From Modestobacter roseus (GTDB taxonomy: Bacteria > Actinomycetota > Actinomycetes > Mycobacteriales > Geodermatophilaceae): a DNA stretch of 64,000 nucleotides. A program made the position numbers and the translations under genes. Each line of letters starts with the position of its first letter. Within the stretch, counting starts at the first letter, position 1. The stretch is from NCBI RefSeq assembly GCF_007994135.1, contig NZ_VLKF01000001.1, positions 4,216,001 through 4,280,000 on the forward strand. The letters run 5' to 3'. This document shows positions 1 through 64,000 of the stretch, piece after piece. The notes below the pieces were generated by a model. The model had not been told where the DNA came from. It worked only from the letters and a program-made list of their open reading frames with translations, and made no database searches.

Positions 1-196
1 CGCGGCCGTCGGGCGCCCGGCGGGAGAGCTTGATCTTGCCGGACAGCACGACGTAGAGGCTGTCGCCCGACTCGCCCTCGTTGAAGACCACGCGGCCACG
101 GGGCAGCGTCACCGTCTCCAGCGCGCTGGCCACCGGTTCGGCGGCCTCCTCCGACAGCCCCTGGAAGAGCCCGGACTGGGCAAGTACGTCGTCCAC
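1..196 (-). CDS. crp: Crp/Fnr-family transcription factor (GlxR/Rv3676-like), N-terminal part only
   Basis: First 65 or so residues of a cyclic-nucleotide-binding regulator; the rest lies beyond the left edge. The visible part is the start of the cNMP-binding beta-roll: a short helix DDVLAQSGLFQGLS, then FNEGESGDSLYVVLSGKI. It closely resembles the N-terminus of mycobacterial Rv3676 and corynebacterial GlxR. I chose the GTG at 194-196 because GAGAGG lies six bases upstream; another in-frame GTG at 200-202 falls on that ribosome site. A -10 box TAGACT at 250-255 would give a leader of about 45 bases. Divergent nth downstream of the promoter region matches the actinobacterial order. No DNA-binding domain can be seen here, so the subfamily is inferred from similarity and neighbours. 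Confidence 0.85.
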   Translation of the reverse strand, partial: MDDVLAQSGLFQGLSEEAAEPVASALETVTLPRGRVVFNEGESGDSLYVVLSGKIKLSRRAPDGR

Positions 197-249
197 GTGC
201 ACCTCTCGCAACGTCCTCGCGGGAGCGATGGCGACCCGCGTTCCCGCAG

Positions 250-276
250 AGTCTAGGCCCTGTGGCCAGCCTCACC
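250..276 (-). promoter_or_regulatory. Probable crp promoter and self-binding site
   Basis: A -10 hexamer TAGACT (reverse strand, 250-255) lies about 50 bases before the crp start. Just upstream at 261-276 is TGTGGCCAGCCTCACC, which keeps the TGTG-N8-TCAC arms of the Crp/GlxR consensus TGTGANNTNNNTCACA except the last base. Its position over the -35 region would suit negative autoregulation. The match is by eye and the middle bases are poor. Confidence 0.4.
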
Positions 277-344
277 CGTGCGGTCAGTCACCGACCTGCC
301 CACTCAGAGTGGGGTCGAACCGTCGGTGCGCGCCCCGGTCGGGG

Positions 345-638
345 TCAGTCGGGGTCGCGGTCCTCCTCGCCGTGGGTGCTGTCGAAGTCCAGCACCGCCG
401 GCTGCGCAGGCGGCGTCATGTTCCGCGGACGGCGCCGGCGGCGGGCCCGCCAGCGGCTCATCGCCCGCCGGATGCCGGAGGAGGCCAGGGTGCCCACCTC
501 ACCCGGGGTCGCCGTGTCGAGGAAGGCCTCGACCTCGCGCGGCGAGGTCTGCCGGCGCAGCGGCTCCTCGACCCGCTCCATGACGAGCAGGAACGCGATC
601 AGCAACGGCGGGAACAGGATGACGATGAGGGCGACCAC
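345..638 (-). CDS. Small single-span membrane protein, unknown function
   Basis: About 97 residues. The N-terminus is a single hydrophobic helix ([18 protein letters not shown]), followed by a charged cytoplasmic tail with an arginine cluster [11 protein letters not shown] and an acidic end. GTG at 636-638 is preferred because GAGGAGG stands five bases before it; the GTG two codons upstream abuts that site. It lies alone between crp and nth on the strand of crp. I do not recognise a family; similar short proteins with an inner helix and basic tail are common in actinobacteria. Codon use looks normal for the window, so I believe it is expressed. Confidence 0.6.
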
Positions 639-783
639 GAGCACCTCCTCGGCGGCGTCTCCGGGCGGGGAGGCCCGGGCGGAGAGACGACGTCCGTCGT
701 GCGGTCGGGGTGTGCGCCGGGCTGGCTGCCGGACGGTGCACCAGCAGCGAGTATGACGGTCGCTGCCTGTCGGTGCCGACGCC

Positions 784-789
784 TACCCT
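784..789 (+). promoter_or_regulatory. -10 element of nth, leaderless arrangement
   Basis: TACCCT at 784-789 is followed by seven bases and then the GTG at 797, so transcription would begin at or next to the start codon. No Shine-Dalgarno sequence is present before this GTG, which agrees with leaderless translation. Confidence 0.5.
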
Positions 790-796
790 CGGTCGC

Positions 797-1597
797 GTGT
801 CCGAGCCCGTGACCCCGCCGGCCTACACCCGGCCCGCCGCACCCCGTCGTCCGGCGCGCGCCGCCCGGCTGGGCGTCCCGCCCTTCGACCCGGAGGAGAG
901 CCCGCTGGCCCGCACCCGCCGGGCCCGGCGGACCAACCGGGAGCTGGCGCTGATCCACCCCGATGCGCACTGCGAGCTCGACTTCACCACCCCGCTGGAG
1001 CTGCTGGTCGCCACCGTCCTGTCCGCGCAGACGACGGACAAGACGGTGAACAAGGTGACGCCGACGCTGTTCGCCCGGTACCCGGACGCCGCCGCCTACG
1101 CCGGCGCCGACCGGGCCGAGCTGGAAGAGATCCTCAAGCCCACCGGGTTCTTCCGCGCCAAGGCCAACTCGGTGCTCGGCCTCGGCCAGGCGCTGGTCGA
1201 GCGCTTCGACGGCGAGGTGCCGGCCCGGCTGGAGGACCTGGTGACGCTGCCCGGCGTCGGGCGCAAGACCGCCAACGTGGTGCTCGGCAACGCCTTCGGG
1301 GTGCCCGGGCTGACCGTCGACACCCACTTCGGCCGGCTGGTGCGCCGGTTCGGGTGGACCGGGGAGGAGGACCCGGTCAAGGTCGAGACCGAGATCGCCG
1401 AGCTGATCCCGAAGAAGGAGTGGACGATCTTCTCCCACCGGGTGATCTTCCACGGCCGGCGCGTCTGCCACGCGAAGAAGCCGGCCTGTGGCGCGTGCGG
1501 GCTCGCCTCGTGGTGCCCGTCCTACGGGATCGGCCCGGTCGACCCGCAGGTCGCGGAGAAGCTGGTGAAGACGCCGGCCGCCTCGGACACCGAGTGA
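797..1597 (+). CDS. nth: Endonuclease III (DNA glycosylase/AP lyase)
   Basis: 266 residues. Removes oxidised pyrimidines and cuts at the abasic site in base-excision repair. The helix-hairpin-helix reads [13 protein letters not shown] with the catalytic lysine; the catalytic aspartate is in VDTHFGR; the C-terminal iron-sulphur loop has the spacing C-x6-C-x2-C-x5-C ([17 protein letters not shown]). There is an extra basic N-terminal region of about 40 residues before the usual start of the family, as in other actinobacterial copies. The GTG at 797 is preferred to upstream starts because a -10 box lies directly before it. First gene of a tightly overlapping five-gene run ending with marP; its stop shares GTGA with the next start. 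Confidence 0.95.
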
Positions 1598-2172
1598 CCG
1601 GCCGCCTCCTCGTCGTCCTCGCCGCGGCACTGCTGGTGACCGGCTGCACCGCCGACGACGACGCCGCACCGGAGCAGCCGGCCCCGGCCGCGGCCCCCGA
1701 CGTGCGGACCGACCTGACGGCCTGTCCCGAGCAGCCCGACGAGCCGGCGCCGGACGGCGAGCTGACCGGGCTGTCCTTCTCGTGCTTCACCGGGGGCAGC
1801 CTGGACCTCGGCCGGGCCCAGGGGACGCCCACCGTGGTGAACCTCTGGGCCAGCTGGTGCCCGCCCTGCCGGGAGGAGCTGCCGGTGGTGCAGGAGCTGG
1901 CCGACGCGGCCGGTGACCGGCTGCGCGTGCTGAGCATCGACAGCCAGGACCGGGCCGCCGCCGGTGCCTCCTTCGCCGACGACGCCGGGGTCACCCTGCC
2001 CACCGCCTTCGACGAGGACGGCGAGGTGACCGCGGCGCTCGGGCTGCGCAGCCTCCCGCACACCCTCTTCCTCGCCGCCGACGGCTCGGTGGCCCACGTG
2101 CAGGTCGGCCAGGTCCCGTCCCTGGCCGAGTTCGAGCAGCTGGTGGCCGAGCACCTGGGCGTGCAGCTGTGA
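1594..2172 (+). CDS. TlpA-like thioredoxin-fold lipoprotein
   Basis: 192 residues. A lipoprotein signal peptide ends in the lipobox LVTGC (Cys18), followed by an acidic proline-rich linker. The thioredoxin domain starts near residue 70 and has the redox centre [12 protein letters not shown], as in TlpA/ResA proteins that reduce extracytoplasmic disulphides. It should sit on the outer face of the membrane. The start GTG overlaps the nth stop (GTGA), showing translational coupling. The equivalent position in mycobacteria holds a thioredoxin-related protein, and the downstream protease MarP contains a predicted periplasmic disulphide, so a role in handling thiols of exported proteins is plausible but unproven. 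Confidence 0.9.
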
Positions 2173-2915
2173 CCGTCGCGCCCGAGGACCTGGCCGACCT
2201 CCCCGAGCACGTCCGGCGGCTCGTCGCGACGGCCGGCGAGCTGTCGCTGTGGCACCGGCACGACCCCCGCGCCGCCCGCTCGGCCACCGCCCGCCGCTCC
2301 GCGGTGCTGCTGCTCCTCGGGGAGGGGCCCGGCGGCCCGGACGTGCTGCTCATCGAGAAGTCCGCGCACCTGCGCCGGCACGCCGGCCAGCCGGCCTTCC
2401 CCGGCGGTGGCGCCGACCCGGGGGAGGAGTACCCGGTGGCCACCGCGCTGCGCGAGGCGCACGAGGAGGCGGGGGTCGACCCGGCCGGGGTGCGGGTGCT
2501 GACCACCCTGCCGGCGCTCTTCCTCGGGCCGTCGGACAACCTGGTCGTCCCGGTGGTCGGCTGGTGGGACGACCCGCGGGACGTCACGGTCGGCGACCCG
2601 TTCGAGGTGGCCCGGGTGGCCCGGGTCCCGCTGGCCGAGCTCGCCGATCCGGCCAACCGCTTCCGGGTGGGCCACCCCAGCGGCTACGTCGGCCCGGCGT
2701 TCGACGTCGCCGGGATGGTCGTCTGGGGGTTCACCGCCGCGCTGCTGGACGCCGTGCTCGAGGCCGCGGGGCTGGCCCGTCCCTGGGACGAAGGCGACGT
2801 CCGGCCGCTGCCGGTCCCGCCGCCGCCGGCCGGGGAGCTCGACGACCGCGCCGCGCCGACGGCGGCCGACGACGCCCGGCGCACAGCCGGTCCGCGTACC
2901 GTCCCGGGACCATGA
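2169..2915 (+). CDS. NUDIX hydrolase, CoA pyrophosphatase-like
   Basis: 248 residues. The NUDIX box GGGADPGEEYPVATALREAH EEAGV fits GX5EX7REUXEEXGU (written with a break), at about residues 80-103. Upstream the motif LRRHAGQPAFPGG matches the CoA-pyrophosphatase subgroup (NudL/YeaB-like), which cleaves coenzyme A to 3',5'-ADP and phosphopantetheine. The last 35 residues are proline- and alanine-rich and poorly conserved. The gene overlaps its neighbours on both sides by four bases (GTGA at 2169, ATGA at 2912). The substrate is inferred from the subgroup only. Confidence 0.9.
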   Translation: MTVAPEDLADLPEHVRRLVATAGELSLWHRHDPRAARSATARRSAVLLLLGEGPGGPDVLLIEKSAHLRRHAGQPAFPGGGADPGEEYPVATALREAHEEAGVDPAGVRVLTTLPALFLGPSDNLVVPVVGWWDDPRDVTVGDPFEVARVARVPLAELADPANRFRVGHPSGYVGPAFDVAGMVVWGFTAALLDAVLEAAGLARPWDEGDVRPLPVPPPPAGELDDRAAPTAADDARRTAGPRTVPGP

Positions 2916-3394
2916 GCGCAGCCCAGGCCCGCGCGCGAGCGCGGCGGAGCCCTCGCCCACCGGCACCGGTGCTGCTGGTGGTGCTCGCCCTGCTCGGCGT
3001 CGTGCTGGCCGGGTGCTCCAACCAGCAGCCGGTGCTGCCCGAGGCCACCCGCACCGCCGGCGGCGACGTCGGCACGGTGACGACCACGGCCGACGGCGTG
3101 CAGGAGATCACCCTGACCACCGGCGACGACTACGTGTTCACGCCGGACACCTTCACCGTCGAGCCGGGCACCGTGCGGGTGACCGTGCGCAACGTGGCGG
3201 ACCAGCTGACGCACAACTTCCGCTTCACCCCGGACACCGGCCCCGTGCCGATCGAGCCGGCCATCCCGGTGCTCGGCCCCGGGGAGGAGGACACGATCGA
3301 GTTCGAGGTGACCGAGCCGGGGGAGTACCCCTTCGAGTGCAGCTTCCACATCGCGCTCGGGCAGGTCGGGACGATGACGGTGCGCGCTCCGTGA
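2912..3394 (+). CDS. Cupredoxin-domain copper lipoprotein
   Basis: 160 residues. N-terminal basic stretch, hydrophobic signal helix and lipobox LAGC (Cys35). The mature part is a single cupredoxin fold: candidate type 1 copper ligands are His in QLTHNFRF and, near the end, Cys, His and Met in ECSFHIALGQVGTM. This is a membrane-anchored electron carrier or copper binder facing outward. The gene lies between the NUDIX and marP genes with four-base overlaps at both ends, a place that is empty in the mycobacterial version of this cluster as I recall it. An origin by insertion into a conserved operon is therefore likely. The electron partner is unknown. Confidence 0.85.
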   Translation: MSAAQARARARRSPRPPAPVLLVVLALLGVVLAGCSNQQPVLPEATRTAGGDVGTVTTTADGVQEITLTTGDDYVFTPDTFTVEPGTVRVTVRNVADQLTHNFRFTPDTGPVPIEPAIPVLGPGEEDTIEFEVTEPGEYPFECSFHIALGQVGTMTVRAP

Positions 3395-4572
3395 GCCTGG
3401 TCGACGTGGCGCTGATCGTCCTCGCGATGGTCTTCGCGCTCTCCGGCTTCCGGCAGGGCCTGATCGTGTCGGCCACCTCGTTCGTGGGCTTCTTCGGCGG
3501 CGCGGTCATCGGCGCCCAGCTGTCCGGGCCGATCGCCGACGAGCTGGCCGGGTCCTCGGTCACCCGGGTGTTCGTGGCGCTGGTCGTCGTCCTCGCCGGT
3601 GCGCTGCTCGGTCAGCTGCTGGCCGGGGTGGTGGGGCGCGCGGTGCGCACCCGGGTCACCTGGGAGCCGGCCAAGGTGCTCGACTCGGTCGCCGGGGCGG
3701 TGGTCTCCGCCGCGGCCGTGCTGCTGGTGGCCTGGATGGTCGCGATCCCGCTGGCCAGCTCCCCGTTCCCCGGGGTCGCCGCGCAGGTGCGCGAGTCGAG
3801 CCTGGTGCAGTCGGTCGACCGGGCGGTCCCCGAGCAGGTGCGCTCGCTCTACGAGTCGCTGCGCGACGCGATCGACCGGCAGGGGCTGCCCGACGTCCTG
3901 GACCCCCTCACGCCCACCCAGGCGCGGGACGTCCCGGCGCCGGACCAGGCGCTGCTGGCCAGCCCGGTCGTCACCCAGGTGCGGGGCTCGGTGGTGCAGA
4001 TCCGGGGGATCGCCGGGTCGTGCGCCCGGCAGATCGACGGGTCGGGGTTCGTCTACGCCGACGAGCGGGTGATGACGAACGCACACGTGCTGGCCGGGGT
4101 CGACCGGCCCACCGTCAGCGCCGAGGGGCAGACCTACGACGCCACGCCGGTGTACGTCGACGAGGAGACCGACGTCGCGGTGCTGGCCGTCCCCGGGCTC
4201 CCGCAGGTGCCCCTGCGGTTCACGCCGACGCCCGCGGACACCGGCGACGACGCCATCGTCATGGGCTACCCGGGCGGTGGGGGCCTCTACGTCGGCCCGG
4301 CGCGGGTGCGCGACCGCGGCCCGATCAGCGGACCGGACTTCCGCGCGGTGCGCACCGTCGAGCGCGACGTCTACGCGCTCTACGGCCAGGTGCGCGCGGG
4401 CAACTCCGGCGGCCCGCTGCTGGCGCCCGACGGCACGGTGCTCGGCGTCGTCTTCGCCTCGGCGATCGACGACCCCGACACCGGCTACGCGCTCACCTAC
4501 GACCAGGTCGAGACGGCAGCCGTCGAGGGCCAGCGCGCGGTCGCCGCGGTGGACACCGGCGCCTGCGAGTGA
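3391..4572 (+). CDS. marP: MarP-like membrane serine protease
   Basis: 393 residues, against 397 for mycobacterial MarP. Four transmembrane helices fill residues 1-125 (CvpA-like part), then a linker, then a chymotrypsin-fold protease from about 185. The triad is visible: His232 in TNAHVL, Asp261 in ETDVAVL and Ser339 in GNSGGPL. Cys211 and Cys392 correspond to the pair that forms the redox-sensitive disulphide in the M. tuberculosis enzyme. MarP is needed there for acid and oxidative stress resistance by cleaving periplasmic targets such as cell-wall hydrolases. The start GTG overlaps the cupredoxin stop. It ends 15 bases from the converging hydrolase gene. Confidence 0.93.
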   Translation: MSLVDVALIVLAMVFALSGFRQGLIVSATSFVGFFGGAVIGAQLSGPIADELAGSSVTRVFVALVVVLAGALLGQLLAGVVGRAVRTRVTWEPAKVLDSVAGAVVSAAAVLLVAWMVAIPLASSPFPGVAAQVRESSLVQSVDRAVPEQVRSLYESLRDAIDRQGLPDVLDPLTPTQARDVPAPDQALLASPVVTQVRGSVVQIRGIAGSCARQIDGSGFVYADERVMTNAHVLAGVDRPTVSAEGQTYDATPVYVDEETDVAVLAVPGLPQVPLRFTPTPADTGDDAIVMGYPGGGGLYVGPARVRDRGPISGPDFRAVRTVERDVYALYGQVRAGNSGGPLLAPDGTVLGVVFASAIDDPDTGYALTYDQVETAAVEGQRAVAAVDTGACE

Positions 4573-4587
4573 GCGCGGCGCGCCCGC

Positions 4588-5517
4588 TCAGGCGGTGGCC
4601 CAGTCGGCGATGGCCGCGGTGACCTCGTCCGGGGCCTCCTCGTGCGGGAAGTGCCCGACCCCGGGCAGCTCCAGCCAGCGGTGGGCGCCGGCCACGTAGC
4701 GGTCCGACCCGCGGGCGGTGGCCGGCAGGACGTGCGGGTCCTGGGCGCCGTGCACCTGCAGGGTCGGCGCGGTGACGGGCGCGGCCATCCGCCGGGCGAA
4801 CCGCAGGCCGTCCGGCCGGAGCTGGGAGCGGCCGGCCCAGCGGTAGTACTCCATCGCCCCGTAGGCGGCCTGCGGGATCCGGGCGGCGGAACGGTAGCGC
4901 TCGACCGCCTCGGCGAAGTCCGCGGTGTGCACCCACGACGGCCCCGACCAGCGGCGCATCAGCTCGGCCACCGGGTCGTCGTCGGCGCGGGTGAGGCGCC
5001 GCTCGGGCAGCCGGGGCAGCTGGAAGCGCACGGCGTAGGCCATCGCGCGGCGCTGCTGGGCGTTCGACATGCCCGCGCGCAACAGGCGGGGGTGGGCCGC
5101 GGAGACGACCACGAGCCGGCGGACGGTCCGCGGGTGCAGGGCCGCCATCGTCCAGCCGACCAGCCCGCCCCAGTCCGAGCCGACGACCACGGCCTCGGTC
5201 TCCCCGAGCGAGCGGATGACCGCAGCGGCGTCGGCTGCCGCGGTGGGCAGGTCGTAGCCGCGGGGTGGCTTGTCGCTGGCCCCGTAGCCGCGCAGGTCCG
5301 GGGCGACCACCCGCAACCCGGCCGCGGCCAGCCCGGTGAGCTGGGACCGCCAGGCCCACCAGAACTCCGGGAAGCCGTGCAGCAGCAGGACCAGCGGTCC
5401 TTCCCCGGCCTCCGCGGCGTGCAGCCGGACGCCGTTGGCGGAGACGTCGCGGTGCGACCACGGGCCGGGCAGCAGGGCACTGGTGGCGTCGGGCAGCCCT
5501 TCGCCGGGCAGCGTCAC
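4588..5517 (-). CDS. Alpha/beta-hydrolase, epoxide hydrolase type (EphE-like)
   Basis: 309 residues. Oxyanion motif HGFPEFWWAW near residue 48, nucleophile elbow GSDWGG with Asp115 as nucleophile (aspartate, not serine, marks epoxide hydrolases and dehalogenases), and the C-terminal catalytic histidine in GVGHFPHEEAP. A cap region with scattered tyrosines fits an epoxide-opening enzyme. The same family member stands beside MarP in mycobacteria. Start ATG at 5517 follows the downstream-strand order hydrolase then membrane protein with only four bases to the next gene's stop; both run away from acs. Substrate unknown. Confidence 0.88.
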   Translation of the reverse strand: MTLPGEGLPDATSALLPGPWSHRDVSANGVRLHAAEAGEGPLVLLLHGFPEFWWAWRSQLTGLAAAGLRVVAPDLRGYGASDKPPRGYDLPTAAADAAAVIRSLGETEAVVVGSDWGGLVGWTMAALHPRTVRRLVVVSAAHPRLLRAGMSNAQQRRAMAYAVRFQLPRLPERRLTRADDDPVAELMRRWSGPSWVHTADFAEAVERYRSAARIPQAAYGAMEYYRWAGRSQLRPDGLRFARRMAAPVTAPTLQVHGAQDPHVLPATARGSDRYVAGAHRWLELPGVGHFPHEEAPDEVTAAIADWATA

Positions 5518-5521
5518 CGGA

Positions 5522-6043
5522 TCAGCGCAGGCGGGCGTGCGCGTCCTGCCGGACGACCTGGCCGTCGCGGACGGTGGGCAGGTCGTGCGTGCGCTGGCCG
5601 GGCGCCTCGCGCCGCATCACGTCGGGCAGGTCCTGCAGCGTCTCGATGGTGCGCTCGGGCTTCTTGATCTTCTTGACCAGTCGCCAGCCCACGAACCCGA
5701 CGACCGCGGCCAGCAGCACCAGCAGGGCGAACACGATCAGGAAGGCCGCCCAGCGGGGGAGCCAGACCGCCAGCAGCTCGGCGAGGAAGAAGAAGAAGAA
5801 GAAGCCGGCGAAGGCGAGCATCGCGCCGGCGGCGGCGAACGCCCCGGCCCCGGCCCCGCCCCGCTTCACGGACGCCCCGATCTCGGCCTTGGCCAGCTCG
5901 ATCTCCGAGCGGACCAGCGTGGAGACGTCGGTCATCGCGCTCTTGGCCAGCGTGCCGACCGAGGGCTCGGTGGCGCCGGCGGCGGTCGATCCCGTCAGCG
6001 GGGGCGTCGGCACACTCTGGGCCACGGGTGGCTCCTCACTCAT
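5522..6043 (-). CDS. Phage-holin-superfamily membrane protein (Rv3669-like)
   Basis: 173 residues. A polar N-terminus with a conserved VGTLAKSAMTDVSTLVRSEIELAKAE-type amphipathic segment (broken by length), two transmembrane helices at about 70-95 and 100-125, then a basic KKIKKPE turn and a polar tail. This is the actinobacterial 'phage holin family' protein (PF07332-like), not a true phage gene. It precedes the epoxide hydrolase on the same strand with four bases between. The first helix contains six consecutive phenylalanines coded by a (GAA)6 tract on the plus strand at 5786-5803. ATG at 6043 is chosen over an upstream in-frame ATG at 6094 because the family starts near there; no clear ribosome site is seen. 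Confidence 0.8.
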   Translation of the reverse strand: MSEEPPVAQSVPTPPLTGSTAAGATEPSVGTLAKSAMTDVSTLVRSEIELAKAEIGASVKRGGAGAGAFAAAGAMLAFAGFFFFFFLAELLAVWLPRWAAFLIVFALLVLLAAVVGFVGWRLVKKIKKPERTIETLQDLPDVMRREAPGQRTHDLPTVRDGQVVRQDAHARLR

Positions 6044-6193
6044 CGGCGCCAGGCGGACTCCCGGCGCGTCGGACTGCCGTTGATCGTGCCGCATCCGCGC
6101 GCTCGTCGCCGTCCGGGGTCACCCGGGGGAGGGGGAGGCCCGTGCGGCCGGGCCGCGCGGGCGGCCGCCGGGGGACTGGGCAGCAGGGGGTGT

Positions 6194-6237
6194 GGAGCTC
6201 GTGCTCTGCTCGCCGGGGCGAGAAGAGCACGAGCTCC
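6194..6237 (-). terminator. Hairpin terminator after acs
   Basis: Perfect 14-base arms GGAGCTCGTGCTCT and AGAGCACGAGCTCC enclose a nested CTCGCC/GGCGAG stem. It starts 14 bases after the acs stop. There is no T-tract, as usual in this G+C range. Confidence 0.75.
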
Positions 6238-6250
6238 GGGAGTGCCCTCG

Positions 6251-8227
6251 TCAGTCGTCGGAGCCGCTGGAGGGCAGCTTCGAGCTGATCAGCTCCATCA
6301 CCGAGGAGTCGGTCAGCGTGGTGACGTCGCCCAGCTCCCGGTTCTCGGCCACGTCGCGGAGCAGGCGGCGCATGATCTTGCCCGAACGGGTCTTGGGCAG
6401 CTCCTGCACGACCATGATCTGCCGCGGGCTGGCGATCGGCCCGATCTCCTTGCGCACGTGCAGCCGCAGCTCCTTGACCAGCTCCTCACCCCGGTCGACG
6501 GCGTCGCCGCGCAGGATGACGAACGCGACGATGCCCTGGCCGGTGGTCGGGTCGGTCGCGCCGACCACGGCCGCCTCGGCGACGGTCGGGTGGCTGACCA
6601 GCGCCGACTCCACCTCGGTGGTCGAGATCCGGTGCCCGGACACGTTCATCACGTCGTCGACCCGGCCGAGCAGCCAGATGTTGCCGTCGGCGTCCTTCTT
6701 GGCCCCGTCACCGGCGAAGTAGACGTTCTTGCCGAAGCGGGACCAGTAGGTGTCGACGTAGCGGTCGTCGTCGCCCCAGATGGTGCGCAGCATCGACGGC
6801 CACGGCTCGGTGAGCACCAGCAGCCCGGTGGAGTCGTCGGCGAGCTCGTTGCCCTCGTCGTCGACCACCTTGGCGGAGATGCCGGGGAACGGGTGCTGGG
6901 CCGATCCGGGCACCAGCTTCGTGACGCCCGGCAGCGGGGTGATCATGTGGCCGCCGGTCTCGGTCTGCCACCAGGTGTCCACGATCGGGCAGCGGCCGCC
7001 GCCGATGTTCTTGTGGTACCAGAGCCACGCCTCGGGGTTGATCGGCTCACCGACCGACCCGAGCAGCCGCAGCGAGGAGAGGTCGAACCCGGCCGGGACG
7101 TCGTCGCCCCACTTCATGAAGGTGCGGATGGTGGTCGGCGCCGTGTACAGGATGGTCACCCCGTACTCCTGCACGATCTCCCACCAGCGGCCGCGGTGCG
7201 GCGTCTCCGGGGTGCCCTCGTACATCACCGACGTCGCCCGGTTGGAGAGCGGTCCGTAGACGATGTAGCTGTGGCCGGTGACCCAGCCGACGTCGGCCGC
7301 GGTCCAGTAGACGTCGGTGTCCGGCTTGAGGTCGAACGTGGCCCAGTGGGTGTAGCTGACCTGGGTCAGGTAGCCGCCGGAGGTGTGCAGGATGCCCTTG
7401 GGCTTCGCCGTCGTGCCCGAGGTGTACATGATGTAGAGCGGGTGCTCGGCGTCGAACGCCTCGGCCGTGTGCTCGGTCGACTGCCGCTCGACCAGGTCGG
7501 ACCACCAGACGTCGCGGCCCTCGGTCATCTCGACGTCCTGGCCGGTGCGGTTCACGACCAGCACGCTGCGGACCCCGTCCGTCTTGGTCAGCGCCTCGTC
7601 GACGTTGGGCTTGAGCCCGCTGGGGGCGCCGCGGCGGTAGCCGCCGTCGGCGGTGACGACGACCTTGGCGTCGGCGTCGGTGATCCGGCTGGCCAGCGCG
7701 TCGGGGGAGAAGCCGCCGAAGACGACCATGTGCACCGCGCCGATGCGGGCGCAGGCCAGCATGGTGAAGATCGTCTCCGGGATCATCGGCAGGTAGATGG
7801 CGACCCGGTCACCGGACTGCACGCCCAGCTCGATCAGCGCGTTGGCGGTCTTGCAGACCTCGTCCTTGAGCTGGGCGTAGGTGATCGTGCGGGTGTCGCC
7901 GGGCTCACCGATCCAGTGGTAGGCGACCTGGCTGCCGTGGCCGGCGTCGACGTGCCGGTCGACGCAGTTGGCCGCCACGTTCAGCTTCCCGCCGACGAAC
8001 CACTTCGCGAACGGCGGGTTGCTCCAGTCCAGCGCTTGCTCCCACGGCTGGTCCCAGTCGAGCCGGCGGGCGGCGTCCTCCCAGAAGCCGACCCGGTCGG
8101 CCGCGGCCCGCTCGTAGGTGTCCGGCCCCGCGTTGGCGGCGGCGGCCAGCGCCTCCGGCGGCGGGAACCCGCCCTCGGGCAGCTGGCTGGACAGGCCCTG
8201 GGCGTCGTTCGTCTGGGTCTCGCTCAT
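6251..8227 (-). CDS. acs: Acetyl-CoA synthetase (AMP-forming)
   Basis: 658 residues, the usual length of Acs. Converts acetate, ATP and CoA to acetyl-CoA. Adenylation motifs: [20 protein letters not shown] near residue 270, the [11 protein letters not shown] region, and the C-terminal acetylation/catalytic lysine in [16 protein letters not shown] at 8227 has an excellent ribosome site GGAGGTGGCGC. A promoter with -10 TAGGTT at 8287-8292 and a weak -35 CTGACG 18 bases before it fits. It reads away from a FhuF-like gene. In mycobacteria acs closes the same neighbourhood and Crp regulates acetate metabolism, so control by the crp product at the left edge is reasonable though no clear site was found. 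Confidence 0.96.
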
Positions 8228-8363
8228 GCGCCACCTCCGGATCCGGGCGCCGCCCTCCCGGCGAGGCGGCGCTGTCTCTGCTGCACAACCTATGGCCCCG
8301 GTCACCTCCCCGTCAGGTGCCCCCGCACGTCGGGTGGGAACGGGGCCGGGCGAAACTGTCGGG

Positions 8364-9092
8364 GTGGATGCCGGCGCGATGCGGTTCGCCCTGCTGCCCG
8401 GTGCGGCGGGGCTGGGGCTGGTACCCCCGCCCTCGGCGGACGCCGTCCCCGCGACCGTGCTGGCCGACCCGGCCTGGACCGGCGAGGTGCTGACGGCGCG
8501 GGCGCCGCGGCAGGGCACCGGCGACCGGCGGGTGCTGGCCACGGTGTGGTGGTACTCGGCCTCCACCGTGCTGATCGGGCCGTTCCTGGCCGGGCTGGTC
8601 ACCGGGGCGCCGGTGTCGGCCCGGCTCGCCGACACCACGCTGCACCTGCTCGCCGGGCGCACCCCGGTCGCGGCGACCGCCGGTGACCCGGCCGTCGGTG
8701 GTGCCCCGGCCGGTGACCTGCGCGCGTCCCTGGCGGCGGTGGTCGCCGCGGTGGCCGCGGCCGGTGGGCTGCGGGAGCGCCCGCTGTGGGCGATCGCCAC
8801 CGACTCGATCGCCAACCGGCTGCTCACGCTCGGCCGGGCCACCGGCGACGTCGCCGCGGCGACCGCCCTGGCCGGCCCACTGGCTGCGGAGATCGGCGCG
8901 CCGCTCCCTGCGCCGCGCTTCGCCGACGTCGCCCGGCCCGGTGGAGGGGCGGTGCGGTTCACCCGGCGGGTCTCGTGCTGCCTGCTGTACCGGGTGCCGC
9001 ACGAGGCCACCTGCACCGCGTGCCCGCGGCGCCCCCCGGCGCACCGCGAGGTGCTGCTGGAGGACGCCGCGAGCCGGTTCCCGCCCGACTGA
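8364..9092 (+). CDS. FhuF-like (2Fe-2S) protein
   Basis: 242 residues. The C-terminus carries [19 protein letters not shown], giving the spacing C-C-x10-C-x2-C that holds the unusual 2Fe-2S cluster of FhuF, a reductase that releases iron from hydroxamate ferrisiderophores. The N-terminal 200 residues are alanine-rich with the WWYSAS and [12 protein letters not shown] segments typical of actinobacterial FhuF-like proteins. Start GTG at 8364 is a choice; the ATG at 8379 is also possible, and no good ribosome site separates them. It is divergent from acs and has no iron box that I can find, although a siderophore-interacting protein is encoded at 58 kb. The reductase role is inferred. Confidence 0.8.
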
Positions 9093-9095
9093 CCG

Positions 9096-10319
9096 TCAGC
9101 CGCAGATCGCGGTGTCGATCGTCTCCTCGAGCCGGACGGCCTGCTCCTCGGTGGTCGGCTCGCCGGTGACGACGACGACGGCCCCGCGCCCGTCGCTGGT
9201 CACGGCGTTGCGGGTGTGCGCCCCCGGGATGTCGCCGCCGTGGCCCCAGGCGACGCCGCCGCAGCTGAGCGTGTAGGTCTGCAGCCCCAGCCCGTACTCC
9301 TCCTGCCCGCGCAGCACGGTGCCGTCGGCGGGCACGGTGTCCTGCATCTCCGCGAGCAGGTCCGGGGTGAGCAGCTCGCCGTCCACCAGCGCCTGGTCGA
9401 ACCGCAGCAGGTCGCGCGGGCTGGAGACCAGCGCCCCGGCCGCCCAGCCCATCGACACGTCCTGGTCGGTGACGTCGGTCAGCGGCGTCCCGGGGTCGAC
9501 CGGGAGCGGGTTCTCGCGGTCGAGCGGGAAGTAGGTGTGCGGGTGCCGACCGCGGATCTCCTGCTCGCCCTCGCCCGGCCAGTAGGTGGCGCGCAGCCCC
9601 AGCGGCTCGATGATCCGGCGGGTGATCTCCTCGCCGACCGGCCGGCCGGTGACCTGCTGCACGACCAGTCCGGCCAGCGTGTAGTTGGTGTTGCTGTACT
9701 CGAAGTCGGTGCCGGGCGGGAACAGCGCCGGCCGGCTCAGCCCCAGGGCCAGGGCGTCGTGCGGCTCGTAGAAGCGGGTGAGACCGCTGGCCAGCCACTC
9801 CGGGACGAGGAGCTCGTCGTAGTCGGGGATCCCGCTGGTGTGCTGCAGCAGCTGGCGGACGGTGATCTGCCGCCCGTCGATGCCCTCGCCGCGGACCAGG
9901 CCGGGGAGGTACGTCTCGACCGGCTCGTCCAGGCCGACGCGCCCCTCGCCGACCAGCTGCAGGACGACGGTGGCGGTGAACGTCTTGGTGTTGCTGGCGA
10001 TCCGCACCTGCCCGTCCCGCGGCACCGGGGCACCGGTGGCGAGGTCACCGACCCCGGCGGTCAGGTCCCGGACCCGGCCGTGGACGTCGCTGACCGCGGC
10101 CAGCGCCCCGGGGTAGCCGTCGTCGCGGACCAGGGCGTCGAGCTCCTGCTGCAGCGCGGTGACCGGGGAGTGCGGGGCCGGGGTCGGGGTGTGCTCGGGT
10201 GGGCCGGCGGTGGCGGACGGCGCGAGCAGGCCGGCGGCGAGCAGACCGCTGAGCGCGGTCCCGGCGACGGCGACGACGCCGACGCGGTGGGCGGTGGACG
10301 GGCGGGCGGTTCCGGTCAC
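9096..10319 (-). CDS. Exported serine hydrolase, beta-lactamase class C/D-Ala-D-Ala carboxypeptidase family
   Basis: 407 residues. A signal peptide with a long hydrophobic core ([20 protein letters not shown]) precedes a beta-lactamase-fold domain. The nucleophile motif is SNTK in [11 protein letters not shown] (S-x-x-K), the second motif YSNTNY (Y-x-N), and the third HGGD near the end (H-x-G in place of K-T-G). This pattern is that of Streptomyces R61-type DD-peptidases and of related esterases. GTG at 10319 follows GAGGAG seven bases upstream. It stands alone, with a 12-base tandem duplication in its leader. Whether it acts on peptidoglycan or a small ester cannot be told. Confidence 0.88.
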
Positions 10320-10330
10320 GAGGGCTCCTC

Positions 10331-10354
10331 GAGGGGTGGCTGGAGGGGTGGCTG
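10331..10354. repeat. Tandem 12-bp duplication in leader of the serine hydrolase gene
   Basis: GAGGGGTGGCTG occurs twice without a gap, 12-35 bases before the GTG start (plus-strand sequence given). Exact short duplication; it places a pyrimidine-rich copy of the sequence in the mRNA leader. Function unknown. Confidence 0.7.
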
Positions 10355-10449
10355 ACGGACACCACCGACCCTCGCCGTCCCGGCCGGCCGGTTCGATCCC
10401 GCTGGCACGACAGCCGGGGTACCCCTGGCACCACCTCAGGCCGTGCACC

Positions 10450-10710
10450 TCATGCGCTGGACGCCTCGCCCGGGTCGGCGCGGTGCAGGTCGGTGACCCG
10501 GGGGAACGGCGCCAGCGAGAAGACCGCCTCGACCGGCACCTGGAAGAACTCCGCGATGCGCAGCGCGATCGCCAGGCTGGGGCTGTACTCGCCCCGCTCC
10601 AGGTAGCCGACGGTCTGGTAGTGCACCCCCAGGGCGTCGGCCAGCTCCCGCCGGGTGACCCCCTGCTCGGCGCGCAGCAGCGCGATCCGGTTGTGGACGC
10701 CCTCGGTCAC
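10450..10710 (-). CDS. Small XRE-family HTH regulator of the ABC-2 exporter operon
   Basis: 86 residues, almost all one helix-turn-helix domain: RIALLRAEQGVTRRELADALGV, then HYQTVGYLERGEYSPSLAIAL. These short single-domain regulators (YozG-like) often sit with ABC-2 exporters. The GTG overlaps the permease stop (GTGA), so it is the third gene of ATPase-permease-regulator, translated by coupling. It could control the operon promoter at 12524-12552. It has no ligand domain, so how it senses a signal is unclear. Confidence 0.85.
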   Translation of the reverse strand: MTEGVHNRIALLRAEQGVTRRELADALGVHYQTVGYLERGEYSPSLAIALRIAEFFQVPVEAVFSLAPFPRVTDLHRADPGEASSA

Positions 10711-11557
10711 CTGACCCACTGCAGCGCCGCCTCCCGCGCGGCCTGCACCTGCGAGCCGGACTGCCGCCGGGCCATCCGGCGCAGCACCCGCGGCGCGACG
10801 AGACAGCCTGCCACCGCCCACGCGACGAGCACGAGCAGGCCCAGGCCGGGCCGCCACACGTCGCCGAGCTCGCCCGCCGCGGCTGCCTCCGGCAGGAACG
10901 CCCAGCGCAGCACGTGCCCGATCCAGTAGACGGGGAAGACCTGCGCGACCGCCTGCACCCACCCCCAGACGGCCTGGATCGGCACGACGATCCCGGAGAT
11001 GCCCAGCAGGGTGAGCACCGGCAGCATGCCCCAGGTGCCCACCTTCTGGACGCTGGGCACGATCGAGCCGAGCACCATGCCCCAGGGCAGGACGGCGAAC
11101 AGACCGACGGCGATCAGCCCGACGGTGACCGCCCAACCCGTCGCGCCCCGCTGCATGAGGTCGTCGAACAGGAGCAGGCTGGGCACCAGCACCACCAGCA
11201 GGGTGGGCACCAGGGTGAGCGACTGCAGGGTGAGCTGCCCGGTCACGTACCCCGGCATGCCGTGCGGCAGGGCCTTGTGCCGCAGCAGGGTCCCGTCCTC
11301 CCGCTCCATCGCGAGGGAGTACGCCGGGCCGATGACCACGCCGAAGGCGAGCAGCCCACCGAGGATGCTGGGCAGCGCGAACGAGGGGTAGAGCAGCCCG
11401 GTGTCGCCCACCTCGTTGTCCCGGTTCGCCCACAGCACGGCCAGCGTCACCACCCCGATGAACAGGTAGAAGCCCTGGTCCTGGGGGCTGCGCAGGCTCT
11501 GGACGAACTCGGTCCAGCCGCGGCGCGCGCCGAGGCCGATCGCGTGCCGGGTGGCGT

Positions 11558-11561
<4 letters not shown>
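10707..11561 (-). CDS. ABC-2 type exporter permease
   Basis: 284 residues with about six transmembrane helices: first near residues 34-50, then pairs around 60-85, 105-135, 145-170, 180-205 and 235-260. The segment GPAYSLAMEREDGTLLRHKALPHGMPGY is the usual cytoplasmic loop of ABC-2 permeases of the YadH/DrrB class (given only to show its place). It starts at a GTG overlapping the ATPase stop and ends overlapping the XRE start. It forms an exporter with the ATPase upstream, probably for a drug or lipid; the substrate cannot be read from the sequence. Confidence 0.87.
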
Positions 11562-12484
<923 letters not shown>

Positions 12485-12523
12485 CGGACACCACTCCCGG
12501 AGGGCATCAGCTGGGTGGCGGCG

Positions 12524-12552
12524 ATAGTAGGAGTGCTACATCCGCCGCACAA
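12524..12552 (-). promoter_or_regulatory. Promoter of the ABC exporter-XRE operon
   Basis: Reverse strand: -35 TTGTGC (12547-12552), 17-base spacer, -10 TACTAT (12524-12529). This is the best two-box promoter of the window. It starts four bases after the stop of the upstream DHFR-like gene, so the exporter has its own promoter. Confidence 0.65.
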
Positions 12553-12555
12553 GTG

Positions 12556-13107
12556 TTATCCGCGCAGCACCCGGAACCGGAGAGAGGTCCGCGCCGTCAG
12601 CTCATCGACGCGCAGCTTCTCCAGCTGCTGCGGTGGCGCGCCGTCGAACAGCCGCCGGCCCCGGCCGAGCAGCACCGGCATCACGTCGACCCACAGCTCG
12701 TCGACCAGGCCGGCGGCGAGCAGCTGCTGGTTGAGGTCGGCGCCACCGATCACGGTCACCGCCCTGTCGCCGGCCAGCACGGCCGCGCAGGCGACGGCCG
12801 CCTCGACCCCCTCGGTCACGAAGGTGAAGAGGAGCCGGTCGTTGCGCTTGGGCTGCTTCGCCGGCGGGGTGTGGGTCAGCACCACGATCGGCACCTGGAA
12901 CTCGTAGCCGTCGGCGTACCCGTCGGGGTCCTCGGCGCCGTCGAAGGTCCGCCGCCCCATCAGCGCCGCGCCCGTGACCTCGCGGGCCTCGGCCATGTAC
13001 GGCCCCTCCAGCTCGGCGAAGTCGGAGTACAGCATCCCGTAGTCGCCGTGCTCGTCGGCGACGAAGCCGTCCAGCGAGATGGTCATGCCGGCGATCACCG
13101 TGGCCAT
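12556..13107 (-). CDS. Dihydrofolate reductase/RibD C-terminal family reductase
   Basis: 183 residues. N-terminus ATVIAGMTISLDGFVADEHGD, then GRRTFDGAEDPDGY and the nucleotide-binding VIGGADLNQQLLAAGLVDELW (shortened in sense), as in the RibD_C/DHFR-like family of NADPH-dependent reductases. Actinobacteria hold many paralogues without known substrates. ATG at 13107 has a perfect AGGAGGACCC ribosome site, which rules out the upstream in-frame start. It lies 82 bases after the end of the cobalamin operon, same strand, and is probably separately transcribed. Confidence 0.88.
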   Translation of the reverse strand: MATVIAGMTISLDGFVADEHGDYGMLYSDFAELEGPYMAEAREVTGAALMGRRTFDGAEDPDGYADGYEFQVPIVVLTHTPPAKQPKRNDRLLFTFVTEGVEAAVACAAVLAGDRAVTVIGGADLNQQLLAAGLVDELWVDVMPVLLGRGRRLFDGAPPQQLEKLRVDELTARTSLRFRVLRG

Positions 13108-13189
13108 GGGTCCTCCTGCGGTCCGCGCCCCGGCGGGGCGTCCGCAGCAGGGACCGGCCGGCACGGCCGGACTCATCGGTGCGGTCGGG

Positions 13190-14428
13190 TCAGCGCTCCG
13201 CGCCGAGCCCCACGACGTCGCCGACCACCCAGACCGCCGGCGGGCGGATGCCCTCGTCGGCGATCGCCTGGCCCAGGCCGGCCAGGGTGGTGCGCACCGT
13301 GCGCTGACCGGGGGTCGCCCCGTCGGAGACCACGGCGACCGGCGTCTGCGGGTCGCGCCCGTGTTCGACCAGGGCCGCGGCGATCCGTGCCGCGGTGTCC
13401 ACGCCCATCAGGACGACGACGGTGCCGCGCAACCGGCCCAGCGCGGCCCAGTCGACCAGCGACGCCGGGTGCCCGGGCGGCACGTGCCCGGAGACGACGA
13501 CGAACTCGTGGGTCATGCCGCGGTGGGTGACCGGCACCCCGGCGAGCCCCGGGACGGCGATGGCGCTGGTGACGCCCGGCACGACCTCGACCGGCACCCC
13601 GGCGGCCGCGCAGGCCTCGAGCTCCTCCCAGCCGCGGCCGAAGACGAACGGGTCGCCGCCCTTGAGCCGCACCACCCGCTTGCCGGCCAGCGCCCGGGAG
13701 ACCAGGAACTCGTTGATCTGCTCCTGCGCCATCGACCGCCCGCGCGGCAGCTTGGAGGCGTCGATCACCTCGACCTCGGCCGGCAGCGAGGCGAGCAGCC
13801 CCTGCGGGGCCAGGTGGTCGGCGACGACGACGTCCGCCGTCGCCACCGCGTGCCGGCCGCGGACGGTGACCAGCCCCGGGTCGCCGGGGCCGCCCCCGAC
13901 GAGCACGACGCTGCCCCCGGACCCCTCGGCGGGGCGGGCAGCGCGGTCGGAGATCGAGCCGTCGGTGATCCCGGCCAGCACCGCGTCCCGCACCCCGATG
14001 GCCCGCTGCGGGTCGCCGCCGCCGTGCACGCCGACGACGAGGTCGCCCTGCCGGCCGACCGCGGGGGTCCAGGCGCTGGACGCCGACCGGTCGTCGGCGC
14101 GGGCGCAGAACACCCGGGCCTGCTCCGCCTCCTCGGCGATCGCGGCGTTGACGTCGCGGTCGTCGGTGGCGGCGACGGCGTACCAGGCGCCGGCCAGGTC
14201 GCCACGCACGTACCGGCGGGGGTGCCAGGTCACCGAGCCGGGGGCGACCAGGGCCTCCAGCGCCGGGGTGACCTCGGGGCTGACCACGGTGACCAGGGCG
14301 CGGGCATCGAGCAGCCCGGCCACCCGGCGGTGGGCCACCTGGCCGCCGCCGACCACCACGACACGGCGTCCGGCCAGGCGCAGCCCGACCGGGTAGACGG
14401 CGGCCGGGGCGGGGTCAGTCGCGGTCAT
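13190..14428 (-). CDS. cobA: Siroheme synthase N-domain fused to uroporphyrinogen-III C-methyltransferase
   Basis: 412 residues. Residues 1-150 are the precorrin-2 dehydrogenase domain with the NAD site GGGQVAHRRVAGLL; the methyltransferase follows from about 165 with VGGGPGDPGLVTVRG, the GDPFVFGRG loop and GVPVTHRG. It methylates uroporphyrinogen III at C2 and C7 to give precorrin-2, the branch point to cobalamin and siroheme. The ferrochelatase part of CysG may be weak, so in vivo balance between siroheme and B12 is uncertain. Last gene of the riboswitch-controlled operon; ATGA overlap with the upstream cobC fusion. Could equally be named cysG. Confidence 0.92.
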   Translation of the reverse strand: MTATDPAPAAVYPVGLRLAGRRVVVVGGGQVAHRRVAGLLDARALVTVVSPEVTPALEALVAPGSVTWHPRRYVRGDLAGAWYAVAATDDRDVNAAIAEEAEQARVFCARADDRSASSAWTPAVGRQGDLVVGVHGGGDPQRAIGVRDAVLAGITDGSISDRAARPAEGSGGSVVLVGGGPGDPGLVTVRGRHAVATADVVVADHLAPQGLLASLPAEVEVIDASKLPRGRSMAQEQINEFLVSRALAGKRVVRLKGGDPFVFGRGWEELEACAAAGVPVEVVPGVTSAIAVPGLAGVPVTHRGMTHEFVVVSGHVPPGHPASLVDWAALGRLRGTVVVLMGVDTAARIAAALVEHGRDPQTPVAVVSDGATPGQRTVRTTLAGLGQAIADEGIRPPAVWVVGDVVGLGAER

Positions 14429-15831
14429 CGGCTCTCTTCTGCCAGGGCGTGCAGGGCGGGGAGGTCGGCGCTGACCCCGCCCAGGATCGCAGCCAGCGCC
14501 GTCGCGAAGGCACCCGAGGTCCCCGGATCGCGCACCGCGACCCGCAGGTGGTCGCCGGTCAGGCCCGGGAAGGTGTCCCCGCGGCGCACCGCCCAGCCCT
14601 CCGCGCGAAGCCGTCCGCGCACCCGCGCGCCGCCGGGCACGTGCAGCAGCACGAACGCCGACGCCGGGTCGCCGACGACGGTGACGCCGGCCGGCAGCGC
14701 GTCGATCAGGGCGCGCCGGTGCACGGCCAGCTGCCGGGCGACCGCGTCGGCCTCGGCCCGGGCGCGGTCGGTGCTGCACGCGACCAGCGCGGCCAGCGCC
14801 GGGGTGGAGACCGGCCAGTGCGGCTGCTGCGCGGCGAGTGCTGCGACCAGGTCGGCGGGGCCCAGGGCGTAGCCGACCCGCAGCCCGGCGAGCCCCCAGG
14901 TCTTGGTCAGGCTGCGCACCACCAGCACGCCGGGCAGGTCGGCGCGGTGCGCCAGGGACGCCGGCTCGCCGGGCACCGAGTCGGCGAACGCCTCGTCGAC
15001 CACCAGCACCCGCCCCGGCCGGGCCAGCGCGGCGACCGTGTCCGCGGGGTGCAGCACCGACGTCGGGTTGGTCGGGTTGCCGAGCACCACCAGGTCGGCG
15101 TCGTCCGGCACGGCGGCGGGGTCCAGCCGGTAGGCGGGGGCGGTCAGCAGCAGCCGCTCGACCGGGTGGCCCGCGGCCCGCAGCGCCGCCTCCGGCTCGG
15201 TGAACGAGGGGTGCACGACGACGGCCCGCCGCGGGGTGAGCGCCCGGGCGAGCAGGGTGAAGGTCTCGGCGGCGCCCGCGGTGAGGAGCACCTGCGCGGG
15301 GTCGCGGCCGTGCGCGGCGGCGACGGCGACCCGGGCGGGGCGGGGGTCGGGGTAGCCGGCGCTGGCGTCCAGCGCCTCGTGCAGCACCGCGCGCAGCCAG
15401 GCCGGCGGGGCGTCGGCGCGCACGTTCACCGCCAGGTCGACCAGCCCCGGGCCGACCTCGGCGTCCCCGTGATGACGCAGATCGACGTCCTCCGCCACCG
15501 CCACCGTCACCCGGCCGCGCACCGTCTTGCCGACGACGAGCCGCCCCCCGCCGAGCAGCGCGGCGGCCTCGGCGACCGACCCGGTGCCGACGGCGGCGGC
15601 GACCCGAGCCGAGGACGCCGGCACGGGGACCGCCGCCAGCACCGGCGCCGGGTGCCCGGTCAGCGGCCAGCCCCGCAGTGCGGCGGCCTCCCGCAGACCG
15701 GGCTCCGCGGCGCGGGCGTCCAGCGTGGCCAGCTCGACCGGGCCGGCGTCCGGCGGGAGCACCGCGTCGACGGCGGCCAGCACCTCCTCGGCGCTCACCC
15801 CGGTGGACGCGCCGACGCCGACGGTGATCAC
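14425..15831 (-). CDS. cobC: Fusion of CobE/CbiG C-terminal domain with CobC-type aminotransferase-fold decarboxylase
   Basis: 468 residues. Residues 1 to about 118 match CobE/CbiG_C ([20 protein letters not shown] at the start, [20 protein letters not shown] at the end). From about 122 the rest is a PLP-dependent CobC/CobD-like protein: [31 protein letters not shown], and the PLP lysine in [15 protein letters not shown] near residue 310. CobC/CobD makes the aminopropanol arm from threonine phosphate; CobE is an ill-defined corrin-ring protein, and CbiG opens the delta-lactone in the anaerobic route. The reading frame runs through with no stop, so a real fusion. GTG at 15831 overlaps cbiO's stop. 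Confidence 0.88.
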
Positions 15832-16673
15832 GTGCGCACGCCGGGGGAGTCGGGCAGCGCGGCGAGCAGCGCGTCGGCGTCCCGGGGGAGGGCGCCGTCG
15901 GGCAGCAGGCCGAGCGCGCGCAGCCGGGCGCCCACGGTCAGCGCCCAGGGCCGGTCCAGCCGGGCCCGGGCCAGCAGCGCGTCGTCGCCGAGCACGGTCT
16001 CCGGCGTCCCCTGCACCACCCGGCCGTCGACGACGACGGCGACCTCGTCGGCCCACCGCAGCGCCAGGTCGACGTCGTGGGTGCTCATCACCACCGTCGA
16101 GTCGGCCTCCTGCAGCCGGGCCAGCGCGGCGAGCGCCTCCCCGACCGCGGTGGGGTCGAGGCCGGCGGTCGGCTCGTCGAGCAGCAGCACGCACGGGCGC
16201 ATCGCGACCGCACCGGCCATCGCCACCCGCTTGCGCTCGCCGTAGGAGAGCTGGTGGGTGGGGCGCTCGGCCAGGTGGGTGACGGCGAGCAGCGCCAGCG
16301 CCTCGGCGACCCGGGCACGCACCTCGTCCTCGGTCAGGCCGAGGTTGACCGGCCCGAAGGAGACGTCCTGCGCGACCGAGGCGCTGAACAGCTGGTCGTC
16401 GGGGTCCTGCAGCACGAGCTGCACCTCCTGGCGGTGGGCACGAAGGCCCGCCCGGGTGTGCCGCAGCTCGGCGCCGTCCAGGGTGACCCGGCCGCGGGCG
16501 GGCGCCAGCGCGCCGGACAGGCAGCGCAGCAGCGTCGTCTTCCCCGAGCCGTTGGCGCCCAGCACCGCCAGCCGGCGGCCGGCCGGGACGGTGAGCGAGG
16601 CGCCGTCGAGCACCGGCCGGCGGCGGTCGTAGCCGGCGGTCAGCCCGCTCGCGGCGAGCGTCAGGTGACTCAT
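15828..16673 (-). CDS. cbiO: Cobalt ECF transporter ATP-binding subunit
   Basis: 281 residues. Walker [11 protein letters not shown] near residue 39, Q-loop [10 protein letters not shown], signature [14 protein letters not shown], Walker [15 protein letters not shown]-loop [11 protein letters not shown]. The DPDDQLF motif is typical of ECF-class ATPases. It drives cobalt uptake with CbiQ, CbiN and CbiM encoded just upstream. ATGA overlap with cbiQ and GTGA with the cobE-cobC fusion. A single ATPase gene is present, so the complex should use a homodimer. Confidence 0.94.
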
Positions 16674-17401
16674 GCCAGCACCCCGACGGTGACGAGCGCG
16701 GCCAGCCCGGCCACCGTGAGCGCTTCGAACCGGCGGGAACTCGGCAGCGTCTCGGGCAGCACCCGCAGCCCGGTCTCCATGCCCCGGCCGGCCAGCCCGT
16801 CCTGCAGCCGCCGCGCCCGGTCCCACGACCGGGTGAGCACCGCGGCGGCGAGCACCCCGCTGGAGCGGTAGGACCGGCGGACGGTGGAGTGCCCCATCCG
16901 GGCGGTCTGCGCCTCCCGGATGGTGGTCAGGCTGGTCAGCAGCACGAACAGCAGGCGGTAGGTGACCGAGGCGACCTCGATGACCGCGTCGGGCACCCGC
17001 AGCCGCTGCAGCGCGGGCAGCAGGTCCGACATCGGCGTGGTCGTCGCCAGCAGCAGCACCGCAGCGCTGCCGGCCAGCGCGTGCCCGACCAGCTCCCCGG
17101 CCCGCGTGGCCGCGTCCGGGGCCCAGCCGATGCCGTCGCCGACCTGCACCACCGCGGTCAGCGCGCCGATGGTGATGAACGCCAGCGGCAGGCGGATGGC
17201 CCGGCCGAAGGTGAGCGCGGGCACCCGGGCCGGGCCGAGCGCCAGGACGACGGCGGTCAGCGCGACCAGCACGCTGCCCGGCCACGCCGGCAGCACCAGG
17301 GCGCCGACCACCAGCCCGCCGGACAGCAGCAGCTTGTCGGCCGGGGAGCGCCGTCGCCAGGCGCTGGCCCAGGCGGCGTCGTCGATCGCGAGCCCGGTCA
17401 C
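16670..17401 (-). CDS. cbiQ: Cobalt ECF transporter transmembrane (T) subunit
   Basis: 243 residues. Helices near residues 25-60 and 65-130, then the coupling region with [16 protein letters not shown] and [17 protein letters not shown], the two arginine-containing helices by which T subunits contact the ATPases. It links CbiO to the CbiMN core. GTG at 17401 overlaps the cbiN stop. Family length is usually 225-270. Confidence 0.92.
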
Positions 17402-17712
17402 GGGCCCGGGGTGGGGCTCTCCGCCGCCGCCCGTTGCGCCGTCCGCCGGCCGCGCAGCCGGCCGATCGCGTAGCCGAGCACGCCGCCGCCCAGCGCGGCC
17501 TGCAGCGCGAAGAGGCCCGACTCGATCTCCGAGGAGCCGGGGGAGAAGACCGACTCGAACCACGGCTCGTAGCCCGGGTCGGACTCCTGCACCAGCTCGG
17601 TGGCCTGGCTGTCGGTGCCGGCGTACTCGCTGTCCCGGTCCAGCAGCAGCGGGGTGGCGAACAGCGCGATCACGGCCAGCACGAGCAGCGCGGTGACCAG
17701 GTGCCGCCTCAT
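17398..17712 (-). CDS. cbiN: Cobalt transporter small subunit
   Basis: 104 residues. Two helices (residues 5-23 and about 70-88) flank an extracytoplasmic loop holding the motifs [10 protein letters not shown] and PGYEPWF, which are typical of CbiN. CbiN aids metal loading of CbiM. Start ATG overlaps cbiM's stop (ATGA), stop overlaps cbiQ's start. The C-terminus carries a basic [10 protein letters not shown] tail. Confidence 0.92.
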
Positions 17713-18500
17713 CGCAGCTCCTCCCGCTCCGCCGTCCCGGTTCCCGCGCCGGATCCCGGCCGGTTCTCGGCGCCGGATGCCGGCCGGGTTTCGGCGCCGG
17801 ATGCCGGGCGGGGTTCGGCGCCGAAACCCGGTTCGGGCGCGGGGCGGAGGACGCCGAGGCGCTCCAGCTCGGGGCGGGCGTTGACCGTCAGCACCCGGAA
17901 CAGCAGGACGCCGAGCAGCCCCTCGCCGACCGCCAGCGGCACCTGGGTGACCGCGAAGACGCCGAGGTACTTCAGCGCCGCGCCGACCAGGCCGCTCTCG
18001 GCGTCCGGGAAGGCCAGCGCCAGCTGCAGCGACGTCGTCACGTAGGTGGCCAGGTCGGCCAGCGCCATCGCCGCGAACACCCCGGGCAGCAGCCCGCCAC
18101 CGACGCGGCGCACCAGCCGGTAGGCCCCGTAGCCCACCCACGGCCCGACCACCGCCATCGAGAAGGCGTTGGCGCCCAGCGTGGTCAGCCCGCCGTGGGC
18201 GAGCAGCAGCGCCTGGAACAGCAGCACCACCGTGCCGAGCAGCGCCATCACCGGCGGCCGGAACAGGACGGCGCCGAGCCCGGTGCCCGTGGGGTGGCTG
18301 GAGCTGCCGTTGAACGAGGGCAGCTTGATCGCGCTCAGCACGAAGGTGAACGCGCCGGCCGCGCCCAGCAGCAGCGTCGACTCGGGGTGCTCGCGCACCT
18401 CCTTGACCACGCACCGGGCGCCGTGGACGACGAACGGGGCGGCGGCGACGGTCCAGCCGATGGCGTGCGCCGGCGGGAGGAACCCCTCAGCGATGTGCAT
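17709..18500 (-). CDS. cbiM: Cobalt-binding core subunit with palindromic-repeat C-terminal tail
   Basis: 263 residues. The N-terminus [10 protein letters not shown] supplies the Co(II)-binding Met1-His2 site of CbiM, so the start is fixed. Seven or so helices follow; [18 protein letters not shown] is the second metal-site loop. After the last helix, from about residue 222, the protein continues with four 8-residue repeats of type GAETRPAS, coded by four 24-bp palindromic units (17737-17832). Usual CbiM proteins end close to residue 220-230, so the tail is an addition, predicted cytoplasmic and disordered. The start lies inside the end of cobB (14-base overlap). Confidence 0.93.
17737..17832. 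repeat. 24-bp palindromic units, cluster 1 (4 copies, in cbiM)
   Basis: Four head-to-tail 24-base units (17737-17760, 17761-17784, 17785-17808, 17809-17832). The consensus unit is CGGGTTTCGGCG followed by close to its reverse complement. Read on the minus strand they code the 8-residue repeats at the CbiM C-terminus, ending nine codons or so before the stop. The first unit is the most diverged. Confidence 0.9.
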
Positions 18501-19884
18501 GGTGCGCCCTCTCGGGGAGCCGCGCGGCGGCGGCGACGAAGCGGGAGGCCATCCCAGGGGAACCGGCCCAGTTCAGGTGCAGGTACGAGGCGTGCACGCC
18601 GTCGCTGACGAAGCCCTCGGGGCCGTCGGCGTTCCACTGCCATGCCGGTGACGCTGCCGGCGTCGCCCCGGCGGCCGGGCCGGCGGTGGTGCGGTGGAAC
18701 TCGTGCCCGCGCACCCGGGTGCCGGCCGGGGCGAGCACGCTGTCGGTGAGCGCGACCGCGGCCCGGTAGCCGAGCGTGAGCCGCGGGTGCATCGCCGTCG
18801 TCGTGGGCAGCACGCCGCACATCGGCTCGCCGTCCAGCTCCTGCGACAGGTACAGCAGCCCGGCGCACTCGGCGGCGATCGGTGCACCGGACCGGGCGAG
18901 CTCGGCGATCGCCGTCCGCAGCCCGACGTTGGCGCTGAGCGCGCTGGCGTGCACCTCGGGGAAGCCCCCGCCGACGACCAGCGCGCGGGTGCCCTCCGGG
19001 AGGGCGTCGTCCCGCAGCGGGTCGACGGTCACCACCTCGGCGCCGGCCGCGGCGAGCAGCTCGGCGGTCTCGGCGTAGCCGAAGGTGAACGCCGGCCCAC
19101 CGGCGACGGCGACCACCGGCCGGCCCTCGACCCGGGTGACCTCGGCGGCCGGGTCCCAGGCCTCCCCGGACAGGTCGGGTGCGGTGCGGGCCAGCCGGAG
19201 GACGGCGTCCAGGTCGACGCTGGACTCCACGACCGCGCCCAGCGCGCGCACCGTGCGCACCGCCTCGGCCGACCGCTCGGCCGCCGGCACCAGCCCGAGG
19301 TGGCGGGAGGGGGTGTGCAAGTCCTCGATCCGGCGCACCGCGCCGAGCACCGGTACCCCGGCGGCGCCGAGCGCCTCGCGGAGGATCGCCTCGTGCCGGT
19401 CGCTGCCGACCCGGTTGAGGACGACGCCGCCGATGCGCACCGTCGGGTCGAAGGTGGCGAACCCGTGCACCAGCGCGGCCACGCTGCGGGCCTGTGAGGC
19501 GGCGTCCACGACGAGCACCACGGGGGCCTGCAGGTGCGCGGCGACCTGCGCGGTCGAGCCGTAGCCGGGCTCGACGCTGGCGTGCGCGGCGCCGTCGAAC
19601 AGCCCCATCACGCCCTCGACGACCGCGACGTCGGCGCCCCGGGCCCCGTGCAGGAACAGCGGGGTGATCCGGTCGTCGCCGACCAGCCACTTGTCCAGGT
19701 TGCGGCCCGGGCGGCCGGCGGCGAGGCCGTGGTAGCCGGGGTCGATGTAGTCGGGGCCGACCTTGTGCGGGCTCACGGTGAGCCCGCGGGCGGTCAGCGC
19801 GGCGACCAGGCCGGTGGTGATCGACGTCTTGCCGGCGTTCGACGACGGCGCGGCCACCACGATCCGCGGGATGCGGGTGCTCAC
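18487..19884 (-). CDS. cobB: Cobyrinate a,c-diamide synthase
   Basis: 465 residues. N-terminal P-loop-like [15 protein letters not shown] near residue 10, [13 protein letters not shown], and the C-terminal type-1 glutamine amidotransferase domain with the catalytic cysteine in [13 protein letters not shown] and histidine in RGHEFHR. It amidates the a and c side chains using glutamine. In the aerobic route the substrate is hydrogenobyrinate, in the anaerobic one cobyrinate; CobN in this window suggests the former. GTG at 19884 overlaps cobO's stop. A short acidic-free insert [14 protein letters not shown] lies before the last helix. Confidence 0.95.
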
Positions 19885-20495
19885 CACTCGATCCCCCGTT
19901 GGCCCTTCTGGCCGGCGTCCATCGGGTGCTTGACCTTGGTCATCTGCACGACCAGGTCGGCGGCCTCGACCAACGCCGGCGGGGCGTCGCGGCCGGTGAT
20001 GACGACGTGCTGGCTGCCCGGTCGGTGCGTCAGGGTCTCGACGACGTCGTCGACGTCGACCCAGCCCCACTTCAGCGGGTAGGTGAACTCGTCGAGCACG
20101 TAGAACCGGTGCGCCTCGACGGCCAGGTCACGCTTGATCTGCGCCCAGCCCTCGGCGGCGTCGGCGGCGTGGTCGGTCTCGTCGCCGTGCTTGCGCGACC
20201 ACGACCAGCCCGAGCCCATCTTGTGCCAGACCACCGGGCCGCCCTCACCGGTGGTCTCGTGCACCCGGCCGAGCGCGGTCAGCGCGTTCTCCTCGCCGAC
20301 CTTCCACTTGGCGCTCTTGACGAACTGGTAGACCGCGATCGACCAGCCCTGGTTCCACGCCCGCATCGCCATCCCGAAGGCGGCGGTGGACTTGCCCTTC
20401 ATCTCCCCGGTGTGCACGGCGAGCAGCGGCCGGTTGCGGCGCTGCCGGGTGGTCAGCCCGTCGACCGGGACGGCGGTCACCTGTCCCTGCGGCAC
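19881..20495 (-). CDS. cobO: Cob(I)alamin adenosyltransferase
   Basis: 204 residues, CobO/BtuR/CobA family. The ATP site is HTGEMKGKSTAAFGMA; YVLDEFTYPLKWGW and the C-terminal [16 protein letters not shown] are family signatures. Attaches the 5'-deoxyadenosyl group to the Co(I) corrinoid. GTG at 20495 follows GAGGAGGACCA. A gap of 73 bases with an inverted repeat separates it from the chelatase gene; downstream it overlaps cobB. Confidence 0.95.
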   Translation of the reverse strand: MPQGQVTAVPVDGLTTRQRRNRPLLAVHTGEMKGKSTAAFGMAMRAWNQGWSIAVYQFVKSAKWKVGEENALTALGRVHETTGEGGPVVWHKMGSGWSWSRKHGDETDHAADAAEGWAQIKRDLAVEAHRFYVLDEFTYPLKWGWVDVDDVVETLTHRPGSQHVVITGRDAPPALVEAADLVVQMTKVKHPMDAGQKGQRGIEW

Positions 20496-20547
20496 TGGTC
20501 CTCCTCGCTGGCGCTCGTCGGAACACTGCCGGGCACTGTGCTCATCG

Positions 20548-20569
20548 GTGAGCTCGCGAGCTCGCTCAC
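20548..20569 (-). repeat. Intercistronic inverted repeat between chelatase gene and cobO
   Basis: GTGAGC and GCTCAC arms enclose GAGCTCGCGA, itself part of the 14-base palindrome GAGCTCGCGAGCTC at 20550-20563. It lies just after the chelatase stop inside the operon. It may protect or partly end the upstream transcript; the sequence alone cannot say which. Confidence 0.45.
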
Positions 20570-22689
20570 TAGGCAGCCCTGCTCTCGCGGACGACGCCGG
20601 CGAGCTGGTCGGCGCCGAGCTCCTCCAGCCGCAGCGTCTGCGCGCCCAGCTGGAGGCCCAGGGCGGCGGCCAGCCCGAGCCGCACCGGCCCGGACTCGCA
20701 GTCGACGACGACGCTCGCGACGTCCGCGGTCGCCAGCAGCCCGGCGGCCCGGCGGGCGTCGCCGAGGTGGTCGCCGCCGCGAGCACCGGTGGCCCGGCCG
20801 TCGGTGACGAGGACGAGCAACGGCCGGCGCCGCGGATCGCGCACCCGCTCCAGCCGCAGCGTCTCGTGCGCCCGCAGCAGCCCCGCGGCCAGCGGGGTGC
20901 GGCCACCGGTGGGCAGGCTGGTCAGCCGGGCGGCCGCCGCCTCGACCGACCAGGTGGGCGGCAGGGTCAGCTCGGCGTCGCCGCCGCGGAAGGTGATCAG
21001 GCCGACCTTGTCCCGGCGCTGGTAGGCGTCCATCAGCAGGGAGAGGACGGCGCCCTTCACCGCGGCCATCCGCGAGCGGGCGCCCATCGAGCCGCTGGCG
21101 TCGACGACGAAGAGGACCAGGTTGCCCTCGCGCCCCTCGAGCGTGGCCTGGCGCAGGTCGGCGCGCTCGACCCGCAGGCCGGTGCCGGTGCGGCCGCGAG
21201 CGTGCTGGTGCGGCGCCGCGGCGAGCACGGTGTCGACCAGGTGCAGCCGGGTCACGCTGCCCTCGGGCCGGCGGGAGCCGACCACCCGGCCGCGCTCGCT
21301 GCGCGCCCGGGACCGCCGGCCGGCCGCGCCCGCGCCGGTGCCGGGCACCTCCAGCCGCTGCACCCGGAACGGCGCATCGGGGGTGACGGCCGCCTTCTCC
21401 GGTGCCGGGGCGGCGTCGGTGTGCCCACCGCCCTCACCCCGCGGCGCCGTCGTCGGCTCGCCGTCCCCGGGGTTCGGCGCCGAACCCCGGCCGGGTTCCG
21501 GCGCCGAATCCCGGCCGGGTTCCGGCGCGGAATCCTGGCCGGGTTCCGGCGCCGGATCCTGGCCGGTGGAGTCCGGGCCGCCGGACGGCGGTGGGGGAGG
21601 GCCGCCACCGTCGCCGTCGGGGCCGCCGTCGGTCGGGTCGGTGCCCTCGGGCGGGGTCGGGTCGTCGTCCGGTGCCGTGTCGGGCCGGGAGTCCTCGAGT
21701 GCCTGCTCCAGCGTGTCCTCGTCCAGCCCAGGGGCGTCGAAGGGGTTGCGCCGCCGGCGGTGCGGGAGGGCGAGCCGGGCGGCGACCCGGACGTCGTCCT
21801 CGGTGACGTCGGTGCGCCCCGCCCAGGCGGCGTGCGCGATCGCGGCGCGGGCGGTGACCAGGTCGGCGCGCAGCCCGTCGACGTCGAAGGCGGCGCAGAC
21901 GCTGGTCACCTGGCGCAGCGCGGCGTCGCTCAGCACCACCTGCGGCAGCAGGGCGCGGGCCGCGGCGATCTGGCCGGCCAGCTCCCGCTCGGAGGAGGCC
22001 CAGGCGGCGGCGAAGCCGGCCGGGTCGGCGTCGTAGCCGAACCGGCGGCGGACCACCTCGGCGCGCAGGTCGGCGTCCCGCGGGGCGGCGACCTCGACGG
22101 TGAGGCCGAACCGGTCCAGCAGCTGGGGGCGGAGCTCGCCCTCCTCCGGGTTCATGGTGCCGACCAGCAGGAACCGCGCCGCGTGCTGCACCGAGACGCC
22201 CTCGCGCTCGACGTAGGCCCGGCCCAGTGCCGCGGCGTCGAGCAGCAGGTCGACCAGGTGGTCGTGCAGCAGGTTGACCTCGTCCACGTACAGGACGCCG
22301 CGGTGCGCCCCGGCCAGCAGCCCGGGCTCGAAGGACTTCACGCCCTCGGTGAGTGCACGCTCCAGGTCCAACGACCCGACCAGCCGGTCCTCCGAGGCGC
22401 CGACCGGCAGCTCGACGAGCTTCGCGGGCCGGGTCACCGACGGGGAGGCGGGGTCGTGCGGGCCGTCCGGGCACTCCGGGTCGGGGGCGGCGGGGTCGCA
22501 GGCGAAGCGGCAGCCGGCGACGACGTCGACCGGCGGCAGGACGGCGGCCAGGGCGCGCACCGTCGTCGACTTCGCCGTGCCCTTCTCGCCGCGCACCAGC
22601 ACCCCGCCGACGGCGGGGGAGACGGCGTTGAGCAGCAGCGCCAGTCGCATGTCGTCCATGCCGACGACGGCGCCGAAGGGATAGGTCAT
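20569..22689 (-). CDS. Chelatase AAA+/VWA subunit (ChlI-ChlD fused; probable cobaltochelatase partner of CobN)
   Basis: 706 residues. AAA+ domain at 1-330: Walker A RGEKGTAKSTT near residue 35, a cysteine cluster GCRFACDPAAPDPEC near 60-75, Walker B GVLYVDEVNLL, sensor GTMNPEEGELRPQLLDRF. A low-complexity proline/acid linker (about 335-450) contains four 8-residue repeats of type DSAPEPGR (375-406) coded by palindromic units. The C-terminal von Willebrand A domain has the MIDAS motif VVDASGSMG near 530 and TDGRATG. The layout is that of the I and D subunits of magnesium/cobalt chelatases in one chain. First gene after the B12 riboswitch, supporting cobalt rather than magnesium insertion. Confidence 0.88.
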   Translation of the reverse strand: MTYPFGAVVGMDDMRLALLLNAVSPAVGGVLVRGEKGTAKSTTVRALAAVLPPVDVVAGCRFACDPAAPDPECPDGPHDPASPSVTRPAKLVELPVGASEDRLVGSLDLERALTEGVKSFEPGLLAGAHRGVLYVDEVNLLHDHLVDLLLDAAALGRAYVEREGVSVQHAARFLLVGTMNPEEGELRPQLLDRFGLTVEVAAPRDADLRAEVVRRRFGYDADPAGFAAAWASSERELAGQIAAARALLPQVVLSDAALRQVTSVCAAFDVDGLRADLVTARAAIAHAAWAGRTDVTEDDVRVAARLALPHRRRRNPFDAPGLDEDTLEQALEDSRPDTAPDDDPTPPEGTDPTDGGPDGDGGGPPPPPSGGPDSTGQDPAPEPGQDSAPEPGRDSAPEPGRGSAPNPGDGEPTTAPRGEGGGHTDAAPAPEKAAVTPDAPFRVQRLEVPGTGAGAAGRRSRARSERGRVVGSRRPEGSVTRLHLVDTVLAAAPHQHARGRTGTGLRVERADLRQATLEGREGNLVLFVVDASGSMGARSRMAAVKGAVLSLLMDAYQRRDKVGLITFRGGDAELTLPPTWSVEAAAARLTSLPTGGRTPLAAGLLRAHETLRLERVRDPRRRPLLVLVTDGRATGARGGDHLGDARRAAGLLATADVASVVVDCESGPVRLGLAAALGLQLGAQTLRLEELGADQLAGVVRESRAA
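21468..21563. repeat. 24-bp palindromic units, cluster 2 (4 copies, in chelatase linker)
   Basis: Four exact-length tandem units (21468-21491, 21492-21515, 21516-21539, 21540-21563). Minus-strand reading gives SAPEPG-type octapeptides, a different frame of the same DNA unit from that used in cbiM. Confidence 0.9.
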
Positions 22690-22741
22690 GAGCAGACCAC
22701 GGGTCCTCTCCCCGGGTGTCCACGCCCGGAGGTGGCAGGAG

Positions 22742-22836
22742 GCGACGGCGGGAGTTCCTGACTCACCGGCTCGGGAGCCGGCTCACAGTGGCGGGACCGC
22801 GCCGGAGTCGCACCGGGCTTCCTCCACTGCCGTCGC
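22742..22836 (-). promoter_or_regulatory. Cobalamin riboswitch upstream of the nine-gene B12 operon
   Basis: On the minus strand the closing stem P1 is GCGACGGC (22829-22836) with GCCGTCGC (22742-22749), eight perfect pairs. Inside, in order, are GCCCGGTGCGACTCCGGC (22801-22818), the conserved GCCACTGTGA (22783-22792) and AGTCAGGA (22756-22763), the hallmarks of B12 aptamers. After the aptamer a stem CTCCGGG/CCCGGGGAG lies over the region just before the start codon, with no T-tract, so control is probably of translation. When adenosylcobalamin is plentiful the operon should be off. Confidence 0.93.
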
Positions 22837-22900
22837 AGTTGGAGCGCCATTCGACCACGGGCACCCGGGCTGGGGACAGGGGCGTGTCTCTTGACGAAGT

Positions 22901-22924
22901 GGAAAGTGATGCGCCACTCTTTCC
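22901..22924. promoter_or_regulatory. Inverted repeat, probable operator of the 22.9-kb membrane protein-regulator pair
   Basis: GGAAAGTG (22901-22908) and CACTCTTTCC (22915-22924) form a near-perfect palindrome ending three bases before the ATG at 22928; TTGACG at 22891-22896 could be a -35 box. The second gene of the pair codes a winged-helix protein that could bind here. Confidence 0.45.
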
Positions 22925-22927
22925 GTC

Positions 22928-23389
22928 ATGGAAAGCAACGGGATCGGTCGGGACGACGCCGTCGCCCAGCTGGCCGCACTGCAGGCCGACCGGGATGCGC
23001 TGGCCGACCGGGCCATGCAGCCCTGGTGGTACGACGCCCTGCTCGGTGGGTGCGTCTTCGTGCTGCTGGGCGCCCAGGCGCTCGACCACCCGGTGGCCAC
23101 GGTCGCCGGCGTACTGCTCGGGTGCGCCGGTCTGGGCTGGCTGGTGTCGACCTACCAGCGCCTCACCGGCACCTGGGTCAACGGTTTCCGCGCGGGTCGC
23201 ACGCGCAAGGCGATCGCCGTCTGGCTGGTGGTCTACGTGCTCGTCGTCGTCCCCGCGTTCGTGCTGCACCTCGGGTACGACCAGCACTGGGCGATGGCCG
23301 TCGCGGGCGCCGTGCTGGGCGTGTCGATCGCGCTGGTCAGCCGCTGGTGGAGCGGCATCTACATCGCCGAGCTGCGCGGGGAGCGGTGA
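22928..23389 (+). CDS. Four-helix membrane protein, unknown function
   Basis: 153 residues. A polar N-terminus with a short coiled segment AQLAALQADRDAL, two transmembrane helices at about 35-75 and two at 98-140. No catalytic motif. This layout, directly coupled (GTGA) to a small winged-helix regulator, is common in actinobacteria and Firmicutes. The regulator probably controls this gene, perhaps in response to membrane or drug stress. An operator-like palindrome lies just before the start. It reads away from the B12 riboswitch operon. Confidence 0.75.
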   Translation: MESNGIGRDDAVAQLAALQADRDALADRAMQPWWYDALLGGCVFVLLGAQALDHPVATVAGVLLGCAGLGWLVSTYQRLTGTWVNGFRAGRTRKAIAVWLVVYVLVVVPAFVLHLGYDQHWAMAVAGAVLGVSIALVSRWWSGIYIAELRGER

Positions 23390-23679
23390 CCGCCGTCGAG
23401 CCGCGGTTCGACGCGGTCGTCCACGCCCCGCCCCGGCTGCAGGTCTGCGGGTTGCTCGCCGCCGTCGACACGATGGAGTTCGCCGCCGTCCGGGACGCCG
23501 TCGGGGTCAGCGACTCGGTGCTCTCCAAGCACGTCAAGCAGTTGGAGGAGGCCGGGTACGTGACCGTGAAGAAGGCGACCGTCGCCTCCCGGCAGCGCAC
23601 CAGCCTCGCGCTGACCAGGGCCGGCCGGGCAGCCTTCGACGCGCACGTCGCCGAGCTGCGCCGCATCGCCGGCCTCTGA
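23386..23679 (+). CDS. Small winged-helix transcriptional regulator
   Basis: 97 residues, one winged helix domain: LLAAVDTMEFAAVRDAVGVS, recognition helix DSVLSKHVKQLEEAGYV, and wing VTVKKATVASRQRTSLALT. It belongs to the MarR-like short regulators (PadR/HTH_34 type) found next to membrane proteins. GTG overlaps the stop of the upstream gene. Likely autoregulatory at the palindrome at 22901-22924; effector unknown. Confidence 0.85.
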   Translation: MTAVEPRFDAVVHAPPRLQVCGLLAAVDTMEFAAVRDAVGVSDSVLSKHVKQLEEAGYVTVKKATVASRQRTSLALTRAGRAAFDAHVAELRRIAGL

Positions 23680-23704
23680 GGCGCTGAGCCGCGCCTGCGG
23701 CAGA

Positions 23705-24778
23705 GTGCACGGCGTGCAGCGGGGACGAGGGCGGTTGCTGGCCGACTGGGCCGTCGTCCTCGTCGCGGCGGTGCTGCTGGCGCTGGTCATGGACCGGCTC
23801 TCGGTGCCCTCCCCGGCGTTGTTCGGCGGGCTGGCCGCGGGGCTGGGCCGGGCGCTGGTCGGCCGCACCCGGCTGGCGCTGCCCCGCCCGGCGTTGACCG
23901 GCGCGCAGGCGCTGATCGGGGTCTCGGCCGGGGCGCTGGTGCAGCCGGAGACCCTCCGTGTCGTCGCCGACCACTGGCTGCCGGTGCTCGGCATCACCGT
24001 GGCGACCCTGCTGGTCAGCCTGGCGGCCGGGCAGCTGATGCGCCTGCAGCGGGGCATCAGCTCGGTCACCGGCGCCTTCGCCATGATCGCCGGCGGCGCC
24101 TCCGGGATCACCGCGATGGCCCGCGACCTCGGCGCCGACGCCCAGCTGGTCGGTGTGCTGCAGTACCTGCGCGTGGTGGTGATCGTGGTGGCGATGCCGG
24201 TCGTGGCGACGACGGTCTACGGCGCGGACGCCACGGGTGCGCCGGCGCCGGCCGACGACGGCCCGGGCTGGGCCGCGGGGCTGCTGTTCACCGCGGTCTG
24301 CGTGGCGGTGGGGCTGGTGCTGGGCCGGGTGGCGCGCATCCCGGTCGGTGCGCTGCTCGGGCCGCTGCTGGTGGCCGCGGCGCTCGACCTCACCGGCGTC
24401 GCGCAGGGCGCCGACGTGCCCGGGCCGGTGGAGTCGGCCGCGTTCCTGGCGATCGGGCTGCAGGTCGGCATCGGACTCACCCGGCAGAGCCTGCGGGTGG
24501 TCGGCCGGGCGCTGCCGCTGGCGGTCGCGCTGATCGTCGGCGTCATCGGAGCCTGCGCCGGGCTCGGGCTGCTGCTGTCGGCGACGGCCGGGGTCAGCCG
24601 GCTGGAGGGCTACCTGGCCACCACCCCCGGTGGGCTGTACGCGGTGCTGGCCACCGCGAGCGGCAGCGGGGCGGACGCGACGTTCGTGCTCGCCGTCCAG
24701 GTGCTGCGCTTGTTCGTCATGCTCTTCACCGCACCCCTGCTGGCCCGCTGGCTCCGCCGGGGGCGGTCACCGGCGTGA
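23705..24778 (+). CDS. AbrB-family integral membrane protein (former 'ammonia monooxygenase')
   Basis: 357 residues with some ten hydrophobic helices. Two related halves each hold a PALFGGLAAGLGRAL- or PVGALLGPLLVAAAL-type segment with small-residue motifs, the duplicated AbrB (PF05145) domain. GVSAGALVQPET and TTPGGLYAVLATASGSGADATF are further family marks. Bacterial AbrB proteins were once annotated ammonia monooxygenase without basis; they are probably transporters or regulators at the membrane. Start GTG 23705 is a choice; GTG 23714 would also serve. No clear ribosome site. Confidence 0.8.
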   Translation: MHGVQRGRGRLLADWAVVLVAAVLLALVMDRLSVPSPALFGGLAAGLGRALVGRTRLALPRPALTGAQALIGVSAGALVQPETLRVVADHWLPVLGITVATLLVSLAAGQLMRLQRGISSVTGAFAMIAGGASGITAMARDLGADAQLVGVLQYLRVVVIVVAMPVVATTVYGADATGAPAPADDGPGWAAGLLFTAVCVAVGLVLGRVARIPVGALLGPLLVAAALDLTGVAQGADVPGPVESAAFLAIGLQVGIGLTRQSLRVVGRALPLAVALIVGVIGACAGLGLLLSATAGVSRLEGYLATTPGGLYAVLATASGSGADATFVLAVQVLRLFVMLFTAPLLARWLRRGRSPA

Positions 24779-24840
24779 CGACCCGGCCGTGACCCTGGAT
24801 CGTCATGTGTCAGGCGGCCCTGGTGTGGCATCCCCCGGGC

Positions 24841-25905
24841 ATGGCAGCCGAGGAACTGCGCTCTGATCCCGATGGCCGGGCGGCCCCCGCCTGGCTGGTC
24901 CGCGCCGCCGATGTCGGCGGGCGGCTGCTCGTGCTCGCGGTGCTGGTCTGGCTGGTCGCCGCGCTGGCCGTGGAGCTCACCCTGGTGCTCGTCGCCGCGC
25001 TGACCGCGTTGCTGCTGGCCGGGGTGGCCGCGCCGGCGGTGCGCTGGGCGAGCGGCAAGGGGGTGCCGCGCTGGGTGTCGGCCGGGGCGGCGGTGCTGCT
25101 GCTCCTGCTGGTGGTGGCGGGCATCGCGCTCGGCCTGGCCGCCCGCATCTCGGCCCAGCTGCCGCAGCTCCGCGACGCCCTGGACCGGGTGTCCACCCAG
25201 CTGTCGGAGCGCTTCGGCGTCTCGATGCCCTCCCTCGGCGACCTGGCGGGGAGCGGCGGGCAGGGCGGCTCCGGTGTGGGGCAGCTGGTCGGGCCGGCCC
25301 AGACGCTGCTGGAGGCCGTGCTGGGCGTCTTCCTGGCGCTGGCCCTGGCCTTCCTGTTCCTGACCAGCGGGCCGGGCATGTGGCAGTGGCTGCTGGGCAA
25401 GTTCGGCGGCCGGCTGCGGGAGGACGTCGACGCCGGTGGCCGGGCGGCGTGGGGCACGGTCGGCGCCTACGTGCGGGGGCTGACCGTGGTGGCCCTGTTC
25501 GACGCGGTCGGCATCGGGGTCGGCCTGCTGCTGCTCGGCGTCCCGCTCGCGCTCAGCCTCGCGGTGCTGCAGTTCGTCGCCTCCTACATCCCCACCATCG
25601 GGGCCTTCGTCGCCGGCGGGCTGGCGGTCCTGGTGGCCTACGGCGCGTCGGGGCCGGGCACCGCCGCGCTCGTGCTGGCGCTGGTCGTGGTCGTCCAGCA
25701 GATCGGCAACGACGTGATCGAGCCCTACGTGATGAAGAGCCGCCTGCCGATCAACGCCGCGGTGGTGCTCATCGCCGTGACGGCGGGCGGGCTGCTGTGG
25801 GGCATCGCGGGCGCGCTGCTGTTCGTGCCGCTGGTGGCGGCGGCCTCGGCCGCCGGCCACGAGGTCTGGGCGCGGCACGGATCACGTCCGGTCGCCGGCG
25901 GCTGA
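24841..25905 (+). CDS. AI-2E family transporter
   Basis: 354 residues. N-terminal helix pair, a periplasmic-type stretch with ARISAQLPQLRDALDRVSTQLSE, then a second block of helices ending with PLVAAASAAGHEVW. The motifs PTIGAFVAGGLAVL and QQIGNDVIEPYVMKSRLPINA are typical of PF01594. Members include the TqsA autoinducer-2 exporter and sodium/proton antiporters, so the substrate is open. ATG at 24841 is preferred, but an in-frame ATG at 24805 exists. Next to the AbrB gene on the same strand, 62 bases away. Confidence 0.87.
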   Translation: MAAEELRSDPDGRAAPAWLVRAADVGGRLLVLAVLVWLVAALAVELTLVLVAALTALLLAGVAAPAVRWASGKGVPRWVSAGAAVLLLLLVVAGIALGLAARISAQLPQLRDALDRVSTQLSERFGVSMPSLGDLAGSGGQGGSGVGQLVGPAQTLLEAVLGVFLALALAFLFLTSGPGMWQWLLGKFGGRLREDVDAGGRAAWGTVGAYVRGLTVVALFDAVGIGVGLLLLGVPLALSLAVLQFVASYIPTIGAFVAGGLAVLVAYGASGPGTAALVLALVVVVQQIGNDVIEPYVMKSRLPINAAVVLIAVTAGGLLWGIAGALLFVPLVAAASAAGHEVWARHGSRPVAGG

Positions 25906-25998
25906 ACGCCGGTACCGCGGGACGAACCGCCCGTCCGTGCCTACCCTGGTCGGGGCCGCCACCCGGCGGGGCACTGGCACCGAGCGAGGAGGACCGCG

Positions 25999-26262
25999 CT
26001 GTCCGAGGACGACACGACCGCGACCGGCGCCCCCGAGGACGAGGGCGCCGTGCTGCTGTTCGTGGGCGGGCCGCTCGACGGCCGGGTGGAGGTCCGCGAG
26101 GCCCGGCACGGTGACCCCCTGCCCACCGTCACGCACGTACACCTGCACGGCGGGCCGAAGGTCGTGCACCGGTACGACCTGCAGAGCCTGACCGCCGGCG
26201 CCGGCGTCTACCACCTGCGGCCCCGCGTGCCCGCCCACGAGAGCGAGCCCTCGGCCGACTGA
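25999..26262 (+). CDS. Small soluble protein, apparent CTG start
   Basis: 87 residues if begun at CTG 25999. A core VLLFVGGPLDGRVEVREAR, then VTHVHLHGGPKVVHRYDL and YHLRPRVP. I do not recognise a family. The only ATG/GTG/TTG in frame is GTG 26050, which would cut into the conserved-looking start of the core's leader. CTG at 25999 sits six bases after a perfect AGGAGG, and a -10 TACCCT lies at 25941-25946. I therefore favour CTG initiation. It converges on the PemK-like gene with three bases between stops. Confidence 0.6.
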   Translation: MSEDDTTATGAPEDEGAVLLFVGGPLDGRVEVREARHGDPLPTVTHVHLHGGPKVVHRYDLQSLTAGAGVYHLRPRVPAHESEPSAD

Positions 26263-26265
26263 CCG

Positions 26266-26766
26266 TCAGCGCCGGCGGCGGACCTCGGCGACGACCCGGT
26301 CGAACCGCGCCCGGTCCAGGGTGGCCCCCTCGCGGCGGACGTCGTCGGCGGACAGGCGCAGCACCCGGTCGACCCGCACCTCGCTGGGCCGGCCGCGCCG
26401 GTCCCAGGCGCCGGTGCCGATGTCGACCCAGTACCGGCCGTGCCGCGCCTCGTCGGCGGCGTCCCGGTCGTGGTCCCGGCTGGTGAGCATCAGGCCCAGC
26501 AGCGCGTCGCCGTCCCGCCCGACCACCAGCACCGGGCGGTCCTTGCCGCGGCCGTCGGCCTCCTCGAAGGGCACCCACGCCCAGACGATCTCCCCCGGGT
26601 CGGGGCGGCCGTCGTCCCGTGGGCGGTAGTCCAGCTCCAGCGGGCCCCCGTGGTCGGTGACCGCCCGCGTCGCCGCCGGGCGGCCGGGCCGGGGGCCTGC
26701 CGTCCGCGTCGTCGTCCGCACCGCCGTCGTCAGCCGGCCCAGCAGTCCGCGCCATCCGCTCGCCAT
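26266..26766 (-). CDS. PemK/MazF-like protein, no partner antitoxin visible
   Basis: 166 residues. After a basic linker of about 60 residues comes the MazF/PemK fold: PGEIVWAWVPFEEADGRGKDRPVLVVGRDG, LMLTSRDHD and later YWVDIGTGAWDRRGRPSEVRVDRVLRLS (two segments only). Toxins of this family are mRNA endonucleases, but longer actinobacterial relatives may be house-keeping. No antitoxin ORF precedes it, as would be usual. ATG at 26766 follows a -10 TACCGT (26773-26778) by six bases, so leaderless. It may not be a toxin at all. Confidence 0.75.
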   Translation of the reverse strand: MASGWRGLLGRLTTAVRTTTRTAGPRPGRPAATRAVTDHGGPLELDYRPRDDGRPDPGEIVWAWVPFEEADGRGKDRPVLVVGRDGDALLGLMLTSRDHDRDAADEARHGRYWVDIGTGAWDRRGRPSEVRVDRVLRLSADDVRREGATLDRARFDRVVAEVRRRR

Positions 26767-26841
26767 GCCCGGACGGTAGGCGACCAGCCACGCGGCGTGC
26801 CCCTCGGGGACACGCCGGACTCGGATCGAAACCTCGCGTCG

Positions 26842-26896
26842 GTCGTTCCACCCGAACGACAACGGTGTGATCCTCGCGACGAACGGTGCCTGTTCG
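26842..26896. promoter_or_regulatory. Two inverted repeats upstream of the 65-residue protein gene
   Basis: GTCGTTC-CACCC-GAACGAC (26842-26860, seven-base perfect arms) and CGAAC-N7-GTTCG (26880-26896). They sit 100-150 bases before the ATG at 26995 and about 75-130 before the divergent PemK-like start. The spacing of the second does not fit the LexA box (N4). Possible operators; binding protein unknown. Confidence 0.4.
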
Positions 26897-26994
26897 ACTG
26901 CAGAGTGGTCACATCGACGGTTGGGACGACCAACGGTGGGCCACTACAGGACGACGGCGGCGATTCCGCCGCCAGTGGGGGAGAGGGGCATGTG

Positions 26995-27192
26995 ATGACC
27001 ACAGCCCAGCCGGCGCAGCCGGTGACCGTCGCCGGGTCCGCCACGGTCCGGGCCAGCGCCCTGGCTGCCTGGCAACTGGTCGAGGACGCGCGCTACCGCC
27101 CCGAACGCCGGGCGCGCGCCGACCGGATGCGGCTGCTCGCCCAGCGCGCGGTGGCCGCCCGCAGAGCCGAGCGGGAGGAGCTCGCCGGCTGA
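26995..27192 (+). CDS. Small basic helical protein, unknown
   Basis: 65 residues. A short variable start, then SALAAWQLVEDARYRPERRARADRM and an arginine/alanine-rich helix with LLAQRAVAARRAEREELAG. Entirely helical by composition, no recognised domain. Preceded by GGGGGAGAGGGG; ATG 26995 and GTG 26992 are adjacent in frame. It ends one base before the stop of the converging PPOX gene. Expression is likely from codon use, but the function cannot be guessed. Confidence 0.55.
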   Translation: MTTAQPAQPVTVAGSATVRASALAAWQLVEDARYRPERRARADRMRLLAQRAVAARRAEREELAG

Positions 27193-27193
27193 G

Positions 27194-27817
27194 CTACAGC
27201 TCCTGGGCCAGCTCGGCGCGGATCGTCGCGTCGTCGGGGAGCGGGGTCTCCAGCCGGCAGTGCTCCCGCAGCACCTCGCCGAACGGCGTCATGGTGGACC
27301 GGTCGACGTGCGTGCTCGGGTCCCACAACCCCGAACGCATGACCGCCTTGCCGCACTGGAAGTAGGCGCGGGTCACCTCGATCACCAGCACCGACCTCGG
27401 CGCCCGGCCGAACTCGGTGAGGTCGACGCCGAGGTCGTCGGGGCCGGCGAGCGACGTCGTCCCGAACACCTTGAGCGTCTCCTCGGCGCCGGGCACGAAG
27501 AACAGCAGCGCGGCGCGGGGGTTCTCGGCCAGCCGGCGGAGGCTGTCCACGCGGTTGTTCCCGGTGCGGTCGGGCAGCGCGAGGTGCTGCTCGTCGAGCA
27601 CGCGCACGAAGCCCGGGTCGCCGCCGCGCGGGCTGGTCTCCGGCCAGCCGTCGGCCCCGGCCGTGGAGAGCGTGGCGAAGGGGGAGAGCCCGATGAACGC
27701 CGCGCAGTGCCGGTCGATCCGGTCGATCTCCTTGTCCAGCACCAGCTGGCTGGGCGGGCGGTAGCCGGCGAGCACCTCCTGGTCGGAGCGGGCGGTGCCG
27801 GCGAGGCTGCTGTCCAC
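27194..27817 (-). CDS. PPOX-class FMN flavoprotein (MSMEG_1061-like)
   Basis: 207 residues. Split-barrel flavin fold: FIGLSPFATLSTAGADGWPETSPRGG, LPDRTGNNRVDSLRRLAENPRAALLFF (FMN phosphate contacts), GTTSLAGPDD and a C-terminal YFQCGKAVMRSGLW motif. This C-terminal QCGKALMRS-type end marks the MSMEG_1061 subfamily. Substrate unknown; relatives bind FMN and reduce small compounds. GTG at 27817 is six bases from a -10 TACCGT, giving a leaderless transcript. Divergent from a thioesterase with overlapping promoters. Confidence 0.88.
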   Translation of the reverse strand: MDSSLAGTARSDQEVLAGYRPPSQLVLDKEIDRIDRHCAAFIGLSPFATLSTAGADGWPETSPRGGDPGFVRVLDEQHLALPDRTGNNRVDSLRRLAENPRAALLFFVPGAEETLKVFGTTSLAGPDDLGVDLTEFGRAPRSVLVIEVTRAYFQCGKAVMRSGLWDPSTHVDRSTMTPFGEVLREHCRLETPLPDDATIRAELAQEL

Positions 27818-27823
27818 GCCCCG

Positions 27824-27833
27824 ACGGTAGCTT
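27824..27833. promoter_or_regulatory. Overlapping divergent -10 elements (PPOX gene / thioesterase gene)
   Basis: Minus-strand TACCGT (27824-27829) and plus-strand TAGCTT (27828-27833) share the TA pair at 27828-27829. Each lies six to eight bases before its start codon (27817 minus, 27842 plus), so both transcripts would be leaderless and initiation in one direction should exclude the other. Confidence 0.55.
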
Positions 27834-27841
27834 GGCGCCTC

Positions 27842-28219
27842 GTGCCCGAGGTGTGGAGTGCCCCCGTCCGCTTCGCCGAGTGCGACCCGCAGGGCGTGGT
27901 CTTCAACGGCCACTACCTGACCTGGGCCGACGAGGCGGTCGCCGCCTGGTGGCGGTCCGTCGGGCTCCCGTTCGCCGAGACCGGCGTCGAGCAGCTGGTG
28001 AAGGCCGCGCAGCTGGAGTGGCGCAGCCCGGCCCGGCACGGGGACACGGTGAGCGTCGACGCCGAGCTGGAGCGGCTGGGCCGCACCAGCCTCACCGTCG
28101 CGCTCACCGTCCGGGTGCGGGAGCGGGTGAGCTGCCGGGTGCGGATGACCTACGTCGCGGTCGCCGACGGCGTCGCCGTCCCGTGGCCGGACCAGGTGCG
28201 GGCACTGCTCGACCGGTGA
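27842..28219 (+). CDS. Hotdog-fold acyl-CoA thioesterase
   Basis: 125 residues. N-terminal FAECDPQGVVFNGHYLTWADEA matches the 4-hydroxybenzoyl-CoA thioesterase family, with the catalytic aspartate in the ECDPQGVVFN loop. WRSPARHGDTVSVDAELERLG forms the second half of the hotdog. Hydrolyses an acyl-CoA thioester; the actual acyl group is unknown. Leaderless GTG after TAGCTT. A bidirectional terminator follows. Confidence 0.9.
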   Translation: MPEVWSAPVRFAECDPQGVVFNGHYLTWADEAVAAWWRSVGLPFAETGVEQLVKAAQLEWRSPARHGDTVSVDAELERLGRTSLTVALTVRVRERVSCRVRMTYVAVADGVAVPWPDQVRALLDR

Positions 28220-28221
28220 GT

Positions 28222-28268
28222 TCTGCGACGTCGTGGCCTCCCGGCCGGGGAGACCACGAGACCGCAGA
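28222..28268. terminator. Bidirectional terminator between thioesterase gene and cobQ
   Basis: TCTGCG...CGCAGA outer arms and TCGTGG...CCACGA inner arms with a CTCCC/GGGGAG core, lying between converging stops at 28219 and 28271. One three-base internal mismatch on each side. Confidence 0.65.
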
Positions 28269-28270
28269 CG

Positions 28271-29788
28271 TCAGCCGCCGAGGCCCGCGGGGAGCACCGG
28301 GAGGCCGGCCGGGGCGCCGTCCTCGATCAGCCGCCACAGCGCGTCGGTGTCGGCGTGCTCGGCGACCAGGTCGCCCAGCGCGTCCAACCGGGCCTCCCGG
28401 ACCGCGGCGAAGTCGGTGTCCGGCGCGGCGGTGAAGCGGCGGCCGGCGATCGCGGCGACCTCGGTCAGGAACGCCCGGCGGAAGCCGTCGTTCTCCAGCG
28501 CGCCGTGCCACGTCGTCCCGAACACCGACCCGGCCCGGGCACCGTCGAGGAACGGTTCCGCAGAGCCGTCGACCGTCACCTGGCCGTGGTGGATCTCGTA
28601 GCCGCGCACCGGCTGGCCGAGGGCGGCGCCGACCGGGCGGGCCAGGGTCTTCTCCCGCGCGAACCGCACCTGGGTGGGCAGCAGGCCGAGCCCGGGGACG
28701 ACGCCGGCGCGCGACTCGACGTCGTCGGTGATCGTGCGGGCGAGCATCTGGTGGCCACCGCAGATGCCGAGCACCGCCCCGCCCGCGGCGGCCCGGCGGG
28801 CGACGGCGTCGGCCAGCCCGGTCTCCCGCAGCCAGCCCAGGTCGGCCACGGTCGCGCGGGAGCCGGGCAGCACGACCAGGTCGGCGTCGGCGAGCTCCTC
28901 CGGGCGGGTGGCCCAGCGCACCAGCACGCCCGGCTCGGCGGCGAGGGCGTCGAGGTCGGTGAAGTTCGACAGCCGCGGCAGCCGGGCCACCGAGACCCGC
29001 AGCACGTCCTCCCCGTGGGGTGGCCCGGCCGGTTCGCGGGGAGCGTCGACGCCGAGGGAGTCCTCGACGTCCAGGTGCAGGCCGGTCTGCCAGGGGAGCA
29101 CGCCCAGCGTCGGCCGGCCGGTCAGCGCCTGCAGCCGGTCGAGCCCGGGGGCGAGCAGCCGGGCGTCGCCGCGGAACTTGTTCACCAGGAAGCCCGCGAC
29201 GAGCGCCTGGTCGCCCGGCGGCATCAGCGCGACGGTGCCGTAGAGGGCGGCGAACACCCCGCCGCGGTCGATGTCGCCGACCACGACCACCGGCAGCTGC
29301 GCCGCGGTGGCCAGGCCCATGTTGGCGATGTCGTCGGCGCGCAGGTTGATCTCGGTGGGGGAGCCGGCGCCCTCGCAGACCACGACGTCGAACCGGGAGC
29401 GCAGGTCGGCCAGGCACTCCAGGGCCTGCTCCAGGAGGGCGGCCTTCATCGGCCGGTAGCTCAGCGCGGTCACGTCGGCGACGGGCCTGCCGAGGACGAC
29501 GACCTGGCTGGCGTTCTCCCCGCCGGGCTTGAGCAGCACCGGGTTCATCGCCGACTCGGGCTCGACCCGGGCCGCGGCGGCCTGCATGACCTGCGCCCGG
29601 CCGATCTCCGCGCCGTCGGCGGTGACCATCGAGTTGTTGCTCATGTTCTGCGCCTTGAAGGGCGCGACCGAGACCCCCTGGCGGACCAGCCAGCGGCAGA
29701 TGCCGGCGGTCACCACGGACTTGCCGGCGTCGGAGGTGGTGCCGGCGACGAGGAGCGCTCCGTGCGCGCGGCTGCGCGGGGTGGTCAC
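28271..29788 (-). CDS. cobQ: Cobyric acid synthase
   Basis: 505 residues. N-terminal P-loop-like [17 protein letters not shown], then [12 protein letters not shown] and the class-I glutamine amidotransferase domain: nucleophile cysteine in [15 protein letters not shown], histidine in GYEIHHGQV. Amidates the b, d, e and g side chains of adenosylcobyrinate a,c-diamide. GTG at 29788 overlaps the stop of an acyltransferase gene, an odd pairing for a B12 gene. No riboswitch precedes it. Full family length. Confidence 0.96.
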
Positions 29789-30450
29789 GCGGCGGTCGGG
29801 GTGGCGCCCCACCCGGCCTTCTCCTGGCCGGACAGCTCGGCGATCGCCTCCATCACCTGGTCGGTGACCGCACGGCGGGCCTTCCCCTTCCCGGCCAGGC
29901 CGCGGTGCTCGGGGAAGGTCAGCGGCTCGCCGAAGGTGACCCGGATCCGGTGCGGCCGCGGCCAGCGCGCGTCGATCGGTTGCACCCGGTCGGTGCCGTG
30001 CACGGCGACCGGCACCACCGGGCAGTCGGCGGTGAGCGCCAGCCAGGCGACGCCGGTCTTGCCCCGCGCCAGCCGGCCGTCCCGGGACCGGGTGCCCTCG
30101 GGGTAGATGCCGAACGCCTCGCCGGCGCGGAGCACGCCCATCGCGGTGTCCAGCGCGGCCTGGGCCGCCCGGGAGGAGGTCCGCTCCACCGGGAGCGCGC
30201 CCAGCGCGGTGAACAGCGTCCGGGTCAGCCAGCCCCCGAGGCCCGAGCCCTGCCAGTACTCGGCCTTGGCCAGGTAGCCGACCTTGCGCGGGGCCATCAG
30301 CGGGATGGCGATGCTGTCGATGAAGGAGAGGTGGTTGCTGGCCAGGATGACCGGGCCGGTGGCCGGCACGTTCTCCCGGCCGAGCACGGTGGGCCGGAAG
30401 GCCAGCAGGAACAGCGGCCGCAGCACGAACCGGGCGAGCAGGTAGAACAC
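29785..30450 (-). CDS. 1-acyl-glycerol-3-phosphate acyltransferase-like protein
   Basis: 221 residues. An N-terminal hydrophobic segment, then the PlsC motifs: NHLSFID (H-x4-D, His40/Asp45), [13 protein letters not shown], and [15 protein letters not shown]. Transfers a fatty acyl group to lysophosphatidate in phospholipid synthesis. GTG at 30450 follows GGGAGG eight bases upstream. It overlaps cobQ by GTGA and is probably co-transcribed with it. Confidence 0.9.
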
Positions 30451-30561
30451 GCGCCGGCCTCCCCTCGTTCGTCCCGCACCCGGACCGGGACTCCGGTGCC
30501 GGGGGTCCCGGCATCTTCTCCGACGGGCACCGGCGCAGGACGAGCGGGGGCGGCCCCCCGG

Positions 30562-31305
30562 TCAGATCCTGCGGCCGGGCGGGCAGGCGTCGTGCAGGAT
30601 GTCGCGGACGTCGGCCGGCAGGGGCTGCCGCCCGCTGGCCGAGTCGATGATCGACACCGCGACGTCGCGCACCTTCCGGTGGGTGTGGCTGGAGATGTGC
30701 GCGAGCAGGTCGAACGCCACCTGGTCACCGCAGCCCATCAGCAGCATCAGGATGCCCTTGGCCTGCTCGATCGCCGCCCGGCTGGCCATCGCGGTGCGGA
30801 GCTGCTCGACCTCGGTCTCTAGCCGGTGCACCGGGTCCGTGGACGCGGCGGCCGCTGGGTGGGCGGGTCCGCCGGAGAGGTGCACGACCAGCCCGGCGAG
30901 GACGACGACCCTGCCGTTCCGGTCGGCCTCGGGTTCGCACACCAGGAGGGCGCGGCGCGGGTGCCCGTCCGGGTGGACCAGCCGGTGCTCCCGGGTGAAG
31001 GGCGTGCCGGTTGTGCCGGCGACGCCGAGCGCCTCCCGGACGGCCGCTCGGTCGTCCTGGTGGACGTGCGCCAGGAGCAGCTGGGCCGACGGCTGGACGG
31101 CGGCCGGGTCCAGCCCCTGGAGGGCGAACAGCTCCGGCGACCACCACCACTGGCCGGTGACCAGGTCGCCGTTGAACCGCCCGGTCAGCCGGCGCGGGGA
31201 CGGCTCGGGCGCGGGGGCGGGCTGCTGACCGGCCGGGCGCGCGGCGACGGCCGGGTGCGGGACGACGGTGTCAGCAGTCCGGGTGCTGGCCATGGTGGAG
31301 GGCAT
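30562..31305 (-). CDS. PAS-like and ANTAR domain RNA-binding regulator
   Basis: 247 residues. After about 35 disordered residues comes a PAS-like domain ([28 protein letters not shown]-type [14 protein letters not shown], then [17 protein letters not shown]). From about 190 the three-helix ANTAR domain reads [39 protein letters not shown] (in two pieces). ANTAR proteins bind paired RNA hairpins and prevent termination. Which transcript it acts on is unknown. ATG 31305 is a best choice; ATG 31293 is in the same frame and neither has a clear ribosome site. Confidence 0.82.
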
Positions 31306-31524
31306 CGCATCGACCGATCTCGACAGCGCGACCGGGGTTCTGCCGGTGGGGCTCTCCACGCGCCGTGTTCTCGACGGAGAGGGCCCATCGCCCTGTGCGG
31401 GCGACCGCTCCTGGACGCTATCGACCAGCACCGTGCCGCGCTCGGCGGGATCGGGGCGTGGCCACCACTGCCCCGGCGGCGTCGTCACCCGGCGTGCCGG
31501 TCCGGGCACGCCGAGGGCGTGGTC

Positions 31525-32973
31525 TCAGACGACGGTGCGTGGCGCAGGCGTCCGGCCGAGGTCGGAACGGAGCTCCGCGGCGAGTCCGGCCAGCACGTCG
31601 ACGGCGGTGCGCAGATCCTCGGCGGGCCGCGTGAAGGGCAGCCGGAGGTGGTCGTCGAAGGCGTGCCCGGTGCCGAAGACCCGCCCCTCGGCGAGCAGCA
31701 CCCCGCGCGGCGCGGCGGCGGCGGCGAGGGCGGCGGAGCTGAGCCCCGGGGGCAGCGCGCACCAGACCGAGAGCCCGCCGGCCGGTGGGTGCACCCGCCA
31801 CTCCGGCAGCCGGTCGGCGAGGGCGGTCAGCAGCGCGGCGCGCTGGGCGATCAGCTGTGCCCGGCGTTCGGCGAGCACCGCGTCCAGGTCGCGCACGAGC
31901 ACGGTCGCGGCCAGCTGGTCGAGCAGGCCGACGGAGAGCTGGCGGCGGCCGAACACCGTGGCCAGCCGGGCGGCCAGGGCGGCGTCGGTGCGCAGCCAGC
32001 CGATCCGCAGCCCACCCCAGACCGCCTTGGCCAGCCCGCCGATGGTGACCGTGGCGGCGTCCGGCAGGCCGGCGGCGTACGGCGGCAGCGGGCCGTCGTC
32101 CAGGTACAGCTCGGCGCAGACCTCGTCGACGACGGTGACCACGCCCTGCTGCCACAGGGTGGCGGCCAGCCGGCGCCGCCCGGCCGCCGACATCCGCGCC
32201 CCCGTCGGGTTGGTGAAGTCCGGCATCAGGTAGGCCAGCCGGGGACCGCTCTGCCGGACCGCCAGGTGTGCGGCCTCGACCAGGGCGTCCGGGTGCGCCG
32301 GGTCGACCGCGACCGGCACCAGCCGGGCGCCGGCGCCCTCGACGACGCGCAGCGCGCCGGGGTAGCTGGGGTGCTCGACGAGCACCCGGTCGCCGGGCTC
32401 CAGCACCGCCTCGGCGACGACGGCGGCGGCGTCGCCCACCCCGGCGGTGACCACGACCTGGTCCGGGTCGGTGGGCAGCCCGCGGGCGGTGAACCGGTCC
32501 GCGATCGCCGCCCGCAGCTCGGGCAGCCCGCCGGGGGCGTAGCCGTGCCCGGTGGTGAGCGCGGGCAGTCGCTCCAGGGCCGTCCGGTAGGCGGGCTCGA
32601 GCTGGGAGGTCGCCGCGGGCGCGGCGTGGGCGAGGTCGATGTGGCCGGGTGCGTCGGTGGGCAGCCAGTCGCGGGCGGGCGCGCCACCGGGGGGCTCCAG
32701 GACCGTGCCCGAGCCGTGCCGGGTCCGGGCCCAGCCCTCCTCGCGCAGCACCCGGTAGGCGGAGGCGACGGTCACCCGGCTGGTGGCCAGCGCGGTGGCC
32801 AGGTCGCGCTCGGCGGGCAGGCGTGACCCGGCCGGGAGCCGGCCGGCGTCGACCAGTTCGCGGATGCGCCGGGCCAGCCCGGCATAGCGGGGTGCAGGGA
32901 GGGCGGTGACCGCACCGATCAGGGTGGCCAGCTCCTGCGCGGGAGTGGACTGCTCGACGACGGCCGGTGGCAT
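31525..32973 (-). CDS. MocR/PdxR-family regulator (GntR HTH plus aminotransferase-fold domain)
   Basis: 482 residues. GntR winged helix at 20-95 (YAGLARRIRELVDAGRLPAGSRLPAERDLATALATSRVTVASAYRVLREEGW, in parts), followed by a class I aminotransferase domain with GYAPGGLPELRAAI, DFTNPTG and the PLP lysine in GGLAKAVWGGLRIGW. MocR regulators sense PLP or use it to sense an amino compound. The target may be the divergent ORF at 33034 or itself. ATG at 32973 is the start of the conserved N-terminus. Confidence 0.88.
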   Translation of the reverse strand: MPPAVVEQSTPAQELATLIGAVTALPAPRYAGLARRIRELVDAGRLPAGSRLPAERDLATALATSRVTVASAYRVLREEGWARTRHGSGTVLEPPGGAPARDWLPTDAPGHIDLAHAAPAATSQLEPAYRTALERLPALTTGHGYAPGGLPELRAAIADRFTARGLPTDPDQVVVTAGVGDAAAVVAEAVLEPGDRVLVEHPSYPGALRVVEGAGARLVPVAVDPAHPDALVEAAHLAVRQSGPRLAYLMPDFTNPTGARMSAAGRRRLAATLWQQGVVTVVDEVCAELYLDDGPLPPYAAGLPDAATVTIGGLAKAVWGGLRIGWLRTDAALAARLATVFGRRQLSVGLLDQLAATVLVRDLDAVLAERRAQLIAQRAALLTALADRLPEWRVHPPAGGLSVWCALPPGLSSAALAAAAAPRGVLLAEGRVFGTGHAFDDHLRLPFTRPAEDLRTAVDVLAGLAAELRSDLGRTPAPRTVV

Positions 32974-33033
32974 GGGGCCACCATGCCGGATTGGACCGCT
33001 CTGCGCCAGGATGGGCAGTGCCACTGTTCGGGC

Positions 33034-33366
33034 ATGAGCCCCTCTGGTGGACTGATCGTCCTCGTCGTCCTGTTCCTGGCGCTGGGTGTGCTGGCCGGGC
33101 ACACCCTGCGGGTCACCCTGCGCGGCGGGCTGGGCCCCGCCGACCCGCCGGCCAGCCACCCGCGCGTCGACCCGGCCGGCTTCCCGGTGCTGCCGGAGCC
33201 GCGGGGCGCGCTGCCCCGGCACCCGGCCCAGCCGCGTCAGCCGCGCGGTCCCCGGCGGACTCGGCCGGGCAGGGCCCGGCTGGCCGCGGCCAGGATCGCC
33301 GCCGTCGTCCACACCGCCCGGGAGAGCCGGGCCGCCCGGCGGATGTCGGCCCGGGTCGGGGGCTGA
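33034..33366 (+). CDS. Possible small single-span membrane protein overlapping cobD end
   Basis: 110 residues if real. One helix SGGLIVLVVLFLALGVLAGHTL, then a proline- and arginine-rich tail. The first 65 codons lie in sequence free of other genes, but the last 130 bases run antisense over the 3' end of cobD, which is unusual. I believe the helix part may be translated; the tail is composition-typical of a frame shadow. Divergent from the MocR regulator, where a regulated gene would be expected. Confidence 0.35.
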   Translation: MSPSGGLIVLVVLFLALGVLAGHTLRVTLRGGLGPADPPASHPRVDPAGFPVLPEPRGALPRHPAQPRQPRGPRRTRPGRARLAAARIAAVVHTARESRAARRMSARVGG

Positions 33367-34199
33367 CCGTCGCCGAGGGGAGGCCGCTCCTCGACCCGGC
33401 TGCCGTAGACGTTCCGCCCGCCCAGGCGCAGGTCCAGGGCGCCGGCCAGCGCCGCCTCGCACCGGCCGGCGTTCGGGCTGGGGTGGGCCGCACCGTCGCG
33501 CCGCCAGGCCCGCCACGCACCGGCGGCCGACCCGCCCGCGGCCGGGGCCGCGGCGACCGTGAGCGCGGCGGTCAGCCGGGCCGGCACCCAGTTCAGGACG
33601 TCGTCCAGCCGGGCCGACGCCCAGCCGAAGCGCGCGTACCGGGCCGACCGGTAGCCGACCATCGCGTCCAGGGTGTTGGCCGCGCGGTAGCCGAGCAGCC
33701 CGGGCAACCCGGCCACCGCGCCCCAGAACAGCGGGGCGACGGCGGCGTCGGAGGTGTTCTCCGCGACCGACTCCACGGTGGCCCGCACCAGCTCGGGCTC
33801 GCCCAGCGCGCTCGGGTCCCGGCCGGCCAGGGTGGGCAGGTGCCCGCGGGCCGCGGCCAGGTCGCCGGCCTCGAGGTGCTGCGCCATCGTGGCGGCGGCC
33901 CGGTCCAGCGAGGTGCCGCCGAGCACCGCCCAGGTGGCCAGCGCGGTGACCGCCGTCCGAGCGGACGGGGAGCCGGCGGTCACCCGGGCCAGGGCGGCGC
34001 CCAGCGCCGTCGCCGTCCCGACGCAGACCGCGGTGTAGGCGGCCCCGGTGGCGCGGTCGTCCCGCCAGATGCGGCGCTCCAGCGCGCCGGCCGCCCGGCC
34101 GAAGCCGGCGACCGGGTGGCCGCGGCGCGGGTCGGCGAGCAGCAGGTCGGCGATCGAACCCAGCGCGAGCCCGACGGCGGTGGCGCGGCTGGCGGACAT
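33237..34199 (-). CDS. cobD: Adenosylcobinamide-phosphate synthase
   Basis: 320 residues, CobD/CbiB family. Several helices with the motifs PRRGHPVAGFGRAAGALERRIW, ATVESVAENTSDAAVAPLFW, GYRAANTLDAMVGY, WASARLDDVLNWVPARL and NAGRCEAALAGAL. Joins the aminopropanol (phosphate) arm made by CobC to cobyric acid at the membrane. ATG 34199 is preferred because the alternative GTG at 34208 lies inside the -10 box TACAGT (34207-34212); this makes it leaderless. Divergent from def. Confidence 0.93.
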   Translation of the reverse strand: MSASRATAVGLALGSIADLLLADPRRGHPVAGFGRAAGALERRIWRDDRATGAAYTAVCVGTATALGAALARVTAGSPSARTAVTALATWAVLGGTSLDRAAATMAQHLEAGDLAAARGHLPTLAGRDPSALGEPELVRATVESVAENTSDAAVAPLFWGAVAGLPGLLGYRAANTLDAMVGYRSARYARFGWASARLDDVLNWVPARLTAALTVAAAPAAGGSAAGAWRAWRRDGAAHPSPNAGRCEAALAGALDLRLGGRNVYGSRVEERPPLGDGQPPTRADIRRAARLSRAVWTTAAILAAASRALPGRVRRGPRG

Positions 34200-34206
34200 C
34201 GCGGCC

Positions 34207-34236
34207 ACTGTAGGGAACGCGGCGCCCCCTTAGGAT
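34207..34236. promoter_or_regulatory. Divergent leaderless promoters of cobD and def
   Basis: Minus-strand TACAGT at 34207-34212 (seven bases before the cobD ATG) and plus-strand TAGGAT at 34231-34236 (eight bases before the def ATG). Only 45 bases separate the two start codons, with no ribosome sites. Confidence 0.55.
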
Positions 34237-34244
34237 CGACGGTC

Positions 34245-34802
34245 ATGCGCCTGCCCGGCCGTTACGACGGCGTCGCCCGGCCGATCGTCACCTACGGCAG
34301 CAACCCCGTGCTGCACCGACCCTGCGTCCCGGTCACCGTGTTCGACCGGGCGCTGCGGCACCTGGTGCTGGACATGTTCGCCAGCATGCAGGCCGCCGAC
34401 GGCGTGGGCCTGGCGGCCAACCAGATCGGGGTCGACGCGCGGGTCTTCGTCATCGACTGCCCGGACGCGCACGGTGAGGACGTCGCCGGCTACGTGGTCA
34501 ACCCGGAGCTGACCGTCCTGCCGCCGGGCGACGACGAGCCGGCGACGGAGACCACCGAGGAGGGCTGCCTGTCGGTGCCCGGCCCCTACGCCGAGCTGCC
34601 GCGCGCCTTCCGGGCGCGGGTCGACGGCGTCGACGTGCACGGCCAGCCCACCTCGATCGAGGCGACCGGGATGGCCGCGCGCTGCCTGCAGCACGAGGTC
34701 GACCACCTCAACGGCACGGTCTACGTCGACCTGCTGCCCGAGGAGCTGCGCGAGCGGCTGCTGGCCGAGGCCGCCGGCCCGGAGGGCGAGCTCCCGGCGT
34801 GA
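34245..34802 (+). CDS. def: Peptide deformylase
   Basis: 185 residues. All three motifs: GVGLAANQIG (Gln60), EGCLSVP (Cys108) and QHEVDH (His150, Glu151, His154), which bind the catalytic metal. Removes the formyl group from nascent N-terminal methionine. It heads a run def-cobL-relay ORF-cobM, an unusual pairing of an essential housekeeping enzyme with B12 genes; GTGA joins it to cobL. It may be one of two def genes in the genome, as is common in actinobacteria. Confidence 0.95.
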   Translation: MRLPGRYDGVARPIVTYGSNPVLHRPCVPVTVFDRALRHLVLDMFASMQAADGVGLAANQIGVDARVFVIDCPDAHGEDVAGYVVNPELTVLPPGDDEPATETTEEGCLSVPGPYAELPRAFRARVDGVDVHGQPTSIEATGMAARCLQHEVDHLNGTVYVDLLPEELRERLLAEAAGPEGELPA

Positions 34803-36001
34803 CCGTGACCGTCGTCGGGGTCGGCGCGGACGGCTGGGAGGGGCTCTCCCCGGCGGCGCAGCGGGCCGTCGCGGCCGCCCAGGTGCTGCGCGGCAGCGCC
34901 CGGCAGCTCGACCTCGTGCCGCCGTCGGTCGCCGCCGAGCGGGTGCCCTGGCCCTCGCCGATGGCGCCGGCGCTCGCCGCGCTGATCGCCGACCACCCCG
35001 GCCGGCGGGTCGTGGTGCTGGCCAGCGGCGACCCGATGCTCTCCGGCGTCGGCACCTCGCTGGTGCGGCTGTTCGGCGCGGACGCCGTCGAGGTGGTGCC
35101 GCACCCGTCGTCGGTGACGCTGGCCTGCGCCCGGCTGGGCTGGGCGCTGGAGGAGACCACCGTCGTCTCCGTCGTCGGCCGGCCGGTGTCGCTCGTCCTC
35201 CCGCACGCCACGCCGGGCCGGCGGCTGCTGGTGCTCGGCTCGGACACCCGGACGCCGGCCGACGTCGCCGCGCTGCTGGCCGGAGCCGGGTACGGCGGCA
35301 GCCGGCTCACCGCGCTGGCCCAGCTCGGCGGCCCGGCCGAGCGCCGGTTCACCGGCACGGCCGCCGGATGGTCGCACCCGGAGACCGACCCGCTGGTGCT
35401 CACCGCGGTCGAGGTGGGCGCCGACCCGGGCACCGTGCCGCTGCCCACCGTGCCGGGCCTGCCCGACGAGGCCTACGCCTCCGACGGGCAGCTGACCAAG
35501 CGCGACGTCCGGGCGGTGACGCTCGCCCGGCTCGCCCCGCTGCCCGGCCAGCTGCTCTGGGACGTCGGGGCGGGAGCCGGCTCGATCGGCATCGAGTGGA
35601 TGCGTGTGCACCCCACGTGCCGGGCGGTCGCCGTGGAGGCCGACCCGGTGCGCGCGGCCCGGATCGCGGAGAACGCGGAGCGGCTCGGCGTCCCCGACCT
35701 GCGGGTCGTGCACGGCCCGGCACCCGACGCGCTGGTCGACCTGCCCGGTCCGGACGCCGTCTTCGTCGGTGGCGGGGCGACCACCCCGCTGCTGCTGGAT
35801 GCGGTCTGGGCGGCGCTGCCCCCCGGCGGCCGGCTGGTGGTGAACGCGGTGACGGTGCAGAGCGAGGCGGTGCTCGCCGAGTGGCACGGCCGCGTCGGCG
35901 GCTCGCTGACCCGGCTCTCGGTGGCGCACGCTCAGCCGGTCGGCGGCTTCACCGGCTGGAAGTCCGCCATGCCCGTGACGATCTGGAGCGTGACCCGATG
36001 A
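34799..36001 (+). CDS. cobL: Precorrin-6Y C5,15-methyltransferase (decarboxylating)
   Basis: 400 residues, CbiE and CbiT domains in one chain. CbiE part (1-195): VGVGADGWEGLSPAAQRAV, SGDPMLSGVGTSLVRLFG. CbiT part (210-400): TKRDVRAVTLARLAPLPGQ, SAM motif DVGAGAGSIGIEWMR, FVGGGATTPLLLDAVW. Methylates C5 and C15 and decarboxylates the acetate chain at C12. GTG overlaps def's stop; its own stop lies in ATGA with the relay ORF at 35998. Confidence 0.95.
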   Translation: MTVTVVGVGADGWEGLSPAAQRAVAAAQVLRGSARQLDLVPPSVAAERVPWPSPMAPALAALIADHPGRRVVVLASGDPMLSGVGTSLVRLFGADAVEVVPHPSSVTLACARLGWALEETTVVSVVGRPVSLVLPHATPGRRLLVLGSDTRTPADVAALLAGAGYGGSRLTALAQLGGPAERRFTGTAAGWSHPETDPLVLTAVEVGADPGTVPLPTVPGLPDEAYASDGQLTKRDVRAVTLARLAPLPGQLLWDVGAGAGSIGIEWMRVHPTCRAVAVEADPVRAARIAENAERLGVPDLRVVHGPAPDALVDLPGPDAVFVGGGATTPLLLDAVWAALPPGGRLVVNAVTVQSEAVLAEWHGRVGGSLTRLSVAHAQPVGGFTGWKSAMPVTIWSVTR

Positions 36002-36099
36002 CCCCCCTCCCGGCTTTCGGCGCCGAACCCCGGCCGGGTTTCCGCGCCGAAACCCGGCCGGGTTTCCGCGCCGAAACCCGGTGTGGGGGAGCCGCATGA
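35998..36099 (+). CDS. 33-codon relay ORF made of palindromic repeats between cobL and cobM
   Basis: ATG at 35998 overlaps the cobL stop (ATGA) and its TGA at 36097-36099 overlaps the cobM ATG (ATGA). Between them the peptide is MTPLP, then three octapeptides of type GFRAETRP coded by cluster 3, then CGGAA. It looks like an inserted repeat cassette that has kept the start-stop coupling at both ends. The peptide itself probably has no function; translating it would carry ribosomes from cobL to cobM. No ribosome site precedes its ATG, while GGGGGAG precedes the cobM ATG. Confidence 0.55.
   Translation: MTPLPAFGAEPRPGFRAETRPGFRAETRCGGAA
36011..36082. repeat. 24-bp palindromic units, cluster 3 (3 copies, cobL-cobM junction)
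   Basis: Units 36011-36034, 36035-36058 and 36059-36082. The last two are near-identical, with one central base changed (TTTCCGCGCC), so they formed recently by duplication. Each can fold as a hairpin in the mRNA. Confidence 0.9.
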
Positions 36100-36836
36100 C
36101 CATCCACTTCATCGGGGCGGGGCCCGGTGCCGCGGACCTGGTCACCGTGCGGGCGGCGCGGATCATCGCGGCGAGCCCGGTCTGCCTGTACGCCGGTGCC
36201 CTCGTGCCCCGCGAGCTGCTGGCCACCGCGCCGGCCGGTGCCCGGCTGGTGGACACCGCCGACCTGGACCTCGACCAGATCACCGCCGAACTGGTCGCCG
36301 CGCACGAGGCCGGGCTGGACGTCGCCCGGCTGCACTCCGGCGACCCGTCGGTCTACAGCGCGATGGCCGAGCAGATGCGCCGGCTGGACGCGGCGGGGGT
36401 GCCCTACGACGTCGTCCCGGGCGTGCCGGCGTTCGCGGCCGCGTCGGCCAGCCTGAAGCGGGAGCTCACGGTGCCGGGGGTGGCGCAGACCGTCGTGCTG
36501 ACCCGGACGTCGGCCCGCTCGACGCCGATGCCGCCGGGGGAGGAGCTGGCCGCCTACGCCGCCACCGGGGCGACGCTGGTGCTGCACCTGGCCGTGCAGC
36601 GCATGGACGCCCTCGCCCCGGAGCTGGCCGCGCACTACGGCGGCGACTGCCCGGTCGCGGTGGTCGCCAAGGCCAGCCGGGACGACGAGCTGGTGCTGCG
36701 CGGCACGCTCGCCGACATCGCCCAGCAGGTCACCGACGCCGGGGTGCGGCGCACCGCCGTCGTCATCGTCGGCCGGGTGCTGACCGCCGGGGAGTTCCCG
36801 GACAGCCACCTCTACTCGACGACCCGATGCCGTTAG
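36096..36836 (+). CDS. cobM: Precorrin-4 C11-methyltransferase
   Basis: 246 residues. FIGAGPGAADLVTVRAARI at the N-terminus, HSGDPSVYSAMAEQM, VPGVPAFAAASASL and RTSARSTPMP are family motifs (CobM/CbiF). Adds the methyl group at C11 of precorrin-4. ATG 36096 has GGGGGAG seven bases upstream, and an upstream in-frame start at 36081 would fall in the repeat cassette. The stop overlaps the converging cbiD stop by four bases. Confidence 0.96.
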   Translation: MTIHFIGAGPGAADLVTVRAARIIAASPVCLYAGALVPRELLATAPAGARLVDTADLDLDQITAELVAAHEAGLDVARLHSGDPSVYSAMAEQMRRLDAAGVPYDVVPGVPAFAAASASLKRELTVPGVAQTVVLTRTSARSTPMPPGEELAAYAATGATLVLHLAVQRMDALAPELAAHYGGDCPVAVVAKASRDDELVLRGTLADIAQQVTDAGVRRTAVVIVGRVLTAGEFPDSHLYSTTRCR

Positions 36837-37930
36837 CCGCGCCCCACGATCACCCCGGCCCGGTCGATGACCACGACGTCGACCTCGACCGGGGCGCCGC
36901 GCAGCACGCCCTCCGCCGTCCGGCGGGCGCCGGCGGCGACCAGGTCGCCCAGGGGCAGCCCGGCGGCCTGGCACTGCCGCAGCGCGTCCAGTGCGGTGTT
37001 GGCGCTCCGCACGCCCTCGACCAGTGCGGCGTCCGCGCCGGCCTCGGCGACCAGCTGCGCCAGGGCGGTGAAGGAGACCTGGGAGCGGGCCGAGTGCAGG
37101 TCCAGGTGTCCCTCGGCCAGCTTGGCGAGCTTGCCGATGCCACCGGCGACGGTCAGCCGCGGCACCGGGTGGCGGCGCAGGTACTTCAGCACCGCGCCGG
37201 CGAAGTCACCCATGTCCAGCAGGGCGTCCTCGGGCAGCCCGTACAGCTCCTGCGCGACCCGCTCGCTCGTCGAGCCGGTGCAGCCGGCCACGTGCTCCCG
37301 GCCGGCCGCACGGGCGACGTCGATGCCGCGGCGGATCGAGTCGATCCACGACGAGCAGGAGTACGGGACGACGACGCCGGTCGTGCCGAGCACCGACAGG
37401 CCGCCGAGGATGCCCAGCCGCGGGTTCCAGGTCTTGCGCGCCAGCTCGGCGCCGTTCTCGATCGACACCTCGACGACGACGTCGCCGGTGCCGCCGTGCG
37501 CGGCAGCCACCGCGGCCACGTGCTCGCGGATGAACTGGCGTGGCATCGGGTTGATCGCCGGCTCGCCGACCGCCAGCGGCAGGCCCGGCTTGGTCACCGT
37601 GCCCACGCCGTCCCCGGCGCGGAACAGCACCCCGCTGCCCGGCTCGCCCCGGGTCACGCGCGCGGACACCAGCGCGCCGTGGGTGACGTCGGGGTCGTCG
37701 CCGGCGTCCTTGACGACGGCGGCCCAGGCGGCGTCGGGTTCGAGCTGCTCGCGAGCCAGGGCGAAGGCGGGGTGCCGGTCGTTCGGCAGGTCGATCGACA
37801 CCGGGTCGGGGAACTCGCCGGTGAGCAGCGCGGTGTAGGCGGCGGTGGTGGCCGCGGTCGCGCAGGCGCCCGTCGTCCAGCCGTGCCGCAGCCCGCTGGC
37901 ACCGTCCCTGCTCACAGGCACATGGTGCAC
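36833..37930 (-). CDS. cbiD: Cobalt-precorrin-5B C1-methyltransferase
   Basis: 365 residues. [16 protein letters not shown] at the N-terminus, GVGTVTKPGLPLAVGEPAINP, GLSVLGTTGVVVPYSCSSW and GCTGSTSERVAQ are CbiD signatures. Methylates C1 in the anaerobic route; here it presumably replaces CobF, which I do not find. GTG 37930 is one option; GTG 37921 and GTG 37915 lie in the same frame. The first leaves only two bases between the divergent cbiD and cobK start codons, so a later start is quite possible. Confidence 0.93.
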   Translation of the reverse strand: MHHVPVSRDGASGLRHGWTTGACATAATTAAYTALLTGEFPDPVSIDLPNDRHPAFALAREQLEPDAAWAAVVKDAGDDPDVTHGALVSARVTRGEPGSGVLFRAGDGVGTVTKPGLPLAVGEPAINPMPRQFIREHVAAVAAAHGGTGDVVVEVSIENGAELARKTWNPRLGILGGLSVLGTTGVVVPYSCSSWIDSIRRGIDVARAAGREHVAGCTGSTSERVAQELYGLPEDALLDMGDFAGAVLKYLRRHPVPRLTVAGGIGKLAKLAEGHLDLHSARSQVSFTALAQLVAEAGADAALVEGVRSANTALDALRQCQAAGLPLGDLVAAGARRTAEGVLRGAPVEVDVVVIDRAGVIVGRG

Positions 37931-37932
37931 CG

Positions 37933-38694
37933 GTGAGCGATCAGGTCCTGGTGCTGGGCGGCACCGGCGAGGCGCGGCGGCTCGCGGCGGCGCTGCTCGC
38001 GGACGGCGTCGACGTGCTCTCCTCGCTGGCCGGCCGGGTCGCCGACCCGGTGCTGCCGGAGGGTCCGGTGCGGATCGGCGGGTTCGGCGGCGCCGACGGG
38101 CTGGCGGCGTGGCTGGCCGAGCACGCGCCCCGCGCCGTCGTCGACGCCACCCACCCGTTCGCGGCGCGGATCACCGCGCACGCAGCGCAGGCGGCGGCGG
38201 TGCACGGCACCCCGCTGCTGCGGCTGCAGCGCCCGGGCTGGACGGCGCAGCCCGGGGACTCCTGGCGACGTGTCGACTCGCTGGCCGCCGCCGCGGAGGC
38301 GGTGACCGGCTACCGCAGCGTCTTCCTGACCACCGGCCGGCAGGGGATCGGGGCGTTCGCGGCGCTGCCCGGCCGGGTGCTGGTGCGCTCGGTCGACCCG
38401 CCGGACGAGCCGCTGCCGGCCGGGGCGACGCTGCTGCTGGACCGCGGGCCGTTCAGCGTCGCCGACGAGCTGGCGCTGATGGGCGAGCACGCGGTCGACG
38501 TGGTGGTCACCAAGGACTCCGGCGGGCACCTCACCGAGGCGAAGCTGACCGCCGCCCGGGAGCTCGGCATCCCGGTGGTGCTGGTCCGCCGGCCGCCGCT
38601 GCCGGCCGGCGTCGAGACGGTGGCGACCGTCGAGGAGGCGCTGGACTGGCTGCGGCTCAGGCCGCCGGCTGCCGGCGGAAGGCCCAGGCGGTGA
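37933..38694 (+). CDS. cobK: Precorrin-6A reductase
   Basis: 253 residues. LVLGGTGEARRLAAALL at the N-terminus, VDATHPFAARIT, FLTTGRQGIGAF and TKDSGGHLTEAKLTAARELGIPVVLVRRP (shortened by parts) are CobK/CbiJ motifs. Reduces precorrin-6A with NADPH. It starts next to divergent cbiD. The last 38 bases overlap the 3' end of the convergent DUF6220 gene. Confidence 0.94.
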   Translation: MSDQVLVLGGTGEARRLAAALLADGVDVLSSLAGRVADPVLPEGPVRIGGFGGADGLAAWLAEHAPRAVVDATHPFAARITAHAAQAAAVHGTPLLRLQRPGWTAQPGDSWRRVDSLAAAAEAVTGYRSVFLTTGRQGIGAFAALPGRVLVRSVDPPDEPLPAGATLLLDRGPFSVADELALMGEHAVDVVVTKDSGGHLTEAKLTAARELGIPVVLVRRPPLPAGVETVATVEEALDWLRLRPPAAGGRPRR

Positions 38695-39055
38695 GCCAGA
38701 CGACGCCGACCGTGACCACCAGGGCGCCGGGCACGTGCGCGGCCATGTTGCCGTCGGAGCCGACGGCCGCCTGCACGAACGTCGCGACGAAGACGGCGGC
38801 CGCCAGGACGGCCGGCCACCGGGCACCGCCGGCACGAACGTGCAGCACGGTGGCGATCAGCAGGAGCCCGGTGGCGATGTGCAGGGCGATGGCCCCGGCG
38901 CCGTGCAGGGCCGGGTCCTGGGGCTCGGTGAGCAGCTGGCCGGCGGTGACCGACTGCCAGAGCAGGGCGAGCACGGAGAGCGCGGCCGTCGCCTGGACGG
39001 CGCGGACGATGCCGGTGGGCCCGGTGCGGGTCGGCACGGGCTGGGTTCGGGTCAT
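38657..39055 (-). CDS. DUF6220-like four-helix membrane protein
   Basis: 132 residues. Helices at about 16-35, 52-74, 80-100 and 108-126; LHGAGAIALHIATGLLLIATVLHVR contains two histidines in the helices, as in related DoxX-like/DUF6220 proteins. Function unknown; the histidines could hold haem or quinone. GGAGG lies nine bases before the ATG. Convergent and overlapping with cobK by 38 bases. Confidence 0.75.
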   Translation of the reverse strand: MTRTQPVPTRTGPTGIVRAVQATAALSVLALLWQSVTAGQLLTEPQDPALHGAGAIALHIATGLLLIATVLHVRAGGARWPAVLAAAVFVATFVQAAVGSDGNMAAHVPGALVVTVGVVWLTAWAFRRQPAA

Positions 39056-39085
39056 GGCGCGTACCTCCGACGGACGGGCAGGTCG

Positions 39086-39101
39086 TTGAGCGCTCACTCA
39101 A
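39086..39101. promoter_or_regulatory. TetR-type palindrome between DUF6220 and HAD genes
   Basis: TTGAGCGCTCACTCAA has six of eight paired positions matching and contains the perfect ten-base palindrome TGAGCGCTCA. Such sites are typical of TetR regulators. It lies upstream of the DUF6220 gene (minus) and at the start of the HAD gene (plus). Confidence 0.4.
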
Positions 39102-39772
39102 GCAGTCGCGCGGTCCGCCGGGAAGGGGGTCCGCGCCTGGTCCTGTTCGACCTCGACGGCACGCTGGTCGACTCCACGCCCGGCATCTGGGCCTCGATCC
39201 GGTTCGCCGCGGCCGAGCTGCGGCTGCCCGAGCCGACGGAGACCCAGCTCCGGTCGATGGTGGGGCCGCCGCTGTGGGAGGGGTTCGCGGGCGCCTTCGG
39301 GCTCACCGGGGACGACGTCGACCGGGCGGTCGCCGCCTACCGGGCGCACTACACGGCCGGCGCGATCCTGGACGCCCTCGTCTACCCGGGCATCCCCGAG
39401 CTGCTGACCGCACTGGCCGACGGCGGGGCGCGGCTGGCGGTGGCCACCAGCAAGCCCGAGCCGTTCGCGGCGCGGATCCTGTCGCACGTGGGGTTGTCGC
39501 CCCGGTTCGCGAGCGTGCACGGCGCGACGCTGGACGGGCGGGTGCGGCACAAGGAACAGGTGGTCGCCGCGGCGCTCGCCGCCCACCCGGACGGCGAGCG
39601 GCCGGTGCTGGTGGGCGACCGGTCGCACGACGTGCTCGGGGCTCGGGTGCACGGGCTGCCCTGCGTCGGTGCCGGCTGGGGGCCGGCACCGCCGGGGGAG
39701 CTGGCCGCCGCCGGCGCGGCCGCGATCGCGGACACCCCGGCCGAGGTCCCGGCGGCCCTGGCCGGCCTCTGA
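39086..39772 (+). CDS. HAD-superfamily phosphatase (Gph-like)
   Basis: About 228 residues. Motif I VLFDLDGTLVDS, motif II VATSKPEP, lysine in VRHKEQV, motif IV VGDRSHDVLGA: a phosphoglycolate-phosphatase-like HAD hydrolase with a helical cap. The start is uncertain: no ATG or GTG lies in frame near the domain. TTG 39086 is a permitted start but falls on a palindrome; CTG 39137, nine bases after GGAAGGGGG, would begin MVLFDLDGTL-like and may be the true one. Substrate unknown. Confidence 0.85.
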   Translation: MSAHSSSRAVRREGGPRLVLFDLDGTLVDSTPGIWASIRFAAAELRLPEPTETQLRSMVGPPLWEGFAGAFGLTGDDVDRAVAAYRAHYTAGAILDALVYPGIPELLTALADGGARLAVATSKPEPFAARILSHVGLSPRFASVHGATLDGRVRHKEQVVAAALAAHPDGERPVLVGDRSHDVLGARVHGLPCVGAGWGPAPPGELAAAGAAAIADTPAEVPAALAGL

Positions 39773-39855
39773 CCCGTCCGCAGCGGTCACCGATGAGTTC
39801 GGCGGTCCGGCGCGGTCTCCCTCGCGACACCGACCGATCCGACCGGAAGGACCCC

Positions 39856-40506
39856 GTGCGCGACTCCACGCTCACCACCGATGACCTGTGGGCCGCCGTC
39901 CACGCCGAACGCGCTGCCCTGGCGGACGACCTGGCCGACCTGACCGCGGAGCAGTGGGCCCGGCCGTCGCTGTGCGGGCGCTGGACCGTCGAGGAGGTGC
40001 TCGCCCACCTGACCGCCGCGGCCAGCACCGGGCGCGGTCGTTGGCTGGCCAGCATGCTGGCCGCGCGCTTCGACACCGACGTGCACAACGACCGGCGCCT
40101 GGCCGAGCAGCGGGGCGCCGACCCCGCCGCCACCCTGGCCCGGTTCCGGGCGGTCGTGCCCAGCACGACCGCGCCCACCGGGCACACCGCCGCGTGGCTC
40201 GGCGAGGTGGTCGTGCACGCCCAGGACGTTCGCCGCCCGCTCGGGCTGCCCGGTGCGCCGCCGGTGCCGGTGGTCACCGCGGTGGCGCGGTTCTACGCCG
40301 CCCGCGACTTCGCCGTGAACAGCCGGACCGCGGCCCGGGGGCTGCGCTTGGAGGCCACTGACGGTCCGTTCACCGCCGGCGACGGACCACTGGTCAGAGG
40401 CACCACGCTGGCGCTGACCATGGCGATGGCCGGTCGCGCGACCTTCTGCGACGACCTGACCGGGCCGGGCGTGCCCGACTTGCGTGAACGGTGCGCTCCC
40501 GGCTGA
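39856..40506 (+). CDS. Maleylpyruvate isomerase N-domain/TIGR03083-like protein
   Basis: 216 residues. DDLWAAVHAERAALADDLADLTAEQW, CGRWTVEEVLAHLTAA and GEVVVHAQDVRRPLGLPG are motifs of the DinB/mycothiol-dependent maleylpyruvate isomerase N-terminal family; the histidines in AHLTAAA and VVHAQD could bind a metal. Such proteins are numerous in mycothiol-producing actinobacteria and mostly uncharacterised. GTG 39856 is preferred for GGAAGGACCCC before it; an ATG at 39793 is in frame. Confidence 0.83.
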   Translation: MRDSTLTTDDLWAAVHAERAALADDLADLTAEQWARPSLCGRWTVEEVLAHLTAAASTGRGRWLASMLAARFDTDVHNDRRLAEQRGADPAATLARFRAVVPSTTAPTGHTAAWLGEVVVHAQDVRRPLGLPGAPPVPVVTAVARFYAARDFAVNSRTAARGLRLEATDGPFTAGDGPLVRGTTLALTMAMAGRATFCDDLTGPGVPDLRERCAPG

Positions 40507-40686
40507 GCGGACCGTGGGTCTGCGGCGCGGGCGACCTGGTGCCGGAAGCGGTCGCGCGTAGTGGGCTGGCTCCACGGCAGGTCAGCGAGCACCGCCGGGT
40601 TCCGTTTCGGGGCTGCTGGGCCTCGGTGGCCGTGAGCTGGTCGACGTGTGATCGGGCTCAGCGGGTCGGAGCTGGGTGGAGCCGTC

Positions 40687-41277
40687 TCACTTGCTCGAGG
40701 TGAGCAGGCTGAATGCGGCCCGGCCGATGCCCTGGAGCACGTCGTGGCTGACGCCGGCGCTGCCGAGGACCTCCATGCCGCGGGTGACCGCTACGTAGTA
40801 GGTGGCGAGCGCCCTCGCATCCAGGTCCGTGGCGACGTGCCCGGACGCCTGCGCCTGCTGGATGCAGGTGGCGTACTCGTCTTCGAGTCGCCGGTAAGCC
40901 TGCAGCGCGGCCTCGGCGATCTCTGGGTCGTGGTCGGCGAGCTCGACGGTGGCTTTGGTGAACAGCGAGTCCAGCGGGCCTTCGGAGCTGAAGGTGACGG
41001 CGAGCGCGTCCAGGTGCGCCCCGATCAGCTCCAGTGGGGAGGCGTCGCGTGCGGCCAGTTGCTCGGTGAGCCGCTGCACATGGGCGGAGGCGCTCGCGGC
41101 GAGTGCGCGCAGGAAGAGTTCCCGCTTGCCGCCGAAGGTGTTGTAGATGCTCTGCTTCCCGAGCCCCGTCGCGCGGCTGAGGTCCTCCATCGTGGTGCCG
41201 CCGTAGCCGCCGGCTGCGAATGCGCGGGCGGCCAGTTCGATGACGTCGTCCTCTTCGAACTTCCGAGGTCGGGGCAT
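40687..41277 (-). CDS. TetR-family transcriptional regulator
   Basis: 196 residues. HTH at 10-55: VIELAARAFAAGGYGGTTMEDLSRATGLGKQSIYNTFGGKRELF (in pieces), then an all-helical ligand domain with CIQQAQASGHVATDLDARALA, similar to AcrR/YbiH types. It is downstream of the monooxygenase gene on the same strand, 237 bases after its stop; the palindrome in that gene's promoter (41934-41947) is the probable operator. Ligand unknown, perhaps a quinone or electrophile. Confidence 0.9.
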   Translation of the reverse strand: MPRPRKFEEDDVIELAARAFAAGGYGGTTMEDLSRATGLGKQSIYNTFGGKRELFLRALAASASAHVQRLTEQLAARDASPLELIGAHLDALAVTFSSEGPLDSLFTKATVELADHDPEIAEAALQAYRRLEDEYATCIQQAQASGHVATDLDARALATYYVAVTRGMEVLGSAGVSHDVLQGIGRAAFSLLTSSK

Positions 41278-41514
41278 GACGCGAGCCTAGGACGGGCCTC
41301 TTGCGTCGGGCTCGGGTGCTGGACGGGACGGGTGCGGACGAAGCCCTGGTGGGAGCGGGATCGTCCGCACCACCAGCAGCTCCGTGCGCTGCTCCACCCC
41401 GGGGACCACCTGTGTCCGCCCGCACTGTGCGATCGCTCGGTCGGGCGCCGCGGAACCTGCGGTCGAGGGTGCCGGCGCACCCGCTCGAACCACAGGGCCT
41501 GAGTGGTGTCGGAG

Positions 41515-41871
41515 TCAGTTCTCGTCGGCACCCGGGAGTGCGCCGGCGACCTGTTCCGCGACGTCGTAGCACTCCGCCTGGTAGTCGAGGATGCGGACAC
41601 CGCCGAGGACGGCGCCCACGGCTGCGAGGAAGTCCTCGTCGGCGAAGTGCGCGTCGATGGCGGCCTGGTCGCGCCACGCCTCGGTGAGGTGGATGGTGTT
41701 CGGGTCGGTGAGGTCCTGGGCGAACACGTAGTAGGTGCAGCCGTCCTGCTGGGCGGTGGTGGTCAGGTGAGGGATGACCGCGTCGATGAAGGTCTGCCGG
41801 TCCTCGGGGTGGACGGTGTAGTACGCGCTGATGACCTTGCCGGTCGGCTCGTGCTTGGTGTGGGCGATCAT
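41515..41871 (-). CDS. Antibiotic biosynthesis monooxygenase (ABM/YgiN-like) protein
   Basis: 118 residues. Dimeric ferredoxin-like ABM domain: VISAYYTVHPEDRQTFIDAVIPHL, CTYYVFAQDLTDPNTIHLTEAWRDQAAIDAHF (two segments) and the following DFLAAVG. YgiN-type members oxidise quinols; the class has no cofactor. Control by the adjacent TetR protein through an operator in the promoter spacer is very likely. Possibly a response to quinones or other electrophiles. Confidence 0.87.
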   Translation of the reverse strand: MIAHTKHEPTGKVISAYYTVHPEDRQTFIDAVIPHLTTTAQQDGCTYYVFAQDLTDPNTIHLTEAWRDQAAIDAHFADEDFLAAVGAVLGGVRILDYQAECYDVAEQVAGALPGADEN

Positions 41872-42236
41872 CGTCTGCCTGCGTCCTCGGTGTTGTGCGG
41901 ACTGGCCGCGATCGCGGTCGTGGTGCCACCGTACGACATTCTTGTCGAATGAGTCAAAAACTTGCCGTGTAGCTCAGTCGACGTGCCGTACGGGCTGACC
42001 TGCCTGCTCTTTCACGGAGTCCGCGGTCGAGTCGACGAGTCCCAGCTCAGGACGCGCCGCTGGTGAGCCGTCCCGTCGGGGCGGGTTCTCGGGGCGCGCA
42101 GAGGTCGCCGTGGGGTCGTCCCGGCTCGACAGCAACGCGCCGCGTTGGGTATCGGGCCGCCCGTCAGCCGGCGGTCGTGGGTCGCCAGACCGTTCACCCG
42201 CGCATCGAGAGATGCAAGGTCCGCGCCAGGGGCTGC
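41872..42236. other. Gene-free stretch between ABM gene and DUF6518 gene
   Basis: Holds the ABM promoter/operator (41928-41957). From 41960 to 42236 I see no convincing gene: ORFs at 42012-42197 and 42063 onward have arginine-rich shadow composition and no ribosome sites. The segment has the lowest coding signal of the window and may be a remnant of lost genes. Confidence 0.6.
41928..41957 (-). promoter_or_regulatory. ABM gene promoter with operator in the spacer
   Basis: Reverse strand: -35 TTGACT (41952-41957), 18-base spacer, -10 TACGGT (41928-41933). The spacer holds the palindrome CGACA-AGAA-TGTCG (41934-41947), whose binding would block RNA polymerase. The expected binder is the TetR protein at 40687-41277. 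Confidence 0.7.
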
Positions 42237-42971
42237 TCAGGTCACCACTGCGTGCAGCAGCGCCTCACCGGCAGCACCCAGCGGGAAGACCACCAGCAGC
42301 CAGGCCAGGGCGGTGCCGATGCCTCGCCCAGGTGTTCGAGCCGTGCGTGCCGCCGGTGCAGTGGCTCCCAGGGCCACCGCGAGCAGAGCCCCGATGGTGC
42401 AGAACACGACGGCGTCACCGGTGTAGTGCAGGTAGACCCCGTATCCGATGGCGCCTTCGGCGAGGAAGACCCCACCCAGCAGTGCCGCACTCAGTCCTGC
42501 CCAGCGCAGCGACTCCATGTGACGCCAGCACCAGCCCGCCGCGCCGAACACCGGTCCGCCGATCACGCCGGTGGCCGCCCACAGCACGACCGTGGCGGGG
42601 TTGACGCCGAAGTCGCGCACCAGGGAGAGGAGGTAGTAGCCGCCGACCTCGCCGAAGCAGACGAGGACCCCAGCTGCGGCAGCGACCTGCGGCCGCTTGA
42701 TCAGGGCACCGACGGCGAACGCGGGGGCGACCCAGGGGGCGACGGCGTTGGCGAGCCCGGCGAAGGGCGAGGGCAGCACCGTCTGCAGGAGGGACGTCGC
42801 CGCTCCCCACAGCAGGCCGACCAGCACGGCCACGCCGAGCGCCGCCGCGGTACCCAGCCCAGGTCGCCGCTCCGGATCTCCGGCGAGGGGGAGACCGGCA
42901 CCGCCGTCCCGGTCGAGCGCGGTGTGCGAGGCGCCGGGTGGTGGAGTCGCAGCAGGACTGGGGGTGCTCAC
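42237..42971 (-). CDS. DUF6518-like multi-span membrane protein
   Basis: 244 residues with about seven hydrophobic helices after a 35-residue proline-rich start (TAAALGVAVLVGLLWGAAT, VAPAFAVGALIK, VLVCFGEVGGYYLL, and on). RDFGVNPATVVLWAATGVIGGPVFG resembles the DUF6518 family of actinobacterial membrane proteins. No function known. GTG 42971; no clear ribosome site. Isolated between two gene-poor gaps. Confidence 0.75.
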   Translation of the reverse strand: MSTPSPAATPPPGASHTALDRDGGAGLPLAGDPERRPGLGTAAALGVAVLVGLLWGAATSLLQTVLPSPFAGLANAVAPWVAPAFAVGALIKRPQVAAAAGVLVCFGEVGGYYLLSLVRDFGVNPATVVLWAATGVIGGPVFGAAGWCWRHMESLRWAGLSAALLGGVFLAEGAIGYGVYLHYTGDAVVFCTIGALLAVALGATAPAARTARTPGRGIGTALAWLLVVFPLGAAGEALLHAVVT

Positions 42972-43105
42972 CGGCAGACCCTGGCAGCCGACGGGCCGCG
43001 GGTCATCAGGCCACGCACGGACATCGGCGAGCGTGCCTCATCCCCGGGTCTGACCCCGCACCCGGTCGATCTGGCCGCAGCAGGTGGACGCCGACCTGCT
43101 CGGTG

Positions 43106-43684
43106 TCAGGCGGAGTCGACGGGTCGATCGTGCGCGCCTGTCGGGTGCTCCGGCCACGGCGCCCAGTCGAACCTCCCCGGCTCGCCGTGAGCGCTGGCCT
43201 CAGCGGGGGTCAGGTAGGCCGTGCTGCTGCTCCCTGCCCGCCAGGTGTGGAGTTCTCGGGGGCCTGGCCCGGCGGTCAACTCCTCCCCGAACCGTCCGCC
43301 GGCCACGTCGCCGACGAACTCCACGAGGCTCTCGATCGCGTCGTCGACCTGCTCGTCGCACGCGTCGCAGCCGCATGCCGGGAACGAGGCCCGGGCCCAG
43401 CGGCCGGCGCGGAGGTGGACGCCCGGGAAGTCGGTCCGGACGACGACCAGATCGGCCCCGGCACCCGTAGCCGGGCTCAGTCGAACGGCAGACAACTCGC
43501 CGCGGCCGGCCACGGGCTCGTCGCTGACCATGACGTCGAACCGGCGCCGCAGACCGGCCACCAGGTCGTCGGCCGCGCCGAGCAGTGGCAGGAACCGCTG
43601 CGGGTCGCTGACCCGGCTGTACGCCTCGGCCGGCGGCTCCTCGTCGCCCCAGCGCCCGCCCACGACGCGATGGTAGGGCTCCAC
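43106..43684 (-). CDS. DUF6226-like protein
   Basis: 192 residues. EPYHRVVGGRWGDEEPPAEAYSRVSDPQRF at the start (in parts), FPACGCDACDEQVDDAIESLVEFV in the middle with a C-x-C-x2-C-type cluster (CGCDAC), and a C-terminal REL-WRAGSS. The pattern is the DUF6226 family of unknown function; the cysteines could bind zinc. GTG 43684 is eight bases after GGCGGAG. It follows the SDR gene on the same strand after 49 bases. Confidence 0.78.
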   Translation of the reverse strand: MEPYHRVVGGRWGDEEPPAEAYSRVSDPQRFLPLLGAADDLVAGLRRRFDVMVSDEPVAGRGELSAVRLSPATGAGADLVVVRTDFPGVHLRAGRWARASFPACGCDACDEQVDDAIESLVEFVGDVAGGRFGEELTAGPGPRELHTWRAGSSSTAYLTPAEASAHGEPGRFDWAPWPEHPTGAHDRPVDSA

Positions 43685-43733
43685 CGTCGGGACTCCGCCC
43701 GAGAAGGCGCCAGCTGCTGCGCCGGGCGGCGGA

Positions 43734-44399
43734 TCAGTCGACGCCGATGTGGTGGCGGAAGCGGTCCCGCTTCGTGTGCAGGCCCCACAGCAGGTCGGCG
43801 AGCACGGCCGGGTCCTTGTCCGGGCTGCCCGGCTCGATCTTGCCCGGGATGACCAGCTGCGAGACCTGGATGCCCTCCTCGCCGAGCGCCTCGTGCAGCA
43901 GCTGCGCGTAGGCGGCCTGACCGGCGAACGCGACCGACGTCCCGGTGACGTTGCGGCCGGGGGTGACCGCGGAACCGCCGTTGACGAACAGGATCGTGCC
44001 GCGGTCCTCACCCAGGAAGCGCATGCCGGGCAGCACCTGGTGCACCGCGGCGACCGGGCCGTAGATCGAGAACTCGACCGGGCCGACCAGGTCGGCTGGG
44101 GTGGTCTCCAGCACCGGCCGCATGAAGTCCTTCTGCGGCAGCGGGCTGTACTGCAGCACCTCGATCGGGCCGAGGGCCTCCGTCGCCTGCTCCAGCGCGA
44201 CCGCCAGCGAGGCCGGGTCCCGGACGTCGGCCGCGAAGCCACGCGCCTGCACGCCCTCGGCCGCCAGCTCCTCGGCCAGCGCGTCGAGCTTCGCCTGGGA
44301 GCGGGAGAGCAGCGCCACGGCGAAGCCCTCCGCGCCGAACCTGCGGGCCACTGCCGCGCCGAGCCCGCGGCCGGCACCGATGATCGCGATCGTCGTCAT
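43734..44399 (-). CDS. Short-chain dehydrogenase-like protein lacking the catalytic YxxxK
   Basis: 221 residues. NAD(P) site IIGAGRGLGAAVARRFG near residue 6, ADVRDPASLAVAL, and the SDR core. At the usual active site the sequence is FAGQAAYAQLLHEAL, where Tyr is present but the lysine four residues later is not, and the preceding serine position is in FVNGGSAVTP. Activity as an ordinary oxidoreductase is therefore doubtful. ATG 44399 is supported by the fixed N-terminal Rossmann motif. Divergent from the VOC gene. Confidence 0.85.
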   Translation of the reverse strand: MTTIAIIGAGRGLGAAVARRFGAEGFAVALLSRSQAKLDALAEELAAEGVQARGFAADVRDPASLAVALEQATEALGPIEVLQYSPLPQKDFMRPVLETTPADLVGPVEFSIYGPVAAVHQVLPGMRFLGEDRGTILFVNGGSAVTPGRNVTGTSVAFAGQAAYAQLLHEALGEEGIQVSQLVIPGKIEPGSPDKDPAVLADLLWGLHTKRDRFRHHIGVD

Positions 44400-44452
44400 G
44401 CCGGGTGCAAGTCGGCGGGGCGTCGATCTGTTTCGCCCGGCAGGATCCCGGC

Positions 44453-44821
44453 ATGACCAGCCGCATCGCCGTCCTCGCCCTCGACGCCGGCGATCCCCGC
44501 GTCGTCGCCGACTTCTGGGGTGCCGTGCTGGGCTGGTCGGTGCTCGAGGAGGACGACGACGTGATCAGCATCGGCGACGGCGCGGGTGGGCAGATCGACG
44601 TCTGCCGTGTGCCGGGCGCCAAGACGGTCAAGAACCGGCTGCATCTGGACCTGCGCGCTGACGGGTCGAGCACCGCCGAGGAGCTGGACCGGTTGCTGGC
44701 GCTCGGCGCCCGGCGGGTGGACGTCGGCCAGGCCGACGACGTGAGCTGGACCGTGCTGGCCGACCCGGAGGGCAACGAGTTCTGCCTGCTCTCGCGCACG
44801 GTGCAGGAGGCGGAGGAGTGA
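44453..44821 (+). CDS. VOC-superfamily (glyoxalase-like) protein
   Basis: 122 residues. One VOC unit pair: VLALDAGDPRVVADFWGAVLGW, RLHLDLRAD, VLADPEGNEFCLL. The His and Glu that often bind metal (HLDL, EGNEF) are present. Typical of glyoxalase/bleomycin-resistance-like proteins found in dozens in actinobacteria; substrate unknown. ATG 44453 directly starts the fold. Upstream of the GTPase pair by 29 bases. Confidence 0.85.
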   Translation: MTSRIAVLALDAGDPRVVADFWGAVLGWSVLEEDDDVISIGDGAGGQIDVCRVPGAKTVKNRLHLDLRADGSSTAEELDRLLALGARRVDVGQADDVSWTVLADPEGNEFCLLSRTVQEAEE

Positions 44822-44850
44822 CCGGTGCCCCGGCGGGCTAGACACCACCG

Positions 44851-46536
44851 GTGACGAGCCCCCCGCTGACCGATGCGCTGCAGGCGCTGCGTGACGAGGT
44901 CGCCGCCGCGCCGCTCGGGCTGGCCACCCCGGGCCGTGACGCCGCCGCTCGCACCGCCGCCGAGGTCGTGCACCAGGTCGACGACTACCTGCTGCCCCGG
45001 CTGCGCGACCTGGACGCCCCGCTGCTGGCCGTCGTCGGCGGCTCCACCGGCGCCGGGAAGTCGACCCTGGTCAACAGCCTGCTGCGGGCGCACGTCACCG
45101 CCCCCGGCGTGCTGCGCCCGACCACGCGCGCGCCCGTGCTCGTCTGCGCTCCCGAGGACCGGGCGGCCTTCGCCGGTGACCGGGTGCTGCCCGGCCTGGC
45201 CCGCACCACCGGCGGCGTGGCCGGGCCAGGTGGGCTGCAGCTGGTGACGCACGAGGGTCTGCCCGCCGGCCTGGCGCTGGTCGACGCCCCCGACGTCGAC
45301 TCGGTGGTGGAGGCCAACCGCGACCTCGCCGGCCAGCTGCTCGCCGCCGCCGACCTGTGGGTCTTCGTGACGACGGCGGCCCGCTACGCCGACGCCGTCC
45401 CCTGGGACCTGCTGCGGACGGCGCAGGAGCGGGGCACCGCGCTGGCGGTCGTGCTGGACCGGGTGCCCACCGAGGCCGTGGCGGAGGTGGCCGGCGACCT
45501 CGCCGGCATGCTCGCGCGCGGCGGGCTGGGCGCGGCCCGGCTGTTCGTGGTGGAGGAGCGGCCGCTGACCGACGGGTTCCTGCCCGAGGACCAGGTCGGC
45601 CCGCTGCGCGCCTGGTTGCACGGGCTCGCCGCCGACGCAGAGCAGCGCGCCGCCGTCGTCCGGCAGACCCTCGCCGGGGCGCTGGCCAGCCTGGACGAGC
45701 GGGTCGCCGACGTCGAGGCCGGGGTGGTCGAGCAGGCCACCGCCGCCGAGGCGCTGGAGACCGCCGCCGACGCCAGCTACGCCCGCGCCCGCGCCGCGGT
45801 CGACGAGGGGGTGGGCAACGGCAGCCTGCTGCGCGGGGAGGTGCTCTCCCGCTGGCAGGAGTTCGTCGGCACGGGGGAGTGGATGCGCTCCCTGCAGGGC
45901 TCGGTGGGCCGGGTGCGCGACCGGCTCACCGCCTCGCTGACCGGCCGGCCCACCCCCGCCGACTCGCTGCAGGGCGCCCTGGAGTCGGGGGTCGAGCTGC
46001 TGCTGCGCGCGGAGGCCGACGCCGCGGCCGAGCGCACGGTCACCAGCTGGCGGACGCTGCCCGGCGGTCCGGCGCTGCTCGCCGGCCGGGCGGCCGAGCT
46101 GGAGGGCGTCTCCCCGGGCTTCACCGGCGCGGCCGCCGATGCCGTCCGCGACTGGCAGGGCGCGGTGCTCGAGCTGGTGCGCGCCGAGGGGGCCGGCAAG
46201 CGGTCGCGCGCCCGCCTGCTGTCCTGGGGCGTCAACGGCGCCGGTGCGGTGGTGATGGTCGCGGTGTTCGCCTCGACCGCGGGCCTGTCCGGCGCCGAGG
46301 TCGCCATCGCCGGCGGCACCACGGCGCTGGGGCAGCGGGTGCTGGAGGCGGTGTTCGGCGACGCCGCCGTCCGGGAGCTCGCCGCCCGGGCCCGCGCCGA
46401 CCTCGATGCCCGCGCCGACGCGCTGCTCCGTGACGAGCAGGCTCGCTTCGCCGAGCTGCTCGCCGGCGCCGCGCCCGCGCCGGGTGCGGCCGGGCGGCTG
46501 CACACCGCCGTCGCCGCCCTGGCGGCTGCCCGGTGA
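44851..46536 (+). CDS. Dynamin-like GTPase, first of a tandem pair
   Basis: 561 residues. G1 motif VVGGSTGAGKSTLVNSLL (63-75), switch threonines RPTTRAPVLV, G3-like DAPDVDS and G4-like VLDRVP, which is degenerate (no N/TKxD). The middle and C-terminal parts are helical with coiled segments, and a hydrophobic stretch AGAVVMVAVFASTAGLSGAEVAIAGG (in two halves) near residue 465. This fits the actinobacterial YfjP/IniA-type dynamin-like proteins, which work as pairs in membrane remodelling or stress defence. Followed by its partner with a GTGA overlap. Confidence 0.87.
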   Translation: MTSPPLTDALQALRDEVAAAPLGLATPGRDAAARTAAEVVHQVDDYLLPRLRDLDAPLLAVVGGSTGAGKSTLVNSLLRAHVTAPGVLRPTTRAPVLVCAPEDRAAFAGDRVLPGLARTTGGVAGPGGLQLVTHEGLPAGLALVDAPDVDSVVEANRDLAGQLLAAADLWVFVTTAARYADAVPWDLLRTAQERGTALAVVLDRVPTEAVAEVAGDLAGMLARGGLGAARLFVVEERPLTDGFLPEDQVGPLRAWLHGLAADAEQRAAVVRQTLAGALASLDERVADVEAGVVEQATAAEALETAADASYARARAAVDEGVGNGSLLRGEVLSRWQEFVGTGEWMRSLQGSVGRVRDRLTASLTGRPTPADSLQGALESGVELLLRAEADAAAERTVTSWRTLPGGPALLAGRAAELEGVSPGFTGAAADAVRDWQGAVLELVRAEGAGKRSRARLLSWGVNGAGAVVMVAVFASTAGLSGAEVAIAGGTTALGQRVLEAVFGDAAVRELAARARADLDARADALLRDEQARFAELLAGAAPAPGAAGRLHTAVAALAAAR

Positions 46537-48119
46537 GGCGCCGGGAGACCCCGCTCGCCGACCGGCTCGGTGCGCTGCGCGAGGCGGTCGAGGTCGCCGA
46601 GGGGCGGCTGGAGGTGCCCGAGGTCGGCGCCGCGCGGGCACTGCTGGCCAAGGCCGGCGCGCGGGAGGCGCTCGGCGACGCCACCGTCGTCGCGCTCGCC
46701 GGCGCGACCGGCAGCGGCAAGTCGACGCTGTTCAACGCGCTCACCGGCGCCGAGGTGAGCACCCCGGGCGTGCGCCGGCCGACCACCGGCATCGCGCACG
46801 CCAGCGTCTGGGGCGCCGAGGGCGCCGACCGGCTGCTGGACTGGCTGGAGGTGCCCCGCCGGCACCGGGTCGACGGCGGTGACCCGGCGCTGGACGGCCT
46901 GGTGCTCCTCGACCTCCCCGACCACGACAGCGTGCGGGTCGAGCACCGGCTGGAGGTCGACCGGCTGGTGCAGCTGGTCGACGTGCTGGTCTGGGTGCTC
47001 GACCCGCAGAAGTACGCCGACGCCGCCGTCCACTCCCGCTACCTGGCGCCGCTGGCCGGGCACGCCGGGGTGCTCGTCGTCGTCCTCAACCAGGTCGACC
47101 GGCTCGACGACGCCGCCGCCCGCGCCTGCCTCGCCGACCTGCGCGGCCTGCTGGACGCCGAGGGGCTCACCGGCACGCCGCTGCTGGCCACCGCCGCACG
47201 CACCGGGTACGGCCTGCCGGAGGTGCGCGCGGAGCTCGCCCGCCGGGTCGGTGCCCGCCGCGCCGCCACCGACCGGCTGGCCGCCGACGCCCGCGGTGCC
47301 GCCGCGGCGCTCGCCGCGCACTGCGCGCCGGACGCCGGCCCCGACCGCAGCCGTGACCGGGACGAGCGGGACGGGCTGGTCGGGGCGCTCGCCGACGCGG
47401 CCGGGGTGCCCGCGGTGACCACGGCCGTGGAGCTGTCCGCCCGCCGCCGCGGCGCGGAGCACACCGGCTGGCCGGTGCTGCGCTGGACGTCGAAGCTGCG
47501 CGCCGACCCGCTGCGCCGGCTGCACCTGGGCTCCGAGGCCGCCCGCAGCTCGCTCCCGCCGGCCGGCGCCGTGCAGCAGGCGGCGCTGGGCGCGGCGCTG
47601 CGCCGGGCCCGCGACGAGGCCGGCGCCGGGCTGCCGCAGGCGTGGCGCGACGAGCTGCGCCGCACCGCGGAGCTGTCCCAGGAGCGGCTGGCCGACCGGC
47701 TGGACCGCGCGGTGGCCGGTACCGACTTCGGCCCGCAGCGGACGCCGCTGTGGCAACGCGCCGTCGGCGGGCTGCAGTGGGTGCTGGCGTTGGTGGCCCT
47801 CGCCGGGGCGCTGTGGCTGCTCGGCCTGGTCGGACTGGGTCTGCTGCAGCTGGACGACGTCGTGCCGCTGCCCCGGGTGGAGGGCATCCCGCTGCCGACC
47901 CTGCTGCTGGTCGGTGGGCTGCTGTCGGGGTTGCTGCTCGCGCTGGTGGCCCGGCCGCTGGTGCGCGCCGGGGCGCGGCGACGCGGCCGGCTGGCCCGGC
48001 GGCGGCTGCTGGACCGGGTGGCCGAGGTCGCCGACGACGAGGTGCTCGGACCGCTGGGGGAGGCGCGCGCCGACCACGACCGGTTCTGCGCCGCCGTCGG
48101 CCGCGCCGGCGCCGGCTGA
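46533..48119 (+). CDS. Dynamin-like GTPase, second of a tandem pair, with two transmembrane helices
   Basis: 528 residues. G1 ALAGATGSGKSTLFNALTG (55-70), switch RRPTTGIAHA, G3 LLDLPDHDS, G4 VLNQVDRLDD: a more complete GTPase than its partner. After a helical stalk two transmembrane helices at about 405-425 and 450-470 (WVLALVALAGALWLLGLVGL and TLLLVGGLLSGLLLALVA) anchor it. The pair should form a heterotypic membrane-acting machine like DynAB of Streptomyces. Cluster 4 of the palindromic repeats lies ten bases past the stop. Confidence 0.88.
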   Translation: MRRRETPLADRLGALREAVEVAEGRLEVPEVGAARALLAKAGAREALGDATVVALAGATGSGKSTLFNALTGAEVSTPGVRRPTTGIAHASVWGAEGADRLLDWLEVPRRHRVDGGDPALDGLVLLDLPDHDSVRVEHRLEVDRLVQLVDVLVWVLDPQKYADAAVHSRYLAPLAGHAGVLVVVLNQVDRLDDAAARACLADLRGLLDAEGLTGTPLLATAARTGYGLPEVRAELARRVGARRAATDRLAADARGAAAALAAHCAPDAGPDRSRDRDERDGLVGALADAAGVPAVTTAVELSARRRGAEHTGWPVLRWTSKLRADPLRRLHLGSEAARSSLPPAGAVQQAALGAALRRARDEAGAGLPQAWRDELRRTAELSQERLADRLDRAVAGTDFGPQRTPLWQRAVGGLQWVLALVALAGALWLLGLVGLGLLQLDDVVPLPRVEGIPLPTLLLVGGLLSGLLLALVARPLVRAGARRRGRLARRRLLDRVAEVADDEVLGPLGEARADHDRFCAAVGRAGAG

Positions 48120-48129
48120 GCAGCACTCC

Positions 48130-48177
48130 CAGCTTTCGGCGCCGAAACCCGGACAGCTTTCGGCGCCGAAACCCGGA
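48130..48177. repeat. 24-bp palindromic units, cluster 4 (2 copies, intergenic)
   Basis: Two identical tandem 24-base units (48130-48153, 48154-48177), each beginning CAGCTTTCGGCG and ending CGCCGAAACCCGGA. They fill the space between the converging stops of the GTPase gene (48119) and the VOC gene (48183) and can fold into hairpins on both strands, so they may also end transcription. Confidence 0.9.
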
Positions 48178-48182
48178 GGGGG

Positions 48183-48581
48183 TCAGTTCGTCGGGGGCAG
48201 CCGGGACGGCGGGTGCTCGGCCAGGCAGAAGAGGTTGCCCTCCGGGTCGGCGAGCGTCGTCCACTGGGCCCAGGGCAGCTCGTCGAGCACGTCCCACCGG
48301 TGGGTGGCGCCCAGGGTCACTGCCCGGGCGACCTCCTCCTCGCGGCACCCCCAGGGCACGGTGAGGTCCAGGTGCTGGGTCTGCCGCTCCGGGCGGGGGC
48401 CGGTGCGCCGCCGGAAGAACATGCCGAAGCCGTCGGGCTCCCGGGCGGACACGAAGACGAGGCCGCCCTGCTCACCGACCACTGTGCCACCGAGCAGGTC
48501 GGCCCAGAACGACGCCAGTGCCCGTGGTGAGGCCGCCTCGACGTTCACCGAACCCAGGCTGATCGAGGTCCCGGCAGGCAC
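48183..48581 (-). CDS. VOC-superfamily protein
   Basis: 132 residues. Double beta-alpha-beta VOC fold: GSVNVEAASPRALASFWADLL, TQHLDLTVP, WTTLADPEGNLFCLAEHP with candidate metal residues His and Glu. Function unknown. GTG 48581 lies seven bases after a -10 TAGCTT (48589-48594), a leaderless layout, which favours it over the upstream in-frame ATG at 48617. Confidence 0.84.
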   Translation of the reverse strand: MPAGTSISLGSVNVEAASPRALASFWADLLGGTVVGEQGGLVFVSAREPDGFGMFFRRRTGPRPERQTQHLDLTVPWGCREEEVARAVTLGATHRWDVLDELPWAQWTTLADPEGNLFCLAEHPPSRLPPTN

Positions 48582-48620
48582 AGACCCGAAGCTACGTTCG
48601 TGCGTCTGGGGGGACAACCG

Positions 48621-49904
48621 TCATCTGTCGTGGACCGGCTGCAGCTGCCCGTCCGGTGCCGGTGCGCTGCCTGCGGCGGAGCGGCGGCGGTGCAGGGTGA
48701 GGCCGGCCACGGCAGTGAGCGCCAGGACGATGACCACCGCGCCGTAGACCTCGGCGGTCGTCTCCAGGCCCACGGAGTTTGCGGCGACCCCGGCCGCGAT
48801 CGCCGGCAGGCTGAACGCCAGGTAGCTGACGGTGAAGACCGCGGAGATGAGCGCCGCGCGCTGGCCCGGGTCGACGCCGGCGGTCACCGTGGCCATCGCA
48901 CCGAGGAAGGCACCGCCGAAGCCGAACCCGGAGACCACCGCGGCCACGAAGAACAGCGCCAGCGACCCGGTCCACAGCGCGGTGATCGTGCCGGCGACGC
49001 CGGTGGCGAAGACGAGCGCGCCCACGGTCATCCCCCGGGCGGGGGCGAGCGACCGCATGGTCAGGGACCCGATCACCCCGGTGCCGTTGAGCGCCAGGAT
49101 CGGCAGCGCGCCGGTGACGTGGTCGGTGACCCCGAAGACGGTGGCGGCCAGCGAGGGGCTGAGGGATGCGTAGAGCCCGCCGAGCGACCAGGTGGCGATG
49201 AGGCAGGGGAGCACCAGCAGGAACGCCCGCCGCTGCGACGGGGGCACGTGCACGCTCGGCACCAGCGACGCCGCCAGCCCCGGCCGCCGGGGGGAGGTCT
49301 CGGGCAGGAACACCACCCAGGCGGCGGCGGCCAGACACAGCACGGTGAGCACCCCGAACACCCAGTCGGTGGGGGAGGGGACGAACTGCACGGCCAGGCC
49401 CGCGCCCACCGCGCCGAGGGAGAGGCCCAGCCCCGGCCCCGCGGAGTTGACCAGCGGGCCCAGCGGCCGGTCCGCGCGCTGGGTGTCCAGCAGCGCCGCG
49501 CCGAACGCGGCGGTCAGCGCGCCGGTGGCGAACCCCTGCACGACCCGGGCGACCAGCAGCCACCCGACGCCGTCGGCGGCCCAGAACAGCACCATCGACG
49601 CCGCCTCGACCAGCAGCGCCACCGCCAGCACCGGCCGCCGCCCGACGTGGTCGGACAGCCCGCCGACGACGAGCAGGGAGAGCAGCAGCGCGAAGGCGTA
49701 GACACCGAAGACGACGGTGAGCGTGCCCGAGCCGAAGCCGAACTCCTCCGCGTACACCCGGTACAGCGGTGAGGGGACGCCCGAGGCCGCCAGCATGAGG
49801 ATCAGCAGGACGGCGACCGACCAGAAGGCGGCCGGGCGGGCGAGCGTTCCTCGGGGCACGAACCGGTGCAAGGCCCGACCAGCCGGTCCTGTTCCCGGGG
49901 TCAC
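48621..49904 (-). CDS. Major facilitator superfamily transporter
   Basis: 427 residues, twelve helices. Motif A GGLSDHVGRRPVL between helices 2 and 3, SAGPGLGLSLGAVGAGLA in helix 5 (drug-antiporter-like motif C form). PLYRVYAEEFGFGSGTLTVVFGVYAFALL fits (in parts) the actinobacterial MFS efflux group. Substrate unknown; position after cobIJ raises the chance of a B12-linked compound, but drug export is equally likely. GTG at 49904 overlaps the stop of the micro-lipoprotein ORF. Confidence 0.85.
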   Translation of the reverse strand: MTPGTGPAGRALHRFVPRGTLARPAAFWSVAVLLILMLAASGVPSPLYRVYAEEFGFGSGTLTVVFGVYAFALLLSLLVVGGLSDHVGRRPVLAVALLVEAASMVLFWAADGVGWLLVARVVQGFATGALTAAFGAALLDTQRADRPLGPLVNSAGPGLGLSLGAVGAGLAVQFVPSPTDWVFGVLTVLCLAAAAWVVFLPETSPRRPGLAASLVPSVHVPPSQRRAFLLVLPCLIATWSLGGLYASLSPSLAATVFGVTDHVTGALPILALNGTGVIGSLTMRSLAPARGMTVGALVFATGVAGTITALWTGSLALFFVAAVVSGFGFGGAFLGAMATVTAGVDPGQRAALISAVFTVSYLAFSLPAIAAGVAANSVGLETTAEVYGAVVIVLALTAVAGLTLHRRRSAAGSAPAPDGQLQPVHDR

Positions 49905-49996
49905 CCGGTCAGCACGCCGATCTCGGTGCACCCGCCCACGGAGGACCCGCACCCGGTCAGCACCGTCCCGAGCGTCAGCAGCAGGACGGCGCGCAC
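49901..49996 (-). CDS. 31-residue lipoprotein-like ORF between cobIJ and MFS gene
   Basis: GTG at 49996, four bases after the cobIJ stop; stop TGA overlaps the MFS start (GTGA). The whole peptide is a lipoprotein signal: R, hydrophobic core AVLLLTLGTVL, lipobox LTGC, then a short tail GSSVGG-C-TEIGVLTG with a second cysteine seven residues on. If processed, only about 16 residues would remain on the lipid. It may be a remnant of a longer lipoprotein or a real micro-lipoprotein; the overlaps on both sides argue that it is translated. Confidence 0.45.
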   Translation of the reverse strand: MRAVLLLTLGTVLTGCGSSVGGCTEIGVLTG

Positions 49997-49999
49997 GAC

Positions 50000-51499
50000 T
50001 CAGCCCGGGTAGCGGCGGCTGGTGAACACCCGGCCGGACGGCGTCACCCGGGTCTGGGTCGAGCCGATCAGCAGCAGGCAGCGCATGTCGACCGTCTCCG
50101 GGTCCAGGTCGGCCAGGGTCGTCACCCGCACCGACTCCTCCGCACCCCCGACGTCCCGGCCGACGACTACCACGGTGTCGGGGTCGCGGACGTCCAGCAG
50201 CGCCTTCTGGGCCTCGGCCAGCTGGTGCGGCCGGGCCTTGGAGCGCGGGTTGTAGAGGGCCAGCACCAGGTCGGCCGACGCGGCCGCGCGCAGCCGGTCG
50301 AGCACGACGTCCCAGGGCTTGAGGACGTCGGAGAGGCTGATCACCGCGAAGTCGTGCCCGAGCGGGGCGCCCACCCTCGACGCGACCGCCTGTGCCGCGG
50401 TGAGCCCGGGCAGCACCCGCACCTCGACGTCCGGGAAGCTCTCCGCCGCCACCTCCAGCACCGCCGCGGCCATCGCGAAAACCCCGGGGTCGCCGCTGGA
50501 GACCACCGCCACGCGGCGGCCGTCCCGGGCCAGCTGCAGGGCCGCGGCGGCGCGCTCGACCTCGACCCGGTTGTCGCTGGGGTGCTTCACCTGCCGCGGG
50601 TTGGCCGGCACGCGGTCCAGGTAGGGGCCGTAGCCGACCAGGTCGTCGGCCTCGGCCAGCGCCTCGGCGACCTCCGGCGTCGTCCAGGCGCGCTTGCCCG
50701 GGCCGAGCCCGACGACGGCGACCTCACCCGCCGTGCCAGGTTTCGGCGCCGAAACCTGGCCGGGTTCCGGCGCCGAAACCGGGGAGAGGAGGCTGGGCAG
50801 CAGGGCGAGGGAGAAGTACGGCACCGTCTCGGGGTCGACGTCGGCCAGCGGGGCGACCCGTTGCCGGTCGGTGGTGGCCCGCTCCACGTAGTACGCCCGG
50901 TCGAGCACCCCGGCGGCGTCGAACGCCTCCCGGACGTTGCCGAACGTGCGGCCGAGCTTCAGCACCGCCGCGGAGTCGGTGGTGGCCAGCCACTCGGCGA
51001 GCTCGTCGGCGGGCAGCGTGCCGGGCAGCACGGTGAGCACCTCGTCGCGCTCGACCAGCGGCCGGCCGAGCACCGCGGCGGCACCGCTGACGCTGGTCAC
51101 GCCCGGCACCACCTCGGTCGGGTAGCGGTGCGCGAGCCGCTTGTGCATGTGCATGTAGGAGCCGTAGAAGAACGGATCGCCCTCGGCCAGCACGACGACG
51201 TCCCGGCCGGCGTCCAGGTGCGCGGCCAGCCGCGCGGCGGCGGCCTCGTAGAACTCGTCGATCGCGCCCTGGTAGCCGCCGGGGTGGTCGGTGGTCTCGG
51301 TGGTGACCGGGTAGACCAGCAGCTCCTCGACCTGCCCGGGGCGCAGGTAGGGCGCGGCCAGCCCGCGGGCCACCGACCGGCCGTGCTGCGCGGCGTGGAA
51401 CGCGACGACGTCCGCGGCGCCGATCAGCCGGGCCGCCTTGACCGTCACCAGCTCCGGGTCGCCGGGCCCCAGCCCGACCCCGTACAGCCGCCCGTTCAT
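50000..51499 (-). CDS. cobIJ: Fused precorrin-2 C20- and precorrin-3B C17-methyltransferase
   Basis: 499 residues. CobI half 1-235: YGVGLGPGDPELVTVKAARL, AEGDPFFYGSYMHMH, VVPGVTSVSGAA. CobJ half from about 256: VVGLGPGKRAWTTPEVAEAL, SSGDPGVFAMAAAVLE, LYNPRSKARPHQL. The linker at 238-254 is built of two octapeptides (SAPEPGQV and SAPKPGTA in this frame) coded by cluster 5. The fusion is known in actinobacteria; the repeat linker is the odd part. Adds methyls at C20 and C17 with ring contraction. ATG 51499. Third gene of cobG-cobH-cobIJ. Confidence 0.95.
   Translation of the reverse strand: MNGRLYGVGLGPGDPELVTVKAARLIGAADVVAFHAAQHGRSVARGLAAPYLRPGQVEELLVYPVTTETTDHPGGYQGAIDEFYEAAAARLAAHLDAGRDVVVLAEGDPFFYGSYMHMHKRLAHRYPTEVVPGVTSVSGAAAVLGRPLVERDEVLTVLPGTLPADELAEWLATTDSAAVLKLGRTFGNVREAFDAAGVLDRAYYVERATTDRQRVAPLADVDPETVPYFSLALLPSLLSPVSAPEPGQVSAPKPGTAGEVAVVGLGPGKRAWTTPEVAEALAEADDLVGYGPYLDRVPANPRQVKHPSDNRVEVERAAAALQLARDGRRVAVVSSGDPGVFAMAAAVLEVAAESFPDVEVRVLPGLTAAQAVASRVGAPLGHDFAVISLSDVLKPWDVVLDRLRAAASADLVLALYNPRSKARPHQLAEAQKALLDVRDPDTVVVVGRDVGGAEESVRVTTLADLDPETVDMRCLLLIGSTQTRVTPSGRVFTSRRYPG
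50737..50784. repeat. 24-bp palindromic units, cluster 5 (2 copies, CobI-CobJ linker)
   Basis: Units 50737-50760 and 50761-50784. The first is nearly a perfect 24-base palindrome (CAGGTTTCGGCG and CGCCGAAACCTG). In the minus frame of cobIJ they read SAPEPG/SAPKPG. Confidence 0.9.
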
Positions 51500-51536
51500 G
51501 CCGTGCCCCCGAGGGCAGAAGTGGCCATGTCCGCCC

Positions 51537-52157
51537 TCATTCGACCGTGCTCGCGATCGCGTTGACCGCCGCCGCCGTGATGGCGCTGCCGCCACGCCGG
51601 CCGCGGACGACCAGGAAGTCCAGGTCCGAGGCGGCCAGCGCCTCCTTCGACTCGACCGCGCCGATGAAGCCCACCGGGATGCCGATCACCGCGGCCGGCC
51701 GCGGGGCGCCGGCGGCGACCATCTCCAGCAGGTGGAACAGCGCGGTGGGCGCGTTGCCGATCGCGACGACGGCGCCGTCGAGCCGCTCGCCCCACAGCTC
51801 GAGGGCCGCGGCGGTGCGCGTGGTGCCGAGGTCGGCCGCGAGGGCCGGGGTGCGCGGGTCGTTGAGCGTGCAGACGACGTCGTTGTCCTTCGGCAGCCGC
51901 CGGCGGGTGACGCCGGAGGCGACCATCTGCGCGTCGCAGAGCACCGGGGCGCCGGCGTGGAGCGCCTCCCGCGCCCGCCCGACGACGTCGTCGGACCAGG
52001 CCACGTCGGCCACCAGGTCGACCTGACCGCAGGCGTGGATCATCCGCACCGCCACCTGGGCGACGTCGGCGGGCAGCCCGGAGAGGTCGGCCTCGGCGCG
52101 GATCGTGGCGAAGGACTGCCGGTAGATCTCGGCGCCGTCGTGCTCGTAGGAGTACAT
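51537..52157 (-). CDS. cobH: Precorrin-8X methylmutase
   Basis: 206 residues. [13 protein letters not shown] holds the catalytic histidine near residue 41; [22 protein letters not shown] and [16 protein letters not shown] are further CobH/CbiC motifs. Moves the C11 methyl to C12, giving hydrogenobyrinic acid. ATG 52157 shares one base with the cobG stop (TGATG). 37 bases before cobIJ. Confidence 0.95.
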
Positions 52158-53332
52158 CAGTCCTTCTCGATCAGGTATCCGGTCGGCGTCGCGACCACGT
52201 CGACCACGCGGCCGGTCGGCCGGCCGCAGCGGCGGGCGCAGCCGGCCCAGTGCTGGCGGGAGCCGTCGGCCGGCAGCGTGCCGGCGGCCACGGCGGCGGT
52301 GGCGTCGGCCCGCACGTCGGCCAGCGACTTCGCGCAGCCCGGCCGCCCGGCGCAGGCGGTGACCAGTCGCCACGGGCTGGCCGGCTCGGTCACCAGGCCG
52401 GCGGCGGTGAGCGCCTCGACGGCGGGGGCGGCGTCGGCGAGGTCGGGGACGACGACGGTGCGCCAGGGGGTCACCTCGAGCTCGGGGCCGAGGTCGGCGA
52501 GCAGCTCGGCCTGCCCGGCGGAGAGCCGGCCCAGTGGTACGACGACGGCGAGCGCCGTGCGGCCGTCGTCCTGGGCCAGTTCGCCGGCCGGTCCGGTCAC
52601 CGGGGCGGACACCCGCTCGCGGCCGGGGGCGTCGGGTCGCCGGCCGGTGAGCCGTTCGGCCACCCGCGCCCAGCCGTCGGTCAGCTCGGTCAGCCGCCAG
52701 GCGGTGCCGCCCTGGGCCGCGCGCTCGGCGAGGAAGGCCGCGCCGGCGGCGAGGGCCAGGGCGACGGCGTCACCGGGCCGGGCCCGGACGCCGGAGTCGG
52801 TGCCGCCGAGCAGCAGGGCGACGACGTCGGGGGCGAGGGCGAGCAGGGTGACGTCGGCGCCGAGGCCGGCGACGTCACCGCGGCCGTCGTCGAAGGCGAC
52901 CAGGAACCGGCCGGGCAGCTCGGCGAGCGCCGGGTCGGCGAGCAGTGCGGCGTCGAAGGCGCGCACCCAGGGCCGGACGTCGAGGTGGCCGCCCCACCGG
53001 CCGGAGAGGCTGCTGGCCAGCACATTCCGCACCCGCTCGTGGGTGTCGCTGGGCAGCAGGCCCACCGCGGCCAGTCGCTCGCCCAGTTCGGTCTCGGCGC
53101 CGGCGGGCAGGCCGCGCAGCTGGAGGTTCCCCCGGCTGGTCAGCTCCAGGTGGCCGTCGCCGAGGTCGCGGGCGGCAGCGGCGAGCGTGCGCAGCTGACC
53201 CGCGCTCAGCGCACCGCCGGGGATGCGCACCCGGGCCAGCGCGCCGTCGGCGGCGGCGTGGGTCTGCAGCGCGCCGGGGCAGGCGTCGGACCGGTCCCGC
53301 GGCGGGGGGAGGGGGGTCTGCACGGAGGACAT
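52157..53332 (-). CDS. cobG: Precorrin-3B synthase
   Basis: 391 residues, two sulphite-reductase-like repeats ([17 protein letters not shown]-type segment, [12 protein letters not shown]). Near the C-terminus the cysteines [11 protein letters not shown] and [11 protein letters not shown] would hold the 4Fe-4S cluster. Uses oxygen to make the C1 hydroxylactone of precorrin-3B, the mark of the aerobic route. ATG 53332, eleven bases after a -10 TAGCCT on the minus strand. First gene of cobG-cobH-cobIJ. Somewhat shorter than CobG of Pseudomonas. Confidence 0.9.
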
Positions 53333-53406
53333 GGCGGAGCCGAGGCTACTTCCCCGGCCGGAGGGCCCTGCCGGACAGTCGGGGGCCCGTCCGGCAGGGC
53401 GGCTGG

Positions 53407-54126
53407 TCACCGCAGTGCGCGACCGTCCATCTCCATCCAGACCCGGCGGCGGTCGGCGCGGGTGCGCACCTGGGCCATGGCGGCCACCCGGCGCTGCTGC
53501 TCCGGGGTGGCCCGGTGCTCGACGACGGCGAGCTCCGCGTCGCGCATGGCCCGCTCGGCGGCGACCTCCGCCGGGGTGGTGGGGAGCCCCTGGTCGGTGT
53601 CGTCGTCCTCGTCGGTGTCCGGCCGGTCGGCGCGGTAGGGCGAGTCCGCGGGCAGGTTGCCGCTGACCCGGCCGTAGGCGCCCAGGGTGAGCAGCACCAG
53701 GCCGGCGCAGATGGAGAAGATGACGTTGGCCATGGAGAAGGCCAGGAAGTTCCAGTCGGTCTCCAGCACCGCGAGGTTGGCCAGCGCGGAGACCAGGAAC
53801 AGCGTCCCCACCGCGATCATCACGGTGGAGGCGGTGCGGTGGCTGTGCAGCGCCGCGGCGACCAGCACCGCCGCGGTGACCAGCGAGATGGTCGAGAGCA
53901 GACCGTTGGACGACAGGCCGAGGATGCGCTCGCCGTCGGTGGAGAAGTAGGCCAGCCCGTCGAGCAGTCCGAGGACACCGAACGTCGCGATCACCAGCGC
54001 GACGACGACGGCGCCGATCCGGTGCACGGCGGGCACGACCCGGGCGGCACCCGTGGCCGGGGGCTCGGCTCCGGGGTGGTCCCCGGTCTGCGGGGCGGAC
54101 GGGCGGTGGCGGAGGGAGAGGGCCAT
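53407..54126 (-). CDS. DUF4383-like membrane protein
   Basis: 239 residues. Four helices between 32 and 150 (AVVVALVIATFGVLGLLDGLAYF, LSTISLVTAAVLVAAAL, IAVGTLFLVSALANLAVL, FLAFSMANVIFSICAGLVLL), a variable acidic loop DTDEDDDTD, and a basic helical tail RRVAAMAQVRTRADRRRVWM. DUF4383 members are of unknown function. GGAG eight bases before the ATG. Divergent from the TPR gene, with AT-rich repeats between. Confidence 0.8.
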   Translation of the reverse strand: MALSLRHRPSAPQTGDHPGAEPPATGAARVVPAVHRIGAVVVALVIATFGVLGLLDGLAYFSTDGERILGLSSNGLLSTISLVTAAVLVAAALHSHRTASTVMIAVGTLFLVSALANLAVLETDWNFLAFSMANVIFSICAGLVLLTLGAYGRVSGNLPADSPYRADRPDTDEDDDTDQGLPTTPAEVAAERAMRDAELAVVEHRATPEQQRRVAAMAQVRTRADRRRVWMEMDGRALR

Positions 54127-54217
54127 GCGTGACTCCGTGAGGTGCAGGGCGTCGGACCGGGCCGGGTCGGCCTCGGCGAGGGGTTCATACCCAGGCGATC
54201 GCGGACGATCCGGTCGT

Positions 54218-54257
54218 GCGCGTTCTTTTTAGTTTCCGCGCGTTCTTTTTAGTTTCG
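54218..54257. repeat. AT-rich 20-bp tandem direct repeat between DUF4383 and TPR genes
   Basis: GCGCGTTCTTTTTAGTTTC occurs twice in two adjoining 20-base units (54218-54237 and 54238-54257), the only strongly AT-rich motif in the intergenic spaces. A period near two helical turns suggests two regulator molecules on one face of the DNA, or a duplicated promoter element. It lies 92 bases upstream of the DUF4383 start and 80 upstream of the TPR start. Confidence 0.8.
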
Positions 54258-54336
54258 TTGCGTGATGAACCCAGTGCGCAGCGTGGTGGGGAAGGGGTGG
54301 CCAGGTGTCGGCGTTGTGCCCGCCGGAGGGAGAACC

Positions 54337-54684
54337 ATGACCGAGCCGTTCGACATCACCCAGCCGTCCGAGATCGACCTGCACTCCGAGTACCTGCGCG
54401 CGGACCTGTTCTTCGCCATGGGCCAGTCCACCGAGGCCGCCCGGGTGCTGCAGCCGGTGGTGGACGCCGAGCCGGGCAACCAGGCCGCGCTGGAGCTGCT
54501 CGCCCGCAGCTACTACGGCGCGGCCCAGCTGGCCCGCGCCGAGGACTGCCTCACCCGCCTGGTGGAGCTCGCGCCGGCCAACGGGTGGGCCCGCCGCGCG
54601 CTGGCCCGCACCCTGGAGCGGCAGAGCCGTGGCGCCGACGCCGCCGTCCACCACCGGGTGGCCGACGCGCTCGGCGCGGCCTGA
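54337..54684 (+). CDS. Tetratricopeptide-repeat protein
   Basis: 115 residues. Two to three TPR units: ADLFFAMGQSTEAARVLQPVVDAEPGN, ALELLARSYYGAAQLARAEDCLTRLVELAPANG (in parts), WARRALARTLERQSRGADAAVHHRVADAL. A scaffold with no enzymatic motif. GGAGGGAGAACC precedes ATG 54337, so upstream in-frame starts are rejected. Partner unknown; the divergent DUF4383 gene and the repeat between are the only hints. A strong terminator follows. Confidence 0.87.
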   Translation: MTEPFDITQPSEIDLHSEYLRADLFFAMGQSTEAARVLQPVVDAEPGNQAALELLARSYYGAAQLARAEDCLTRLVELAPANGWARRALARTLERQSRGADAAVHHRVADALGAA

Positions 54685-54696
54685 GCCGACATCCGT

Positions 54697-54736
54697 CCCA
54701 CGGGGGCGCACCCGGACCCGGGTGCGCCCCCGTGGG
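54697..54736. terminator. Bidirectional terminator between TPR and AGCS genes
   Basis: Perfect 19-base arms (54697-54715 and 54718-54736) beginning CCCACGGGGGCG with a two-base loop, between converging stops at 54684 and 54755. Confidence 0.88.
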
Positions 54737-54754
54737 GTCGGTGGGGGTGGTCGT

Positions 54755-56365
54755 TCAGCGCGGGTCGGCCGTCGGCGGCGGGGTCGGGTTGGTGCCGTCG
54801 AGGCCGGTGGTGGCCGCGGTGCTGCCCCCCTGCGGGCGGGGCGTGATGCCCCGTTCGGCGACCGGCACGAGCGCCCCGTGGGCCAGCCGCTCCCGGTAGC
54901 CGAAGAGCTCCCGCTTCACCACCCGGCTCAGGATGTACAGCCCGATGATGTTCGGCAGCGACATCAGGAAGATCATGCTGTCGGAGAAGCCGATCACCGC
55001 GTCGAGGGTCGACGAGGCCCCGATGACGACGAAGACGCAGAAGATCAGCTTCCACACCCGGTCCACCACCATCGACTCGCCGAACAGGTAGGTCGACGCC
55101 TTCAGCCCGTAGTAGCTCCAGGCGAGCATGGTCGAGTAGGCGAACAGGATCACCGCCACCGCCAGGATGATGGGGAACCAGCCCGCCACCGTCTCGAAGG
55201 CGGCCGAGGTGGTCTCCACGCCGGCGGCGCTGGACTCGTCGGCCCAGGTGCCGGTGATGACGATGGCCAGCGCGGTCATGGTGCAGATGACGACGGTGTC
55301 GATGAACGGCTCCAGGACGGCCACGTGTCCCTCGGTCGCCGGCTCGTTGGTCTTCACCGCGGAGTGCGCGATCGCGGCCGACCCGAGACCGGCCTCGTTG
55401 CTGAACGCCGCCCGCCGGAAGCCCTGGATGAGCACGCCGACGACGCCGCCGAAGCCGGCCTCGGGGCTGAACGCCGTCCGGAGGATCTCCCAGAGCGCGC
55501 TCGGGATCTCCGTGGCGTTGGCGAAGAGCACGGAGAGGCAGGCGATCACGTAGAAGACGGCCATGAAGGGGACGAGCTTGTCGGTGACCCGGGCGATGCT
55601 CCGGATCCCGCCGATGATCACCGCGCCGACGAGGAGGGCGAGCACCACGCCGAAGACGGCGCCGGCGGCGCCGAACCCGAGCCAGCCGTCCGCGCCGCCG
55701 GTCACCGACTGGGCCTGGGCGAAGGCCTGGTTGGCCTGGAACATGTTCCCGCCGCCGACGGCGCCGCCCAGGGTGAAGACGCAGAACAGCACCGCGAGGA
55801 CCTTGCCCAGCGTGCCCTTGCCCTTCTCCTTGAGGCCCTGGCTCAGGTAGTACATCGGCCCACCGGAGACCCGGCCGTCGTCGTAGACCCGGCGGTACTT
55901 GACGCCGAGGGTGCACTCGACTCCCTTGGTGCACATGCCGACCAGGCCCGCGACGATCATCCACAGCGTGGCACCGGGCCCGCCGAGGGAGATGGCCACC
56001 GCGACCCCGGCGATGTTGCCGAGGCCCACCGTGCCGGAGACGGCGGTCGCCAGCGCCTGGAAGTGGGTGACCTCGCCGGCGTCCTCGGGATCGTCGTACT
56101 TGCCCTTGATCAGCTGGATCGCGTGGCCGAAGGCCCGGAACTGGAAGCCCTTCAGGTAGATGGTGAAGAAGATCCCGGCGACGACCAGCCAGACGACGAT
56201 CAGGGGTAGCTCGACGCCCTCGTCGATGAAGTCCAGCGGGACGGCGGCGAAGACGATCCCGGTGATGAAGTCCGAGATCGGCGCGAAGACGTCGTTGACC
56301 TGCTCGTCGAACGTGGCGGCCAGCACGTCCGGGGCAGGGACGTCGGGGGAGGCGAGCACGGTCAT
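54755..56365 (-). CDS. Alanine/glycine:cation symporter (AGCS family)
   Basis: 536 residues, about eleven helices. AGCS marks: THFQALATAVSGTVGLGNIAGVAVAISLGGPGA (in two parts), GGPMYYLSQGLKEKG, AAFSNEAGLGSAAIAHSAVKT and the C-terminal region ending before a proline-threonine-rich tail. Takes up alanine or glycine with Na+ or H+. The ATG shares one base with the UspA stop (TGATG), so the two are co-translated. Confidence 0.92.
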   Translation of the reverse strand: MTVLASPDVPAPDVLAATFDEQVNDVFAPISDFITGIVFAAVPLDFIDEGVELPLIVVWLVVAGIFFTIYLKGFQFRAFGHAIQLIKGKYDDPEDAGEVTHFQALATAVSGTVGLGNIAGVAVAISLGGPGATLWMIVAGLVGMCTKGVECTLGVKYRRVYDDGRVSGGPMYYLSQGLKEKGKGTLGKVLAVLFCVFTLGGAVGGGNMFQANQAFAQAQSVTGGADGWLGFGAAGAVFGVVLALLVGAVIIGGIRSIARVTDKLVPFMAVFYVIACLSVLFANATEIPSALWEILRTAFSPEAGFGGVVGVLIQGFRRAAFSNEAGLGSAAIAHSAVKTNEPATEGHVAVLEPFIDTVVICTMTALAIVITGTWADESSAAGVETTSAAFETVAGWFPIILAVAVILFAYSTMLAWSYYGLKASTYLFGESMVVDRVWKLIFCVFVVIGASSTLDAVIGFSDSMIFLMSLPNIIGLYILSRVVKRELFGYRERLAHGALVPVAERGITPRPQGGSTAATTGLDGTNPTPPPTADPR

Positions 56366-56802
56366 CACGGCACCACCAGGACGGGGACGGGGGAGAGCTG
56401 GATGAGGCTGCTCGGGGTCGAGCCGAACAGCAGCGTGCGGACCCGGCTCTGACCGACCCGGCCGACGATGATCCAGGCGGCGTCGTGCTCGCGGGCGAGG
56501 GCGACCAGGGTCTCGGCCGGGTGCCCGTGCCGCACGACGCCCTCGATGCTCAGGTCGCCCGTGGCGGACAGCCGGGCGATGGCCGGGTCCAGCACCCGTT
56601 CGCGGGCCGACTTCGCCTCGCGTTCCTTGTCGATCGTCCGGCGCTCGTTCTCCTCGGCCGTGGAGAACGAGTAGGGCGACCAGGGGACGACGCAGGCCAG
56701 CACCAGCCGCAGGTCGTGCCTTCGCGCCGCGTCGGCCGCGGCGTCCGCTGCCCGTCCGCTCGCCTCGCTCCCGTCGAGCCCCACGATGATCGAAGCGGAC
56801 AT
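56365..56802 (-). CDS. Universal stress protein (UspA family)
   Basis: 145 residues. IIVGLDGSEASGRAADAAADAA at the start and the ATP-binding end GRVGQSRVRTLLFGSTPSSLI, which fits G-2x-G-9x-G-S/T. Usp proteins bind ATP and act in stress survival; linkage to the symporter (TGATG) suggests it regulates or accompanies that transporter, as Usp proteins fused or paired to permeases often do. ATG 56802. Confidence 0.9.
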   Translation of the reverse strand: MSASIIVGLDGSEASGRAADAAADAARRHDLRLVLACVVPWSPYSFSTAEENERRTIDKEREAKSARERVLDPAIARLSATGDLSIEGVVRHGHPAETLVALAREHDAAWIIVGRVGQSRVRTLLFGSTPSSLIQLSPVPVLVVP

Positions 56803-57025
56803 CGGGTGAACCCCCAGCCGTCGCGGACGTTGCGGGAAAGCTAGTGGCAGTCCGCGGTGACCCGCACCTCCAACCGGAACTGTCACCGGAACGACACACG
56901 CGACGCACGGGTGCGTGTCCGGGCCGCTCCGCCGGGTGACGCCACGGCGCCGTCGCGGACGGCTCCGTACCGTGGAGGGACTGCTTCGCCGACCCCGAGC
57001 GGGAGCTCGGACAGGAGGACCCTGG

Positions 57026-57526
57026 ATGGACCGCCGCACCGCCCCACGCCTGCTCGCCACGCTGGCCCTCACCGCCTCGCTGGCCGCCTGCGGGGGCACC
57101 GACGACGAGGCGGCGGGCACCTTGGCCGACCAGATCAGCACGGACCTGAGCGTCGAGCCGGACGTGCCGCCGTCGGAGGAGCCGGCCCCGGAGGAGCTGG
57201 TGGTCGGCGACGTCGTCGCCGGCGACGGTGCGGAGGCGACCGACGGGACCACCGCGCAGGTCAAGTACGTCGGGGCGCTCTACGAGAACGGCGAGGAGTT
57301 CGACTCGTCCTGGAGCCGCGGGGAGGACTCGACGTATCCCGTCACGCTGGGGGAGGGCGGGGTCATCCCGGGCTTCGAGCAGGGCATCGAGGGCATGCAG
57401 GTCGGCGGCCGGCGGGTCGTCACCATCCCCAGCGACCTGGGCTACGGCCCGGCGGGGGCCGGGGACGCGATCCCCGGTGACGCGACCCTGGTGTTCGTCA
57501 TCGACCTGGTCGAGGTGACCGACTGA
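57026..57526 (+). CDS. FKBP-type peptidyl-prolyl isomerase lipoprotein
   Basis: 166 residues. Lipobox SLAAC near residue 22, acidic proline-rich linker, then a single FKBP domain: VKYVGALYENGEEFDSSWSRG, FTL-equivalent YPVTLGEGGVIPGFEQGIEGMQVGGRRVVTIPSDLGYG (in parts). Assists folding of exported proteins at the membrane. AGGAGG eight bases before the ATG fixes the start. Overlaps the VanZ-like gene by CTGA. Confidence 0.92.
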   Translation: MDRRTAPRLLATLALTASLAACGGTDDEAAGTLADQISTDLSVEPDVPPSEEPAPEELVVGDVVAGDGAEATDGTTAQVKYVGALYENGEEFDSSWSRGEDSTYPVTLGEGGVIPGFEQGIEGMQVGGRRVVTIPSDLGYGPAGAGDAIPGDATLVFVIDLVEVTD

Positions 57527-57966
57527 CCACCGGCCTGCGGGCGGGCGACCGGCGCGACCGCGAAGCCCGGTGGGCGCGCGTCCTGCTCGCCGGGTACCTC
57601 GCGGCCGGGGCCTGGCTGACGCTGCGCCCGTCGCCCATGGGCCGGGTGCAGGGGTTCGGCACCCGGCTGGTGCACGACCTGACCGGTACCTCCTGGCACG
57701 TCAGCGCGCGGCTGGCCGAGCGGGGCGGCAACGTGCTGCTGTTCGTCCCGCTGGGCCTGCTGCTGTGCGCGGCGCTGCCCCGGGTGCCCCGCTGGGTGGT
57801 CTGGGCGATCTGCGTCGCCGGTTCGCTGGGGATCGAGGCGACCCAGGCGCTGTTCCTGCCCAACCGGTTCCCCTCGGTGGTCGACGTGGTCACCAACAGC
57901 ACCGGGGCCGCGATCGGCGTCGGCCTGCACTGGCTGCTCACCCGGGGGCGCCGCACCCCCGGCTGA
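57523..57966 (+). CDS. VanZ-like membrane protein, apparent CTG start
   Basis: 147 residues if begun at CTG 57523. Helix 1 VLLAGYLAAGAWLTLRPSP (residues 21-38) stands upstream of the only in-frame ATG (57637), which would lose it; no ATG, GTG or TTG lies between. CTG 57523 overlaps the FKBP stop as CTGA, copying the GTGA/ATGA junctions used throughout the window. Further: ERGGNVLLFVPLGLLLCAAL, GIEATQALFLPNRFPSVVDVVTNSTGAAIGVGL, the VanZ (PF04892) signature (in parts). Function unknown; VanZ gives low teicoplanin resistance in enterococci. Confidence 0.75.
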   Translation: MTTGLRAGDRRDREARWARVLLAGYLAAGAWLTLRPSPMGRVQGFGTRLVHDLTGTSWHVSARLAERGGNVLLFVPLGLLLCAALPRVPRWVVWAICVAGSLGIEATQALFLPNRFPSVVDVVTNSTGAAIGVGLHWLLTRGRRTPG

Positions 57967-57996
57967 GGCCGGCTCCGCGACCCGGATCGACCACGG

Positions 57997-58020
57997 TCAG
58001 GTGAGGCTCCCCTAACCTGA
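57997..58020 (+). promoter_or_regulatory. DtxR/IdeR iron box before the siderophore genes
   Basis: TCAGGTGAGGCTCCCCTAA (57997-58015) matches 15 of 19 positions of the IdeR/DtxR consensus TTAGGTTAGGCTAACCTAA; outer arms TCAGGT and ACCTGA (58015-58020) are perfect. TAACCT at 58013-58018 could be the -10 box, so iron-loaded repressor would block transcription of the downstream pair. Confidence 0.8.
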
Positions 58021-58056
58021 CCGTCGACGAGGTGGACGACGAGAGGAGCCGGGGTC

Positions 58057-58797
58057 GTGCAGCACGGCTGGGAGGGCGTGGTCCTGCGGGCCATGCGAGG
58101 CAAGGACTTCGTGCTCACCGTGCGCGGCAGCGAGCGCGTCGGCGAGCGGTACCAGCGGATCACGGTGACCGACGGGGGGCTGCTCACCGCCTGCCCGCCG
58201 CACCCCGCGATGTGGATCCGGCTCTGGTTCGCGCACGAGGGCCGACCGCACCAGCGGGCCTACACGCTGGTCGACCCCGACCCGGTCGCGGGCACCTTCG
58301 GCCTGGAGTTCGCGCTGCACGACGGCCCCGCGGCCGACTGGTCGGTCGCGGTCTGGCCCGGCAGCACGATCGACGCGACGGTGCAGGGAACCCGCGCCGA
58401 GCAGGCGCCGCCCGGCACGCGCGCGATGCACCTGGTCGGGGACCCGGCATCGCTGCCCGCCGTGAACTCGCTGCTCGACGCACACCCGACCACGCCCGCC
58501 CGGGTCTGGCTCGAGGCCGGACACCCGGCCGACCGGGAGTTGCCGGTGCGGGCCGGTGACGGGCACGAGGTGGTCTGGGTCGACCGCGACGGCGCGCCCG
58601 GCCGTGCGGTCCGTGACGCGGTCACCGCCGCCTGGGCGGGCCGATCGGCGGGGGAGCCGGCGGCCGACCCGGCGCGGGACTGGTTCTGGGTGGCCTGCGA
58701 GGCCGCGGCCAGCCGGGAGCTGGGCCGGCACCTGCGCCGCGACCTCGGTGTGACCAAGGAGCGTGTCTCGGCGCTCGGCTACTGGCGCACGGCGTGA
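58057..58797 (+). CDS. Siderophore-interacting protein (ferric-siderophore reductase, SIP/ViuB type)
   Basis: 246 residues. FAD domain with RITVTDGGLL and RAYTLVDPDP (R-x-Y-T), LEFALHDGPAADW; C-terminal NAD(P)-like domain with MHLVGDPASLPAVNSLL, WVACEAAASRELGRHL and LGVTKERVSALGYWR. Reduces ferric siderophores in the cytoplasm. Iron box 40-60 bases upstream. GTGA couples it to an MFS gene of the siderophore-uptake class. ATG/GTG 58057 lies 11 bases after GGAGCCGGGG. Confidence 0.92.
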   Translation: MQHGWEGVVLRAMRGKDFVLTVRGSERVGERYQRITVTDGGLLTACPPHPAMWIRLWFAHEGRPHQRAYTLVDPDPVAGTFGLEFALHDGPAADWSVAVWPGSTIDATVQGTRAEQAPPGTRAMHLVGDPASLPAVNSLLDAHPTTPARVWLEAGHPADRELPVRAGDGHEVVWVDRDGAPGRAVRDAVTAAWAGRSAGEPAADPARDWFWVACEAAASRELGRHLRRDLGVTKERVSALGYWRTA

Positions 58798-60038
58798 CCG
58801 CGCCGGTCGCCCCCGCCGTCGACACGTCCGCCCCCGTGGCGGCCGGCGCGCCACCGTGGGGTCTGCTCTCGGTCCTGTGGGTCAGCCAGAACCTCGGCAT
58901 CGGCTTCCTCACCGTCGGGCTGGTCGCGATCCTGCGGTCCGACGGCGCGTCCCTCGAGGAGCTGTCACTCGTCTCGCTGCTGGGCCTCGCGTGGCCGCTG
59001 AAGCTGCTCTGGGCCCCGCTCCTGGACCGGTACGGCTCCCGCCGGCTCGGACACCACCGCTCCTGGCTGCTCGTGCTCCAGCCCGCCATGGTGGTGGCGT
59101 TGCTCGCCCTGCTGCCCTTCGGTGACCCGGCCGCCGCGCTCGGCCCGCTCGTCGCCGTCTGCGCCCTGTACGTGCTGCTGTCGGCGACCCAGGACGTCGC
59201 GACCGACGCCCTGGGGGTGCGGCTGCTGCGCCCGCAGGACCGCGGTCTCGGCAACGGTGTGCAGGTCGGCGCCAGCTACGTGGGCACGGTGCTCGGCGGC
59301 GGCCTCTGCGTGCTGGTCTACGACCGTGCCGGGTGGGCGGCTGCGGTGCTGCTGCTCGCCGCGCTCACCCTGATCGCGCTCGCGGTGGTGCTCCGGTTCC
59401 GTGAGCCCGAGCGTGACCCCCGGGTGCCCGGGAGTGCGGCCTGGGGCGCGTTGATCGGTGTCTTCCGCCGTCCCGGCGTCCCGCGATGGGCGCTGGGCGT
59501 CGTGCCGCTCGTGTACGGCGGCGCGGCCGGGGTGTACGCCCTGCCCAGCGCGGCGCTCGTCGACGCCGGGTGGTCGCTCACCCGGATCGGCGTCGTCACC
59601 GGCGTCGTCGTCAGCGTGCCGGCGGCGCTGGCCGGCCCGCTCGCCGGGTGGCTGGTCCGCCGGTGGGGCCGGGCCGTGGTGCTGGCCGCCGGCGGCGTCG
59701 GCCTGGCGGCGGCGACCGCCGGGCTGGTGCCGCTGCTCCGCGGTGCCGTGCCCCTCGCCGGCACGGTGGCCGCGCTCGGCGGTTTCCTCGTCGCCTACAC
59801 CGCGCTCAACGTCGTGGTCTACACGGTGAGCATGGACCTGTGCCGCCCTGCCACGGCGGGCACCGACTTCACCACGCTGACCACCGTGCCGCTCATCGCC
59901 GCATTCCTCACCGCCTCGGCCGCGCTGGCCACGGCGGCGCTCGTCGGGTACGTGGCGTCGGCCGCCCTCTGGTGTGTCGTGGCACTGGCAGGGGTCGTCC
60001 TGGGCGTCGGCTGGCTGCGGGCCGCGCCGCTCCGGTGA
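58794..60038 (+). CDS. MFS siderophore transporter, RhtX/FptX-like
   Basis: 414 residues, twelve helices. LWVSQNLGIGFLTVGLVAILRSDGASLEELSLVSLLGLAWPLKLLWAPLLDRYG (in parts), LSATQDVATDALGVRLL and GNGVQVGASYVGTVLGGGL are marks of the AmpG/PAT and RhtX/FptX group, which carry acyl-CoA, muropeptides or ferric siderophores. With the iron box and SIP upstream, ferric-siderophore uptake is the best guess. GTG overlaps the SIP stop. Confidence 0.88.
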   Translation: MTAPVAPAVDTSAPVAAGAPPWGLLSVLWVSQNLGIGFLTVGLVAILRSDGASLEELSLVSLLGLAWPLKLLWAPLLDRYGSRRLGHHRSWLLVLQPAMVVALLALLPFGDPAAALGPLVAVCALYVLLSATQDVATDALGVRLLRPQDRGLGNGVQVGASYVGTVLGGGLCVLVYDRAGWAAAVLLLAALTLIALAVVLRFREPERDPRVPGSAAWGALIGVFRRPGVPRWALGVVPLVYGGAAGVYALPSAALVDAGWSLTRIGVVTGVVVSVPAALAGPLAGWLVRRWGRAVVLAAGGVGLAAATAGLVPLLRGAVPLAGTVAALGGFLVAYTALNVVVYTVSMDLCRPATAGTDFTTLTTVPLIAAFLTASAALATAALVGYVASAALWCVVALAGVVLGVGWLRAAPLR

Positions 60039-60085
60039 CCGCTGTCGCGCCCGTGCTCCCGGGGTGGCGGCAGCCGGCGGCCCGG

Positions 60086-60091
60086 TAGCGT
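60086..60091 (+). promoter_or_regulatory. -10 element of the cobN transcript
   Basis: TAGCGT at 60086-60091, about 12 bases before the first base of riboswitch stem P1. No convincing -35 box. Confidence 0.4.
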
Positions 60092-60102
60092 CTGCGGCAC
60101 AT

Positions 60103-60207
60103 CACGGCAGTGCGCGCGGAAGCCGGTGCGAACCCGGCGCGGTCCCGCCACTGTGAGCCCCCGTCGCGCTGGTCGGCGGGGGTGAGCCAGACACCGCGGC
60201 TGCCGTG
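60103..60207 (+). promoter_or_regulatory. Cobalamin riboswitch upstream of cobN
   Basis: P1 is CACGGCAG (60103-60110) with CTGCCGTG (60200-60207). Inside are GCGGAAGCCGGTGCGAACCCGG and GCCACTGTGAGC (60147-60158), the B12-box core, then GGGTGAGCCAGACACC. After the aptamer CGGGG-CGCGGA-CCCCG lies just before the ribosome site GGGAGG of cobN, so the switch probably hides that site when B12 is bound. Confidence 0.94.
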
Positions 60208-60248
60208 TCCGACGACCCGGGGCGCGGACCCCGAGGGAGGCACACACG

Positions 60249-63200
60249 TTGCGCACCTTCACCCTGCTCTCCACCTCCGACACCGACCTGCTGTCGGCCC
60301 GCACCAGCGACTCGGAGTGGCGGCTGGGCAACCCCTACCGCGTCGGCGACCTGGCCGAGTTCGCCGCCGGCACCGACCTGGTCGTGGTGCGCATCCTCGG
60401 TTCCCGCCGGAAGTACGAGGACATGGTCGCGCCGCTGCTGGGCCTGGGTGTGCCGGTCGTCGTGCTGGGCGGGGAGCAGCTGCCCGACGCCGAGCTGATG
60501 GGGCTCTCGACCGTGCCGATGGGCGTGGCCACCGAGGCGCACGCCTACCTGGCCCAGGGCGGCCCGGACAACATCGTGCAGCTGCACCGCTTCCTGGCCG
60601 ACACCGTGCTGCTGGACGGCGAGGGCTTCGAGGCCCCGGCCGTGGCGCCCGACTGGGGCCTGCTGGAGCGGGAGACCACCGCGACCGGCCCGCGGGTCGC
60701 CGTCCTGTACTACCGGGCCCACCACCTCGCCGGGAACACCGCGTTCGTGCACACGCTGTGCGCGGCGATCGAGGCGTGCGGCGGCGTGCCGGTGCCGATC
60801 TTCACCGCGTCGCTGCGGTCGGTGGAGCCGGCGATGCTCGACGTGCTGCGCACCGTCGACGCGATGGTGGTCACCGTGCTGGCGGCCGGCGGCTCGAAGC
60901 CCGCCACCGCGTCGGCCGGCGGGGACGACGGCGCCTGGGACGTCGGCGAGCTCGCCCGCCTCGACGTCCCGGTGATCCAGGGCCTGGTGCTCGGCACCCC
61001 GCGGGAGACCTGGGCGGCCAACGACGACGGGCTCTCCCCGCTCGACGTCGGCAACCAGGTCGCCATCCCCGAGTTCGACGGCCGGATCATCAGCGTGCCG
61101 TTCTCCTTCAAGGAGGTCGACGACGAGGGCCTGACCTCCTACGTGCCCGACCCGGAGCGGGCCGCCCGGGTGGCCGGCACCGCCGTCGCGCACGCCCGGC
61201 TCCGGCACACCGCCCCGGCCGACCGCAAGATCGTGGTGATGCTGTCGGCGTACCCGACGAAGCACTCGCGGATCGGCAACGCGGTCGGCCTGGACACCCC
61301 GGCCTCGGTGGTCCGGCTGCTGGCCGCGATGGCCGGGCAGGGCTACGACATCGGCCCGTTCGACGGCGAGGGCTCGCTGCCCGGCGTCGCGGACCTGGAC
61401 GGCGACCGGCTGGTGCACGCGCTGATCGAGGCCGGCGGCCAGGACCCGGACTGGCTGACCGCCGAGCAGCTGTCCGGCAACCCGGTGCGCATCCCGGCGG
61501 CGGAGTACCGCCGGTTCTTCGACACCCTCCCCGCCGAGCTGACCGACCGGATGGTGGAGCACTGGGGTCCGCCGCCCGGCGAGCTGTTCGTCGACCCGAC
61601 CGACGACTGCATCGTGTTCGCCGCGCTGCGCGCCGGCAACGTCGTGGTGATGGTGCAGCCGCCGCGCGGCTTCGGGGAGAACCCGATCGCGATCTACCAC
61701 GACCCGGACCTGCCGCCGTCGCACCACTACCTGGCCGCCTACCACTGGCTGCGCTCGTCGTTCGGCGCGCACGCGGTCGTGCACGTGGGCAAGCACGGCA
61801 ACCTGGAGTGGATGCCCGGCAAGACCGTCGGGCTGTCGGCGTCCTGCGCGCCGGACGCCGCGCTGGGCGACCTGCCGATGGTCTACCCGTTCCTGGTCAA
61901 CGACCCGGGCGAGGGCAGCCAGGCCAAGCGCCGCGCGCACGCGGTGCTGGTCGACCACATGGTGCCGCCGATGGCCCGCGCGGACACCTACGGCGACATC
62001 GCCCGGCTGGAGCAGCTGCTCGACGAGCACGCCAACATCGCCGCGATGGACCCGCCGAAGCTGCCCGCCGTCCGGCAGCAGATCTGGACGCTGATCCAGG
62101 CCGCGAAGCTCGACCACGACCTGGGCCTGGACGACCGGCCGCACGACGCCGAGTTCGACGAGATGATCCTGCACGTCGACGGCTGGCTGTGCGCCATCAA
62201 GGACAGCCAGATCCGCGACGGGCTGCACGTCTTCGGTTCCCCGCCGGAGGGCGACGCGCGCGTGGGCCTGGTGCTGGCGATCCTGCGGGCCCGGCAGATC
62301 TGGGGCGGTTCGGTCGCGATGCCCGGTCTGCGCGAGGCGCTCGGCCTGGTCGAGGACGGCTCGGCCGGGCTGCACGAGACCGACGAGGTCGAGGCGCGGG
62401 CGCTGGCCCTGGTCACCGCGATGGAGGCGGCCGGCTGGACCGCCGACGCCGTCGAGCCCACCGTGGCCGACGTGCTGGGCGGGCCGCACGCGGAGGTGTC
62501 CCGGGTGCTGCACTTCGCCGTCGCCGAGGTCGTGCCGCGGCTGGCGAAGACCACGGACGAGATCGACATGGCGCTGCACGCCCTGGACGGCGGGTACGTG
62601 CCCGCCGGGCCGTCGGGCTCGCCGCTGCGCGGGCTGGTCAACGTGCTGCCGACCGGGCGCAACTTCTACTCCGTCGACCCGCGGGCGGTGCCCTCCCGGC
62701 TGGCCTGGGAGACCGGGCAGGGCCTGGCCGAGTCGCTGGTCGAGCGGTACGTCGCCGAGACCGGTTCCTTCCCGGCGTCGGTCGGCCTGTCGGTGTGGGG
62801 CACCTCGGCGATGCGCACCTCCGGGGACGACGTCGCGCAGGTGCTGGCGCTGCTCGGCGTCCGGCCGGTCTGGGACGAGGCCTCCCGCCGCGTGACCAAG
62901 CTGGAGCCGATCCCGCTCGGTGAGCTGGGCCGGCCGCGGATCGACGTCACCGTGCGCATCTCCGGGTTCTTCCGGGACGCCTTCCCGCACGTGGTGACCA
63001 TGCTCGACGACGCCGTCACCCTGGCCGCGGGGCTGGACGAGACGCCGGAGCAGAACTACGTCAAGGCCCACGTGGAGGCCGACGTCGCCGAGCACGGCGA
63101 CCGCCGGCGCGCCACCACCCGGGTGTTCGGCTCCAAGCCCGGCGCCTACGGGGCCGGGCTGCTGTCGCTGATCGACAGCCGGGACTGGCGCACCGACGCC

Positions 63201-63881
63201 GACCTGGCCGAGGTCTACGCGGTGTGGGGCGGCTACGCCTACGGCCGCGACCTCGACGGGGTGCAGGCCCGCCCGGACATGGAGACCGCCTACCGGCGGA
63301 TCGCGGTGGCGGCCAAGAACATCGACACCCGCGAGCACGACATCGCCGACTCCGACGACTACTTCCAGTACCACGGCGGGATGGTCGCCACGGTGCGCGC
63401 GCTGACCGGCAGCTCCCCGAAGGCCTACATCGGCGACTCGACCCGGCCCGAGCACGTGCGCACCCGGTCGCTGGTCGAGGAGACCTCGCGGGTGTTCCGG
63501 GCCCGGGTGGTCAACCCGAAGTGGCTGGCCGCGATGCGCCGGCACGGCTACAAGGGCGCGTTCGAGATGGCCGCCACCGTCGACTACCTGTTCGGCTACG
63601 ACGCCACCACCGGCGTCGTCGCCGACTGGATGTACGAGAAGCTCGCCCAGTCCTACGTGCTCGACCCGGAGAACCGGGCGTTCATGGAGGAGTCGAACCC
63701 CTGGGCGCTGCACGGCATCGCCGAGCGGCTGCTGGAGGCGGTCGACCGGAAGATGTGGGCGGAGCCGGACCCGGCGCTGCTGGCCGAGCTGCAGCAGGCC
63801 TACCTGGACACCGAGGGCGACCTCGAGGGCGGCGAGACCCCGGCGCAGCAGCCCGGCGCCGGCGCCGGCGCCCAGGCCTGA
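60249..63881 (+). CDS. cobN: Cobaltochelatase large subunit
   Basis: 1210 residues, the family size. Motifs: VAVLYYRAHHLAGNTAFVHTLCAAI, HVGKHGNLEWMPGKTVGLS, YPFLVNDPGEGSQAKRRAHAVLVDH (in parts), RISGFFRDAFPHVVTML and YFQYHGGMVATVRAL. Binds hydrogenobyrinate a,c-diamide and inserts Co(II) with ATP-using partner subunits; here the AAA+/VWA protein at 20569 is the likely partner. TTG 60249 follows GGGAGG by seven bases and no other start fits. Controlled by its own riboswitch. Ends with an alanine/glycine-rich tail. Confidence 0.96.
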   Translation: MRTFTLLSTSDTDLLSARTSDSEWRLGNPYRVGDLAEFAAGTDLVVVRILGSRRKYEDMVAPLLGLGVPVVVLGGEQLPDAELMGLSTVPMGVATEAHAYLAQGGPDNIVQLHRFLADTVLLDGEGFEAPAVAPDWGLLERETTATGPRVAVLYYRAHHLAGNTAFVHTLCAAIEACGGVPVPIFTASLRSVEPAMLDVLRTVDAMVVTVLAAGGSKPATASAGGDDGAWDVGELARLDVPVIQGLVLGTPRETWAANDDGLSPLDVGNQVAIPEFDGRIISVPFSFKEVDDEGLTSYVPDPERAARVAGTAVAHARLRHTAPADRKIVVMLSAYPTKHSRIGNAVGLDTPASVVRLLAAMAGQGYDIGPFDGEGSLPGVADLDGDRLVHALIEAGGQDPDWLTAEQLSGNPVRIPAAEYRRFFDTLPAELTDRMVEHWGPPPGELFVDPTDDCIVFAALRAGNVVVMVQPPRGFGENPIAIYHDPDLPPSHHYLAAYHWLRSSFGAHAVVHVGKHGNLEWMPGKTVGLSASCAPDAALGDLPMVYPFLVNDPGEGSQAKRRAHAVLVDHMVPPMARADTYGDIARLEQLLDEHANIAAMDPPKLPAVRQQIWTLIQAAKLDHDLGLDDRPHDAEFDEMILHVDGWLCAIKDSQIRDGLHVFGSPPEGDARVGLVLAILRARQIWGGSVAMPGLREALGLVEDGSAGLHETDEVEARALALVTAMEAAGWTADAVEPTVADVLGGPHAEVSRVLHFAVAEVVPRLAKTTDEIDMALHALDGGYVPAGPSGSPLRGLVNVLPTGRNFYSVDPRAVPSRLAWETGQGLAESLVERYVAETGSFPASVGLSVWGTSAMRTSGDDVAQVLALLGVRPVWDEASRRVTKLEPIPLGELGRPRIDVTVRISGFFRDAFPHVVTMLDDAVTLAAGLDETPEQNYVKAHVEADVAEHGDRRRATTRVFGSKPGAYGAGLLSLIDSRDWRTDADLAEVYAVWGGYAYGRDLDGVQARPDMETAYRRIAVAAKNIDTREHDIADSDDYFQYHGGMVATVRALTGSSPKAYIGDSTRPEHVRTRSLVEETSRVFRARVVNPKWLAAMRRHGYKGAFEMAATVDYLFGYDATTGVVADWMYEKLAQSYVLDPENRAFMEESNPWALHGIAERLLEAVDRKMWAEPDPALLAELQQAYLDTEGDLEGGETPAQQPGAGAGAQA

Positions 63882-63900
63882 GCTCGCGGGCGCCGCGTTT

Positions 63901-63960
63901 CGATCAGGTTCCCTGATCGAGCGGCGTCCCCCTGCACCAATGCTGGTGCAGGGGGACGCC
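63901..63960 (+). terminator. Twin hairpins after cobN
   Basis: CGATCAGG-TTC-CCTGATCG (63901-63919) followed by a stronger hairpin with perfect 17-base arms GGCGTCCCCCTGCACCA and TGGTGCAGGGGGACGCC (63923-63960, loop ATGC). The second should end the cobN transcript. Confidence 0.85.
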
Positions 63961-64000
63961 CTCTGGTGCGGGGGGTGCCGTCGATCGGCGGCTGTCCTCG

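What the first reader, a model, noticed from the sequence alone, without database searches (positions are those of the whole stretch)
17737..50784. Dispersed 24-bp palindromic repeat, open in all six frames, living inside and between cobalamin genes
Fifteen units in five tandem clusters: 17737-17832 (x4), 21468-21563 (x4), 36011-36082 (x3), 48130-48177 (x2), 50737-50784 (x2). The unit is CGGGTTTCGGCG plus close to its reverse complement, always exactly 24 bases, i.e. eight codons. The consensus reads through without a stop in every frame on both strands, and two different frames are in use: GAETRP-type in CbiM and the cobL-cobM relay ORF, SAPEPG-type in the chelatase and CobIJ. That lets it enter genes without breaking them, like the palindromic elements of Rickettsia, but it is shorter and expands in tandem. 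Four of five clusters touch B12 genes. No transposase is nearby, so it would need a helper elsewhere or spread by slippage and gene conversion.
Basis: partly seen in the sequence, partly recalled or inferred. Interest (0 to 1): 0.85.

Follow-up and report, generated by a model that had tools for sequence, protein, structure and literature searches.

The report
Swappable tandem palindromes at gene ends
A soil actinobacterium carries dozens of small tandem arrays of a 24-base palindrome, mostly parked just behind the stop codons of ordinary genes, and its relatives carry different palindromes, sometimes at the very same gene ends, which suggests a little-studied kind of REP-like mobile hairpin.

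Summary
The window has 15 units of a 24-bp palindrome (consensus CCGGGTTTCGGCGCCGAAACCCGG) in five tandem arrays at the stated places; the 4.5-Mb genome has 51 places at ≤3 mismatches, reversed control 0.

The interpretation needs changing. It is not a B12-gene element and not mainly a gene-entering one. Of 27 arrays examined, 21 are intergenic, none lies between divergent genes, and 16 of 21 start ≤13 bp from a stop codon (null 14%), behind a C-rich spacer. Six are inside genes, in linkers or C-terminal tails. Six-frame openness is unremarkable (86% of random palindromes).

No Y1 (REP-type) transposase is found in 23 genus genomes. The family is nearly confined to this Modestobacter-like genus and patchy there. 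Relatives carry at least six other palindromic or hairpin repeats; at 9 of 26 compared array sites some relative has one of these.

Best reading: a RAYT-less, REP-like, dispersing 3'-end hairpin family that expands locally in tandem and shares re-used gene-end positions with rival families. New variant of a known kind. Copying mechanism and RNA function are inferred, not shown.

The parts
17737..17832 (-). array of 4 units, in frame in the C-terminal tail of CbiM (gene 17709-18500, minus strand); frame GAETRP
   Evidence: of 8 relatives aligned, G004 has the same family there, G022 a different tandem palindrome (by eye), six have none
21468..21563 (-). array of 4 units in the linker of the ChlI-AAA/VWA chelatase (gene 20569-22689, minus strand); frame SAPEPG
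   Evidence: the scan finds another family in this linker in 7 of 10 relatives; G022 (own type, decayed), G004 and G020 (other palindromes) by eye only
36011..36082 (+). array of 3 units between cobL (34799-36001) and cobM (36096-36836), 9 bp behind the stop
   Evidence: in 8 of the 10 relatives the two genes overlap as ATGA or GTGA and the site is empty, in 2 (G020, G021) it holds another insert; folds as one long hairpin, z -6.85
48130..48177 (.). array of 2 identical units between convergent genes (46533-48119 plus, 48183-48482 minus), 10 and 5 bp from the two stops
   Evidence: RNA fold z -2.9; not comparable, because the right flank was not found in any of the ten relative regions
50737..50784 (-). 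array of 2 units in the linker between the two methylase domains of CobIJ (gene 50000-51499, minus strand); frame SAPEPG
   Evidence: shared with G004, absent in the other seven relatives aligned
51511..51538 (.). relic of a different palindrome family (GGCAGAAATGGCCATTTCTGCC type, 3 mismatches in 20) between cobIJ and the next gene, where relatives carry two further families

Best explanation
This is a nearly genus-restricted family of REP-like dispersed palindromes. The unit is a 24-bp palindrome in tandem blocks of 1 to 4. Shown: it is dispersed, sits within 13 bp of a stop codon in most cases, is not found at divergent junctions in the part examined, is patchy among species, and shares some gene-end positions with unrelated palindrome families in relatives. 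Inferred: a block is copied from one gene end to another by a process that needs no REP/IS200-type (Y1) transposase, then gains and loses units by slippage or unequal exchange. Inferred: most surviving copies lie at gene ends because there the hairpin is harmless, or useful as a two-way RNA 3'-end structure (termination or protection of mRNA). Linkers and C-terminal tails are the coding places that tolerate it.
For: Copy number far above control. Position: 21 of 27 arrays intergenic, 0 at divergent junctions, 16 of 21 at ≤13 bp from a stop (null 14%, P 2e-10, distances taken by hand). Other families in relatives behave alike: 43 intergenic clusters with a called stop, median 11 bp from it, 35 at ≤20 bp (most of these loci were chosen because they hold the repeats). 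C-rich spacer between stop and array (67% C against 46% behind 128 other stops), weaker in other families (53% against 44%). Empty sites at cobL-cobM and, for other families, at sites A and C. Units within an array are more alike than between arrays (3.15 against 3.69 mismatches, P 0.002), with a weak first/last-unit signature (P 0.03). No Y1 transposase in 23 of 23 genomes. Strong predicted RNA hairpins in the four arrays folded, z -2.9 to -6.9. G004 has the same family at 13 of 24 compared sites, yet same-site arrays are hardly more alike than others (3.65 against 3.91 mismatches, P 0.08). Another repeat family in some relative at 9 of 26 own-array sites.
Against: No compensatory covariation strong enough to show selection for an RNA stem (same-unit pairing P 0.18 in own arrays and 0.30 in sisters; only the first and last units of own arrays reach P 0.01-0.05; outer-arm pairing 0.41 and 0.08; junction pairing none). 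No run of T follows the arrays (by eye), so they are not textbook terminators. 14 of the 21 intergenic arrays lie between co-directional genes, some probably co-transcribed, where termination would harm. Hairpins at own-array sites in the three relatives without this family in number exceed background only weakly (9 of 38 against 13%, P 0.05; intragenic sites L023, L027, L033 left out). No helper or copying enzyme was found, and no fixed target-site duplication.
Confidence: 0.6

Rival explanations
1. Purely selfish or neutral palindromes: they land anywhere, and purifying selection leaves copies only just behind stops and in linkers.
For: Weak covariation; several families that differ from species to species; linker and tail insertions in frame.
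Against: Copies start ≤13 bp from stops far more often than uniform placement in intergenic DNA predicts (16 of 21 against 14%), and a C-rich spacer recurs; tolerance alone does not predict either.
Confidence: 0.25
2. DNA-level binding sites of a nucleoid or topology protein (as BIMEs are recalled to bind gyrase or IHF), kept for chromosome organisation.
For: The central CGGCGCCG is 97-100% conserved over 118 units while arm positions vary (units were picked by similarity to the consensus, which inflates this); the short A/T runs lie about one helical turn apart (read from the sequence); tandem 24-bp register.
Against: The core is found at 0-2 places in 16 of 23 species of the genus, which does not suit a core organiser; most conserved positions are G/C in a 76% G+C genome; arrays track stop codons and are absent from the 36 divergent junctions examined.
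Confidence: 0.12
3. Vertical inheritance with loss only: arrays were in the genus ancestor, were lost in most lineages, and do not move.
For: 13 of 24 compared sites are shared between G000 and G004, which lie in different clades (P about 5e-25 under random placement, with hand-entered counts).
Against: Same-site arrays are hardly more alike than other pairs (P 0.08); other families occupy some of these positions; cobL-cobM is empty in 8 of 10 relatives and filled here.
Confidence: 0.15
4. One reading: an element adapted to enter B12 genes, mobilised by a RAYT elsewhere.
For: Four of five window arrays touch B12 genes; 5 of 27 arrays lie in this 1.4% of the genome; six arrays are in frame in genes.
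Against: 22 of 27 arrays lie outside the window and no B12 gene was recognised beside them; 0 of 23 genomes have a Y1 transposase match; 86% of random palindromes of this make-up are also stop-free.
Confidence: 0.03

Closest known systems
REP / BIME / REPIN elements (PMC3733652 abstract and passages, PMC3686654 abstract, PMC12306157 passages, PMC3116915 search listing only)
   Same: Short dispersed palindromes, mainly downstream of genes, a share of them within about 15-20 nt of stops, several families, patchy between species, clusters and dimers including tandem ones, some inside genes.
   Different: No GTAG or CGTC tag, no Y1 transposase match in any of 23 genomes, direct head-to-tail 24-bp register without spacer. 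Copy number is tens (reported for some Stenotrophomonas classes too). I saw no account of different families at orthologous gene ends in what I read of these papers.
Yeast mitochondrial GC clusters (PMC4478555, passages read)
   Same: Short palindromic mobile DNA, several families, rapid turnover, merging and shuffling of units, copying mechanism unsettled.
   Different: Mitochondrial; [quoted passage not shown]
Rickettsia palindromic elements (recalled; only a search listing seen)
   Same: Palindromic repeats that can sit in frame inside genes.
   Different: Recalled as about 100-150 bp and largely gene-inserted; here 24-bp units, 21 of 27 arrays extragenic.
Hairpin-cluster intrinsic terminators (PMC8355165, abstract and one section read)
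   Same: Clusters of hairpins shortly behind stops; a poly-U trail reported as not necessary.
   Different: That paper concerns terminators found by hairpin prediction and RNA-seq, not one repeat family spread through a genome; no transcript data exist here.

Membership tests
REP (repetitive extragenic palindrome) | short (20-40 bp) palindromic repeat dispersed in the chromosome | tested here: met
   51 places at ≤3 mismatches, control 0
REP (repetitive extragenic palindrome) | mainly extragenic, downstream of genes | tested here: met
   21 of 27 arrays intergenic, 0 divergent, 16 of 21 at ≤13 bp from a stop
REP (repetitive extragenic palindrome) | unpaired GTAG or CGTC tag at one end | tested here: not met
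   the consensus is a full palindrome with neither motif (units, profile; by inspection)
REP (repetitive extragenic palindrome) | cognate RAYT (Y1_Tnp) for the GTAG type | tested here: not met
   0 of 23 genus genomes (18 at least 90% complete); 5 of 14 control genomes positive
MITE | terminal inverted repeats with a fixed-length target-site duplication | tested here: inconclusive
   duplicated ATGACC at cobL-cobM, longer duplications in other insertions there (G021, G012), none clear at other sites looked at; read by eye
Rickettsia palindromic element | about 100-150 bp, mostly in-frame insertion in ORFs (recalled) | tested here: not met
   24-bp units; 6 of 27 arrays intragenic
Intrinsic terminator | G+C-rich hairpin close behind a stop | tested here: met
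   z -2.9 to -6.9 for the four arrays folded of 27, one of which (50737) is intragenic; distances
Intrinsic terminator | U-run directly after the hairpin | tested here: not met
   30-base flanks of the 27 arrays show no T-run (read by eye)
Intrinsic terminator | transcription stops there | not testable with these tools
   no RNA data
CRISPR | unique spacers between repeats | tested here: not met
   units abut with no spacer

The most novel reading that the evidence does not exclude
A bacterial palindrome-exchange system: certain gene ends and linkers act as docking sites at which unrelated 22-30 bp palindromes are put in, tandemly expanded and swapped in place, as whole cassettes, by a mechanism without any Y1 transposase, so that position is inherited while sequence turns over. 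It would be a chromosomal counterpart of yeast mitochondrial GC clusters.
Probability: 0.2. Interest if true: 0.85.

Novelty: new variant of a known kind. Interest (0 to 1): 0.6.

Why it matters
REP elements are understood mainly through RAYT transposases, in Proteobacteria above all. Here an actinobacterial genus keeps several such families with no RAYT match, and orthologous gene ends in different species can carry unrelated palindromes. If confirmed, the system offers a natural experiment that separates selection for 'a hairpin here' from selection on sequence, and it asks what copies a 24-bp palindrome with no known enzyme. It also warns that gene-end repeats, linkers and C-terminal tails in such genomes can be palindrome insertions rather than conserved protein.

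Tried and rejected
RAYT/IS200-type helper: no Y1_Tnp match in the own genome or in the 23 genus genomes; I did not search for other transposase classes, so the helper question is open. RNA-stem covariation: no convincing excess for same-unit, outer-arm or junction pairing. Complementary flanks around arrays: none, although two of the four folds suggested it. B12 specificity: not borne out by the neighbours elsewhere, but the local excess in the window stays unexplained. Stop-free design: rejected. A fixed target-site duplication: none seen.

Weak spots. Pattern GCGCTTTCGCGCGAAAGCGC gave 0 of 23; it did not describe the repeat I meant, and one search replaced it. One search's reversed control is not clean (2+2 in G004, 3+1 in G001, against 8+10 and 5+2), because the reversed word is itself a near relative of the repeat. 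In one search the 5 matches of the own genome are its own 24-bp repeat at 3 mismatches, not the GGTACC family. One search failed and was redone, which holds 20 of 23 genomes (G007, G010 and G014 lacked the genes or enough of them). In one search, five intragenic rows of the CATGTT type at one conserved coding place (L057, L061, L063, L069, L072) look like chance matches; they are among the 71 clusters and 25 intragenic rows but not among the 43 intergenic ones; 3 further intergenic clusters had no called stop. The printout was cut in the middle (sites L025 and L026); for those I used. In one search cluster numbers were counted by hand from capped listings (G004 showed 50 of its 53 places) and about 5000 gene ends were assumed; the hairpin background was not cleared of repeat families. 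Genes were called with my own codon-usage script, so starts and distances are approximate. Sites A-D were picked because relatives have palindromes there.

Literature. RPE papers seen only as a listing. Searches for a prior description in Modestobacter or Geodermatophilaceae listed none that I recognised; term look-ups in two genome papers (PMC3035280, PMC9686282) showed only CRISPR repeats. Subscription papers are not held.
Full report
Observation. The 15 units are present at the five places given, 24 bp apart within each array (arrays also). Shuffles of the window give 0.04 core matches against 13. The window lies in a 4.5-Mb genome (C1:4,216,001-4,280,000), which has 51 places within 3 mismatches of CCGGGTTTCGGCGCCGAAACCCGG and none of the reversed control. 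I read 186 kb around other hits, which with the window makes 250 kb. That gave 27 arrays, 66 units, 37 spacings of 24 bp and 2 of 23 bp. One further listed array (4,472,549) was not fetched, and the listing is capped. Five of the 27 arrays lie in the window, which is 1.4% of the genome; I have no explanation for this local excess.

Organism. A scan for two exact tandem cores in the named genome collection hit Geodermatophilaceae bacterium URHA0031 (4 loci) and Modestobacter altitudinis (1 locus) and nothing else (the tool may leave out the window's own genome), so the genome is probably Modestobacter-like. In 112 family genomes the core at ≤2 mismatches exceeds 3 places only in this genus (57, 53, 45, 21, 14, 10 and 6 places in seven species; 0-2 in the other 16) and in one genome of another genus (7 places, another layout).

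Where arrays sit. With my own gene caller (240 junctions), 21 of 27 arrays are intergenic: 14 at co-directional junctions, 7 at convergent ones, 0 at the 36 divergent ones. Sixteen of 21 start ≤13 bp from a stop, where uniform placement gives 14%. The stretch between stop and array is 67% C, against 46% behind 128 other stops. Six arrays are in genes: the C-terminal tails of CbiM and of a VTT-domain protein, and linkers of the chelatase, of CobIJ, of an ABC transporter fusion and of an acyltransferase. Random placement would put 24 in genes. Being stop-free in six frames is shared by 86% of random tandem palindromes of that composition.

Relatives. A CobL+CobM tree of 20 of the 23 genus genomes places the window genome beside G021 (96/95) in a group of eight whose other seven members have 0-1 copies; in the other main clade G004, G008, G001 and G022 have the repeat while G003, G009 and G015 have 0-1. 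Relatives have other palindromes: GGCCAAAGTCGCGACTTTGGCC (41 in G017, 33 in G019, 30 each in G018 and G005), CACCAAAATGGCCATTTTGGTG (48 in G002, 33 in G019, 30 in G016), the GGCAGAAATGGCCATTTCTGCC and GGCCATGTTGGCCAACATGGCC types (seen in fetched regions only, not counted genome-wide), GGCTTTCGGTACCGAAAGCC with a 23-bp tandem register (28 in G011, 17 in G013, 13 in G004), and a CGCGCTTTCGCGCG hairpin repeat (18 places in G004, reversed control 4). The control column first betrayed one of them. In the relatives' loci, 35 of 43 intergenic clusters with a called stop lie ≤20 bp from it, median 11.

Same place, other sequence. I compared 26 own-array sites with at least one relative (22 by a joined query; 4 in the window; the site at 48130 could not be aligned). 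G004 has the same family at 13 of the 24 sites at which it could be compared. Those arrays are nevertheless hardly more alike than non-orthologous ones (3.65 against 3.91 mismatches, P 0.08). At 9 of 26 sites some relative has another repeat family, in two of them (L022, L033 in G004) beside the same family. Examples: at the uracil-DNA glycosylase gene end (L035), G017 has the TCGCGA type, G004 the CAGAAA type, G006 an unrelated long hairpin, G021 nothing clear. The DUF559 gene flanked on both sides by arrays here is flanked on both sides by the CGCGC repeat in G004. Two of the three exact CGCGC places in G021 are at own-array sites. Four further sites, A-D, were chosen because relatives have palindromes there, so they are not an unbiased sample; each shows at least two families. 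At site D, inside a gene, six species match the TCGCGA or the TGGCCA palindrome at the same offset (G016 and G020 at 4 mismatches in 20), five of them with the same total length between flanks (82 bp; G019 has 91). Against this, hairpins of any kind at own-array sites in G017, G006 and G021 exceed the background of gene ends only weakly (9 of 38 against 13%, P 0.05), and many sites are simply empty.

Insertion borders. At cobL-cobM the genes overlap as ATGA or GTGA in 8 of 10 relatives; here the array splits the overlap and ATGACC stands on both sides. G021 and G012 have other inserts there with longer duplications. At other sites looked at, no duplication is clear (by eye). This pattern may reflect selection for keeping both the stop and the start rather than a transposase signature.

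How it works. Units within an array are more alike than between arrays (P 0.002), which fits local slippage, and there is a weak first/last-unit signature (P 0.03), which fits copying of whole blocks. Covariation in the arms is weak, so an RNA stem is not shown to be selected, and the flanks are not complementary. The four arrays that I folded nevertheless fold strongly as RNA, the repeat is symmetric on both strands, and most arrays hug stops, which suits a two-way 3'-end element. Hairpin clusters without U-runs have been reported as terminators (PMC8355165, abstract and one section). Co-directional junctions such as cobL-cobM argue for mRNA protection or uncoupling rather than termination there. 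The copying agent is unknown: no Y1 transposase match in 23 genomes, other classes not searched.

Known kinds. It works like a REP element and fails two defining tests of the tagged REPs (tag, RAYT). CGTC REPs are also said to lack a dedicated transposase apparently (PMC3733652 abstract), so 'RAYT-less' alone is not new. In what I read of PMC3733652 (abstract, passages), PMC12306157 (passages), PMC3686654 (abstract) and PMC4478555 (passages) I saw no case of different families at orthologous gene ends; I did not read these papers whole. Yeast mitochondrial GC clusters (PMC4478555) are the closest analogue in behaviour.

Verdict. Real, genome-wide and not mainly about B12; a new variant of REP-like palindromes with an unusual comparative pattern. 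Interest 0.6.

Noticed in passing
window 60118-60194 (+) and 22752-22824 (-): Two cobalamin riboswitch matches above the Rfam gathering score.
   Followed up: no
window 54218-54256: 2-copy 20-bp tandem repeat GCGCGTTCTTTTTAGTTTCC at 100% matches, unusually A/T-rich for this genome, upstream of the called gene at 54337.
   Followed up: no
L016:4418-5486: A DUF559 gene is flanked by arrays on both sides; its orthologue in G004 is flanked on both sides by a different hairpin repeat.
   Followed up: partly
L065 2218-2293, L067 2316-2391, L069 16523-16598, L063 2693-2768: Two copies of a palindrome 54 bp apart at a syntenic place: both copies change together between species while the spacer between them looks alignable in three of the four (by eye).
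   Followed up: partly
G004 C1:208924-209041, 1364353-1364438, 1470275-1470350, 4006336-4006421: Mixed arrays: the 24-bp repeat and the 23-bp GGTACC repeat side by side at 4 of 8 clusters of the latter (positions, counted by hand; test).
   Followed up: partly
G017 site C: In some relatives a palindrome lies directly behind the apparent start codon of cobIJ, which would give an in-frame N-terminal extension, read by eye.
   Followed up: no
G083 (another genus of the family): Seven places of a related palindrome (core at 2 mismatches), two pairs of them 33 bp apart.
   Followed up: no
window 17737-50784: Five of 27 arrays in 1.4% of the genome: a local excess around the B12 cluster without explanation.
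   Followed up: partly
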